Part shown: in pieces, positions 1 through 44,013 of the stretch
How the letters are laid out: each line of letters opens with the position of its first letter
Position numbering within the stretch: the stretch's first letter is position 1
NCBI GenBank assembly: GCA_028288675.1
Contig: JAQBNG010000201.1
Span: 1 to 44,013, forward strand
DNA from: Flavisolibacter sp.
GTDB lineage: Bacteria; Bacteroidota; Bacteroidia; Chitinophagales; Chitinophagaceae
Direction of reading: 5' to 3'
DNA: 44,013 nucleotides
The notes under the pieces: generated by a model
What the model saw: the letters and a program-made list of their open reading frames with translations, nothing else
The model's database searches: none
Told to the model about the DNA's origin: nothing
Made by a program: the position numbers and the translations under genes

Positions 1-1
1 G

Positions 2-853
2 AAAGAAAAGCGGCCGGCTTCCGCTTCTCCTGCCCCCGCCGACTTACTGGAAAAAGTTGAAGTACATCCGGGCGTGGTTCTGCCAAAAGCACTTGCCGCA
101 CATTGGAATGAAATAGAGAAAACAAGGCTTCCGTACATTGCTATTAAAGCAACGCCGCAGGAGCCGCAGGATGTCAGGGAAAGTAGTTTTGGCTATCTTC
201 CCTGCCTGCCAAAAGGCTTTGCCTATCCTACAGATGCTAAAGGGGCCTATATGTATCCGCTGGCACAAATAAACTGTAATCACCTGCCGCCCCTTGACAA
301 CTTTCCCCGCGAAGGTTACCTGCAATTTTATATTGCTGCCAATGATATATATGGGATAAACTTTGATAACCAGCAAGAGCAGAGTGGCTTTAGAACTTTG
401 TATTTTACCAATGATGAAGTAAAGGATCATCAAACTGATTTTTCTTTTTTAGCCGATGTAATGAACTCTGAGTACAGGCCGGTACATAAGCCACACACCC
501 TGGCGTTTACTTTAAAAGAAGAATACATAGGATTGCAGGATGTAAGATATGAGGACAACCGCTTTTTTAACCTGGAAGAGACGGCGCATCAATACCCATC
601 TGTTGCTAAAGAATTAGAGGACTTTGTTTGGGATAACTTTGAGTCGAACGGTCATAAAATGGGAGGCTATGCTTTCTTTACCCAGGAGGACCCGAGGCAT
701 AACGAGAATGAGGATTATATTTTATTGTTGCAGATAGATTCGGATGACGAAATAATGTGGGGTGATGTTGGCGTTGCTAATTTCTTCATTCACCCCGATG
801 ATTTGGCTGCCAAAGATTTTTCGATGGTTATGTACACCTGGAACTGCAGTTAG
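2..853 (+). CDS. DUF1963/YwqG-like protein, 5' end outside the window
   Basis: The reading frame is open from the first bases of the window to the stop at 853, so the gene very probably starts upstream; the first possible in-window start is a GTG at 74. A Pro/Ala/Ser-rich stretch (about residues 5-13 of the visible part) looks like a linker in front of the conserved domain. The domain shows the YwqG/DUF1963 pattern: a SFGYLPCLPKGFAYP segment, then a PLAQINC segment and an EGYLQFYI strand, ending with a G-G-x-A-F-F-T-Q-E-D region and an acidic LLLQIDSDDEIMWGDVG segment. The biochemical role of the family is not established. It is convergent with the AraC gene and shares no obvious link with the catabolic locus. 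Confidence 0.8.
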   Translation, partial: KEKRPASASPAPADLLEKVEVHPGVVLPKALAAHWNEIEKTRLPYIAIKATPQEPQDVRESSFGYLPCLPKGFAYPTDAKGAYMYPLAQINCNHLPPLDNFPREGYLQFYIAANDIYGINFDNQQEQSGFRTLYFTNDEVKDHQTDFSFLADVMNSEYRPVHKPHTLAFTLKEEYIGLQDVRYEDNRFFNLEETAHQYPSVAKELEDFVWDNFESNGHKMGGYAFFTQEDPRHNENEDYILLLQIDSDDEIMWGDVGVANFFIHPDDLAAKDFSMVMYTWNCS

Positions 854-958
854 AAATAGCAAGGTCTCCAGTAGTCGCTTACCTTTTGAATTTATACCCA
901 AATTTCAATATTGTTTTGAACAAACTTACTACCCATTTTTGTATACATTGCCTTGAGT

Positions 959-975
959 GAACACTGAAAGTGTTC
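959..975 (+). terminator. Possible terminator of the DUF1963 gene
   Basis: A perfect 7-bp inverted repeat (GAACACT, loop GAA, AGTGTTC) is followed on the plus strand by a T-rich stretch starting TTTAATC. It lies about 105 bp after the DUF1963 stop, between two convergent genes. The stem is short and only moderately GC-rich, so this is a weak candidate. The rest of 854-1045 shows nothing else. Confidence 0.35.
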
Positions 976-1045
976 TTTAATCTATTAAAAATTTGCAATA
1001 GAAAAAAAATAAGATGCTTGCTTGTAGGTTTTTAAAGAATACCCC

Positions 1046-1912
1046 TTACAAATCCAAGGTTTTCCTATAATCACTTGGCGACATAAGCTTCATCTTTTTA
1101 AATTGCCTATTGAAATTTGCCAGATTATTGTAGCCGCATTCATAAGCTATTTCCACAATTTTTTGATCCTTCTCTGCCAGTAATTTGCAAGCATGGCCAA
1201 TTCTTACTGTATTCAAATATTCGATAAAGGTTTGGCGGTAATGTTCTTTGAAGAAATTGCAAAAAGTGGTTACCGCCATGTTCGCTACAGAAGCTATTTC
1301 CGGTAAAGCAATATCCTGATAAAAGTTCTGCATAATGTATTGATTGATTTTGCTGAACCTGTCAGAAGATTTGTATTGGCTAGATTGAATGTAACCGGGG
1401 CTCGCCAATAATTTATATTCGTTTGTACTAGCTAAAATATCGAAGATTGTAAACAGGGAGGCAAGCCGCTGAAGCCCGTTTTTTGTAGGCATTTCAATTA
1501 ATAATGCAGTAATACTTTCTTTGGCTTTTCCAAGAATTACCATACCGTTTAGGGAGCGGCTTAGAAAGTTCTTAAAATTTTCCATCTCAGGTATTTGCAG
1601 AAATGACTCACCCAAAAAATCCTCAACAAAGTGAATCACAATGGCATCTGCGGTGGAATCAGTTTTACCATTGATGAACTGAGGATCATTTACCCAGACA
1701 TGGGGTAATTTAGGGCCCATGAAAACCAAGTCACCTTCGTCGAAATAACCGATGTTATCTCCCACCATTCTGCGTCCCGTACTTTTTGTTACCAATACCA
1801 ACTCATACTCTGGATGATAATGCCAGGGGCAAGGGAAATATTTTCCAGTTTCTCTAAATACAACAAAGGACTTATCGAAATCCTTTGCAAAACGCATTTC
1901 GATAGGTTTCAT
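1046..1912 (-). CDS. AraC-family transcriptional regulator with N-terminal cupin
   Basis: A 288-residue protein. Residues about 29-73 form a cupin-like ligand-binding fold (PWHYHPEYELVLV, later GDLVFMGPKLPHVW), and residues about 185-286 form the AraC/XylS double helix-turn-helix, with helices near 201-222 and 252-271 and the conserved IAYECGYNNLANFNRQFKK segment. AraC proteins with this design usually bind a small sugar-like inducer and activate transcription next to RNA polymerase. It is the only transcription factor in the window and lies at the far end of the catabolic block, 100 bp beyond operon 1. It is therefore the best candidate activator for the repeated promoter site found before the five operons, but that link is inference. 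The ATG is clear, and the 5' region holds AATAAG inverted repeats that may serve autoregulation. Confidence 0.9.
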   Translation of the reverse strand: MKPIEMRFAKDFDKSFVVFRETGKYFPCPWHYHPEYELVLVTKSTGRRMVGDNIGYFDEGDLVFMGPKLPHVWVNDPQFINGKTDSTADAIVIHFVEDFLGESFLQIPEMENFKNFLSRSLNGMVILGKAKESITALLIEMPTKNGLQRLASLFTIFDILASTNEYKLLASPGYIQSSQYKSSDRFSKINQYIMQNFYQDIALPEIASVANMAVTTFCNFFKEHYRQTFIEYLNTVRIGHACKLLAEKDQKIVEIAYECGYNNLANFNRQFKKMKLMSPSDYRKTLDL

Positions 1913-1952
1913 AAATAATGAACTTTTATTTGATTGTTTACCAAGTTAGAGT

Positions 1953-1976
1953 AATAAGTAGCTTATTGAATAAGCT
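1953..1976. promoter_or_regulatory. AATAAG inverted repeats between operon 1 and the araC-type gene
   Basis: Three alternating half-sites occur in 24 bp: AATAAG (1953-1958), CTTATT (1962-1967) and AATAAG (1969-1974). The right part is a perfect 8-1-8 palindrome, AGCTTATT-G-AATAAGCT (1960-1976). The position, 41-64 bp before the regulator's ATG, suits an operator. It could also act as the 3' hairpin of operon 1, though the one-base loop makes a good terminator unlikely. Confidence 0.4.
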
Positions 1977-2012
1977 CTGAAAATTAAAGTATTAATGTGA
2001 AGTGAATCAAGA

Positions 2013-2861
2013 CTAAGCTGTTAGGTTTTTTTTCTGCACCATTTTTCCTACTTCGTCGCTTAACATAACTATTAAATCTTTATTCATTGTCACTCTCACT
2101 AGATCTTTTATCCACGATTGTATCGCGGGCCCAAGGTGGTTTAGAAAATGACGAGCACCGCCACTACCGCCACCCAAATGCAAGTTCACAAACGGGCCAG
2201 GCAAAGCCCACCGTAGCCCAGGCCCTTCCGTAATGGCCATATCAATGTCTTCTGCACTTGCAACGCCTTGCTGCACCAGGTAAAACGCTTCCTGCCGCAA
2301 AGCGGCCTGCAAGCGGTTGGCCACATGTCCTTTAATCTCTTTTTTAAGACGGATTGGTTTTTTTCCCACGGATCTATAAAATTCTATAGTACGTTCAACA
2401 GCTTCATCAGAAGTATGTTCTCCACCACATACTTCCACTAATGGAATAAGGTGGGGAGGATTAAAGGGATGTCCTAAAAGTATCCGTTCCGGATAAGATG
2501 TGCCGGTTTGAAGCAACGATGGAATGATGCCACTTGAACTGCTTACAAGTAATACATCGGGTGGAGTGCATGAATCTAACTTTCTGAAAAGTTCCTGCTT
2601 GAGGTCTGTTTGTTCAGATCCGTTTTCTTGAACAAATTGTACATTTTTTACCGCCTCCTCAAGACTTTCTTCAAAGGTGAGTAACTCTTGCGAAAGGTTA
2701 GGTGCATTTTGAAAAATCTGATTTCTTAATTTCTGTTCGGCCCCTGCTGCTATATCTGTTGCTGTAACCCGTAATCCTTTCTCTAAAAATAAAGTAGCCC
2801 AACTGCTGCCAATTACTCCTGTCCCAACAATTGCTATATGTTTAATTTTTTTATAAAGCAT
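2013..2861 (-). CDS. 3-hydroxyacyl-CoA dehydrogenase-family protein (lambda-crystallin / L-gulonate or carnitine dehydrogenase type)
   Basis: A 282-residue NAD-dependent dehydrogenase. The Rossmann motif GTGVIG is at residues 13-18, an SSSS segment at 107-110, the catalytic histidine at 131 in GHPFNPPHLIPLVE, and the conserved N182-R183 in GHVANRLQAAL. The short length and the HPFNPPHLIPLVE signature fit the stand-alone subgroup that oxidises non-CoA hydroxy acids (L-gulonate 3-dehydrogenase, L-carnitine dehydrogenase) rather than beta-oxidation enzymes. The exact substrate cannot be read from sequence; a sugar acid or hydroxy-acid side group is plausible here. It is the last gene of operon 1, 59 bp after the FG-GAP protein gene. 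Unlike its relative at 27299-28273, all its catalytic motifs are intact. Confidence 0.85.
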   Translation of the reverse strand: MLYKKIKHIAIVGTGVIGSSWATLFLEKGLRVTATDIAAGAEQKLRNQIFQNAPNLSQELLTFEESLEEAVKNVQFVQENGSEQTDLKQELFRKLDSCTPPDVLLVSSSSGIIPSLLQTGTSYPERILLGHPFNPPHLIPLVEVCGGEHTSDEAVERTIEFYRSVGKKPIRLKKEIKGHVANRLQAALRQEAFYLVQQGVASAEDIDMAITEGPGLRWALPGPFVNLHLGGGSGGARHFLNHLGPAIQSWIKDLVRVTMNKDLIVMLSDEVGKMVQKKNLTA

Positions 2862-2920
2862 ACATCTTTAGTCTGGGCAGCAACTTTTATCACATTGAAT
2901 CATTTCTATTGTGGCCTTTT

Positions 2921-5900
2921 CTATTTTATTGCTACTTCCATTTTTACAGATGAAACAACAGGCCCTCCGCCTGAATTGGAACTATTTAATTTGAGCTGAT
3001 ACCGGAAGGTTTGTCCTTTTTCGATTGAAATATCGTAAACGGCTTCAGAAGCCGACTGGCTGATCAACTGTGGCTTTTCGGTATTGGTTCGCATAGATGA
3101 TCCAGATTTACCAATCAGTATCTCCGGTGTAACAAATTGCTTATTACTAAAACGGCCCTGTACGGATAATATAAACTTTTTTTCTCCGGTAGTATTGACC
3201 ATATAGTCAGACGTATAAACTTCGTAGCTGTTGCGCCGGGCTATACTGCCCGCATCGGCCGCTATACGCGAATGGGGGCCAAAGCTTGGTACACTGCTAG
3301 TGTTATCAACACGGTAACCATCCTTCCCGCCCCAATAAATTACAGAGCCTACCCCGTGTTTGCCACCGGTTGCATTAATGCCGCCATCATATACAGTAGC
3401 GCCGGTATGGTTGTAAACTAAGATATCCTGGTAGCCATCCCCATTAAAATCCAGCACTAGATTGCCGCCAGAGGAATAAGAAGGCAACCGAATTTTTTTT
3501 TCTTCGGTAGGGAACCCATCCTTGTCGCCGCTTAAAATAAAAGTGGGTGAGCGTCGTGATTCATCTGCATGATAATTGGCTGCCACAAATTGTAATTTAC
3601 CATCGCTATACAGTTGTGCAATGGTACCACCATTGGCTCCAAAGGTGTGAAAGCTTCGCTTGTTATTTAGGGAGAAAGTACCTTTGTTGCTGATTAAGAC
3701 CCATGATTCAACATCATAAACTTTTGTGTCAAAATTCTGAAGGTTCTGACAGAGAATATCCAGCCATCCATCGTTATTAAAATCAGCCATGGACACTCGG
3801 GGAGTAAACATTTCTGAAAATAAAATAATTGGTTTCTGTAAATGGTAGCCTCCGTTGTTTTCACCAAACATAATGCATACCCGGTTATACCCACAGGTTA
3901 CCGCATCTAATAATCCATCATTATTTAAATCACCCAAAGAAGTCGTGTAAGCCATAAATGGAAAATCAAAAAGTTCCACTTTGAACTTCCGGTTTCCGAG
4001 GCCGAAAACGATTGCTCCCGTCGGTCCGTTCACGGGCGTTACCAGCATATCCAGGATACCGTCTTTATTAAAGTCGGCCACGTTAATAGTATTGCCCCGA
4101 AAAGGTATGTCCACTTCTGTTAGCTCTTTTTCCTGCGGAAAGTTGTAAATATTGTACCGGATGGTAATGCGTTGATTGTTACCACGCAAGTACACCAGGT
4201 CAACACTGCCTTTATCTTCCATATCAGCAAAAGCTATGTTGGATTCCTGCGATGCAAGAGGCACTCGTATGCAATTGGCCGGGCCGTACCTCCCACTTGC
4301 ATTGCCTTTATAAATATACATGGGTAAACCCTCTGCCGAAATACCTTCATTGCCGGGACCATCATTGATACCGGCGTGGCGGGCTATGCCACTTAAACCA
4401 TTAATAATAATTACATCTTTACGGCCTTTGCTCGATAAATCCTCAGCCAGGATACTAGTTGCACCAAAACTTTGTAATTCAGTACGATTCTCTGTGGCAA
4501 AACCAGCAGCTGAATTATGATAAATAAAGCTGTTGATGTCAAGGGTTTGATTGTTGCGATGCTGGGCGAATAAAATATCTGTGAGTCCAGTACCATCCAG
4601 ATCCGCAAGCCTTACGCTTACAGCACCCATTGTTGGTAAGGCCATTCTTTTTTTTATGCTGAATCCTTCTTTACTACCCCACCATATATGAGAATCGGTT
4701 TCGAAATCGTAAGCCTCTTTTTCATTAACACTATAAAAGTTAGCAGTTACCAGGTCGATATAACCATCGCCATTTAAATCAGCCGCATCACCACTAAAAG
4801 CGTTTTGAGTTTCCACGATTGATTTATTTTCTTCAGAAAAGGAACCTTTGGCATTCCAAAAAATTTCTGATTTATTTCCGGTTGATGGAACAAAAAGGTC
4901 GGCGTAGCCATCGCCGTTCAAATCTTTTACAAGCAATTCAGGTGTAAGTCTTTTACCCCAGCTAGGCGAGAACCGTATATTCAAAACCGGTAAAATCTGG
5001 GCTTTGCCTGCTTTACCTCCGGTCGTCGGTATAATGCGTACAGCCCCTGGATTGCCTAACTCCAAGAATACTATGGACTTGCGTCCATCATTTGTAAAGT
5101 CGGCAATTTTTACATCCACTGCATATTGGGTGGGTATCGCTGCCCGTGCATTTGGAGGGAAGCCGGCATCAGTTTGGGTAAAAATATAGGAGGTAAGCTC
5201 CCTATCGCCGGCGCGTTTGCCAAGTGTCTGGTAGGAATAATCCGGCGTTTCGCCATACATGTGTTCGCGGCCTACATTGGCTATTACTATGTCTGGCAAT
5301 CCATCACCCGTAAGGTCATCGACGGCTATCGCTGTTCCCCGGTCGGCTGGTAATAAAGACCGCCGCAAAGGATTGAGGCCATCACTGCCGCCCCAATAAA
5401 TATACGAAGGCAGTTCTGCCAGTGTAGAGCCGTGTAACATGTTTGTAAATAGCAGGTCTTTAAAGCCGTCTTTATTTATGTCGCTTACAATGGCTTTACC
5501 GCCTCCTGCGGAGGGCATGCGGGTAATTGATTTAAGGCTTTCCATTGTATAAGCCAAATTCTGATAGACTGCGGCGTCTTTAGCAAACGGAAAACTTAAA
5601 GATTGAAGGCCAGCTGGTTTATTGTTATGATATACAAACGCATCGGGTGTATCGTAACCGTTGTGGTCATTATTGGTTACTACTTCAGGATAACCATCAC
5701 CGTTGAGATCAAACAAATTAATAAATTGTATCTGCCCTTTTTTTGATATATAAATATTGCCGCCTGATTCTGAAACCACCCCTTTCATAAAATCATTATA
5801 GGTGTGGTGATAAAACAGAACCGGCTTTTCAAGCGAAGAGGCAGCTGCTTTAGTAGCAACTCTTTGCGCACTTAAAATTCCGGGTAAACTGATAAAAAGA

Positions 5901-5932
5901 AGCGTAGCGGTTATCAACAGAAAATATTTCAT
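2921..5932 (-). CDS. Secreted FG-GAP/VCBS beta-propeller repeat protein
   Basis: About 1003 residues. I place the start at the ATG at 5932, because an upstream in-frame alternative at 5965 is a TTG and would add residues before a clean signal peptide (MKYFLLITATLLF... ending near LSAQ). At least twelve calcium-type loops of the pattern D-x-[N/D/T]-x-D-G-x-x-D recur at intervals (for example DLNGDGYPE, DINKDGFKD, DLTGDGLPD, DFNKDGILD, DFNGDGYQD), each followed by a short hydrophobic strand. This implies one or two seven-bladed propellers. Such proteins occur as extracellular or periplasmic glycan-binding partners in polysaccharide utilisation loci; no catalytic motif is seen. The gene begins 16 bp after the stop of the upstream Asp-box lipoprotein gene, so the two are surely co-transcribed. 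Confidence 0.85.
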   Translation of the reverse strand: MKYFLLITATLLFISLPGILSAQRVATKAAASSLEKPVLFYHHTYNDFMKGVVSESGGNIYISKKGQIQFINLFDLNGDGYPEVVTNNDHNGYDTPDAFVYHNNKPAGLQSLSFPFAKDAAVYQNLAYTMESLKSITRMPSAGGGKAIVSDINKDGFKDLLFTNMLHGSTLAELPSYIYWGGSDGLNPLRRSLLPADRGTAIAVDDLTGDGLPDIVIANVGREHMYGETPDYSYQTLGKRAGDRELTSYIFTQTDAGFPPNARAAIPTQYAVDVKIADFTNDGRKSIVFLELGNPGAVRIIPTTGGKAGKAQILPVLNIRFSPSWGKRLTPELLVKDLNGDGYADLFVPSTGNKSEIFWNAKGSFSEENKSIVETQNAFSGDAADLNGDGYIDLVTANFYSVNEKEAYDFETDSHIWWGSKEGFSIKKRMALPTMGAVSVRLADLDGTGLTDILFAQHRNNQTLDINSFIYHNSAAGFATENRTELQSFGATSILAEDLSSKGRKDVIIINGLSGIARHAGINDGPGNEGISAEGLPMYIYKGNASGRYGPANCIRVPLASQESNIAFADMEDKGSVDLVYLRGNNQRITIRYNIYNFPQEKELTEVDIPFRGNTINVADFNKDGILDMLVTPVNGPTGAIVFGLGNRKFKVELFDFPFMAYTTSLGDLNNDGLLDAVTCGYNRVCIMFGENNGGYHLQKPIILFSEMFTPRVSMADFNNDGWLDILCQNLQNFDTKVYDVESWVLISNKGTFSLNNKRSFHTFGANGGTIAQLYSDGKLQFVAANYHADESRRSPTFILSGDKDGFPTEEKKIRLPSYSSGGNLVLDFNGDGYQDILVYNHTGATVYDGGINATGGKHGVGSVIYWGGKDGYRVDNTSSVPSFGPHSRIAADAGSIARRNSYEVYTSDYMVNTTGEKKFILSVQGRFSNKQFVTPEILIGKSGSSMRTNTEKPQLISQSASEAVYDISIEKGQTFRYQLKLNSSNSGGGPVVSSVKMEVAIK

Positions 5933-5948
5933 AGCAGCAGTTAATTTT

Positions 5949-7337
5949 CTATTTTGGATCAACAATTATCTCCCGGACTTTAATAGCTTTCCGCTTTTCT
6001 GCAGCTTCATTTTTATAACGGAAATCAGAATAGATCATTAAGAAACGATTAGGTCCAGTGGCTAGCAATCCTGTGTATCCGCACGATACAAGGTATTGCT
6101 CCTGCGTGCTCTGGCTTTCATATGGCAACATCTCTATTCCATCTGTCCAACTATCATTTAAGCCGCTTTTTGAAAATCGAAGCTGTACACCTGGCCTGCC
6201 AGCTGATAATACAAGAACACCATTTTGCAAGCGAAGCAATCGTGGTAAAGCGCCTGCGGGAGCAATTACTTCAGGCTTCGTCCACGATACGCCATTATCG
6301 GTAGAATGGCTGGCATACATAGGACCATTACCAACTCCATTGGTCACTCCATCACCATCCGCCGAGCGGATAACACAAAGCAGGCTACCATCTGCTAATA
6401 CTTCGTAAGTTGGTTCTGTAAAACCAATACGGTCAGTAGCCATAACGTCTATCTTTCTGTCTGGATTAAATGGTATGCGGCCCTGAAATTTCCAGGATCG
6501 TCCATTGTCAGTCGAACGGTGGAAAACAACACCCATCTGCTTGTCAACTTCTCCGGTTTCTTTCAGATAATAACCAGGATAAACACCTGCCAGTAAGGAG
6601 CCGTCTTTAAGAGTGTGAATATCGCCCCACCAAACAACCGGCACTAATTCTTTTGAACTATACCGAACCGCCATCGGATCAATTAATGTTGCTTTCTCCA
6701 AGTTCCATTTTGTTTGCCCCGGGACCATTCGTTTTAGCCAGATTCCGTTGACTTCCGATGGCATATCGGCTAACTTGTAAAAAGTGAAATTAGTTTTCCG
6801 ATATTTAAAATTTGTCTTGTCTATGGGCTTCAAAGATTTTAATGTTTCTACCGGTATAGGCTTTGGATCAGACACCTTTATCATCTCTCCGTTGGCTAAT
6901 GGAAAACCGGTCATTTTAGTTGAATCAGGCTCACCCAACTGCCAGGTACTACCCCCATCTTTTGATAATGCGGAACCAACTGCAGATGTCCCGTAAGATT
7001 GGATGGCATCAAGATGCATACTCCAATCGGCGTGTAATGTTTTATCAGATAACCGGCTGATAGTAGGGAACTGGTAGTAGCCCCAAATCTGCGGTTTATC
7101 GGCTACCACGATTACTTTTGGTTCACTAAGCGTAATGGCAAATTCGTCTTTGCCATTACGCCGGTATTGAATCACAGTTTTATTAATTGCAGGAACTCCA
7201 AAAGAGATAGTTCCTACTGAGCGGGCCGGATCTTCATTCCAAGCTACCTTGGTTGCCTTGCCATCATCGATATTTAGCTTGGATGTTTTGCACGCAACCA
7301 TTAAAAGCAGACAGAAGACGAAGCTTATATTTTTCAT
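5949..7337 (-). CDS. Asp-box (BNR) sialidase-like lipoprotein
   Basis: A 462-residue protein with a lipoprotein signal ending in LMVAC (lipid-anchored Cys16). Three Asp-boxes of the form S-x-D-x-G-x-[S/T]-W lie at about 125-132, 275-282 and 345-352, giving a six-bladed propeller of the sialidase/BNR superfamily. A glutamate in FTEPTYEVLADGSLL (about residue 308) sits where the family has a conserved acid. The usual (F/Y)RIP motif, whose arginine grips the carboxylate of sialic acid, is replaced by Q89-F90-P91 in QFPTISRL. A true exo-sialidase activity is therefore doubtful; another glycosidase or a binding role is possible. It sits in operon 1 between an MFS transporter gene (34 bp upstream) and the FG-GAP protein gene (16 bp downstream). 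Confidence 0.8.
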   Translation of the reverse strand: MKNISFVFCLLLMVACKTSKLNIDDGKATKVAWNEDPARSVGTISFGVPAINKTVIQYRRNGKDEFAITLSEPKVIVVADKPQIWGYYQFPTISRLSDKTLHADWSMHLDAIQSYGTSAVGSALSKDGGSTWQLGEPDSTKMTGFPLANGEMIKVSDPKPIPVETLKSLKPIDKTNFKYRKTNFTFYKLADMPSEVNGIWLKRMVPGQTKWNLEKATLIDPMAVRYSSKELVPVVWWGDIHTLKDGSLLAGVYPGYYLKETGEVDKQMGVVFHRSTDNGRSWKFQGRIPFNPDRKIDVMATDRIGFTEPTYEVLADGSLLCVIRSADGDGVTNGVGNGPMYASHSTDNGVSWTKPEVIAPAGALPRLLRLQNGVLVLSAGRPGVQLRFSKSGLNDSWTDGIEMLPYESQSTQEQYLVSCGYTGLLATGPNRFLMIYSDFRYKNEAAEKRKAIKVREIIVDPK

Positions 7338-7371
7338 TAGAAATTAATTTCAAAAAGAAACAATGGTTATA

Positions 7372-8646
7372 CTAAACACCTTGCTGCGACTCCATGTTCT
7401 TTGGTTTGACCAAGTATAGCAATACAGCACTTATAATCATAATTAATGCAGCAAATTGAAAAATGGTACTTAGGTTTATTTTAGAATCACGAAGTAAACC
7501 GGCAGCATAAATACCCAGGCCACCAATAATGCACGCAAATAAATTTAAGACGCCATAGGCGGTGGCTAAGTATTTTGTATTAATGATCATACATAACACC
7601 GGCATTAGGTTAGCATCGGTAAAGCTTCGGGTAAACACAAAAATCATAAAGCAAATAATGGCTACAGCAAGCACATTGGTATGGCTCGCCATAAAAATGA
7701 ACGGAGCAGCTATCATTAGTCCTATCGCCGGTAATAATATTCTTGCTCTTTTATTTTTAACACTCCACCGGTCGGCTAAAAACCCACCCACCATTACGCC
7801 TATCATAGCAGCGGGGTAAATGTAAGCGGTTGCGTATAGACCCGCCGCCGCCTGTGTTACGCCAAAATGTTCTTTATAATATGTTGGCAGCCATCCCATA
7901 ATCATCCATCCAACAATACCCAAGAGGCTAAAATAAATAAGCGTTAATATAAAAGACCGACTGTGAAAAATGTGTTGAACCGCTTTTCCAAAATGAAGTT
8001 TTTCTTCCTGCTTCTCAATAACCGAAGGTATTTCAGCTACCCTTTTAGGTGCATCTTTAAGAGTAAAAAAAAGCACTGCGGAATAGACAATTCCAATGAC
8101 ACCAAAAAGGCTGAACGCAAGGGTCCAGTCATATTTTTCGGCAATCCAGCCGCCAACAAAGCCCAGGCTTTGGCCAACAGTTATTCCTGCAATATGAATA
8201 CCCGTAGCAAAAGACCTGGTAGTTCCACGGTGGTAATCAACAATCAGCGCCAGTGCTGCAGGAATGTAACAAGCCTCGCTAATGCCCATTAAGGCACGAC
8301 TAATCAATAGTTGCTCGTATGTTTTTACTTGGCCGGTTAGTAGTGTAATTATAGACCACACCAACAGGCTGACGATAATTACTTTACTGCGGTTAAACCT
8401 ATCAGCCAAAAAGCCGGCAATCGGACTTAAGAGTCCATATACAAACAAAAAAACAGAGGTTACCAAACCAAATTGGGCATTGGTCATTGGAATATCCTGC
8501 AATACTGATTCACGCATGGTGGCAATCATCGTTCTGTCTAAATAATTAAGACAACCTACCACGCAAAGCAAGGCCACCGTAAGCCATGCTCCGGAAAGCA
8601 GTTTTGGAGCAGGTGCAGTAACAGGAACGACAGTTGCTAATGACAT
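7372..8646 (-). CDS. MFS transporter, anion:cation symporter-like
   Basis: A 424-residue integral membrane protein with about twelve hydrophobic segments. It opens with a GCLNYLDRTMIATM helix and carries a classical MFS motif A after helix 2 (GFLADRFNRSK). The NYLDR opening and overall layout resemble the ACS group, which imports hexuronates, other organic acids and similar anions with protons. The imported compound cannot be named from sequence, but a sugar acid or acidic aglycone released by the periplasmic enzymes of the locus would fit. Operon 1; 36 bp after the propeller protein gene and 34 bp before the Asp-box lipoprotein gene. Confidence 0.85.
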   Translation of the reverse strand: MSLATVVPVTAPAPKLLSGAWLTVALLCVVGCLNYLDRTMIATMRESVLQDIPMTNAQFGLVTSVFLFVYGLLSPIAGFLADRFNRSKVIIVSLLVWSIITLLTGQVKTYEQLLISRALMGISEACYIPAALALIVDYHRGTTRSFATGIHIAGITVGQSLGFVGGWIAEKYDWTLAFSLFGVIGIVYSAVLFFTLKDAPKRVAEIPSVIEKQEEKLHFGKAVQHIFHSRSFILTLIYFSLLGIVGWMIMGWLPTYYKEHFGVTQAAAGLYATAYIYPAAMIGVMVGGFLADRWSVKNKRARILLPAIGLMIAAPFIFMASHTNVLAVAIICFMIFVFTRSFTDANLMPVLCMIINTKYLATAYGVLNLFACIIGGLGIYAAGLLRDSKINLSTIFQFAALIMIISAVLLYLVKPKNMESQQGV

Positions 8647-8682
8647 GTGTATTCAATGTATTAAAGGCGCACGATAATTAAA

Positions 8683-9633
8683 TTACACGTTTTTGATTCG
8701 CGTAAGTTTATAAGGATATGTTTTCTTTGATTTCCATTGGCACACATAAATATTACCCTCGTCATCTACGCACACGTCATGCGGATGAATAAAAATTTTT
8801 TCCTCTTGCTGCTGTGGAAGAAGTTTGTTGTCAAGGTATAAAGGTGCCGTGCCGCCGGGTGTGGAAACCACCCTGTTTTGCCCATCTAAAATGGTGATAA
8901 AGCCCGATGCTTCGTTGGTGTTAAACCCGGAACGAAATACCGCTGCATAAACATAGTGGTCTTTAATAACAGGACGGCAAACAAAAGAGCCGGGCAGCGA
9001 AATAGTTTCCAGATATATGCCTTCAAGTGAAAACCTCTTAAAAGCATTATCATTTCTAGAAGTAAGCAATAAGGTGGGCCTGCCCTCTCCTCTCCCGTCT
9101 ATTGCAATGCCGTGCACACAATTAAATTGTTCTTCCTTATCGCCGCTACCACCCCAATGCCGTATGTATTTCCCCTTGCTGTCGTACTGAATTACATATT
9201 GAAGCCCGTAGCCATCTGTTATATAAATATCACCATTGGAGGTTACAGCAGTTTCTGTTGGTAAGTATAAACTTTCATCGGTATAACAGCCAGTTTCTAC
9301 CGGATAATTTAGTACCATCATCTCCTCTCCGTCCAAGGTGGTTTTAATTACCTGGTGGCGTTCGTGATCAGTGATTAATAAATACTCAACATCCTTTTCT
9401 TTGAAGAGAGACAAGCCATGAGCACCAGGATAAGTAGTGCCCCAGGCAGAGAGTAAATTGCCTTCCAAATCAAAAACTAAAATATTATTACGAGTATCAT
9501 TTGTAAGTACGTAAAGCCGGTTCATGGAATCAATTACCATTTCATGGCAATCGTTTACAGGGTACTTGTCAGCATCAATTTTAGCCCAATTTTTATCTAC
9601 CGAATATTGATGCTGATGATGGCCAGTTATCAT
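8683..9633 (-). CDS. NHL-type six-bladed beta-propeller protein, cytoplasmic
   Basis: A 316-residue protein without a signal peptide. It has repeated NHL-like blades such as NDCHEMVIDSMNRLYVL, LPTETAVTSNGDIYITDG, CVHGIAIDGRGEG and HPHDVCVDDEGNIYVCQW, each with the H/E-x-x-[VA]-x-[D/S]-x-x-[GD]-x-[IL]-Y pattern. Family members include the lyase domain of peptidylglycine amidating enzyme and SMP-30-type lactonases, so an enzymatic role (lactonase or lyase) is possible; a sensor or binding role cannot be excluded. It follows the dioxygenase gene by 24 bp in operon 1. The pairing with a PhyH-type dioxygenase suggests it may act on the product of a hydroxylation, which is inference. Confidence 0.75.
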   Translation of the reverse strand: MITGHHQHQYSVDKNWAKIDADKYPVNDCHEMVIDSMNRLYVLTNDTRNNILVFDLEGNLLSAWGTTYPGAHGLSLFKEKDVEYLLITDHERHQVIKTTLDGEEMMVLNYPVETGCYTDESLYLPTETAVTSNGDIYITDGYGLQYVIQYDSKGKYIRHWGGSGDKEEQFNCVHGIAIDGRGEGRPTLLLTSRNDNAFKRFSLEGIYLETISLPGSFVCRPVIKDHYVYAAVFRSGFNTNEASGFITILDGQNRVVSTPGGTAPLYLDNKLLPQQQEEKIFIHPHDVCVDDEGNIYVCQWKSKKTYPYKLTRIKNV

Positions 9634-9657
9634 AGTTGTTATTGATACTCTTTTTAT

Positions 9658-10413
9658 TTATACGGTTGCCAGTTGGGCCTTCAATGCAGTTGCATATGCT
9701 TCCCGTGCTTCAAGGTCCGGCTGCGCTGATGCCCCAAAATAAATTAACCCCAATGCCTTGCGGGAACGAAACGATGATGTATTGGCATTAGCCGAATGGA
9801 TAGTCATGCAATGATGAATCAACACATCACCAGGATTAGCTGGACAAGCTATCACATTCGCCTCATCTTCAGGGGTGCCATAGTCGGTTATAGATTGTGA
9901 AAACCCGATAGTTTGCGTACGACCATGTGGACGCATGCCTTTTGTATGTGATCCAGCCACGTAGCTTACGTAGCCATTTTCTTCATCAATATTTTCAAGC
10001 GCAATCCAAACCGTAACCGCCTGCCTTGGTTTAATATTAAAATAGTAGGCATCCTGATGCGGCGGCGTGAATTTACCAATACGGGGAGGCTTATTAAAGT
10101 ATTCTACGTTCTTTCCTATAACTTTCTCATTGAGCAGTGCTGCTGCTAGCTTTTCGATCTCGCTGTTCACCATTAATTCATTAAAAAATGCATTATGAAG
10201 CTCCAGATCTTGTAGCTGCTTCAAGGTTTCAGGGTTGTCTTTTTCTTCGTAAATAACTTTGTTTGATGGCAATCCAGGTACTACTTCAGCAATAAATTTA
10301 GTCAACTCCTTATTCATTTCTTCCACCTGCTTGTCACTAAAAAAAGCAGGTAAAAATAAAAAGCCATCCTGTTGAAAAGTAGCTTTCAAGTCATGTACTT
10401 TACCACTGTCCAT
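9658..10413 (-). CDS. Phytanoyl-CoA dioxygenase (PhyH)-family Fe(II)/2-oxoglutarate oxygenase
   Basis: A 251-residue cytoplasmic oxygenase. The facial triad is visible as H119-x-D121 in PPHQDAYYF and the distal H206 in MTIHSAN, with R216/R218 in SFRSRK placed to bind 2-oxoglutarate. Length and motif spacing match bacterial PhyH proteins, which hydroxylate small molecules and often trigger loss of an oxidised group; many do not act on CoA esters. It is the first gene of operon 1 and begins 71 bp after the -7 box of promoter A, so it is expected to be expressed with the rest of the regulon. A dioxygenase inside a glycan-utilisation locus is unusual and points to an alkylated or otherwise modified substrate. 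Confidence 0.88.
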   Translation of the reverse strand: MDSGKVHDLKATFQQDGFLFLPAFFSDKQVEEMNKELTKFIAEVVPGLPSNKVIYEEKDNPETLKQLQDLELHNAFFNELMVNSEIEKLAAALLNEKVIGKNVEYFNKPPRIGKFTPPHQDAYYFNIKPRQAVTVWIALENIDEENGYVSYVAGSHTKGMRPHGRTQTIGFSQSITDYGTPEDEANVIACPANPGDVLIHHCMTIHSANANTSSFRSRKALGLIYFGASAQPDLEAREAYATALKAQLATV

Positions 10414-10483
10414 AAATTCTTGATTAAAATGTTCAATAATAAATTAATTAGCTGTCTGATGATTGGGTAATGACCTTGCATAA

Positions 10484-10543
10484 CAAATATACCAGACATG
10501 GACAGGGGTGGTTGCTACTTTCTATTACATTTATGATACTATC
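10484..10543 (-). promoter_or_regulatory. Promoter/operator A (operon 1)
   Basis: On the minus strand: element 1 GATAGTATC (10543-10535), conserved spacer ATAAATGTAA, element 2 AGTAGCAAC (10519-10511), then the -7 box TATATTTG (10491-10484). The spacing is 24 bp between elements and 28 bp from element 2 to the -7 box, the same as in promoters B to E. No separate -33 TTTG is seen; element 2 overlaps that position, as expected for an activator-dependent promoter. Confidence 0.8.
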
Positions 10544-10556
10544 TTTCAATAGAAAG

Positions 10557-10570
10557 GCCTTATAAAAGGC
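10557..10570 (-). terminator. Probable terminator of operon 2
   Basis: Directly after the stop of the CBM9-like gene, the minus strand has a 5-bp inverted repeat (GCCTT, loop TTAT, AAGGC) followed by the pyrimidine-rich run CTTTCTATT. It separates operon 2 from promoter A, so its position suits a terminator although the stem is short. Confidence 0.4.
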
Positions 10571-10578
10571 GGACTTTT

Positions 10579-11247
10579 TCATATGAACATTTTTCCAAAA
10601 TAGGCAGGCTGATGAAAATCACGAATAGGATTGGGTATTGGGTTCCAAGCTAAGTAATGAGGCTCTAAAAGAGCATCACCACATTTATAGAAATTCACTT
10701 TGTAATAGTTGGCTGTAAACTGGCAAATGTTATTGAAACAAAAAACGGGTGGTGTTAAAACAAGTGTGAGCTCCCACAGAAAAGAGTTTGTTACGGGTGA
10801 AATTTTTTTCCACGTCACCCAGCGGTTAATAGAACAAATAGTTTCATCCGATAATTTTTTACGATTATTCCTGTCACTACCAAATGAAGCTAAACAAGTT
10901 CCCAAACTATTAAATTCAAAATTATAATACCCTCCGCTGTCATCCACTGCAATAAAAATTTCGACGCAGCTATCTTTAAAAACGGGGTCATTGGTTTGGC
11001 GATATACGGCTTGGTGAAACGCTTCACTTACATAAAATTTTACGAACAAAGCGGCTTCATTACAAGCTACCGTAAAACTTACTTCAGGCACATTGCTTAA
11101 TTCATCCCAGCAAATTTCTTTTATAGGATGTTTTGCCAATCTATCTAAGATCTCTGTGATTAAACTTTGGTTTGTAACATCAGGCATTGGCAGACGAACC
11201 GCTATTAGTTCCTTTGCCTTAAACTTTGTTTCTTGTACGTCTCTCAT
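10579..11247 (-). CDS. CBM9-like carbohydrate-binding domain protein
   Basis: A 222-residue protein matching the family 9 carbohydrate-binding fold found in Bacteroidota. After a segment ICWDELSNVPEVSFTVACNEAALFVKFYV it shows the typical DPVFKDSCVEIFIAVDDSGGYYNFEFNSLGTCLASFG region (rough residues 87-123) and a closing W-N-P-I...FHQPAYFGKMFI motif. No catalytic domain is attached. It has no recognisable signal peptide, although its fold usually works outside the cytoplasm. The ATG overlaps the GH20 stop codon by 4 bp (ATGA), so its translation is coupled to GH20. It is the last gene of operon 2 and probably recognises the same glycan or its fragments. Confidence 0.75.
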   Translation of the reverse strand: MRDVQETKFKAKELIAVRLPMPDVTNQSLITEILDRLAKHPIKEICWDELSNVPEVSFTVACNEAALFVKFYVSEAFHQAVYRQTNDPVFKDSCVEIFIAVDDSGGYYNFEFNSLGTCLASFGSDRNNRKKLSDETICSINRWVTWKKISPVTNSFLWELTLVLTPPVFCFNNICQFTANYYKVNFYKCGDALLEPHYLAWNPIPNPIRDFHQPAYFGKMFI

Positions 11248-12821
11248 TTTGCAGGGGTTAAAAGTGATGATCTCGTTTTAGTTACCCTGTTGTATAGCAC
11301 TTTAATATGCTGGCTCCGGACCATGTTTTCGTTTTGAAGCTCCTCCTCATAAAAAGTACTTCTATTTAGTGCTATAAAGCGTTTATCCAAATCTGCAGAC
11401 TTTGCCAGTATTCTTTTAAGCTTTAATGCTATTGCTTCATAGTCTGCAGTCGTCACGGTAGTTTCATTTAACTGATTTTCTACCAAATACGTTTCCAAGT
11501 ATTGTATTCTAATGTCTGCCATCAACTGAAAATGCGCATATTCCTCCGCTCCTTTTGTAGGTTTTAATTGGCGCAATGTTTTAGCCGCCATTACCGTACT
11601 ATCCAATACCTGCTGCACCGTTAGTGGATAGGGCGAAACTACTTTACCCTGCCTGATTTCGTAGTCGCAAACACTGATCGAAGCCCATAATTTTTTTGCT
11701 TCGACGGGTGTAAAGCCAAAGGTTTTTTGTGCATAGCGTTGTACAAATTCAAAAGTATTTAGGGCCGTATTCAACTGCAAACTTTCAAAAAATGCCTGCA
11801 GCGAAATGTTGTAGCCCGTAAAAGGATAGCGGTGTCCCCTTGGGTAAATTTCAATTATATCAAACGCACTATTAAATACAGGGTTGAATGTACCGTTAGT
11901 GGACCACGAGGTTAATACCATACCAGTGTAACCAATCTTTCTGGCCGTAGGTATAAAGTCTCTTAAATTATTAAAATGCAGATTCCATTGGGATAGATAA
12001 TAATTGTCAAATCCCGACCGAATAGCCGGTGCACCCCAAATTTCATAACCGCTTTTTAATAAATTATCCAGGTTGCCAAATTGGTTCAGGTTCCACCCGT
12101 AATTCCAATCAATAAACACCGTTTCTTTTGGTAATAGCTTTATGGCTTCGGGATGTTTTAAAGCAATATCCGCCCATAATACCGGTCGCTTACCAAGGCT
12201 GATTACTATGTCGCAAAGCATTTTTATATGATCGATATAAAGTTTTGACAAGCCCACTTCAGCCGCTTTCTTCTTGCACTTTTCGCAGTGCCCAAGCAGA
12301 TAGGTTTCATCGCCACCAATATGGAAATATTTCGAAGGATGTGTAGCGGCAAGCTCTTTAAATAAGTCGTTAAAGAGCAGTTTATTACCTTCTTCCTCAA
12401 CAGGGCAAACCTGCGAAAAATCCTTTGCATCCTCTCTAATGGATGCGAACCGGTAATTACGCAAAATATATTCAACATGCCCAAAGCTTTGCTGCAAGGG
12501 AATTACATCCATCCCAAGGTTTTTGCAAAAAAGAAGGAATGAGGTTATCTCCTCCTTTGTGTAAGAATACTGATTGGCTATAACCGGATATTTCTGAAAT
12601 GGAAAGGTGGCTTCCCATTCCATAATAAGCGTATTAATGCCATTGGCTTTAAGTTTTTGAACAAAGGCTTTAAGTGCAGGCATTTTTATAACCTGCATCC
12701 GTAGGTCAACATGATAGCCTTTCACCCCAAAATCTTTAGACACTGCTGTATTCGTTTGTGCGATTGAAACACCAAAACACAAAAGGTACCCGGTTAAAAT
12801 AAGCGATACAATTTTTTTCAT
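11244..12821 (-). CDS. GH20 beta-N-acetylhexosaminidase-like glycoside hydrolase
   Basis: A 525-residue periplasmic enzyme with a signal peptide ending near VSIAQ. The GH20 barrel starts around residue 33 (KGYHVDLRMQVIKM) and shows IPLQQSFGHVEYILR (108-121) and the catalytic pair D171-E172 in FHIGGDETYLLGHCEKC. In this family the Asp stabilises the substrate acetamido group and the Glu is the acid. The usual N-terminal GH20b domain is absent, as in other compact bacterial members, and about 170 residues after the barrel are helical. Its expected action is removal of terminal GlcNAc or GalNAc. It lies in operon 2, 54 bp after the transporter gene and overlapping the CBM9-like gene. Substrate linkage cannot be read from sequence. 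Confidence 0.88.
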   Translation of the reverse strand: MKKIVSLILTGYLLCFGVSIAQTNTAVSKDFGVKGYHVDLRMQVIKMPALKAFVQKLKANGINTLIMEWEATFPFQKYPVIANQYSYTKEEITSFLLFCKNLGMDVIPLQQSFGHVEYILRNYRFASIREDAKDFSQVCPVEEEGNKLLFNDLFKELAATHPSKYFHIGGDETYLLGHCEKCKKKAAEVGLSKLYIDHIKMLCDIVISLGKRPVLWADIALKHPEAIKLLPKETVFIDWNYGWNLNQFGNLDNLLKSGYEIWGAPAIRSGFDNYYLSQWNLHFNNLRDFIPTARKIGYTGMVLTSWSTNGTFNPVFNSAFDIIEIYPRGHRYPFTGYNISLQAFFESLQLNTALNTFEFVQRYAQKTFGFTPVEAKKLWASISVCDYEIRQGKVVSPYPLTVQQVLDSTVMAAKTLRQLKPTKGAEEYAHFQLMADIRIQYLETYLVENQLNETTVTTADYEAIALKLKRILAKSADLDKRFIALNRSTFYEEELQNENMVRSQHIKVLYNRVTKTRSSLLTPAK

Positions 12822-12875
12822 TTTCTTTTTTTGTAAGAGTAGCTAAATGTTTAGTACTGATTGTGCAACCAATCA

Positions 12876-14216
12876 TTATTGTAATTGGGAATCAAGGGCG
12901 AGCTTTTTGGTACGCCAGGAACGGAGCTTATGCCCGTACCAGGCATAAAAAAACAAATAAGAGTAGCAGGGAACAAGTACCCAATATCCAAGCCTTACAG
13001 AATGTCTGTCTGCAAAATACCCGTACAAAAGCGGCAAAATAGCGTTGCCGCACAAACCCATTATTAACAGCGAGGCCCCCTTTTTAGTATACCTGCCCAA
13101 ACCATCTAGCGCCAATGGCCAAATGCCTGCCCATATTAATGAATTCGCAAGGCCTAGCCCGACTATAAACCATATTGAAATATCGGTGTGATGGCCCAGT
13201 ACTGTTACACTTCCATGAGTGAAAATGATTAGAAAGCTAAAGAGCAAACCTAAGAGAGTGCAACATCTTAATGCGGTAACCTGACTAAGGAATTTAGGTA
13301 TAGTGGCAATGCCTGTAAGGTATCCACAGATAGTGGCAAATAATATATAGGAAGGAAACACTTTGGCTTCTAACAAACTAATGCCCATAGATCCTGCATA
13401 CCCAATTACAGTATCTATTGCAATCACCTGCGAACCTACGTGCAGAAATATAGCCAGTGCCCCTAAAACAAGATGGGGAAATTGTAAAATATTTTTCTTC
13501 CCGGAATTAACTACTGCTGTTTGTTCATCTTCTTTGCTTGTGTCTATTTCAGGCAATTTTGAAAAGCGCACAAATAAACCCAAACAAAACAAAATGGCGC
13601 TAACAATAGCATAAGGCATTACCACCCGTCGTATTAGTTCATTTAAAGCATCAGATTTTTGGGAAGAAGACAGAAGCGGCAGTTGCTTAAATAATGCACT
13701 ATCAGAAACTTTTAAAACCACAGCAGCAAATAATAATGGAGCCAGTATGCCTGCCGCTTTATTACAGATTCCCATTATGCTGATGCGGCGTGCGGCGCTT
13801 TCTTTTGGGCCTAATATAGTAACATACGGATTGGCGGCTGTTTGTAATATAGCCAACCCGGTGCCAAGTGTAAATAAGCCTAAAAGGAAAAGCACATACG
13901 TTCTTGACAAAGCAGCGGGAACAAAAATGAGAGCGCCTGCAGACATTACAAAAAACCCAATCATCATACCTCTTTTAAAACCAATTTTTTCGAGAAGGTA
14001 TGAGGCTGGCAAAGACATAATAAGGTAAGCGATATAAAAAGCAAAGGCTACCAGGTAGGATTGAAAATTAGTAAGCTCGCAGGCTATTTTGAAATAGGGT
14101 ATCAATATAGCATTGATCCAGGTAACAAACCCGAATACAAAAAACAATATGGCAATAATTGACAACGAACTGTTGGTGTTACGCGAAGAGAGTAGTGTGG
14201 TATTGTTGGCTGTCAT
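12876..14216 (-). CDS. FucP/NagP-type sugar:proton symporter (MFS)
   Basis: A 446-residue membrane protein with about twelve hydrophobic segments. It shows family marks of the FucP/GluP/NagP group: FGFVTWINAILIPYFK in helix 1, ANPYVTILGPKESAARRI after helix 4, and LANSLIWAGIWPLALDGLGRYTKKG late in the protein. Members import L-fucose, glucose/galactose or N-acetylglucosamine. Lying between NagA and a GH20 enzyme, it most likely imports the amino sugar released in the periplasm. It starts 9 bp after nagA. Just past its stop is a 6-bp hairpin (TGATTG/CAATCA, 12858-12875) in the gap before GH20 that might tune downstream expression. No sugar kinase is found near it. Confidence 0.85.
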   Translation of the reverse strand: MTANNTTLLSSRNTNSSLSIIAILFFVFGFVTWINAILIPYFKIACELTNFQSYLVAFAFYIAYLIMSLPASYLLEKIGFKRGMMIGFFVMSAGALIFVPAALSRTYVLFLLGLFTLGTGLAILQTAANPYVTILGPKESAARRISIMGICNKAAGILAPLLFAAVVLKVSDSALFKQLPLLSSSQKSDALNELIRRVVMPYAIVSAILFCLGLFVRFSKLPEIDTSKEDEQTAVVNSGKKNILQFPHLVLGALAIFLHVGSQVIAIDTVIGYAGSMGISLLEAKVFPSYILFATICGYLTGIATIPKFLSQVTALRCCTLLGLLFSFLIIFTHGSVTVLGHHTDISIWFIVGLGLANSLIWAGIWPLALDGLGRYTKKGASLLIMGLCGNAILPLLYGYFADRHSVRLGYWVLVPCYSYLFFYAWYGHKLRSWRTKKLALDSQLQ

Positions 14217-14225
14217 TTATTTGTT

Positions 14226-15389
14226 TTATTCAGGATGGCAAGAGTACACTTTCAGTCCATTTTTATAGGTTGCTGAAACGGTAAGCTGCTTATCCTTATA
14301 TCTAAAAAGTACGAGGTCAGCCAGGCTGCCTGGAGCTAAACCAATTTGGTGAGGTTTACTTAAAAAACGGTTTGGATTAAGTGATGCCATATCCCACGCA
14401 TCCCCCAAACTAAAAAGACTTTGCTGATATAAATTCTGGACACCTTTAAGCAGTGTTTGCCCTGATCCGGCTAAAGTGGAAGGCTTGTCTTTCAGATGTA
14501 ATTTACCAGCAGCGGTTAGTACCACATTTCCACCTACAGATGTTTCATAATTGCCTGGCGGCATTCCCGCAAGACTCACACAATCACTTACAAGTATAGT
14601 ATTGTCCCCTTTTACTTTTGCTATTATTTTCATCACCGAAGCGGGTAAATGAAAACCATCGCCAATAAAGCAGGCATGAAGGCGATCATCTGCCAACTGA
14701 TCCCAAATGTAATTTGGATGCCGCGGTAATACAGCATGAGTTGCGTTTCCGAGATGTGTTGACAATGTAGCACCTGCTTCTACTACATCAGCAATCTGTT
14801 TAGCACTTGCGGCTGTATGGCCAATTGAAACAACAATGCCCAAGGACACACATTTCCTAGTAAACGCAGGCGCCTCAGGCCATTCCGGTGAAAGTGTAAT
14901 TATTTTGATCCTTTCGCCCGATGCATTATAAAACTCTTCAAAAAGGTTCCAATCAGGCGCTTGCACAAATTGTTTATCATGTGCACCAACCGGTCCTTCT
15001 TCAAGCGATATGAACGGACCCTCTAAGTGGATGCCGCCAATAGAACTGTTTACCATTCCGGACTCAAGACAGGCCTTATCTATATTGCGTAAACAAGAAA
15101 TAAAATTTTTATAGCTGTTTGTTATAACAGTAGGATAGTACAAGGTGATCCCCTGGCCAAATAATAAAGAAGTGATGGCAACAACATCTTGTGTGGTTAA
15201 AAAAATCCTGTTGAAATCTACACCCTTAAAGCCATTTATCTGCAGATCAACTAAACCCGGTGCTATATAAGGTAGGTCTTGATTGTTGCTCCCTGCCAAT
15301 GAAGCAATATCACTAATGAAGCCCTTTTCTATTACAACTTTTATAGGCTGCCCCGAACGATAATGTATTCCTTCAATGGTCTGCATCAT
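14226..15389 (-). CDS. nagA: N-acetylglucosamine-6-phosphate deacetylase
   Basis: A 387-residue cytoplasmic amidohydrolase of the NagA family, which removes acetate from GlcNAc-6-phosphate. Visible marks are APGLVDLQINGFKGVDFN (43-60, with Q-x-N in place of H-x-H as in E. coli NagA), metal ligand E123 in HLEGPFIS, H191 in SIGHT, H212 in STHLGNATHAV, and the catalytic Asp269 in LVSDCVSLAG. The usual THLFNAM motif reads THLGNAT here, a small departure near the metal site. It overlaps the upstream nagB-like gene by 17 bp, so the two are translated together in operon 2. A second ATG three bases downstream could also be the start. A related N-acyl amino-sugar phosphate remains possible as substrate. 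Confidence 0.88.
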   Translation of the reverse strand: MMQTIEGIHYRSGQPIKVVIEKGFISDIASLAGSNNQDLPYIAPGLVDLQINGFKGVDFNRIFLTTQDVVAITSLLFGQGITLYYPTVITNSYKNFISCLRNIDKACLESGMVNSSIGGIHLEGPFISLEEGPVGAHDKQFVQAPDWNLFEEFYNASGERIKIITLSPEWPEAPAFTRKCVSLGIVVSIGHTAASAKQIADVVEAGATLSTHLGNATHAVLPRHPNYIWDQLADDRLHACFIGDGFHLPASVMKIIAKVKGDNTILVSDCVSLAGMPPGNYETSVGGNVVLTAAGKLHLKDKPSTLAGSGQTLLKGVQNLYQQSLFSLGDAWDMASLNPNRFLSKPHQIGLAPGSLADLVLFRYKDKQLTVSATYKNGLKVYSCHPE

Positions 15390-16167
15390 TAAATCGTTTT
15401 AATGGCATTTGACTGTATGCTTCTTTATCGGTGTACATCATACAATTGGGATGACGGCGCAAAATGGATGCAGGACAGGCTGTTGTGACATCGCCTGTCA
15501 GCATATTTTTCACTGCAGTGCTTTTTCTGTTTCCCGGAACAGTACAGAATAAATACTTACCCGATAGCAAGATCGGAATGGTGAGTGTCAGCGCCTCTTT
15601 TGGAACTTCTTCTAAGCGAGCAAAGCATCCGTCATTAACCTGCTGTTGCCGACAAACTTCGTCTAGTGTGACAACTTTTATTATTTCAGTGTCATCAAAT
15701 TTCGCATCCGGGGGGTCGTTAAAAGCAAGATGCCCGTTTTCTCCAATACCAAGGCAAACAATATCTAAAGTTGCCTGCTGTAATTGAGTTTTATAACTCA
15801 ATCGTGCGGCTTCTTGTCCTTCCGTATCATCAATCAGATGTACACGTCGTGGGGCTACTTTTTGAAAAAGATGCTTTAGTAAAAAAGAGGAAAACCGTTG
15901 TGGCGCACCGGTTGGCAAGCCCATATATTCATCCATGTGAAAAACGTCAATTCGCTGCCAATCAATAGTTGTATCGATTGATAGATGACGAAGTAATTCA
16001 TTTTGAGAAGGTGCAGCAGCAAACACAATACGTACAACATCTTGTTGTTTCAATAATTTTGTTATGCATTCAACAGCATCTTTGCCTGCGGCGGCCCCCA
16101 TTTCTTCACGGGAGAAGAATACCTTAACTTCCAATAAATCAACTTTACTTTTAAGTATAGGGCCCAT
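15373..16167 (-). CDS. Glucosamine-6-phosphate deaminase-like protein with altered active-site acids
   Basis: A 264-residue member of the NagB/6-phosphogluconolactonase superfamily. It has D79 in HMDEYMGL, the equivalent of the proton-transfer Asp72 of E. coli NagB, and the loop GIGENGHLAFNDPP (140-153). By alignment to the E. coli loop NDGHIAFNEP, Asp141 becomes N144, His143 is kept as H146, and Glu148 becomes D151. This ENGHLAFND pattern marks a NagB subgroup distinct from the enteric enzyme. The reaction is likely sugar-phosphate deamination/isomerisation, but substrate or mechanism may differ. It is the first gene of operon 2, starting 60 bp after the -7 box of promoter B, and it overlaps nagA. 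Confidence 0.8.
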   Translation of the reverse strand: MGPILKSKVDLLEVKVFFSREEMGAAAGKDAVECITKLLKQQDVVRIVFAAAPSQNELLRHLSIDTTIDWQRIDVFHMDEYMGLPTGAPQRFSSFLLKHLFQKVAPRRVHLIDDTEGQEAARLSYKTQLQQATLDIVCLGIGENGHLAFNDPPDAKFDDTEIIKVVTLDEVCRQQQVNDGCFARLEEVPKEALTLTIPILLSGKYLFCTVPGNRKSTAVKNMLTGDVTTACPASILRRHPNCMMYTDKEAYSQMPLKRFNDADH

Positions 16168-16226
16168 ATACTGATAGTGTGTTAAGGCTTTAATTAACGA
16201 TTCTATTTTTAAGAAGTAACAGCTAC

Positions 16227-16286
16227 CAAATGTAAATCCTGCGGTGCGGCCGATGTATTACTTTCAGCCACATTTATGGTATTATT
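16227..16286 (-). promoter_or_regulatory. Promoter/operator B (operon 2)
   Basis: On the minus strand: element 1 AATAATACC (16286-16278), spacer ATAAATGTGG, element 2 AGTAATACA (16262-16254), -7 box TACATTTG (16234-16227). Spacing is 24 and 28 bp, as in A, C, D and E. Element 1 begins only 10 bp after the stop of the SGNH gene, so operator and the end of operon 3 nearly touch. Confidence 0.8.
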
Positions 16287-16295
16287 CTTCAAATA

Positions 16296-17423
16296 CTATT
16301 TGGCTAATAGCTTCTGCAACAGTCTGAGATAAGCCATAGCATAACGCAGCATGCCCAAGTCTGTAGGATGAATACCATCAACCATCGTATCCATATCCTG
16401 CTGCAATTCTTTCATCGACAATAAGCTGATTGCCTCCTCACCACGAGATTGTAGAGCAGTGAAAGCCTGACGGTTAATGCGGTTTGCCAGCAAGTGTCCT
16501 GCACGTTTTACCGGATTGATTTCTGCATCGGTATAGCCGAAATGATCCGTTAATACAATTGGCGTTTTTGGATGTTTAGTTCTGATTTGATTTACTGCAT
16601 TGATGATGCGGGTATAAATTTCTGCTTCAGTAAAACTTGCCTTGCCCCCTGCCATGTTAGGTAGACAATCTAGTATAAAAACCTGTGCATCTATTTCATT
16701 TATTAAACCTATTACTTCTTTATCTAACCGGCCGGAACCAGAAAAACCAAGGTTAACAATAGGTAAATTTATTTTACGTGATAGTATAGATGTCCAGGCC
16801 ATACCGGGTCGTGATGCGCAGGCACCTTGCACTATAGAGGTTCCGTACACTACAATAGGCTTGATGTTTCTTGCGGGTAATGGTACAAAATGACTATTAT
16901 CAGGCGTTCCCACTTCCAGCCATTTAACGGCATTATAAAGCGGCAAATACAAGCAGTATTCAATACCGGTTGTAGCATTGCTGTTTACCGGCTTCAAATT
17001 AGTAAAGACATATTCGATAGTGTCTTTAAAAACATATTTACCGGCACACCATAAAAAGTTTCCCTTTGCATCTTTCCCATAGAGATCTATACCGCTTACT
17101 CCAGTGGCTGGCATGTGTGGCATGGCAAGGGGGCCTTCAACTGCATACCGGATGGTAATTTGTGCGGCATTTGTTTGAAACCGTATCACCAGGCCTGCTG
17201 TCTGAGTGGATAGCTTCCAAATTTCCGGCAACACTTCCTGTTCTACCCGTTTTGGTAGACGGTGGTAAGTTGTTATTTCTTCCCCGGTCCAGCCCTGCCC
17301 TTCCGTTGCGTTGAAAGAATTTTTTGCAGGATTCCACCAAGTTAAATTAGCATTGTTCTGTGCCGCTGAAATACTGCTTACCACACTAAATAGCCATACA
17401 ATATTTAATCTTGTCCATTTCAT
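16296..17423 (-). CDS. Secreted GxDLY-SGNH hydrolase (carbohydrate esterase-like)
   Basis: About 375 residues. I prefer the ATG at 17423 over an in-frame GTG two codons earlier; both give a signal peptide ending near ISAAQ. An N-terminal jelly-roll with the GxDLY motif (SGIDLYGKDAKGNFLW, about 110-125) precedes an SGNH/GDSL-like domain: nucleophile Ser196 in VVYGTSIVQG, the Gly block in LGFSGSG, Asn256 in CLPNM, and the Asp349-His352 pair in VDGIHPTDLG. Proteins of this design are esterases that remove acyl groups from sugars in the periplasm. It follows the Asp-box protein gene by 32 bp at the end of operon 3 and may strip ester decorations before the glycosidases act. Confidence 0.82.
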   Translation of the reverse strand: MKWTRLNIVWLFSVVSSISAAQNNANLTWWNPAKNSFNATEGQGWTGEEITTYHRLPKRVEQEVLPEIWKLSTQTAGLVIRFQTNAAQITIRYAVEGPLAMPHMPATGVSGIDLYGKDAKGNFLWCAGKYVFKDTIEYVFTNLKPVNSNATTGIEYCLYLPLYNAVKWLEVGTPDNSHFVPLPARNIKPIVVYGTSIVQGACASRPGMAWTSILSRKINLPIVNLGFSGSGRLDKEVIGLINEIDAQVFILDCLPNMAGGKASFTEAEIYTRIINAVNQIRTKHPKTPIVLTDHFGYTDAEINPVKRAGHLLANRINRQAFTALQSRGEEAISLLSMKELQQDMDTMVDGIHPTDLGMLRYAMAYLRLLQKLLAK

Positions 17424-17455
17424 TTTCACGAACTTATTTAATACTAATAGCTGGT

Positions 17456-18616
17456 TTATAAAGGCAGCCTTTCGAGTTCTTTGGGTTCGGCAAACTGTTC
17501 TCCTTTTATCGAAGCAGGCATTTTAAAACGAATGGCACCAATGCCGCTGCCTGCGCCTTCTTGGTAAAATATAATCAGTATGGTTTTGTCTTTCAGTTCA
17601 ATAGTTGATGGGTAAGCCCCTGAGCTTTTATCAACTAAATAAGGTCCTTGCCAGGTTTTACATTCATCACTACTGATGCGAAGGCAGGTATAAGAAGGGC
17701 CTGTTTTTTCTTTAGTTAAATAACCTCTTACCGATAATAAAATTTCGTCTGATTGCAAGCGGGTGAAAGAAGGTGCATCACCGTAAAAACCAATATCACT
17801 AAGGGTCGACCAAGACTTCCCTAAATCCTTACTGGTGGAAAATTGCATGTGAATTTGCTCTTTAAAATTGCCACGAGTAGCAGCGTATAACGTTCCATCG
17901 CGTAATGTAATTACCTCGGTTTCATTAACAGTAAAATCAGATTCTAACCCTGCTCGTAAAACCGGATCCCAAGATTGGCCTTTATCATTAGAACGGGTAA
18001 AACCAATACGGGTACTGTTGGTTTTATTATTAATGATCGTATAAACAGGCAGTAGTAACGCACCATCAGACAGCTCTTTTACTTTTGCAGAACAAAACCA
18101 ACCCTTTGCAACCAGTTGCGATGTTTGATTCCATGTTTGGCCATTGTCTTTTGAAGCTACGATACGCACCTCGCCATGCTTTGCTGTGTCTATTCGTAGA
18201 TTAAAAAAGGTGCAAATGATGGTGCCGTCATTTAATTGGGTAAGATGCGCATCGCGGTTGTCTTCTACGTCGTCATATAATATTCGGGGAGTGCTCCAGG
18301 TTTTGCCTTCGTCTTTTGATCTAACAAAGCAAATGCGACCTGCTTTTGGATAGTTTGCATTTGCTTTGGTTACGTGGCCGTCACCCGAATAAAAAGCAAC
18401 TAAAATGTGGCCATTACTTAGGCGTAAAGCATCGGGAAATGCCTGGTACGCTCCGGCATTACCACCTTTGGAGATGATCTTAAAAGGTATTGAATCTAGG
18501 TTGGCTTTATTCTTATTTCTATGGATTAAATCATTGTGTGCAGAAGCCGGAAAATTCACCATTAAATTATAGAAAAAGACGAAGCTTAGATATCTTATAA
18601 TGTTGATCGAGCCCAT
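17456..18616 (-). CDS. Asp-box (BNR) sialidase-like secreted protein
   Basis: A 386-residue protein. The open frame runs further upstream, but that extension would be encoded by a 17-bp stem-loop, so I choose the ATG at 18616, which gives a hydrophobic signal (MGSINIIRYLSFVFF...). Five Asp-boxes are visible (SKDEGKTW, SKDNGQTW, SNDKGQSW, SKDLGKSW, SSDECKTW), giving a complete six-bladed propeller of the sialidase/BNR superfamily. The (F/Y)RIP motif is replaced by A59-F60-P61 in YQAFPDALRL, so the first arginine of the sialidase triad is missing. It is in operon 3 downstream of susD but separated from it by a strong hairpin, so it may be expressed at a lower level than susCD. Confidence 0.8.
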   Translation of the reverse strand: MGSINIIRYLSFVFFYNLMVNFPASAHNDLIHRNKNKANLDSIPFKIISKGGNAGAYQAFPDALRLSNGHILVAFYSGDGHVTKANANYPKAGRICFVRSKDEGKTWSTPRILYDDVEDNRDAHLTQLNDGTIICTFFNLRIDTAKHGEVRIVASKDNGQTWNQTSQLVAKGWFCSAKVKELSDGALLLPVYTIINNKTNSTRIGFTRSNDKGQSWDPVLRAGLESDFTVNETEVITLRDGTLYAATRGNFKEQIHMQFSTSKDLGKSWSTLSDIGFYGDAPSFTRLQSDEILLSVRGYLTKEKTGPSYTCLRISSDECKTWQGPYLVDKSSGAYPSTIELKDKTILIIFYQEGAGSGIGAIRFKMPASIKGEQFAEPKELERLPL

Positions 18617-18629
18617 AAAATTATTTTTA

Positions 18630-18668
18630 ATATAAGGATAGCGGTGTGTTGCACCGCTATCCTTATAT
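18630..18668 (-). terminator. 17-bp stem-loop between susD and the Asp-box gene
   Basis: A perfect inverted repeat with 17 bp in each arm (5' arm 18630-18646, 3' arm 18652-18668) and a 5-base loop. It starts 24 bp after the susD stop and ends 13 bp before the next ATG. The arms contain the core GGATAGCGGTG/CACCGCTATCC. The minus-strand tail is A/T-rich (TTAAAAATAAT) but not a clean U-run, so partial termination or mRNA 3'-end protection is as likely as full termination. This arrangement would lift susCD mRNA above that of the downstream genes. Confidence 0.8.
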
Positions 18669-18692
18669 GATTTAAACAATAAAAGTTTTAAT

Positions 18693-20189
18693 TTAATAAT
18701 AGCCCGTGTTTTGGACAATTTTAGGTTCTAAACTTAAAGTAATAGCATTGATTGGATGAAGCAATAAATAATCTTTTCCTACCCTGCTTTGCAGTGATGG
18801 CACTAACTCAAACGCTTTTCCAAACCGAACCAGGTCCCACCATCTTTTGCCTTCATAAGCTAATTCAAATAACCGTTCCTGTAATATAACTGCATCATTC
18901 CCGTCTCTTGTACCGTTTACAAAAGTATGCGAAGAAAATGCAGCTCCATAAGCCCGTTGCCTGACCAAGTTTATTTCAGTTGAAGGATCTTGCCCTAAAC
19001 CATTTTTAGCTTCGGCTTTTAGTAACAACACATCGGCATATCTATATAAAATAATATCATCGGCAAAATACCGGGTGCCGTTGATCACTATCCCATCTCC
19101 TTTATTAATCACTGTTCCAAACAGCGTTCTTGCACCTGTTGTTGGGTTGATATTAAAAACCTCTATAAACGTAGCAGCCCTGCGTTGATCATCTATTGTA
19201 AACTGGTTACGTACCAGTGAGGACGGCGACCAGATATTATTACCTCCCAACTGGCCAATAGCCGCTTTGGCAACAGGATCGGCGGTAGATAAATATGCTG
19301 TAGTTACGGAAAGCCAGCCATTAAAAAAATAATTATCTACTGCTTCCACGGCTATATAGTTTACGGCCATCAGCACTTCTTTATTTCCTTTATTGGTATA
19401 ATCAAAAATGGCAGAAAAAGTAGGAAGCAATGTTACATCTGCCGTCTGTACTGCCGTGCAGGCATCTAATGCCGCAGTAAAATCGGCTGCACCGCCCTGC
19501 ATCCTTTTTGCTGTCCATAAATAGACATCTGCCTTTAATGCATTGGCAGCAGGTTTCGACCATAAGTTTCGACCTGTCTGGAAGGCATTGGAAGAATACA
19601 ATTGCAACGCTTTATCCAGGTCTGCTTTTATTAGCTTGAAAACATCGGCCTGGGAAGATTTCGCAATTTGTACTGTTTCAAAATTGTACTCAACAAAGGG
19701 TTCGGTTCTCAGCGGCAAGTCACCCCAGGTTTTAGTCATTAAGAAATAAACATAAGCCCGCATGGTATAGGCCTGTGCCATATAATCATTACGGCTAGCA
19801 TCGGAAGAAAAGCTTGCACCAGGCGCAAATTTAATAATGAGATTAGCTGCATTTATTACTGAATAGTAACCTGTCCACGTAATTTGAGGGGTAGTTACGT
19901 TAGCATCTACCGTATTTTGATAATAGCGGTCGTATCCAGCGGTACCGGCAAGGCCAGAAGTAACCGTTTCCGCTCTCAATTCACCAAGAGCAAAACCGTT
20001 GAACGACGTCTCATTTCGCAGCTTTATGTACATTCCGAAATTCGCGCCCCGGATATCAGCTTCAGTTTTTAAAAAGTTAGTGTAAGCAATAGAACTCACC
20101 GGCGAGATCTCTAACGTTTTACTGCATGAACTAGAAAGTATAACCACAAATAAAAATGCAGAACGGAATCTTTTATATGTTTTATTCAT
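18693..20189 (-). CDS. SusD/RagB-family outer-membrane glycan-binding lipoprotein
   Basis: About 498 residues from the ATG at 20189, which gives a proper lipoprotein signal ending at Cys22 (VVILSSSCSK); a longer frame upstream overlaps susC and starts with unrelated residues. Typical SusD marks are the N-terminal SIAYTNFLKTEADIRGANFGMY helix pair, MRAYVYFLMTKTWGDLPL, the C-terminal YRYADVLLLKAEAKNGLG and ELAYEGKRWWDLVRFGKAF. SusD proteins sit on the cell surface, capture oligosaccharides and act as the lid of the SusC channel. The gene begins 10 bp after susC. The ligand cannot be predicted from sequence. Confidence 0.95.
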   Translation of the reverse strand: MNKTYKRFRSAFLFVVILSSSCSKTLEISPVSSIAYTNFLKTEADIRGANFGMYIKLRNETSFNGFALGELRAETVTSGLAGTAGYDRYYQNTVDANVTTPQITWTGYYSVINAANLIIKFAPGASFSSDASRNDYMAQAYTMRAYVYFLMTKTWGDLPLRTEPFVEYNFETVQIAKSSQADVFKLIKADLDKALQLYSSNAFQTGRNLWSKPAANALKADVYLWTAKRMQGGAADFTAALDACTAVQTADVTLLPTFSAIFDYTNKGNKEVLMAVNYIAVEAVDNYFFNGWLSVTTAYLSTADPVAKAAIGQLGGNNIWSPSSLVRNQFTIDDQRRAATFIEVFNINPTTGARTLFGTVINKGDGIVINGTRYFADDIILYRYADVLLLKAEAKNGLGQDPSTEINLVRQRAYGAAFSSHTFVNGTRDGNDAVILQERLFELAYEGKRWWDLVRFGKAFELVPSLQSRVGKDYLLLHPINAITLSLEPKIVQNTGYY

Positions 20190-20199
20190 AACAAACAAA

Positions 20200-23100
20200 T
20201 TAAAAAGTAAGATTAGCGCCAATAATAATATTACGGGGAACAGGATACCGGCCAAAGTCTCCGCGTAGAGAAGGGGAGGTGGTAAATCCTCCGTCTTCGG
20301 GATTGTTTCCATTATAGTTGGTAAAATAATGCAGGTTATTACCGGTGATATTAAACCGCAAGCCGGTAATCTTTACTCTGCTTAATAATTGAGATGGAAC
20401 AGCATAACTTAAGGTAAGCTCACGAACACATATAAAATCACCTTTTTCTACATACTGGCTGCTGATTCCAAGCGTACCACTTCCTCGCCAAAAGCTTTGT
20501 GCGGAAGAAGGTTCATACGGATTGTATCTTGGTTGGTCTGTAACATCGCCCGGCTTTTTCCAGCTCTTATCTATGTACTCCTGTGTGGCAGCCACATCGC
20601 CCTGCCAGTTGCCATTTAAAAACCCTCTGGCATAATTGTAAATACTATGACCAGCCGTGAAGTCCAAACGGGTGTATAATGTAAACCCTTTGAAACCAAT
20701 CGTGTTTGAAAAACCGCCTGTCCATGTAGGAAAGGCATTACCCAGGTAAACCCTGTCTCTGGAATCTATAAGACCATTGCCATCCGTATCCTGCCAAATT
20801 ACATCACCGCCATGTTTAGTTTTAACAGCCCCGATAACGTTGTCTGTTGGCGCAGTGGCGGCATCGGCATCCGTCGCATACACACCTAAAGATTTATAGC
20901 CATACCAATCACCTATGCGGCCACCTTCAATCAACCCAAGGTTACCCGGAACATACTTATATGACTTAGAAGATGGATCATAAATCTCTATACCGCCTTG
21001 GCGATTTCCAGCAACACCAGTTGGCGGAAGTCGTAATACTTTAAAAGCTGTTTTTGCTGCATTAAAGGAAACGGTCCAACTGACCTTTGATGTGGCGGGT
21101 AGCAGCCGGGCACCAAGTTCAACTTCCAGTCCTTTATTTTCCAGGCTTCCCAAGTTGTATAAAAGACCGCCAAATCCTGTCGATTGTGGCGGGGTAAGTG
21201 TCGTTAATAAATCATCGGTTACACGCCGGTAATAGTCAAAAAGCAATGTCGCCCGTCCATTAAATAATCCGATATCTGTTCCAAAGTCAACAGTAGTTGA
21301 CCGTTCCCATTTCAAATCCGGATTCGGTAAGGTAAGCGCTACTATGCCTGCGTTTCCATTATACTTTTGCTGGGTTAGTATAGATGATAATCCAAATTCA
21401 CCTTGCGATTGGTAATCTGTTAAAAGCCCGTTGGCACCAATGTTTCCATTAACACCATAGCTGCCCCTAAGTTTTACAGTTATTGACTTAGCAGATAAAG
21501 CATCCCAGAAATTTTCTTTGTTTAAAACCCACCCGGCAGATATTCCCGGGAAAAATCCCCACCGGTTTTTTGATCCTAAATTTGATGAACCATCAAAACG
21601 GGCATTAACCGTAAGTAAATATTTCTGCCTGAAGTTGTAATTCAACCGTCCGATATAACCCGGAAGCCTTAGTGTACTGATGGTATTACTAACTCCGGTG
21701 AAAAGGGAAGAGGCATTTAAGGTGGGAATTAAATCCGTGGAAGCTCCCTGGCCCGTTGCCGTAAAAATATTCAATGTCCTCTCAAAGTAGGACAGGCCCG
21801 TCTTTGCTTCAAGAAAATGATCGCCCAACACTTTTGTATAGGTTAGAATTGCATCCGCCTGGTACTGATCGGTTCTAGAGGTGATGTTACTTGCTACCCT
21901 CGTCGTAACCAGGGCGCCAGGCCCAGGGCCATTCTGATAGGAAGGCTGAAAGGCACGGGCAGAAGCATTAACCCTGTATAAGGACACCATGGGGTCAAAA
22001 GAAAGCCCTTTGAGGATTGTCCATTTACCGCCTACCGTATAATTGGTTGTTTCGTTATCAGATGCATTCTTTTGATTGGGTAAATGATAAGCTGGATTGC
22101 CGTTGCCTTGCTGTTGGCCCGGCGCAAGCGTTCCGTCTTCAAATGTATATTTTGCCGTTCGTGGCAATCCAAATGTCCGCAGAAAAACAAGTTGGTCCAC
22201 CAAACCGGCAGCATTGCTATTGGACTTTGAGTACAAAACCCGGCCATAGATAGTCAGGTTGTCTTTTACCTGCAATGTACTGTTCAGATTTAATGTTAAC
22301 CGGTCATACCGGGTAGTGATGGTTGTTCCTTCACCAGACATATATCCCACGCCAGCATTAAAGGTTGCTTTTTCCGTGCCGCCCGATAAGCTGACATGAT
22401 GGTTATTAGCCACTGAATTCTGAAACAACGCGTCGGTAAACCGTGTGTCTTTAAAGATAATAGTTTTAGTAGGGTCAAGTGGATCGGGCATACTTTCCCA
22501 GCCCTGTTCTAATTTATATTGATTGGCTGGTGTAAGGAATTGTGTAGTAAAGGCCGTGTTCTTGGTCAAATCATTTCCGGTGCCTATGCTGTTAGCGCCA
22601 TTAAGCCGGGCCGTAGCAACAGCCTGTGTAATATAGCCATTGGCAAGTGCTGCCTGAATACCGATTCTGCTGTAATGAATATGATCGCGGGCATTTACAA
22701 TCTCATAGGTATCACCCACCTTGCCCATCGTTCTGTCGTATGAATAACTGACGATTGTTCTGCCGGCGCGGCCTGTTTTAGTTGTAATAATAACAACGCC
22801 GTTGGAGGCGCGGGATCCGTAAATAGAAGTGGAAGCTGCATCTTTTAATACTTGCAGGCTTTCTATATCTTCCGAACTTATGTCATTAATATCGTTACGT
22901 TGAATGCCATCTACCACATATAGAGGCCCACCCGTATTTGGGTTGTTGATAGAAGTGCCGCCCCGAATAATAACACGTGAGGGAGCACCGGGTTGCCCGG
23001 TAGTTGTTTGCACTCTTACCCCTGGCAAGGCCCCCTGCATAGCATTTGTCAGGTTAGTATAAGGGATATTTTCCAGAACTCTGTTATCCAGCTTGGAAAT

Positions 23101-23493
23101 AGAAGTACTAACAGTGGCCCTTGATTGCGAACCGTAACCGACTACCACCACCTCCGTAAGTTTTGCTGTATTTTCTTCAAGGGACAGGCTTAAAGACGTT
23201 TGCCCACCTAATGCGGCCTCCTGTTCTTTAAATCCCACATACGAGAACACCAAAGTTGAGTTGCTGCTTTTGGCAGCCACAGTGTATTTACCGTTTACAT
23301 CGGTAACAGCAGATCCTTTTTCACCTTTTACTCTCACAGTAACACCTTGCAGGGGAGCGTTTTGCCGGTCGCTTACTGTTCCAGAAATAGTAACAGTTAA
23401 TTGAGCAAATGAGACGCTGTAAAAAAATAATAGCGTTAGCAGCACAACTGCCTTTCTCCGATAAATCAGATTAGGTAAACGTGGGGGCATCAT
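20200..23493 (-). CDS. SusC/RagA-family TonB-dependent outer-membrane transporter
   Basis: A 1097-residue protein (a second ATG directly follows the first). The signal peptide ends near SVSFAQ (residue 31), followed by a carboxypeptidase-regulatory-like domain (about 36-115, ISGTVSDRQNAPLQGVTV), the LTEVVVVGYGSQ linker, a plug domain (about 125-235, with ALPGVRV and IIRGGTSINNPNTGGPLYVVDGI) and a 22-strand barrel ending in a terminal Phe. It imports oligosaccharides with energy from TonB. There is no N-terminal FecI/FecR-type signalling extension, which agrees with control by a cytoplasmic activator. First gene of operon 3, 52 bp after the -7 box of promoter C; its leader contains an 8-base copy of the anti-Shine-Dalgarno sequence. 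Confidence 0.96.
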   Translation of the reverse strand: MMPPRLPNLIYRRKAVVLLTLLFFYSVSFAQLTVTISGTVSDRQNAPLQGVTVRVKGEKGSAVTDVNGKYTVAAKSSNSTLVFSYVGFKEQEAALGGQTSLSLSLEENTAKLTEVVVVGYGSQSRATVSTSISKLDNRVLENIPYTNLTNAMQGALPGVRVQTTTGQPGAPSRVIIRGGTSINNPNTGGPLYVVDGIQRNDINDISSEDIESLQVLKDAASTSIYGSRASNGVVIITTKTGRAGRTIVSYSYDRTMGKVGDTYEIVNARDHIHYSRIGIQAALANGYITQAVATARLNGANSIGTGNDLTKNTAFTTQFLTPANQYKLEQGWESMPDPLDPTKTIIFKDTRFTDALFQNSVANNHHVSLSGGTEKATFNAGVGYMSGEGTTITTRYDRLTLNLNSTLQVKDNLTIYGRVLYSKSNSNAAGLVDQLVFLRTFGLPRTAKYTFEDGTLAPGQQQGNGNPAYHLPNQKNASDNETTNYTVGGKWTILKGLSFDPMVSLYRVNASARAFQPSYQNGPGPGALVTTRVASNITSRTDQYQADAILTYTKVLGDHFLEAKTGLSYFERTLNIFTATGQGASTDLIPTLNASSLFTGVSNTISTLRLPGYIGRLNYNFRQKYLLTVNARFDGSSNLGSKNRWGFFPGISAGWVLNKENFWDALSAKSITVKLRGSYGVNGNIGANGLLTDYQSQGEFGLSSILTQQKYNGNAGIVALTLPNPDLKWERSTTVDFGTDIGLFNGRATLLFDYYRRVTDDLLTTLTPPQSTGFGGLLYNLGSLENKGLEVELGARLLPATSKVSWTVSFNAAKTAFKVLRLPPTGVAGNRQGGIEIYDPSSKSYKYVPGNLGLIEGGRIGDWYGYKSLGVYATDADAATAPTDNVIGAVKTKHGGDVIWQDTDGNGLIDSRDRVYLGNAFPTWTGGFSNTIGFKGFTLYTRLDFTAGHSIYNYARGFLNGNWQGDVAATQEYIDKSWKKPGDVTDQPRYNPYEPSSAQSFWRGSGTLGISSQYVEKGDFICVRELTLSYAVPSQLLSRVKITGLRFNITGNNLHYFTNYNGNNPEDGGFTTSPSLRGDFGRYPVPRNIIIGANLTF

Positions 23494-23502
23494 TTAAAAT
23501 TT

Positions 23503-23510
23503 AGGAGGTG
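23503..23510 (-). promoter_or_regulatory. Anti-Shine-Dalgarno-like sequence in the susC leader
   Basis: The susC mRNA leader contains CACCUCCU ten bases before the first AUG (ATCACCTCCT if extended), matching the 3' tail of 16S rRNA rather than its complement. Chance is possible; the match is noted because it falls exactly where a ribosome-binding site would lie. Confidence 0.3.
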
Positions 23511-23544
23511 ATTAAGTAATAAACAGTCTAAAGCTTGATCTTGA

Positions 23545-23604
23545 CAAATCTACTTGAGCGTATTTCAATCCGTTGCTATTTTCCTTTACATTAATGGTAC
23601 TATT
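23545..23604 (-). promoter_or_regulatory. Promoter/operator C (susCD operon)
   Basis: On the minus strand: element 1 AATAGTACC (23604-23596), spacer ATTAATGTAA, element 2 AATAGCAAC (23580-23572), -7 box TAGATTTG (23552-23545). Spacing is 24 and 28 bp, the same as in A, B, D and E. This is the copy in which the two elements look most alike (AATAG-Y-A-n-C), suggesting a direct repeat read by a dimeric or AraC-type protein. Confidence 0.82.
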
Positions 23605-23697
23605 ATTCAGTTTCGTTGGCTTGCATGGAGTATAACTTTATTGTCGATTTTGTCTTATAAAAAAGTACAGCACTGTTGTCAGGCCAAAGAATTTTCG

Positions 23698-24813
23698 TTA
23701 AAGTGCAATGATGCGGTTTCGGGCTATAATTTTCCAGGTACAGTCAGCTTTTTCATTATTTATAATAGTTGCTTCTTCATACAAAGCACAGGTCGGGCAG
23801 ATATGCACCGGCAGGCCATACAATACATCGCCTATTTTGAAAGCATTTTTATTAGAAGTTTTTATTACAAGATGTTCTTCGCTGTGCGCTATAAATTTTA
23901 CATCCGGCGCATTTAAAAAAACTACCCGATTTGCCAGATCATTTTCCGCACTTATTGATTTATGTCCTATATCGAGACAGAAAGTATCATCATTTAGTAT
24001 AGAGATCACCCTTGTAATAATAAGGGCCGCCGGCACAAAAGGAAGATCAGGAAATAGCTTTTGATAGCCCGCATCCCACAATATAAAAGTACCCGGGCTG
24101 CATTCAACATTTGTCATTTTGGCGAATACCGGAAAAGTGGGTGTGCCGCCAGCAACGACATCCAGCTTTTTGTTACCCTTAGCTTCGATTTGGTTAATAA
24201 CCGTTTCTACTTCGGCGAATGATGCTTCACATTCCATACTTCTTTGCTGCAGGTTAGAGGTATAGATATGGCCATCATACACATGTAGCCCCTGCACGGT
24301 TATTCCATTTAATTTCAGACAGGCTTCATATAATTTAAAAACAAGAGCGGGTATAATGCCCGTGCGGTTCATACCTGTATTTACATCAATAAAAACAGTG
24401 ATGGCCGCACTGCTTTTTTCTGCCTCCGCAGCTATCATGGTCGCAGACGATATGTTGTCAATTAAGCAGGAAAATTTCGTGTGCTTATACGTTTTTATTA
24501 GCCCTAATAAACGATGCAATTTTATTAGCACCGGCTGATAGGCAAACAGCACATCAGGTGCTTTAGCAATGGCCAGCATCTCGGCTTCCGCAATGGTGGC
24601 GCATTTAAACTTTGTAATGCCGGCACTAAGCATCAGTTGGGCAACCTCAATACATTTATGTGTTTTTACATGAGGCCTGAGCCGGTCGATATTATTTAAA
24701 ATTTTTTTTACACCAGAAATATTTTCTTCAATTCTCTCAGGATAGAATAGTAATGCAGGCGTATCAATTTCATCAATATTGCTAACATGATACCATGCGG
24801 CTTTTGCATTCAT
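23698..24813 (-). CDS. D-threonine aldolase / D-serine dehydratase-like PLP enzyme
   Basis: A 371-residue cytoplasmic enzyme with an alanine-racemase-type PLP barrel followed by the DSD1 C-terminal domain. The PLP lysine is K50 in RLRPHVKTHK, and the C-terminal metal site shows as H337-x-C339 in PVHICPTC, the arrangement used by D-threonine aldolase and D-serine ammonia-lyase. Such enzymes act on beta-hydroxy D-amino acids, by aldol cleavage or deamination with a divalent metal. It is the last gene of operon 4, 20 bp after the ceramidase-like gene. In context it could process an amino acid or beta-hydroxy amino compound released by the M19 and ceramidase-like hydrolases encoded just upstream; this is inference. 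Confidence 0.85.
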   Translation of the reverse strand: MNAKAAWYHVSNIDEIDTPALLFYPERIEENISGVKKILNNIDRLRPHVKTHKCIEVAQLMLSAGITKFKCATIAEAEMLAIAKAPDVLFAYQPVLIKLHRLLGLIKTYKHTKFSCLIDNISSATMIAAEAEKSSAAITVFIDVNTGMNRTGIIPALVFKLYEACLKLNGITVQGLHVYDGHIYTSNLQQRSMECEASFAEVETVINQIEAKGNKKLDVVAGGTPTFPVFAKMTNVECSPGTFILWDAGYQKLFPDLPFVPAALIITRVISILNDDTFCLDIGHKSISAENDLANRVVFLNAPDVKFIAHSEEHLVIKTSNKNAFKIGDVLYGLPVHICPTCALYEEATIINNEKADCTWKIIARNRIIAL

Positions 24814-24833
24814 ACTTTATTGCCTTTTTAGAA

Positions 24834-26195
24834 CTACAAATTTTTAACTATCTCCAGCAGCGCTAAACGAATCTTTTCCTCTGCCTCCACTTCCATACAA
24901 CTGGTACGGCACCGCCATGTTTCGTAACCGCCTCTTTCTATCTCATGAGCCGGGCATACATAACCCACATAGTCATTAGCAAGCGTTATTGTAAAATAGT
25001 GATAGGGTGCTAACTGTGCTTTTAACGCTAACCCGGTTTCAGCAAAAAATTCTCCGCCCAAAGCACCTATCACTATATCTCCAATTTTAAACGCCTGTAC
25101 CGGTAATTCAACAGTATCGGGGAACTCGTGCAGTAAAACCTGCTCTCTAGCATATAATTTTTGCATCGCTCCAAAATCAATGCCCTTAAGACTTTCGTAA
25201 CTGCTTTGAGCCACTATCTTTTTGGCTGCTTCCAATTCATCAGTATCAGGCTTTCTTACAGTGAGGGAAACATCCGCATATTGCGCAGAGAGTGGTGAAT
25301 GTGTTTGCCAATTAATTTCGTTTATAGCATGCAACACCTTATCGGCAAGGGCGTCGCCTATTAATGCGCTCTTTTTAAAATTTTCTTTTGGAAACCGGTC
25401 CGGATTTAAAAAGTCCCAAATGTTTGCCTCGCCACTGGTGCCATTACTTAGCATCCCAATGAAATTATCAGGCGCTTTCAATTTGTGTTTAAGCTGTTTA
25501 GAAAATTCGCCAAAATAATCCGAACTGATAGTACCTGCTTCCCAATCGCCGACATAATGCATGGAGAAATTGGCTAAAATACTTATCCATTTATCCTCCA
25601 TATCTTTTACAGCTATAAAACATAACTCTGTATCCATATGAGCCACCGGTCCAACAATCTGTCCTTCCGCACCGAAAGGGTTTGTTTTCACTTTATCTAA
25701 TCCACCGTTTACCGGATTCCAGGCTTCATATCCTTCTTTCATACTATAGCGACGACACAATACATATTCTGGCGCAGTACAATTTCCAAATCCAATTTTA
25801 GCAGGTCTTATGTTTTGTTGGGCTTTTACAATAGCCTGCACAATTAAATCGGGTAGCTTGTGGCGATAAGGTAAATCCGCAGCGCCTAATAATAAGCTTT
25901 CAACAGACCCGGCTGCATGTGTATGTGTGCTGGAAATAAGGATATTTGATGGTGGTATGCCTGTTTGCTTTTGCACCTCCTTTTTTACGTCATCCAAAAG
26001 GCCTCGTCGCATGGCACAAATATCAACCATGCAAATAACAAGGCTAACATCCGCAAACTGAAAAACTAATGCTTTTGCCAATAATGGCGTATGAATGTAT
26101 TTTGCATAATGCGATACAAAATCACCGTTGATGAGTGTACCCAAAGGCGGCGTAATATCCACTTCAGCGGCGCCGGCTTTTATGTTTTCTTCCAT
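24834..26195 (-). CDS. Neutral/alkaline ceramidase N-terminal-domain hydrolase, cytoplasmic
   Basis: A 453-residue protein. Its opening IKAGAAEVDITPPLGTLINGDF, H91-T-H93 in ISSTHTHAAGS, H213 in NFSMHYVGDW, and the LSNGTSGEANIWDF loop (Ser254 in the place of the ceramidase nucleophile) match the catalytic domain of neutral ceramidases, zinc amidases that cleave N-acyl bonds. It is shorter than full ceramidases (about 650 residues), lacks their C-terminal beta-domain and has no signal peptide, so it should act inside the cell on a small N-acyl or ester substrate rather than on membrane ceramide. It sits in operon 4, 24 bp after the M19 dipeptidase gene, suggesting successive amide cleavages. 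Confidence 0.8.
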   Translation of the reverse strand: MEENIKAGAAEVDITPPLGTLINGDFVSHYAKYIHTPLLAKALVFQFADVSLVICMVDICAMRRGLLDDVKKEVQKQTGIPPSNILISSTHTHAAGSVESLLLGAADLPYRHKLPDLIVQAIVKAQQNIRPAKIGFGNCTAPEYVLCRRYSMKEGYEAWNPVNGGLDKVKTNPFGAEGQIVGPVAHMDTELCFIAVKDMEDKWISILANFSMHYVGDWEAGTISSDYFGEFSKQLKHKLKAPDNFIGMLSNGTSGEANIWDFLNPDRFPKENFKKSALIGDALADKVLHAINEINWQTHSPLSAQYADVSLTVRKPDTDELEAAKKIVAQSSYESLKGIDFGAMQKLYAREQVLLHEFPDTVELPVQAFKIGDIVIGALGGEFFAETGLALKAQLAPYHYFTITLANDYVGYVCPAHEIERGGYETWRCRTSCMEVEAEEKIRLALLEIVKNL

Positions 26196-26219
26196 TGTAA
26201 AAGAGAATTAAAATGGCTA

Positions 26220-27302
26220 TTATGACAACACTCTTCTGAAAAGCCGTAGCCAGTTGGCAGAAAAAATATTATGAATGTCATGCTCTAAATAACCGCGGCT
26301 TGTTAAAATGGTTTGATATTTTTCTAAATCCGCTACTGAGGATAAATCCCATGGCGTTTGCTCAGTACCAAAATTTCCATCCAGGTCGCTGCCTATGGCA
26401 ACATGCAAACTATTTCCGGCTATTTGGCAAATATGATCCCAGTGGTCAACAAGGTTTTCCATTTTTATATTCAATTGCCAAGGATCAGAAACAGCATCAA
26501 TAAACCGTGTGTCCATAGCCCAGCAATCCAACATACCGCCAATAACTGCATCGCGGCTGATCAACATTTTTATCTGTTCATCGGTTAATTGCCGCTGTGT
26601 TGGAGCAATCTTTCGAACATTATGATGACTAGCCCACATAGTGCCCTCATACGTATCCATTGCCATAACAAATCCTTCATCAGTTAAATGAGTTACATCA
26701 AGCGCCATATTAAGCTTTCCCATTTCCTTTAATAAGGCCAGTCCGGGGGCAAGTATCGGGCCTTCCATTTTAGTTCCCGGCGCATAACGGCCCGGACCAA
26801 AATGGGATAAGCCAACAGCCCGCAAACCATAGGCATACGCTTTATGCAAATAAGAAATGCTGACCAGCGAGTCAGCCCCTTCCAAACTCAATATGTAGCC
26901 GACGGGTTTTGTTTCGTCGGGCAGGTCCTCATTTTCCCAAATGGCTATATGGTTATCTAAACCTAAAGCTGTTGTAATCTGAATCATTTCGCCGCAGGCT
27001 TCCATTTCACGATACCAGGCTAATTGGGCCTGCGTCATTGCCCACGCCTGCTGCGGCGAATTCCATCCCGGCAAGGACATTCCGAAAGAAGAACAACGTG
27101 ATAGCTGTGTAGCCACTACCAGTCCCACTCTTCCCTTTCTAAGTTCGGGTAAGCAAACAGTGCCTCGGCCTCTGTCTGCTTTGTCTTTCTTGTGCATTTC
27201 CCCCAGTCGTATTTCATTCAAAGGACGGGACAGGTCGCGGTTCCATTCAATGGCGTTCATGGCCAAGTCAAGGTGCGCATCGATAATAAGGGGTCTTTTC
27301 AT
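26220..27302 (-). CDS. M19-family (renal-type) dipeptidase
   Basis: A 360-residue cytoplasmic zinc hydrolase. Metal ligands are visible as H10-x-D12 in IDAHLDLAMN, bridging E141 in SLEGADSL, H205 in DVTHLTDEG and H226/H227 in ASHHNVRKIAPTQRQLTDEQ. M19 enzymes hydrolyse dipeptides and accept a D-amino acid at the C-terminal side; some relatives cleave N-acyl amino acids. The ATG overlaps the stop of the upstream dehydrogenase-like gene by 4 bp, so they are co-translated. Together with a D-amino-acid-type PLP enzyme in the same operon, a D-amino-acid-containing or N-acylated decoration on the glycan is a reasonable guess. Confidence 0.87.
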   Translation of the reverse strand: MKRPLIIDAHLDLAMNAIEWNRDLSRPLNEIRLGEMHKKDKADRGRGTVCLPELRKGRVGLVVATQLSRCSSFGMSLPGWNSPQQAWAMTQAQLAWYREMEACGEMIQITTALGLDNHIAIWENEDLPDETKPVGYILSLEGADSLVSISYLHKAYAYGLRAVGLSHFGPGRYAPGTKMEGPILAPGLALLKEMGKLNMALDVTHLTDEGFVMAMDTYEGTMWASHHNVRKIAPTQRQLTDEQIKMLISRDAVIGGMLDCWAMDTRFIDAVSDPWQLNIKMENLVDHWDHICQIAGNSLHVAIGSDLDGNFGTEQTPWDLSSVADLEKYQTILTSRGYLEHDIHNIFSANWLRLFRRVLS

Positions 27303-28273
27303 ATTGTTGCATTAACGGCTACTGCTGATTCCTGCTCCATATATTTGAAAGGATATTTATAGATGATTTGTTGTATTTGGTAGCTGAAGGTTCTGAACGT
27401 CTGTTCCCATTGTTCAACTTCACCTTCTTCATAATCATAAAATCCTTTTCTGTTACTCATACCTTTGCCACCGCCGTCTATAAGTTGTTGGCAAAACAAG
27501 GGTATTTGTGTGTTTTTTGAAAGCTCGGGATTAAGGTCTTGCATAACAATACCATACATGTACGTTCCCATTAAATCCATATATCGGAGATTGCCTGCAA
27601 AAGGCAGATAATAGCCTGCATCATTACGGCAGGCACGATCAATATCTTCTACGGTAACATAATTATTTTCTACCAGGTAAGACGCTTCTCTTACTAGGGC
27701 TGACATCATTTTTGAACGTATGCCAAAATCACTTTTAAGCACATACGGGTCTTTTTGCCATTGGTGTTTGGCCAGATAACAAAAATCTTCTGCGAGTTGC
27801 GGATCTGTATTCTGATTGGTAATAATTTCCATAAAATAAGTGGTATGTGCCGGCTCTGCCCAATTAACACCTATTATTCTTGCGGGGCATTTAGCAAACT
27901 TTTGCAGGCAGCTTAAAGCAATGCTTTCAGACGTTATAGCTATCAGTGCATCAGGAGGCAAATGCTCTTCCAATTCTTTTATTGCAGCCAGTTTTTCATC
28001 TGCATTTTCATTGGTTATAACTATGGCTATGGTATAGATTTTTGCATCATCAAATGATTTTATGTAGCTTAAATTCTGCGTATCTATTTGTTCCCCTAAC
28101 CTTTCTGCCACATCCCTTACATGCTGACCAATACGCTCCATAACAGGTGAAGGGGAGTCATCGAAAACTGTTACTTGTTGTTTTGCACGCAGTAAACAAA
28201 CAGCGATGCTTGCCGTAAGTTTTGTGGTGCCTTTCAGCAGGATGCGATGATGCGTATATTTTAAAGAATCCAT
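27299..28273 (-). CDS. Degenerate 3-hydroxyacyl-CoA dehydrogenase-family protein (probable pseudoenzyme)
   Basis: A 324-residue paralogue of the product of 29675-30664. The two align over their whole length (for example GVNWAEPAHTTYFMEI against GIHWAEPAYMTRFLEI; NRKGFYDYEEGE against TGQGFYEYNSCEG). Every key motif is changed here: the Rossmann GxGxxG reads KGTTKLT (14-20), the SNTS segment reads TSES (114-117), the catalytic His is Asn137, and the NR pair is replaced by SK in GIRSKMMSAL. The gene is intact and the rest of the protein is well kept, so it is not a decaying pseudogene. A regulatory or structural partner of the active paralogue is the simplest reading. Operon 4, 49 bp after the aminotransferase gene. 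Confidence 0.82.
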   Translation of the reverse strand: MDSLKYTHHRILLKGTTKLTASIAVCLLRAKQQVTVFDDSPSPVMERIGQHVRDVAERLGEQIDTQNLSYIKSFDDAKIYTIAIVITNENADEKLAAIKELEEHLPPDALIAITSESIALSCLQKFAKCPARIIGVNWAEPAHTTYFMEIITNQNTDPQLAEDFCYLAKHQWQKDPYVLKSDFGIRSKMMSALVREASYLVENNYVTVEDIDRACRNDAGYYLPFAGNLRYMDLMGTYMYGIVMQDLNPELSKNTQIPLFCQQLIDGGGKGMSNRKGFYDYEEGEVEQWEQTFRTFSYQIQQIIYKYPFKYMEQESAVAVNATI

Positions 28274-28322
28274 GAAAGAGATTTTTTCTGCATTCGATGA
28301 AGCAGGTTATATTTTAGTATGG

Positions 28323-29627
28323 TTATATTTCACTTAATACCTGACCGGCCGTGTTTATAGCCTTGCTTATATCTTGCTCTGTATGCGCGGCACTTATGTA
28401 CCATAATCCTCGCCCAATAATCCGTATACCTTTATCGTGCATACCTGCTATAAACTTACTCAGTAACTGACGGTCTGCAGCAAGAGTATCCCGGTAATCT
28501 TTGACCGTATTCAAATGAGTAAACGTCGTGCTGAACATTGGTCCGGGGCCTTGCACCAAAAGACTTTTATTATTTTTTGTGGCAGCATCTCTTAGTCCGT
28601 TCATCAATTGTTTGCCTAAAGAAAACAGGCGTTCGTATGGATTCTCCTGCTCTAATATTTGGATGGTTGCTAACGCTGCTGCTACCGTTGGATTGCTTGA
28701 ATTCATCGTTCCGGCATGTATCACAAGCGATTGCTCTACTAACGTCATCCACTCTCTTTTTCCCACTATGGCGCTGATAGGATACCCATTGGCAAATGCT
28801 TTTGCAAAAATGGATAGGTCTGGAGTGATGCCAAAATACTTTTGGGCCCCACCTAAACCCATTCTGAAACCAGTAATAACCTCATCAAAAATTAAGGTAA
28901 TACCGAATTCTGTACAAACATTTCTTAAGCCTTGTAAAAAACCCTCGGATGGAAGTATGCAGCCGTTATTGCACATTATGGGTTCGGTAATAACCGCAGC
29001 AATATCCTGAGGATTAGCAGCAATGGTTTGTTTTAACAATTCCAGGTCATTCCAGGGAAGTATTATAAACTCTTCCCGTGTACTTTCAGGCACCCCCCCG
29101 CTCCAGGGGTAAACAACCGGAGCTTCCCTAGTGCCTAAAGCATCCGCAGATGGTGCAGACAACCCCCAGGAAACATTATCTAGCCAGCCGTGATAATGGC
29201 CTTCAAAACGGATAAATTTTTTACGGCCCGTTTTCGCCCGTGCGATACGAAAAGATGTGTGTACTGCTTCTGAACCATCCAGACAAAAACGCATTAGTTC
29301 TGCGGATGGCACCAACTCATTAATTTTTTCTGCTAATTCTATTTCCTTTATATGTTGACCCGCAAACAATTGGCCTTCCGCAGAGTAAAGAGAAACTGCT
29401 TCTAAAACAGCCGGGTGAGAATGACCTAAAATAAGTGGCCCCTGGCTTAAGGTAAAATCGAGATATTCATTTCCATCCACATCATAAATCCTGCTTCCTT
29501 TTCCATGTGTATAAAAAAGCGCATGTGGGTAATTTAGTTTTCTGAATTCTGAGGAGACGCCACCGGCTAAAACCCTGGCTGCTCTATTTAATAAATTCTT
29601 CGATTTTGTATAGTCCTTGTTTTCCAT
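28323..29627 (-). CDS. Class III PLP aminotransferase, glutamate-1-semialdehyde aminomutase-like
   Basis: A 434-residue fold-type I PLP enzyme. Marks are the N-terminal RVLAGGVSSEFR, GSEAVHTSFRIARAKTGR (118-135), GHYHGWLDN (143-151), the cofactor-binding DEVITGFRMG (248-257) and the PLP Lys276 in FAKAFANGYPISA. This matches the GSA-aminomutase branch, where many members are catabolic transaminases or mutases rather than heme enzymes. Its place among RidA, 3-HAD-family and amidohydrolase genes argues for a catabolic amine or amino-sugar-derived substrate and not for tetrapyrrole synthesis. RidA, two genes upstream, commonly clears imines made by PLP enzymes. It starts 47 bp after the dehydrogenase gene of operon 4. 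Confidence 0.85.
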   Translation of the reverse strand: MENKDYTKSKNLLNRAARVLAGGVSSEFRKLNYPHALFYTHGKGSRIYDVDGNEYLDFTLSQGPLILGHSHPAVLEAVSLYSAEGQLFAGQHIKEIELAEKINELVPSAELMRFCLDGSEAVHTSFRIARAKTGRKKFIRFEGHYHGWLDNVSWGLSAPSADALGTREAPVVYPWSGGVPESTREEFIILPWNDLELLKQTIAANPQDIAAVITEPIMCNNGCILPSEGFLQGLRNVCTEFGITLIFDEVITGFRMGLGGAQKYFGITPDLSIFAKAFANGYPISAIVGKREWMTLVEQSLVIHAGTMNSSNPTVAAALATIQILEQENPYERLFSLGKQLMNGLRDAATKNNKSLLVQGPGPMFSTTFTHLNTVKDYRDTLAADRQLLSKFIAGMHDKGIRIIGRGLWYISAAHTEQDISKAINTAGQVLSEI

Positions 29628-29674
29628 AATGGAAGTTTGATAAAAACATCTTAGTGTGTCTTTGGAAGCACGAA

Positions 29675-30664
29675 TTATAAATCTTTATTTGCCACGAATT
29701 TTTTGGAAGGATATTTTTCAGCTAGCCGATCAATGTCTTTGTTGAAACAAGCAAAAGCGGCTTGCCATTCTTGGCCTTCACAGCTGTTGTACTCATAAAA
29801 CCCTTGGCCTGTTTGTGTACCTTTTGCCTGCATGTCAATCATTCTTTGCATCATCAGCGGAACACTTTCACTATTGTCTAATTGCGGTAAAATATTTTTA
29901 AGAGTTTCCAGCATATTTTCCAAACCCATATAATCCATTCGCCTGAAAACGCCCATCAATGTCATCCACGATCCGGCGTCATACCGGAAAGCTTTATCCA
30001 TATCCTCTATTGTAGCTACTCCCCTGTCGGCCAGTGATAGGGCTTCGCGGTAAACTGCATACATTAGCCGGTTGGTAACAAAACCCCTGATGTCTTTTTT
30101 TAGCAAGGTTGGTTCCTTGCCCCAAAAATGGGCCACTTCATACACCCAATCCGCATATCGTATTTGAGTTTGATCGCCACAGGTAATTTCTAGAAAACGG
30201 GTCATGTAGGCAGGTTCTGCCCAGTGTATGCCTAAAAATCTTTCGGGACAGGGTACATAATTCTGAAGTATGCTGATAGGAATGGCCGAAGTATTGCTGG
30301 CTATAATAGTAGTGCTTGAAACTGCACTGCTAATTTTAGCATACACTTCTTTTTTTATTTTCGGTTGTTCAATAACACATTCTAAAACTATACGGCAACA
30401 GTCCAGATAATTGTAATTATCCGATACTGTTAGTTTTTTTAAATAATGCCCTACCGGGTGGCACAGTAAACCGGCTTCATCACAATGCAAAAGTTGCTGT
30501 TTGATCCTTTGAGGGGCTTCCTTCAATTCTTCCGAAAGGGGAGTTATAGCAACTACAGGATGGCCGGAGACTAATAAGGCGACCGCGATACTACTCCCCA
30601 TTAAACCTATACCAACAACGCCAATAGATATTTCCTCCGGATGCATCTTATTAGTCATCAGCAT
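29675..30664 (-). CDS. 3-hydroxyacyl-CoA dehydrogenase-family NAD-dependent dehydrogenase
   Basis: About 329 residues from the ATG at 30664, which shares one base with the RidA stop (TAATG) and so is preferred over an upstream in-frame TTG. Intact motifs are GIGLMG (18-23), S123-N124-T125-S126, catalytic H147 in GIHWAEPAYMTRFLE, and N198-R199 in GFVTNRLMYA. The HWAEP signature and the single short C-terminal domain set it apart from fatty-acid enzymes and suggest a free hydroxy acid or amino-alcohol-type substrate. It is the second gene of operon 4 and the likely active partner of the motif-less paralogue encoded at 27299-28273. The reaction is expected to be NAD-linked oxidation of a secondary alcohol. 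Confidence 0.87.
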   Translation of the reverse strand: MLMTNKMHPEEISIGVVGIGLMGSSIAVALLVSGHPVVAITPLSEELKEAPQRIKQQLLHCDEAGLLCHPVGHYLKKLTVSDNYNYLDCCRIVLECVIEQPKIKKEVYAKISSAVSSTTIIASNTSAIPISILQNYVPCPERFLGIHWAEPAYMTRFLEITCGDQTQIRYADWVYEVAHFWGKEPTLLKKDIRGFVTNRLMYAVYREALSLADRGVATIEDMDKAFRYDAGSWMTLMGVFRRMDYMGLENMLETLKNILPQLDNSESVPLMMQRMIDMQAKGTQTGQGFYEYNSCEGQEWQAAFACFNKDIDRLAEKYPSKKFVANKDL

Positions 30665-31050
30665 TATGTAATTATTGCAACACAATCAATTTCAACTTTT
30701 ATTCCTTCTGCCAGTACCGACTGAACTGTGGTTCTTGCTGGCTTTATACCTGGGAAATAAGTTGCGTATACTGCATTATAACGATCAAAATCTTTTATAT
30801 CGGCAAGATGCACGGTACATTTAAGTACCTGCTCCATGGAACTGCCTGCCGTTTCCACTATAGCTTTTATATTCTGTAGTGTACGATGTGTTTCTTCTTC
30901 AATGGAGCCTAAAATAAAAACGGATGTTTTAAAATCGACGGCAGCTTGTCCACTGACGTATAGGAACCGGTCGACAATAACACCATCGGAATAGGCGCCA
31001 GTAACAAATGATGGATCACGGTGAGGATGAACTACTTTTATTTTTTGCAT
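30664..31050 (-). CDS. RidA-family enamine/imine deaminase
   Basis: A 128-residue YjgF/YER057c/UK114-type protein. It has FLYVSGQAAVD (29-39), the catalytic R106 in KPARTTVQ and E120 in VEIDCVAI. RidA proteins speed the hydrolysis of reactive enamines and imines released by PLP enzymes to keto acids and ammonia. Being first in operon 4 fits its role as protector of the two PLP enzymes encoded further along. The start is 41 bp after the -7 box of promoter D, and its stop overlaps the next ATG, so translation is coupled. Confidence 0.9.
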   Translation of the reverse strand: MQKIKVVHPHRDPSFVTGAYSDGVIVDRFLYVSGQAAVDFKTSVFILGSIEEETHRTLQNIKAIVETAGSSMEQVLKCTVHLADIKDFDRYNAVYATYFPGIKPARTTVQSVLAEGIKVEIDCVAIIT

Positions 31051-31090
31051 AGTAAAAAGTACATTGTTTTATAGAGGTAAAGCCTGTTTT

Positions 31091-31150
31091 CAAAAGTACC
31101 TTTCGCCACATAATACAGGTACTACTTTTGGTTACATTTATAATACTATT
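31091..31150 (-). promoter_or_regulatory. Promoter/operator D (operon 4)
   Basis: On the minus strand: element 1 AATAGTATT (31150-31142), spacer ATAAATGTAA, element 2 AGTAGTACC (31126-31118), -7 box TACTTTTG (31098-31091). Spacing is 24 and 28 bp, as in the other full copies. Element 1 here is also centred in a perfect 6-1-6 palindrome, ATAATA-G-TATTAT (31140-31152). The remainder of 31151-31237 shows no clear signal. Confidence 0.82.
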
Positions 31151-31237
31151 ATTCACTATAAACTACAGCGGAGCAATAAACTTTTAAAGTAGAATGATTA
31201 CAATCTTTGATGGGATGGGCGAGTATTGAATCAACTA

Positions 31238-32026
31238 TTACCAGCAGTTCCACCCACCATCCACATGTAAATTTTGGCCGGTAATATAAGAGGCGGCATC
31301 TGATAATAAAAAAGCAACAGCACCGGCTATCTCGGACGATTTTCCTACACGGCCCAACGGCGTTTTATTGGATAAACGCTTCATAAATTCCGGGGCTTTT
31401 TGTTCCACATCAGGATTAGGAAACGGGCCTGGTGAGATAGCATTGAACCGTACATTATTCCGCCCCCAATGGACGGCAAGATAACGTACCATTTGAATAA
31501 TGCCTGCTTTAGTAACACCATATTCTATTGGGTTTTTATTCATAGGTTCTTCGTACAGCGCCGGGTCTGGCGATAAGGAACCATACATGCTTGAAAACAG
31601 TACCATGCTTCCTCTGCCAGCTTCCGCCATGCGGGCACCCACTTCTCTTGCAAGCAAAAAAGAGGAGGTTAAGCTACCATGGCTTACTCTGTCAAAATCC
31701 TGTTCTGTCAGCTCATCCAATTTTTTTGCGGTTGATGCATAAGTAAGATTTACTACTCCGTGAGGTATGCCTGTTTCTTTAACACCATTAGCTACGAAGT
31801 CTTTAAATAACCCGCAATCATATATGTCAAGTGTAGCGGCTCGCACCTGTTTAGATAATCCTTCAGTACTAATAAAGTGCTGACTGCGGTCATCAAGGTC
31901 AATACAAAGCACCTGCGCACCCGCTGCTACCAGTAGTTTTATGGTAGCTTGGCCAAGATAACCGGCGCCACCAAAGACCCATATATCTTTACCCTTGAGG
32001 CTTAAAATAGTTGTTTCATTTTTCAA
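31238..32026 (-). CDS. Short-chain dehydrogenase/reductase, TTG start
   Basis: A 262-residue classical SDR. The cofactor loop is GGAGYLG (19-25), and the active-site residues Ser145 or Ser146 (LFSSMYGS), Tyr169 and Lys173 (EYGVTKAG) are all in place; it ends with SYITGQNLHVDGGWNCW. The only plausible start is a TTG at 32026, 14 bp after the previous stop; no in-frame ATG lies near. It probably oxidises or reduces a sugar or sugar-acid hydroxyl. It is the last gene of operon 5, directly after a second SDR gene whose catalytic lysine is missing, so this one may be the working enzyme of the pair. Confidence 0.85.
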   Translation of the reverse strand: MKNETTILSLKGKDIWVFGGAGYLGQATIKLLVAAGAQVLCIDLDDRSQHFISTEGLSKQVRAATLDIYDCGLFKDFVANGVKETGIPHGVVNLTYASTAKKLDELTEQDFDRVSHGSLTSSFLLAREVGARMAEAGRGSMVLFSSMYGSLSPDPALYEEPMNKNPIEYGVTKAGIIQMVRYLAVHWGRNNVRFNAISPGPFPNPDVEQKAPEFMKRLSNKTPLGRVGKSSEIAGAVAFLLSDAASYITGQNLHVDGGWNCW

Positions 32027-32040
32027 TTGCCAAAGTATTA

Positions 32041-32817
32041 TCAGGCGTTCAAACCGCCGTCCATTAAAATGTTTTCGCCGTTGATATAGGCACCCGCTTC
32101 AGAGGATAGTAATACCACCAACCCTTTTATGTCATCCTTATTAGCCATGCGTTTAAGTGGCACTTTTTTACAGTAGTTATTCAAAAAAGCTTCTGGCTGA
32201 TGATTAAAAAGCCCACCGGGAGAAATACAATTTACCCGTACATTTTTGCCGGCAAGCACTTGCGCCATATACCGGGTAAGGTTAAGTAAACCAGCATTAT
32301 GAAAAAAATAATCGGGTGGTGGTGTGCCCATTTCCGTTCCTTCATAATTTGACAGATCGGGACCAAACATTCCCATCATAGAGCCGATATTTACGATGCT
32401 TCCGCCACCGTTGGCGACAATTAGCTCAGCCATTTCCCGAAGAATGTCCATCGAGCCGGTTGCATTAACCTGCATAGATTCAGCAAAATCGGTGATAGCA
32501 CTATCATAGCCTTTCATTGGTCTGGATACGGCGTTATTAATGAACACATCCAGCTTTTTGAATTTTTCAAGGAGTTGTTTTTTGAGTTGTAAAACCGATT
32601 GATGATCGCCTTGATCAAGGCATAAAGCATATACATCAAGATCCCTTGCCCGAAAGCTTCGGGCCACTTCGTTTGCATGATCTATGTTACGGGATGCAAT
32701 GATTACCGTGGCATCTGCTTCCGCCAATCCTTCTACAATACATTTGCCATAATTACCGGCGCCACCGCTCACAAGTATTACTTTATTTTTAAGGCTGAAC
32801 AATTCTTTAATGTGCAT
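32041..32817 (-). CDS. Short-chain dehydrogenase/reductase lacking the catalytic lysine
   Basis: A 258-residue SDR with cofactor loop GGAGNYG (18-24), NNAVSRP (94-100), Ser146 in NIGSMMGMFGPD and Tyr170 in PPPDYFFHNAG. The YxxxK motif reads Y-F-F-H-N: the lysine that binds the ribose and lowers the tyrosine pKa is Asn174. The rest of the fold, including VRVNCISPGG and YINGENILMDGG, is well conserved. Either the enzyme works slowly or differently, or it serves as a partner of the SDR encoded 14 bp downstream. Operon 5, 35 bp after the Gfo/Idh/MocA oxidoreductase gene. Confidence 0.83.
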   Translation of the reverse strand: MHIKELFSLKNKVILVSGGAGNYGKCIVEGLAEADATVIIASRNIDHANEVARSFRARDLDVYALCLDQGDHQSVLQLKKQLLEKFKKLDVFINNAVSRPMKGYDSAITDFAESMQVNATGSMDILREMAELIVANGGGSIVNIGSMMGMFGPDLSNYEGTEMGTPPPDYFFHNAGLLNLTRYMAQVLAGKNVRVNCISPGGLFNHQPEAFLNNYCKKVPLKRMANKDDIKGLVVLLSSEAGAYINGENILMDGGLNA

Positions 32818-32852
32818 CGTTTGTAGTGTATATAAAATAAACTTTACTGAAG

Positions 32853-33776
32853 TTAAAAAGGGAAAGTGATGATTTTTCCGCCCTGATACAAACTTTCTTT
32901 AGCGGCAATCAGGGTGCGAATCACGTTTTCTGTTTTAGCAAAATCAAGTCTAGCTTTACCCTCCTCTACCGAACGTACAAACTCAATAATATTATCGCGA
33001 AACATTGAATATGAATTTTTGATTTCTATCTGCCGCCACCCTTTTTGCCCAAAAACCGATATTTGAAAAGTGGGTGAAATCTCCATAAATAAATTAATGA
33101 TTACCTGTAAGCCTCCGGCAAAGGTGAGGTGCACTATATCTTTGCCTTCTTCGCCTATATGTTGTACTGTAAGCGGACGATTATCATCCAAAAGCATAAG
33201 TACAGCTTCCAGCATGTGCACGCCATATTTCATCCAATCTTTTTTGCCTGTGGCGGTAACCAATTCCAGTTGGCCAAGAGCCGCAAATTCTGTTCTAGCG
33301 GTACGAACTTCTGTTGCATAACGCATAGAGGAACAGGACATAATCAGTTTACCTTCCCTGGATTTTTTTGAGAAATAATCCAAATCTTCTACAGTACAAG
33401 TCAGTGGCTTATCAATAAATACTGGCAAACCGGATTCTATAAAAGGCTGTACCATTTTTACATGATTTTGCGCGTCATCCCGGAGAAGCATTACAGCATC
33501 AACATGGCCGATCATTTCTTCTGCATTTTCGGTCACATTGGCTATACCACTGCTAAGGGCAATACTTTGCGATATATTGAGATCTTGGGTCCATACATGG
33601 CTAACCTGTACGCCTGTTATACCTAAGGTATCGCTGTTGGCGTGTAAATAGGCAGCAACCGCGGGATAACCAATACGGGAGATTTCATCACCGTTGAAAT
33701 GTCCATTAATAATCGAGGCCCATGAATAAGGATGTGCGTTACCTTCACTCATACCTAAAATTCCTATTTTAATCAT
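32853..33776 (-). CDS. Gfo/Idh/MocA-family oxidoreductase
   Basis: A 307-residue NAD(P)-dependent oxidoreductase. It opens with GILGMSEGNAHPYSWASIING instead of the classical GxGxxG, a variant seen in a subgroup of the family. The catalytic lysine is K123 in VFIDKPLT (usual EKP reads DKP), and a YGVHMLE segment fits the position of the active-site histidine. Members oxidise or reduce sugar or cyclitol hydroxyls, often at C1, C2 or C3. Within operon 5 it is accompanied by an aldo/keto reductase and two SDRs, implying a multi-step redox conversion of one sugar or sugar acid before aldol cleavage. Confidence 0.83.
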   Translation of the reverse strand: MIKIGILGMSEGNAHPYSWASIINGHFNGDEISRIGYPAVAAYLHANSDTLGITGVQVSHVWTQDLNISQSIALSSGIANVTENAEEMIGHVDAVMLLRDDAQNHVKMVQPFIESGLPVFIDKPLTCTVEDLDYFSKKSREGKLIMSCSSMRYATEVRTARTEFAALGQLELVTATGKKDWMKYGVHMLEAVLMLLDDNRPLTVQHIGEEGKDIVHLTFAGGLQVIINLFMEISPTFQISVFGQKGWRQIEIKNSYSMFRDNIIEFVRSVEEGKARLDFAKTENVIRTLIAAKESLYQGGKIITFPF

Positions 33777-33807
33777 ATTAAATTTTACTGCTGATTACAA
33801 TACAAGA

Positions 33808-34764
33808 TTACCGTAGCCATCCTTCTTTATCCCAATTAGGCAAATCTAAAAAAACCGGATCCGGATAAGCTAAGTCCTGAGCTTTTTTCAGCAACTGTGA
33901 ACTCATATATTCTCCATTGGCAGCTTCGATAGATTGTTGCAGGTACTTTAGCCGATCGATACCAACGAGTATAGAACTTACCTGTGAGAAAGACAAAGCG
34001 AAGCGGGTAGCCAATGTTGAGAGGTTTACGCCCATTTCTTTTATCAGCATGTTGTAAAGTGCTAAATGATTCTCCACATTGCGTAAAGCAGGATGGAGGT
34101 TTTTACCCTTTTCGCTTAACAATCCTTTGGATAATACCGAACGGATAATGAGCCCTACACCTTTTTGATACGCCTTATCAAACAATACCGATTGCCGCTG
34201 GTCCATCAAGTTAAAAGGCACCTGTATCACATCCCATACACCGGCATCAATAGCTAATTCAGTTTGATTATTCGTATAGGTAGACACGCCGGTAACCCTT
34301 ATTAGCCCGGCTCTTTTCAGTTCACTAAAAATAGTTTGAACGTCTTTATTCAGCAGTATCCGCAAATCTGCCTGGTGTAACATAAAGATGTCCACATAAG
34401 TGGTTTGCAAGGCAGCTAAACTTTCTTGTAAGGAACCCTCGATCATTTCTTTCAGCTCATCATAAGCAGGAATATTTCCGTTACTGTCCTGAAAGTGTTT
34501 ACACTTGGTGGCGAGAATAACTTCGCTTCGAACTTCCTTAAAAGCCTTGCCTATAATGACCTCGCTGGCGCCGTACATACGAGCTGTATCAAAAAAATTT
34601 ATCCCTTTTTGTAAAGCGGTTTGAAGCAGGTGTATCGCTTCGGTTTCGGTAAGCATATCTGCCGCAGACACTACACCTAAACCATAGGGCATACCAATTT
34701 CCACACAGCCAAATGCCAGTTCTGATACATGCAAACCTGTAGCACCCAACGCTCTTTTAATCAT
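33808..34764 (-). CDS. Aldo/keto reductase, aldose 1-dehydrogenase-like
   Basis: A 318-residue AKR with the full tetrad: D59 and Y64 in FFDTARMYGASE, K87 in LATKCKH and H130 in IFMLHQAD. The start KRALGATGLHVSELAFGC and length suit the group containing L-fucose, L-galactose or other aldose 1-dehydrogenases, although general carbonyl reductases share these features. Followed by a sugar-acid aldolase-type gene upstream and a Gfo/Idh/MocA gene downstream, oxidation of a free aldose to its lactone is a plausible first step; no lactonase or dehydratase of the usual pathway is seen nearby. Operon 5, 21 bp after the aldolase gene. Confidence 0.83.
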   Translation of the reverse strand: MIKRALGATGLHVSELAFGCVEIGMPYGLGVVSAADMLTETEAIHLLQTALQKGINFFDTARMYGASEVIIGKAFKEVRSEVILATKCKHFQDSNGNIPAYDELKEMIEGSLQESLAALQTTYVDIFMLHQADLRILLNKDVQTIFSELKRAGLIRVTGVSTYTNNQTELAIDAGVWDVIQVPFNLMDQRQSVLFDKAYQKGVGLIIRSVLSKGLLSEKGKNLHPALRNVENHLALYNMLIKEMGVNLSTLATRFALSFSQVSSILVGIDRLKYLQQSIEAANGEYMSSQLLKKAQDLAYPDPVFLDLPNWDKEGWLR

Positions 34765-34785
34765 GCTGCTTATTTTTCATACAGT

Positions 34786-35586
34786 TTATTTATAGCTTTC
34801 AAGCCCCGATTCTTTTTTACTACTTGAGTTGCTAAACTTATTTAGTAAACCGTTGCAATAGGCCGACATTCCTACCACATCGGCTCCAATATTAATAAAC
34901 TGGTAACCCATGTCCTTAAACTCTTCTAACTTATCTATGCTACCGGTAGTGGCAGCAAACTTGCCATGTTTTTTTGCCACCGCAGCCACCTGAATCCTAG
35001 CATCCAGCAGCAAAGGATTGTTCCAATCTCCGGGAGCGCCGATGCTTTGGCTAAAATCGCCAGGGCCAAAAAACAGCATATCAAATCCATCCAGTGCCGC
35101 TATTTTATCCAGCTCCTGCAACGCTTCTGCATCTTCTATTTGAAACACTACGAAACGCTGTGTATTTGCTTGCTGCAAGTAGTCTTTAAAATTCATGTTA
35201 GTGTAACCGCCATCTGCGCTTCCGCCATCAATAGCGCGACGGCCCATTGGATGAAAGCGGGTGTATTCGATTACCTTTTTCGCGTCTTCTTCGTTCATTA
35301 CGTGCGGCACTAAAATTCCGGTCGCATCCAGTTCCAAAGGCTTGACGTAATCGCTGTAGCTCCCACGTGGAATGCGTACCATTAAATCGGTATCATGTGC
35401 TTTGCTGGCCCAAACATGCGCACTATAAACAGACCAATCTTGCGCCAGATGCTCCCTGTCAACCCACACACAATCAAAACCACTCATGGCTGCTATTTCC
35501 GTGGATACGGCATCGGCGATATTTACCTTAAAGCAACAAGCCGTTTCGCCTGCACGCAACTTTTTTAATACTTTACTTTGTCTCAT
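34786..35586 (-). CDS. HpcH/HpaI-family aldolase (2-keto-3-deoxy-sugar-acid type)
   Basis: A 266-residue class II aldolase. Conserved residues are D43-x-E45-H46 in WVDREHLAQD, R71 in VRIPRG, metal ligands E151 in FQIEDAEAL and D177 in GPGDFSQSIG. Family members split 2-keto-3-deoxy acids (glucarate, rhamnonate or 4-hydroxy-2-ketoheptanedioate types) to pyruvate and an aldehyde. It probably ends the sugar-acid branch of the regulon. The final 15 residues (SNSSSKKESGLESYK) form a polar tail outside the fold. It starts 35 bp after the HEAT-repeat gene in operon 5. Confidence 0.85.
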   Translation of the reverse strand: MRQSKVLKKLRAGETACCFKVNIADAVSTEIAAMSGFDCVWVDREHLAQDWSVYSAHVWASKAHDTDLMVRIPRGSYSDYVKPLELDATGILVPHVMNEEDAKKVIEYTRFHPMGRRAIDGGSADGGYTNMNFKDYLQQANTQRFVVFQIEDAEALQELDKIAALDGFDMLFFGPGDFSQSIGAPGDWNNPLLLDARIQVAAVAKKHGKFAATTGSIDKLEEFKDMGYQFINIGADVVGMSAYCNGLLNKFSNSSSKKESGLESYK

Positions 35587-35621
35587 TTATTATGGTTGTT
35601 TGCCGATGGTTTTATCTATTG

Positions 35622-36536
35622 TTATCGTTTGTAGAGAAAAATCTTTAGCAGTGCATTGGCTGCCGCCACTCTTACATCAGTATTTTCATTGGCCAATAAC
35701 TTTTTCAAAACCGGAATATCCATTGCAGTACCTCTAATGCCTAAGCCTTCTGCCACTTCGTACTGCTGGCCAATTTCGCCGTCTGCATATTTTAATAAAA
35801 GAGCTTTTGATCGGGGCCGTTCTTTTGCAGAATCGTGTACAAATAGACAACTGGCAACATAAACCCTTGCGGCATCATCTTGTTTCAAACGCAGCAGGCA
35901 TTCATTTAATCGCTTCATTGTTTGTGCCGAAATTTTTGATTTAAAACGCAACGCATAAGCTGCATATCTATAGTCATTAATTTCGTTTGATAATAGTAAT
36001 TCAGACAACCGGTTTTCCAATGCAAGGGACTTATTATTAGAAAGCACCCAGCGGGCCATTGCTTTAAAGCCACCAGTGCCTGTATCTGCATAGTTGATTA
36101 TTTGAGGCGACGGGGTTTTGTATCCTAACTTTCCCAGGCTTTCCAAAGCTGTTAGCCGAGTCTTTATGCCGGCACCGCTGGTAAATTCGTTTTCCAACTG
36201 TTTTATATAGCGATGAAACTTTTGAGGATATTGCTTATTTAAACGGGCCAACACTCTTGCTGAACCTATAAAATTTTCAGGCGCCGCTTTTTGCAGTTGT
36301 AAAAACTGCACTTCCAGTCCAGATGTATGCTTGTGATAAATGAGGTTTTCAGCAGCATGTACTTTAATGAAAAAGGTTTCTCCGTTACTGACTGCCTCGT
36401 TAAGAACCTGCAGACAATTTTTAATATCCGTTTTATGCTGCCCAAGCATCTTATTACCTGCCAACATACAAGTAAACATTAAAAAAAGCCGCATTGTTTT
36501 TTGCATCGCATGTTTTAGTACCACCGGTCGTGCCAT
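35622..36536 (-). CDS. Exported HEAT-repeat protein
   Basis: A 304-residue protein. Three in-frame ATGs are possible (36536, 36506, 36494); all lead into a hydrophobic signal (MRLFLMFTCMLAG), so export is likely. The mature part is alpha-helical with HEAT-like units, clearest at the C-terminus (DIPVLKKLLANENTDVRVAAANALLKI) and near KTRLTALESLGKLGY and YRYAAYALRFK. No catalytic motif is seen. HEAT modules of this sort often accompany polysaccharide utilisation enzymes as scaffolds or as fragments of larger glycan-related proteins. It is the first gene of operon 5, directly behind promoter E. Its exact role is unknown. Confidence 0.7.
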   Translation of the reverse strand: MARPVVLKHAMQKTMRLFLMFTCMLAGNKMLGQHKTDIKNCLQVLNEAVSNGETFFIKVHAAENLIYHKHTSGLEVQFLQLQKAAPENFIGSARVLARLNKQYPQKFHRYIKQLENEFTSGAGIKTRLTALESLGKLGYKTPSPQIINYADTGTGGFKAMARWVLSNNKSLALENRLSELLLSNEINDYRYAAYALRFKSKISAQTMKRLNECLLRLKQDDAARVYVASCLFVHDSAKERPRSKALLLKYADGEIGQQYEVAEGLGIRGTAMDIPVLKKLLANENTDVRVAAANALLKIFLYKR

Positions 36537-36588
36537 TTTTTAGGTAATCGTATCGTAAAAGAGCAAGTGTTACAACCCTTCTACCTGT

Positions 36589-36648
36589 CAAAAGTAAATT
36601 TGATCGGCAGGGATTTATGCTATTTTTCAATGTATTTATAATACTATT
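36589..36648 (-). promoter_or_regulatory. Promoter/operator E (operon 5; divergent with the DHDPS-like gene)
   Basis: On the minus strand: element 1 AATAGTATT (36648-36640), spacer ATAAATACAT, element 2 AATAGCATA (36624-36616), -7 box TACTTTTG (36596-36589). Spacing is 24 and 28 bp, as in A to D. The site lies in the 177-bp gap between divergent genes and could serve both. For the plus-strand gene a weaker pair, TTGT near 36658 and TATACTTA at 36683-36690, may form the promoter. Confidence 0.8.
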
Positions 36649-36713
36649 CTTCGCCGGTTGTTTACATCAAGGACAGATTGACTATACTTACGCTATGAAC
36701 ATAAAATTAATTT

Positions 36714-37649
36714 ATGACTCCACTAAAAAGCAATGAAATTTATGGGACATGGGCTACTGTGTTACTACCTATAAATGAAGATGAAAGCATTGATTACACG
36801 GCGCTTGGGGTAAGCATTGATTCATTAATTGAATCAGGAGTTAATGGTATCTATTCGAACGGAAGTGCCGGGGAATTTTACAACCAGACCGAAGAAGAAT
36901 TTGATAAGGTGAGCAATTTGTTAGCGAAGAAATGCACGGCGGCAAATATACCCTTTCAGATAGGCTGTTGCCACATGAGTCCCAAGCTTTCCCTAGAACG
37001 GCTACAGCGTATTAAAGCATTGGCACCCGGCGCTATACAGGTAATCCTGCCAGATTGGTTTCCGCCAACCGTGCCCGAAATTATCAATTACCTCAAGGTT
37101 ATACAGAAAGCCGCCTACCCAATAGGAATAGTACTTTACAATCCGCCGCATGCCAAAGTAAAACTAAGCCCACAGCATTTTAATGACATACAGCAAGCCG
37201 GTATAAATTTAGTTGGCTGCAAGGTAGCAGGTGGGGATAAAGAATGGTATGCTCAAATGAAAAAAATATTGCCTGATCTTTCACTTTTTGTACCCGGCCA
37301 CCATTTAGCCACGGGTTTTACACTTGGGGCCAATGGCTCCTATTCTAATGTAGCTTGCATTAACCCTAAGGCAGCGCAAAAATGGTATCAGATGATGCAA
37401 TTAGACATTGAAAGTGCACTCGAGCTGCAGGACCGGATACATTTTTTTTTGCGGCAACACATATTCCCGCTTATTACAGAAGAGAAATATTCTGACCCAG
37501 CGATAGATAAATTTCTTGGTGCTATAACCGGATGGGCAAACGTTGGTACACGTCTTCGCTGGCCGTACCGCTGGGTTGACAGTATAAGAATCAGGGAGTT
37601 TAGAGAAGCGTGTAAAAGAATAATTCCAGAATTTTCAGAACAAGGGTAA
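36714..37649 (+). CDS. DHDPS/N-acetylneuraminate lyase-family aldolase
   Basis: A 311-residue class I aldolase. The Schiff-base lysine is K170 in LVGCKVAGGDKEW, the catalytic tyrosine Y142 in VLYNPPHAKV, and the carboxylate-binding loop is SNGSAGE (48-54). The loop differs from the GTTGE of dihydrodipicolinate synthase, and a lysine-synthesis role is unlikely in this setting. Members split 2-keto-3-deoxy acids, including sialic acid and keto-deoxy sugar acids, to pyruvate and an aldehyde. It is the only plus-strand metabolic gene of the locus and shares its upstream gap with operon 5, so co-regulation through site E is likely. With the HpcH aldolase, the locus encodes two pyruvate-forming aldolases. 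Confidence 0.85.
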   Translation: MTPLKSNEIYGTWATVLLPINEDESIDYTALGVSIDSLIESGVNGIYSNGSAGEFYNQTEEEFDKVSNLLAKKCTAANIPFQIGCCHMSPKLSLERLQRIKALAPGAIQVILPDWFPPTVPEIINYLKVIQKAAYPIGIVLYNPPHAKVKLSPQHFNDIQQAGINLVGCKVAGGDKEWYAQMKKILPDLSLFVPGHHLATGFTLGANGSYSNVACINPKAAQKWYQMMQLDIESALELQDRIHFFLRQHIFPLITEEKYSDPAIDKFLGAITGWANVGTRLRWPYRWVDSIRIREFREACKRIIPEFSEQG

Positions 37650-37743
37650 GAGGCCTTTCTTTACGCACCCAACACTAAAGTTTACAAACCGATACGAATG
37701 CGTTTTACTGCATTGGCAGTCTGCAGTCTAACCTGGTTTCTAC

Positions 37744-39222
37744 TTACTCTTTAATGTTTACCTCACTTGAATTATGGGTATAATATATTTTTGATTCTCC
37801 TTGCTGTTTTACTTTCATTCCTGCAAATTGAACCTTCTGCACATCATCTAATACAACTGCATTACGAAAATCTTTTTTATCAGTGCTCATGGTAATATTG
37901 GAGAATTTAAGATTTGTGGCATGCCTCACATAAATACCCCATGCAGGCAATTCTTTAAACATAGAGAACTCCGGGTATTTAGAAGGCAACTCCGGAATAC
38001 TATCCAATTTGTCTAATGCCACCCGTGCAAACAATGCATTGCCACCACCGGCATGTTTCATAACAATGTTGCTAATTTCTACGCCATTAATTTTTTTATT
38101 CGGTAAGCCGGTAATAATAATTCCTGGCGATATATTGCGCGGCATATCTTCTATAGGACCTTCGTATAAGTACCCGGCATCAGGCTTGATAGCCGGAATT
38201 TCAACTACGACATTTTTAATGGTTATTGTGTTCATCCGGGCTGTTTTTTCTCCCCACCTTTCTCCTGTTCTTAAAAAGATTGCATTCCCCGTATTAAACA
38301 CCTGCAGGCTATCTACTATTATATTTTCAACAAATCCACCGTCTACCGCCTGCAGCGTAATAGCCGAGCGATACGTATCGTATACCTTATTATTGATGAT
38401 GCGAATATTTTTAAAACCACCCCGGGAAACAGTTCCAAATTTTATGGCATTGGCGCTGGAGCGAATGGTATTATTACGGATAAAAATATTATTGCAGAAA
38501 AATTTTGGATCATGCGATTTCAGGCAAATGCCATCATCCGCCACATCAAAAAAAGAATTTGTAACCGATACGCTGTCGCAATCAATTATATCAATTCCAT
38601 CTTCATTCCAAAAAGCTACATTATCAACTGTTATGCTATCAACAGTGACATTTTTACACTGGTCATAGGTTTGGTTCCAACTAGCTGAATTTTTAAGTAA
38701 AACATTTTTAATTATGATATTCTTACACCCACGAAAATAAATGATCATAGGTCTGGTTTCTATTTCCGGCCTTCCATTGCGGAATTTATCTTTTATCAAG
38801 CCTTTATCAATTACATCTACATAATTACGGGCTACCTGTTTCCCCTGGCCATCGATAATCCCCTTTCCTGTTACCCCAATATTCTGTACGCTATCGGCCA
38901 ATAACAGGGAGGTCATAAATGGGTTAACCCGGGCCTCATAATCAAATGGATTCAAAGACCCTAACAACACAGCCCCTTCTTCTAAATGTAAGACCACATT
39001 CGATCGCATGTGAAGAGTGCCAGTTAGGTACCTGCCTACATGAAAAACCAATCTTCCGCCCCCGTTCTGATTAATATAATTAATGGCAAACTGGATGGAA
39101 CGGGTATTTAACGTAAGGCCGTCGGAGTGAATGCCAAAATACGAGGCGAGGTAATCTTTTGCCGAAGCATTTATCGTTACCACAAAAAGAAGGGATATAA
39201 TAAATAATTTGCGCATAGCCAT
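37744..39222 (-). CDS. GH28-like right-handed beta-helix hydrolase, exported
   Basis: A 492-residue protein with a signal peptide (MRKLFIISLLFVVTINASA; a second ATG two codons in is equally good) and a pectate-lyase-like beta-helix. The early ASYFGIHSDGLTLNTRSIQ and GRYLTGTLHMRSNVVLHLEEGAVLLGS segments are typical of GH28 relatives. Catalytic acids appear as N206-E207-D208 (NTD in classical enzymes) and D229-D230 in ADDGICLKS. The GHG histidine motif is not found: the region reads KFGTVSRGG. It is therefore a GH28-like enzyme of altered specificity, likely on galacturonic acid or a related residue. It follows the GH106-like gene by 20 bp, forming a two-gene operon. Confidence 0.8.
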   Translation of the reverse strand: MAMRKLFIISLLFVVTINASAKDYLASYFGIHSDGLTLNTRSIQFAINYINQNGGGRLVFHVGRYLTGTLHMRSNVVLHLEEGAVLLGSLNPFDYEARVNPFMTSLLLADSVQNIGVTGKGIIDGQGKQVARNYVDVIDKGLIKDKFRNGRPEIETRPMIIYFRGCKNIIIKNVLLKNSASWNQTYDQCKNVTVDSITVDNVAFWNEDGIDIIDCDSVSVTNSFFDVADDGICLKSHDPKFFCNNIFIRNNTIRSSANAIKFGTVSRGGFKNIRIINNKVYDTYRSAITLQAVDGGFVENIIVDSLQVFNTGNAIFLRTGERWGEKTARMNTITIKNVVVEIPAIKPDAGYLYEGPIEDMPRNISPGIIITGLPNKKINGVEISNIVMKHAGGGNALFARVALDKLDSIPELPSKYPEFSMFKELPAWGIYVRHATNLKFSNITMSTDKKDFRNAVVLDDVQKVQFAGMKVKQQGESKIYYTHNSSEVNIKE

Positions 39223-39242
39223 TTTTTAGATCGTTAGATAAT

Positions 39243-42089
39243 TTATGCAATAGTAAGGGGTCCGAGTAAACCCATAGATTGAATGGGTTGTGTTTTTCGT
39301 AATCCGTTTGTCCAGTACTGGGCGACTGGATTATCTTTTAAAGTTTTCATATAATTGCCCATTGTTGTAGTAACCTTTATTTCAACTGTATTGTTACCTG
39401 GGTGAGTAAATTTCTCAATGTCGAAAATTCGCCTGCCATACCATTGCACTCCCAAGTTTACACCATTAAGAATTACTTCAGAAACGCCAAGGACCTTTCC
39501 TAAATTAAGGTAAGATGCCTTTTGATCACCAAGAAACAGGATACCGCGATAAGTTACAGTTCCACAAAAAGAAACAGTTTCCTGGATGTCCTTTAAATCT
39601 TTTAATTCAGTCATTTCCATTTTTGTATTCTTTCCATCGATATGCCGAAAGTCAACGCTCCAGCTATTGATACCAGGTGCATGAAAGCGTTCAGCAGCCG
39701 GTTTAGGTATAAACTTTTTACCACCTTTTGTTTTATCAAATACGATCACGACGGAATCAGCCGGACCAAGGTCCAACAGTATTTTCTCCGACTTATCTAA
39801 TTTATAGCGTTCACCATTTTCAGCGTTCCAAATCCATGCCCCGCCTCTTTTCAATAATTCATTGTTTGGTTTAATCTCAATAACATGTGCATCATCCATA
39901 CTGGCATTGATAAAATAAAGTATGTCAGCATCCTTATTCTCATACCTTACCTGTGTCACAAAACGATTTGGCTTATTTAGCTGCACATAGGGTGCAATGT
40001 TGTATTTGATCTGAATTTCTTTATACCAGTGGATGAATTCCTTTTCGGGTTTGGAAAGGAGCACAAAGTGTTCACCAAACGCTTTCATCTGATCAACATA
40101 CGATCTAACTTCTTTATCCTTTTGTTCATAATCAGCCCAGCCCAACGATTTTTGTGGATAGACATCCAAACAAAATATTCTACCTCCGTTTTGCAAAAAC
40201 TCCAACAATTTTTTTGCTGTAGCGGGTTCAACGCTGTCTACCTGTATTAAAAAGATTGTATGGTATTTGCGGAGGCCATATTGCAATTGTCCGTCCTTCA
40301 TTTCAGCGTCTCGTATAACACCTTCAGAGATATAATCGCAGGCATTACCATTTTGATGCATGGCCTCCCAAACCAATGATAAATGATTGGGGTATGCAAA
40401 GGAAGGAAACGGTTCGTTTTGAGCGCCATAGATACTCCACATATCCGCTAGCGGAGGCAGTATAGCAATGTCGGCAAACATATCTGCCTGTTGTAAGAGT
40501 GCAGACATCCTGGCTTTGTAATCAGCAAATTTTTTAAAATAGGGCCACCATGTATTGTGTTCGTTTATATAGGTACCGTACCGCACCCAACCTGGAAAAG
40601 GAGCTTGCGGCGGTGAGTAATTGAAGCCATGAAACACCGGATGCGTAACACCAGAGATGATACTTAAATCGCCGGTTACTTTCATGAGTTCAAGCGTTGT
40701 ATTAAAAACCACATCCGTGTTAGTAAGTTCTTCGCAACTTATGAGCCGGCGGCCCTTAAGATGCGCTGCCGATGAAACGTATTTGTTTACCATGGTGTAG
40801 CCCCGGCCAATCCGAGTATCCGTTTCGCTCATTTCTTTTCCAATGCCTGCTTTGATCCATGTTTCACATTCCGGTATGTCCATCGCAAAACTTCCTTCTA
40901 ACGGAAAATATCCTCTCCCATAAGCTTGTCCTCTAGATTTTACGCCATTTTCATGACACCAATTTGAAAAGGTGTCAACAAAATTTTCCTGTAATAGTTC
41001 TGTCTTGGTCAGCTCAAAATCATAACGTACCCGCTGAATCATATTTTTCATATCAGCACTCAATACAGCACCATATTCATAGTTAAAAACATTGCCCATT
41101 GACCCCACTTTAAATTGGGTGAAAGGCAAATAAGTCAACAGATCATAACCTCGCCTTTTTTTAAACTCCGCTTCCATATCTTTTGTCCAGTTGGCGCCTT
41201 CAAGTTCCATACTATCGGTAAATAATGCACGGACATGCTTTGATAAAGGGCCAGTGCGTTTCTGAATTCCGGTGGACATGTGATTTAGAAATTTTGAAAC
41301 AGCCACTTTATCATAATGATTTAGCACAGACCCATCGGCACCCGGCGCACCATTTATCACTTCTAAAAAACTATGGATTTTGACAAGCGTATATAAGACA
41401 AATTTCCCATTGGGAATTGCAACTTTAATGAACCCTGTTTTAAGCTGGGAAGTAATGTCCTGTACTTCTTCCATGCTGCTAAAAGGATCCGGAACTAATT
41501 TTACCGAAAGAATTTCCATTTTGCGCCGTGGATGCGGGCTGGAGACAGCAGGATCGGCTTCTTTAAGAAGGTCAAAAATTGATGCTTCATAATCCAGCTT
41601 GCCTTCAAGTTTTTTAGTGCCGATTAAAAGTATTTGCGCTCGTTCTTCTCCTTCAAGATATTCCGCTCCGAAGGGCCACCCCGAACCTACAATAAGGTCG
41701 CAAGTAAGACCAAGTGCTTTTGCTTCTGCAAAGGTGTGTTCCAATGCATCTAGCCATTCGTTACCTAACCATTGTAAGGAAGGTTTACCTAAATCATCCG
41801 TGCGCTGAGGAAACTTTATCGGATTTATTTCAACGCCACCAATTCCGGCGTCTTTCATTAGTTTTAGCTCTCTTGAAAGTTCTGCTTTATCAACCTTATC
41901 ACCATTCCACCACCAGCGCACAAAAGGCCTTACCCCGGTTGCTGGGCTTTTAAATATTTCGTAGAGATCATCGCTTTTAAAAAATTTGTTTGTAGGGATA
42001 ATATCACGTGCAAAAGTGGGAATGGAATGAACCAAGGCGGCACCGCCGGTAAGCAGGGAACTATGCAGGAGAAAATCTCTTCTTTTCAT
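39243..42089 (-). CDS. GH106-like alpha-L-rhamnosidase-family glycoside hydrolase
   Basis: A 948-residue protein. The N-terminus KRRDFLLHSSLLTGGAALV is a twin-arginine-type signal, unusual among the exported enzymes here. The GH106 opening is clear: VRPFVRWWWNGDKV (54-67), then LKLMKDAGIGGVEINPI, SGWPFG, and the C-terminal jelly-roll with EVILNGVNLGVQWYGRRIFDI and GNNTVEIKVTT. GH106 members remove terminal L-rhamnose with calcium and inverting acids. The gene heads an operon with the GH28-like gene; this pairing is common in pectin (rhamnogalacturonan) degradation and may represent either a linked but separate PUL segment or the same substrate. A weaker copy of the regulon site lies about 263-325 bp upstream. 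Confidence 0.82.
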   Translation of the reverse strand: MKRRDFLLHSSLLTGGAALVHSIPTFARDIIPTNKFFKSDDLYEIFKSPATGVRPFVRWWWNGDKVDKAELSRELKLMKDAGIGGVEINPIKFPQRTDDLGKPSLQWLGNEWLDALEHTFAEAKALGLTCDLIVGSGWPFGAEYLEGEERAQILLIGTKKLEGKLDYEASIFDLLKEADPAVSSPHPRRKMEILSVKLVPDPFSSMEEVQDITSQLKTGFIKVAIPNGKFVLYTLVKIHSFLEVINGAPGADGSVLNHYDKVAVSKFLNHMSTGIQKRTGPLSKHVRALFTDSMELEGANWTKDMEAEFKKRRGYDLLTYLPFTQFKVGSMGNVFNYEYGAVLSADMKNMIQRVRYDFELTKTELLQENFVDTFSNWCHENGVKSRGQAYGRGYFPLEGSFAMDIPECETWIKAGIGKEMSETDTRIGRGYTMVNKYVSSAAHLKGRRLISCEELTNTDVVFNTTLELMKVTGDLSIISGVTHPVFHGFNYSPPQAPFPGWVRYGTYINEHNTWWPYFKKFADYKARMSALLQQADMFADIAILPPLADMWSIYGAQNEPFPSFAYPNHLSLVWEAMHQNGNACDYISEGVIRDAEMKDGQLQYGLRKYHTIFLIQVDSVEPATAKKLLEFLQNGGRIFCLDVYPQKSLGWADYEQKDKEVRSYVDQMKAFGEHFVLLSKPEKEFIHWYKEIQIKYNIAPYVQLNKPNRFVTQVRYENKDADILYFINASMDDAHVIEIKPNNELLKRGGAWIWNAENGERYKLDKSEKILLDLGPADSVVIVFDKTKGGKKFIPKPAAERFHAPGINSWSVDFRHIDGKNTKMEMTELKDLKDIQETVSFCGTVTYRGILFLGDQKASYLNLGKVLGVSEVILNGVNLGVQWYGRRIFDIEKFTHPGNNTVEIKVTTTMGNYMKTLKDNPVAQYWTNGLRKTQPIQSMGLLGPLTIA

Positions 42090-42679
42090 GAAAGCGTGTA
42101 TTTTTTAGTTGTCAGTACATCCTCAAAACATTAATGATCGATATTACTGTACATTAATTATTTTTTGAATGGCGCACTGGTACAACAAGAACAAAATTTA
42201 TTTCACACTCTTAAGCTTTATAAAATCTCACAAGAAAATTATTCTATCACGCTAAACTTCAATAAAATTTAAGAGAGTAGAAAGTTGAACATTTTATAAT
42301 TACTTAATGACAAATAGACGTTACTCAAATTTTATTCAGCCATTCTGGTTTGAAAAGTACGTTTCAAATTAGGCCGTCCAAAATGAAAATTCAAATTTGA
42401 ATGATGGTACTATAAATCGGTATATATGTACAGCTTTCTTATGTAGCTTTATCCTGCTACGTTTGTCACCGCTTTTTATAAGCCAAAACATTATTGTCAC
42501 CTGCTTTTATTTATTATCAGAATGTACAAAAGAAAATAAGGTTTAACCATGGTTGATTCATAGGTACTTGGTGCTTTTGGAAAGCAGTAGGACCATGGTA
42601 GCACAGTGTAAGAGCATTCTTCCGATTTTGTTTTTCCTTTTCTAAAATTACAATGTATTCACTTTAAAACACTTTGACA
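42090..42679. other. 590-bp intergenic region between the GH106 operon and the IS110 remnant
   Basis: No credible gene is seen. The region is strongly A/T-rich. Besides promoter candidate F (42352-42414) it has a 5-bp stem (GTAGC/GCTAC, 42443-42460), a 10-bp palindrome AACCATGGTT at 42545-42554 and a second ACCATGGT at 42592-42599. The last 100-140 bp before the transposase could be the left end of the IS110-type element, where this family encodes its guide (bridge) RNA, but I see no boundary. Confidence 0.5.
42352..42414 (-). promoter_or_regulatory. Weak promoter/operator F (GH106-GH28 operon)
   Basis: On the minus strand: element 1 TATAGTACC (42414-42406), close to the regulon consensus, followed by ATCATTCAAA. 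At the expected place of element 2 there is only ATTTTCATT (42390-42382). A -7-like box TACTTTTC lies at 42359-42352, 31 bp from element 2 instead of 28. If used, the leader would be about 260 nt. This is a possible low-affinity or decayed copy. Confidence 0.4.
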
Positions 42680-43659
42680 ATGGAAACGAATAAACTATGC
42701 TGCGGCACCAAGACGTTTCTTTCACCGCGCTAGATGCTTGTTATCAAAACAACTTAGGGAAACTCTTTCACCTGCATGTTGGAAACAACAACGAAGGGAT
42801 TGCAAAAATTTTAGAACACACGGGTACGGGCTATCATTTTGTGATGGAAGCCATAGGAGTGTATTACATCCGTCTGGCCTTTTTTTTTTCATCAAAGAAG
42901 TTGTGAGCTGAGTATTGCCAATGCGCTGTCTATAAAGCGCTTCATCCAGATGCACGGCGAGAGGAACAAGTCGGATAAGAAGGATGCTGCGTGGATCTGC
43001 GCTATGCTATCGAACAACGGCCGCCGGCCTGGCAAATGCCCGACAGGGCTTATTTTCAGGGCAAGTAGCTTTACAACACGATCCGGGCATACCAAGAGCA
43101 GATTAAGTGCTTCAACAACCAGTTGCACAGTCTTGGCCTCTTGCCCGTTCAAAGCAAAGACGCCATACGGTCAATAGAGAAAATGAAAGCTGTGTTGCAA
43201 AAAGAGGTAAAAAACTTAGAGGCTAAATTGCAAGAACTGCTACAGCAGTGGCAACCCGAACAACTCAAAAACACAAGTAGCGTAAAAGGCATTGGAAAGC
43301 GAGCTGCCGCCATGCTAATCGTGTTTACACAAGGCTTTAAAAACACAGCCAGCCACCGGCAGTTAATCAGCTTCGCTGGCCTAAGTCCCACTGAGAACAG
43401 CAGCGGCACCAGCATTCAAGGAAAGTCAAAAATCTGTAAGCGGGGAGGAAAGCCTTTACGGGATGTGCTGTACATGTGCGCAATGAATGCGATGAAAACA
43501 AATCCGGCATGCAAGGCACTTTATGAGCGACTGCGGGCCAAAGGAAAAACAGGGAAACAGGGACTGATCGCTGTCTGTAATAAACTTTTAAAACAGGTGT
43601 TTGCTGTCATGAAAAACAACGCACTTTATCAACCCAACTACCAGTCGGCTAAACCCTAA
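42680..43659 (+). pseudogene. IS110-family transposase, disrupted
   Basis: Pieces of one DEDD/Transposase_20-type protein lie in different frames. The N-terminal part (from about 42697: DVSFTALDACYQNNLGK) runs into a 10-T tract at 42880-42889; removing one T restores the frame into HQRSCELSIANALSIKRF and GERNKSDKKDAAWIC. A second shift occurs near 43001-43002, giving YAIEQRPPAWQMPDRAYFQGK, then an in-frame TAG at 43066-43068 where Gln would be expected. After it the frame is open to 43659 and carries the C-terminal signature VKGIGKRAAAMLI, FAGLSPTE and the serine motif SGTSIQGKSKICKRGG. The start is also unclear: an ATG at 42680 gives METNKLCCG, which joins the body only by another shift. Three or more lesions make it inactive. 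Confidence 0.85.
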
Positions 43660-43689
43660 AATTTTTTTTGGTTTTTCTCACAGTTCATG

Positions 43690-43735
43690 TTAACGGTTCG
43701 GGCTTTTGTCAAGCATGAAAAATTTTAACGGTTAA
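43690..43735. repeat. Two TTAACGGTT repeats
   Basis: TTAACGGTT occurs at 43690-43698 and again at 43725-43733, the second inside the palindrome TTAAC-G-GTTAA (43725-43735). They sit between the transposase remnant and the 3' end of the NTF2-like gene. They may belong to the IS right end, or to a cassette-type recombination site, though the match to a standard attC core is poor. Confidence 0.35.
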
Positions 43736-43825
43736 AGCATCATAATTAAATATTTCACTTTTTTGATTTGTGCGTTAGTTTGTTTCCTCAATTTCTATAT
43801 CCATTCTTCTTAACAAGTCGTCTTC

Positions 43826-44013
43826 TTATGTGTAGATGTGTTTTACGTTACCGTCAAAGATTAAATTTCCTTGTAAATCCTTTACAATTTGGTGAACCGC
43901 TACTTCGAATGTTCCATTTGGTCTTTGGTTAAATCCGATTGGTTCAACTGTTGGATTTATTTCTGACCATTGTCTCGTCAAATATGCTCTTATTTCATTG
44001 TGTCTGCTTACAT
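43826..44013 (-). CDS. NTF2/SnoaL-like protein, C-terminal part, probably cut short by a stop codon
   Basis: The frame is open from the window edge to a TAA at 43828-43826, giving about 62 residues with the NTF2-like pattern HNEIRAYLTRQWSE, PNGTFEVAVHQIVKDLQGNLIFDG and HIYT. The conserved family ending normally continues as an acidic segment and RMDI-type strand. Here exactly that sequence follows in frame after the stop (EDDLLRRMDIEIEETN, up to a second stop at 43777-43775). The TAA therefore looks like a late nonsense mutation of a sense codon. The 5' end lies outside the window. Function unknown; relatives include many small-molecule-binding or isomerase-like proteins. Confidence 0.5.
   Translation of the reverse strand, partial: VSRHNEIRAYLTRQWSEINPTVEPIGFNQRPNGTFEVAVHQIVKDLQGNLIFDGNVKHIYT

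Follow-up and report, generated by a model that had tools for sequence, protein, structure and literature searches.

A conserved motif of about 34 bp, followed at a single fixed distance by the -7 box TAnnTTTG, precedes each of five operons on the minus strand of the window, i.e., the whole 44,013-nt stretch of Flavisolibacter sp. DNA that was analysed. From sequence comparison we consider it highly probable that all five sites serve as operators for the AraC-family protein whose gene lies at 1046-1912; it would bind direct half-sites spaced by 21 bp and activate all five operons in a class II manner. Because many relatives, too, carry this switch next to that regulator gene, the five neighbouring gene groups very probably represent one jointly controlled nutrient-use set.

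Five identically spaced sites in the window

A preliminary description of this DNA had proposed that one composite promoter/operator drives five operons, with the 5' T of the TAnnTTTG boxes at 10491, 16234, 23552, 31098 and 36596 of the minus strand. All five boxes were found at exactly these bases. The proposed distances, 24 bp from element 1 to element 2 and 28 bp from element 2 to TAnnTTTG, were exact in five of five sites, and the Bacteroidota primary-sigma -7 box was thus present at each of them. The operators listed here were located with matrix and pattern scans.

1046..1912, minus strand: gene for the likely binder, an AraC-family regulator of 288 aa, at the end of operon 1
1046..10413, minus strand: operon 1 (PhyH, NHL, MFS, BNR, FG-GAP, 3HCDH, then araC after a 100-bp gap)
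10484..10491, minus strand: -7 box of operon 1, TATATTTG
10513..10546, minus strand: operator 1, with putative direct half-sites ARTAYYA (10534-10540) and ARTARYA (10513-10519), 21 bp apart
10579..16167, minus strand: operon 2 (NagB-, NagA-, MFS-, GH20- and CBM9-type genes)
16227..16234, minus strand: -7 box of operon 2, TACATTTG
16256..16289, minus strand: operator 2
16296..23493, minus strand: operon 3 (SusC, SusD, sialidase-like BNR, GDSL esterase-like)
23545..23552, minus strand: -7 box of operon 3, TAGATTTG
23574..23607, minus strand: operator 3
23698..31050, minus strand: operon 4 (RidA, 3HCDH-type, class III aminotransferase, 3HCDH-type, M19 dipeptidase, ceramidase-like, D-threonine/3-hydroxyaspartate aldolase-like)
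31091..31098, minus strand: -7 box of operon 4, TACTTTTG
31120..31153, minus strand: operator 4
31238..36536, minus strand: operon 5 (HEAT-repeat, HpcH/HpaI aldolase, AKR, Gfo/Idh/MocA, two SDRs)
36589..36596, minus strand: -7 box of operon 5, TACTTTTG
36618..36651, minus strand: operator 5

Between 1046 and 36536, all gaps of more than 100 bp upstream of minus-strand genes contained a site (five wide gaps, five sites), and each box ended 40-70 bp before the first start codon of its operon. According to the open reading frame calls, the five operons comprise 28 genes plus araC, consistent with the earlier estimate of at least 24 genes. The divergent DHDPS-family gene at 36714 was left out of the regulon because no TAnnTTTG of its own lies between the site and its start. 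Pfam and NCBIfam searches of the gene set yielded no pathway name, only RidA (a subfamily model) being above the cut-off among the NCBIfam matches listed, and nothing relevant was listed when the literature was searched for this gene set.

Leave-one-out matrices of 38 columns, which excluded the -7 box and were trained on four sites each, placed every left-out site first among all window positions of both strands once the four training sites were set aside. With a refined matrix, to whose training set the five window sites belong, these scored 31-39 bits, as against 5.7 bits for the best of all other window positions.

Specificity of the composite in its own genome and in 195 genomes

The preliminary description had called for a scan of the whole genome, with random scatter or a location before housekeeping genes as the outcome that would speak against a regulon. 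Neither was seen in the 254 contigs (4.74 Mb) of the own genome. A 30-mer pattern with up to three mismatches matched five times, always inside the window, which rules out random scatter (reversed control: one match), and a looser pattern including the -7 box, written from the five sites, matched these five only. The bare TAnnTTTG is uninformative alone because it occurs 1465 + 1425 times in this genome.

The scan was extended to 195 genomes including the own one, with AraC orthologs taken among the best matches listed. A motif-only pattern with three mismatches had matches in 39 genomes, and reversed-control matches were also frequent; the composite pattern was therefore used instead. With up to three mismatches, it was present in 7 of 7 genomes with an AraC ortholog of at least 59% identity among the matches listed (20 places), versus 13 of the 188 other genomes (14 places); the reversed-pattern control gave 10 places. 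With at most one mismatch, 11 sites remained in five genomes, all of which have the ortholog. One composite with two mismatches in genome G106, which is devoid of the ortholog, counts against this association. In genome G169, three stretches (60 kb) were free of composites, among them two from the contig that carries its ortholog, and three composites with 2-3 mismatches were present elsewhere in this genome.

Motif and box recur beside AraC orthologs

The set of matches to the local AraC protein contained the best 80 of 90. For an independent test, a matrix built from the five window sites alone, without box columns, was applied to 79 AraC-ortholog loci (1.46 Mb). It detected 98 sites of at least 13 bits, versus 3 in the reversed control. 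Of these 98 sites, 49 had the box at +51 and 9 had it at +52, and none had it at any of the 42 other offsets between 31 and 74; relatives thus tolerate one extra bp between motif and -7 box. The scan of relatives for which the preliminary description had also called showed motif, box and spacing adjoining AraC orthologs. The motif was present in 64 of the 79 loci, mainly from three orders of Bacteroidota, and the full composite in 53, so that the assignment of one composite and five operons to the local AraC protein is strongly supported by comparison. Within the stretches scanned, 15 of the 79 loci had no motif of at least 16 bits.

Counts from a later, refined matrix are partly circular, because it was iterated on the same ortholog loci, and in these scans 41 of 130 motif sites lacked a perfect box at +55 or +56. 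Thirty of these, possibly tandem or autoregulatory sites, are found upstream of araC at no more than 500 bp; the other 11 are not. The later scans, among them those behind the counts of loci with motif (64) and composite (53) and behind the count of 83 other promoter-like boxes given below, used longer stretches of the same contigs (L070-L078) in place of L120, L124 and L155, left out L069 and L079-L081, and covered sites with enough flank. The targets of the 130 sites, with the window's five counted, included the RidA/3HCDH operon (47), susC (20), PhyH (5), HpcH (4) and NagB (2). The register analysis counted each motif sequence once and required complete flanks and a box at +55 (72 of 79); the 11 sites whose box is at +56 went into a separate list. 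In a tree of the AraC proteins the orders are intermixed and 8 of 29 inner branches are open, so no conclusion was drawn on transfer. Many sites at the ortholog loci sit between araC and a divergent operon.

These loci also bear on the question of which protein binds. Another DNA-binding protein, i.e., an AraC paralog, a hybrid two-component regulator (HTCS) or a factor encoded elsewhere, might occupy the sites, and the adjacent araC would be a bystander. The best matches listed contain many AraC paralogs in the relatives, and HTCS motifs are, in the part of the source consulted, likewise direct repeats of about 21 bp (PMC3878776). However, the composite tracks this very ortholog in the 195-genome scan, and in 57 of the 79 loci a site lies upstream of araC, at most 500 bp away, and is oriented away from araC in every one of the 57. 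At 23 AraC-paralog loci a single match was found (20.2 bits), and it lacked the box. In the Daejeonella/Pedobacter group the regulon genes differ, but the site still adjoins the same araC. We therefore regard a bystander role of araC as very unlikely.

The five promoters could also be alike through recent duplication of a promoter segment, and not through selection on the elements, given that they lie on one strand within 26 kb. This is close to refuted and hardly credible, as the 20 bp between motif and box are hardly conserved in the 72 distinct sites and, across three orders, different genes are preceded by this composite with identical spacing.

Half-site register and promoter class

The 24-bp spacing of the two elements is exact as measured, but as the register of a direct repeat 21 bp reads better. 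Across the 72 distinct sites the similarity sum was 14.15 for 21 bp versus 7.95 for 24 bp, with at most 6.4 for the other registers from 15 to 29, and 24 bp was rejected as the biological register. The motif columns alone barely separated 21 and 24 bp (0.84 versus 0.88), and when two of the sites were submitted to a repeat finder (6-base seeds), it returned no direct repeat; the half-sites are therefore short and imperfect. An inverted repeat of 9 bases from the same program was confined to site 1. The motif is best read as a putative AraC-type operator with direct half-sites about 21 bp apart.

The preliminary description had taken the absence of a -33 TTTG, with element 2 covering that position, as the mark of an activator-dependent promoter. 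Absence and overlap were both found: none of the 72 boxed sites has a TTTG at spacers of 15-27. It is not diagnostic, however, because TTTG is rare at other boxes too (8 cases, at spacers of 17-22, among 83 other promoter-like boxes in the ortholog loci), and as proof of activator dependence it was rejected. A -33 TTTG was likewise not identified in F. johnsoniae, according to the available part of the account (PMC7366714). Judged by position, the downstream half-site overlaps the -33 region, and its distance from the box is fixed; the composite is most likely the operator/promoter of a class II activator of the AraC family.

The fixed distance to the start region would also be expected if the motif were part of an alternative-sigma promoter and not an operator. 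We regard this as extremely improbable: TAnnTTTG is the ordinary primary-sigma -7 consensus, as given in the sections seen of two reports (PMC7366714, PMC9723704), the 21-bp direct repeat reaches up to about -63, which is too long and too far upstream for sigma contact, and boxless motif copies occur beside araC.

The local AraC-family protein and known systems

Pfam analysis of the local protein revealed a C-terminal double helix-turn-helix (HTH_18, E 7e-23, above the cut-off, residues 206-284). Only AraC HTH families were matched; a histidine kinase or receiver domain was not detected, nor was there any match for the N-terminal part. With this domain content and 288 aa, the protein does not belong to the HTCS. 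An AlphaFold model (mean pLDDT 79.3, pTM 0.63) resembled the regulatory or sugar-binding domains of AraC (2arc) and RhaR (5u93), with TM-scores by target of 0.57-0.63. The model has two HTH motifs and a cupin-like N-domain, and Foldseek matched it to full-length AraC-family proteins at a TM-score of about 0.5. The model thus predicts an N-terminal cupin-like effector/dimerisation domain.

E. coli AraC, which binds direct half-sites 21 bp apart next to the araBAD promoter, shares the cupin-like N-domain and the two HTH motifs, and its structures 2k9s and 2arc were matched by the local protein. It acts, however, at sigma-70 promoters with -35/-10 elements, whereas the local system has the -7 box of the Bacteroidota primary sigma factor. 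Within the Bacteroidota, RhaR of Bacteroides is likewise a regulator of the AraC family, and a direct repeat with a 21-bp period precedes its catabolic operons, but by its description in the portion consulted RhaR serves the rhamnose regulon of Bacteroides; the same portion states that the AraC groups described there have unique motifs (PMC3870299). The HTCS of Bacteroides thetaiotaomicron share the AraC-type DNA-binding domain and direct repeats averaging 21 bp before polysaccharide-utilisation operons, as far as the source was available (PMC3878776), whereas the local protein is a one-component regulator. CgrA (ZGAL_3159) of Zobellia is also a single AraC-family activator of a catabolic set, with positive control supported by deletion, but the substrate (carrageenan) and the order differ, and the part of the account consulted contains no operator motif (PMC5698469). 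The arrangement is therefore of a known kind, the 21-bp AraC/HTCS repeats of Bacteroides; among the titles that the literature searches listed, none concerned this regulator, motif or regulon.

Proposed mechanism and meaning

We propose that an AraC dimer would bind two direct half-sites, ARTAYYATAAATRTA upstream and ARTARYAG downstream, at a distance of 21 bp or two helical turns. With TAnnTTTG at about -12 to -5 of the predicted transcription starts, the half-sites would span about -63 to -47 and about -42 to -26. Of the two, the downstream one would thus lie over the place where the primary sigma factor would contact a -33 element, as in class II activation, and the rigid distance between motif and box would reflect a requirement of the contact between activator and RNA polymerase. 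An inducer, probably a glycan breakdown product, would bind in the cupin-like domain and turn on all five operons together. Since operon 1 ends with araC, the regulator would thereby raise its own level.

Alternatively, AraC over the -33 region could block RNA polymerase until a ligand releases it, making the site a repressor or dual-function site. The position of the downstream half-site is compatible with this, as are the many sites between araC and a divergent operon. However, a fixed register of 51/52 bp is needed for contact and not for simple blocking, and most members of the AraC family that combine a cupin domain with promoter-adjacent direct repeats of 21 bp act as activators. Repression is thus unlikely, and activation remains the preferred reading.

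Tentatively, and with somewhat less than even confidence, the composite may mark the region from which an undescribed catabolic pathway is controlled. This pathway, common to Cytophagales, Sphingobacteriales and Chitinophagales, would act on a glycan component that bears an amide or amino group. SusCD uptake and sialidase-like enzymes would be joined to a module of RidA, class III aminotransferase, double 3HCDH-type dehydrogenase and M19 amidase, and to a module of HpcH aldolase, AKR, Gfo and SDR, under one ligand-sensing AraC protein with a near-invariant 51-bp register to a primary-sigma -7 box. The system would represent an unusually clean case of an activator working with the Bacteroidota primary sigma factor: 72 distinct natural promoters from three orders have one putative activator site each, whose distance from the -7 box is nearly constant. 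A widespread catabolic gene set for which no named substrate was found can be given a regulator and a motif, so that identification of the inducer would name the pathway.

Operators at the operon starts of the window

Alignment of the five minus-strand sites on the TAnnTTTG box yielded the consensus GAAnaATArTAyyATaAATgtannnrAAArTAryA for 5 of 5 sites, and in each of them a 30-mer beginning with ATArTA started 51 bp upstream of the box. Direct reading of this alignment found the -7 box at the base named in the preliminary description in all five cases. When leave-one-out matrices without the box were run over the whole window, the left-out site was outranked solely by the four training sites. 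The minus-strand run 1046-36536 contained five gaps of more than 100 bp upstream of genes (128-204 bp), with one site in each; all remaining gaps were at most 100 bp. The distance from the end of the box to the first start codon was 40-70 bp for each of the five operons. Because each wide gap has one site, and a box near the start codon, the sites coincide with the operon starts. The five operons comprise 29 genes including araC, a total that depends on the choice of ORFs.

Operons preceded by the operator, and the regulator gene
Operon 1, minus strand, PhyH to AraC, 7 genes
Operon 2, minus strand, NagB to CBM9, 5 genes
Operon 3, minus strand, SusC to GDSL, 4 genes
Operon 4, minus strand, RidA to aldolase-like, 7 genes
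Operon 5, minus strand, HEAT to SDR, 6 genes
araC, 1046-1912, minus strand, final gene of operon 1

As listed, the SusD ORF shares 113 bp with SusC (window 20200-20312); SusD probably starts at a more downstream position. GH28- and GH106-type genes (37744-42089, same strand) adjoin the regulon; the matrix scan found no operator at these genes, the best position, near 42400, scoring 5.7 bits. On the other strand, the start of a DHDPS-family gene (NanA/DapA-like, below the cut-off; 36714-37649) is some 60 bp away from operator 5. Since the relative G003 has a homolog of this gene behind SusC-SusD-NHL homologs and in their orientation, the gene may be part of the pathway. Close to the end of the contig, an ORF (43123-43659) matches an IS116/IS110-type transposase.

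Co-occurrence of the operator with the AraC regulator

The AraC product contains HTH_18 above the cut-off. Its AlphaFold model, built from 32 orthologs (mean pLDDT 79.3, pTM 0.63), predicts a cupin-like N-domain and two HTH motifs. In Foldseek searches, the model matched full-length AraC-family proteins with a TM of about 0.5, and the modeled N-domain matched the sugar-binding domains of AraC and RhaR. Orthologs with 59-100% identity were present in 7 of 195 genomes, the own genome included; the next best among the matches listed had 47%.

In the own genome (4,738,586 bases, 254 contigs), the 30-mer pattern with up to three mismatches was found five times, always in the window, versus once for the reversed control, so that the proposed regulon was not contradicted by scattered copies. 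With the same tolerance, the composite of motif and box matched 34 places in 20 of the 195 genomes. It was present in all 7 ortholog genomes (20 places). Of the 188 genomes without an ortholog, 13 had matches, and their total of 14 places is close to the 10 obtained with the reversed control. Every one of the 11 places with at most one mismatch belonged to an ortholog genome (G000 5, G044 2, G046 2, G003 1, G097 1); of three places with two mismatches, two were in the ortholog genome G169 and one was in G106, which lacks an ortholog. Twenty-three AraC-paralog loci (85,660 bases) contained one match, of 20.2 bits and without a box.

A profile search of genome contigs with an alignment of six orthologs gave 79 distinct loci from the best 80 of 90 matches, with AraC identities of 60-70%. 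These loci (1,462,758 bases) were scanned with a matrix made from the five window sites only, leaving out the box columns. At a threshold of at least 25 bits, 50 sites were found versus 0 in the reversed control, and at least 13 bits gave 98 versus 3. TAnnTTTG began at +51 for 49 of the 98 sites and at +52 for 9; the remaining 42 offsets between +31 and +74 yielded no box, and a box at +51 was likewise missing from all 3 control matches. The arrangement described for the window thus recurs at AraC-ortholog loci of relatives. The excess over the control and the box position are strong evidence that motif and box form a functional pair with a fixed distance.

With a refined matrix (at least 16 bits), the motif was detected in 64 of the 79 loci, and motif plus box in 53, representing 21 of 27 genus-level labels; the loci are not independent, with over-representation of Larkinella (8), Cyclobacterium (8), Dyadobacter (7) and Sphingobacterium (9).

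Ortholog loci with motif and box, by order
Cytophagales, 28 of 30 loci
Sphingobacteriales, 15 of 25 loci
Chitinophagales, 8 of 20 loci
Unplaced, 2 of 3 loci
Saprospirales, 0 of 1 loci

Anatomy of the operator

Seventy-two distinct sites whose box is at +55 of the 34-mer, which corresponds to +51 of the 30-mer, were used to describe the anatomy. The iterated matrix is partly circular and served this description, not the claim of non-randomness. The consensus was TGAAAAATAGTAYCATAAATRTAAATAAAAGTARYAG, followed by about 20 hardly conserved bases and TAnTTTTG. Repeat similarity peaked at a register of 21 bp (14.15), versus 7.95 at 24 bp and at most 6.4 elsewhere; the half-site spacing of 24 bp in the preliminary description was replaced by 21 bp. 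The repeat is imperfect, and no repeat was reported for sites 1 and 5 when a repeat finder was run with 6-base seeds. If the box lies at -12 to -5, where PMC9723704 places it in flavobacteria, the half-sites would span about -63 to -47 and -42 to -26. According to PMC7366714, a -33 TTTG was not identified in F. johnsoniae.

A perfect box at +55/+56 was absent in 41 of 130 sites of at least 16 bits. Thirty of these were at most 500 bp upstream of araC and faced away from it; the other 11 were not accounted for by proximity to araC. At a threshold of 14 bits or more, 57 of 79 loci had a site within 500 bp upstream of araC, pointing away in all 57, and in 49 of these loci a site was 41-77 bp ahead of the araC start codon. 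The unboxed sites beside araC likely reflect autoregulation or tandem binding. Tandem operators, 83-319 bp apart, preceded the 3HCDH operon in Cyclobacterium, Lunatimonas and Pleomorphovibrio (L093, L095, L098, L099, L100, L103, L108, L109, L159), with a perfect -7 box at the proximal operator only. At L114, L130, L136, L138, L140, L142, L143, L147 and L160, which are Dyadobacter, Runella and Spirosoma loci, the operators of the RidA/3HCDH operon have one more base pair between motif and -7 box (+56) and a slightly different second half-site.

Target genes and relation to known systems

First genes were tallied after 130 sites, including the five of the window. They were the RidA/3HCDH operon (47), susC (20), PhyH (5), HpcH (4), ceramidase-like (4), NagB (2), MFS (2) and five singles; at 41 sites, the first gene did not match any window protein. 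Searches with window proteins (tblastn) showed that a RidA-3HCDH-aminotransferase-3HCDH-M19-ceramidase-like module and, likewise, an HpcH-AKR-Gfo-SDR module surround many AraC orthologs. In three Dyadobacter loci (L114, L140, L142), a boxed operator preceded a histidinol-dehydrogenase-like gene (identified by eye), which is a possible further regulon member. Pfam and NCBIfam named enzyme families for the window genes, but no pathway. With low confidence, the GH20, NagA- and NagB-type genes would suggest N-acetylhexosamine, the BNR proteins a sialidase-like activity, and the RidA/aminotransferase/M19 module a component with an amide or amino group.

Repeats in direct orientation at about 21 bp, like those of the window operators, are described for HTCS regulators (PMC3878776) and for the AraC-family regulator RhaR of Bacteroides (PMC3870299). 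For Zobellia, PMC5698469 describes an AraC-family protein that activates a catabolic regulon, again resembling the combination found here of such a regulator with a catabolic gene set. No earlier report of the regulator, motif or regulon was found in the literature searched, which included few subscription journals and no regulon database. They are a new instance of an AraC-type kind that is already known.

In the Daejeonella/Pedobacter/Sphingobacterium group, the same operator was found before a NupG-like MFS gene (identified by eye), not before the RidA cluster (L113, L129, L137, L144, L145, L148, L149, L150, L152, L158). In all ten loci except L113, this operator was the one immediately ahead of the matched araC, and in both annotated loci, L150 and L152, a Gfo/Idh-like gene (by eye) came next after the MFS gene. 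The target set of the regulator seems to have changed while the operator stayed. Judged from these loci, the operator stays with the regulator more than with the pathway, and this supports AraC as its putative binder.
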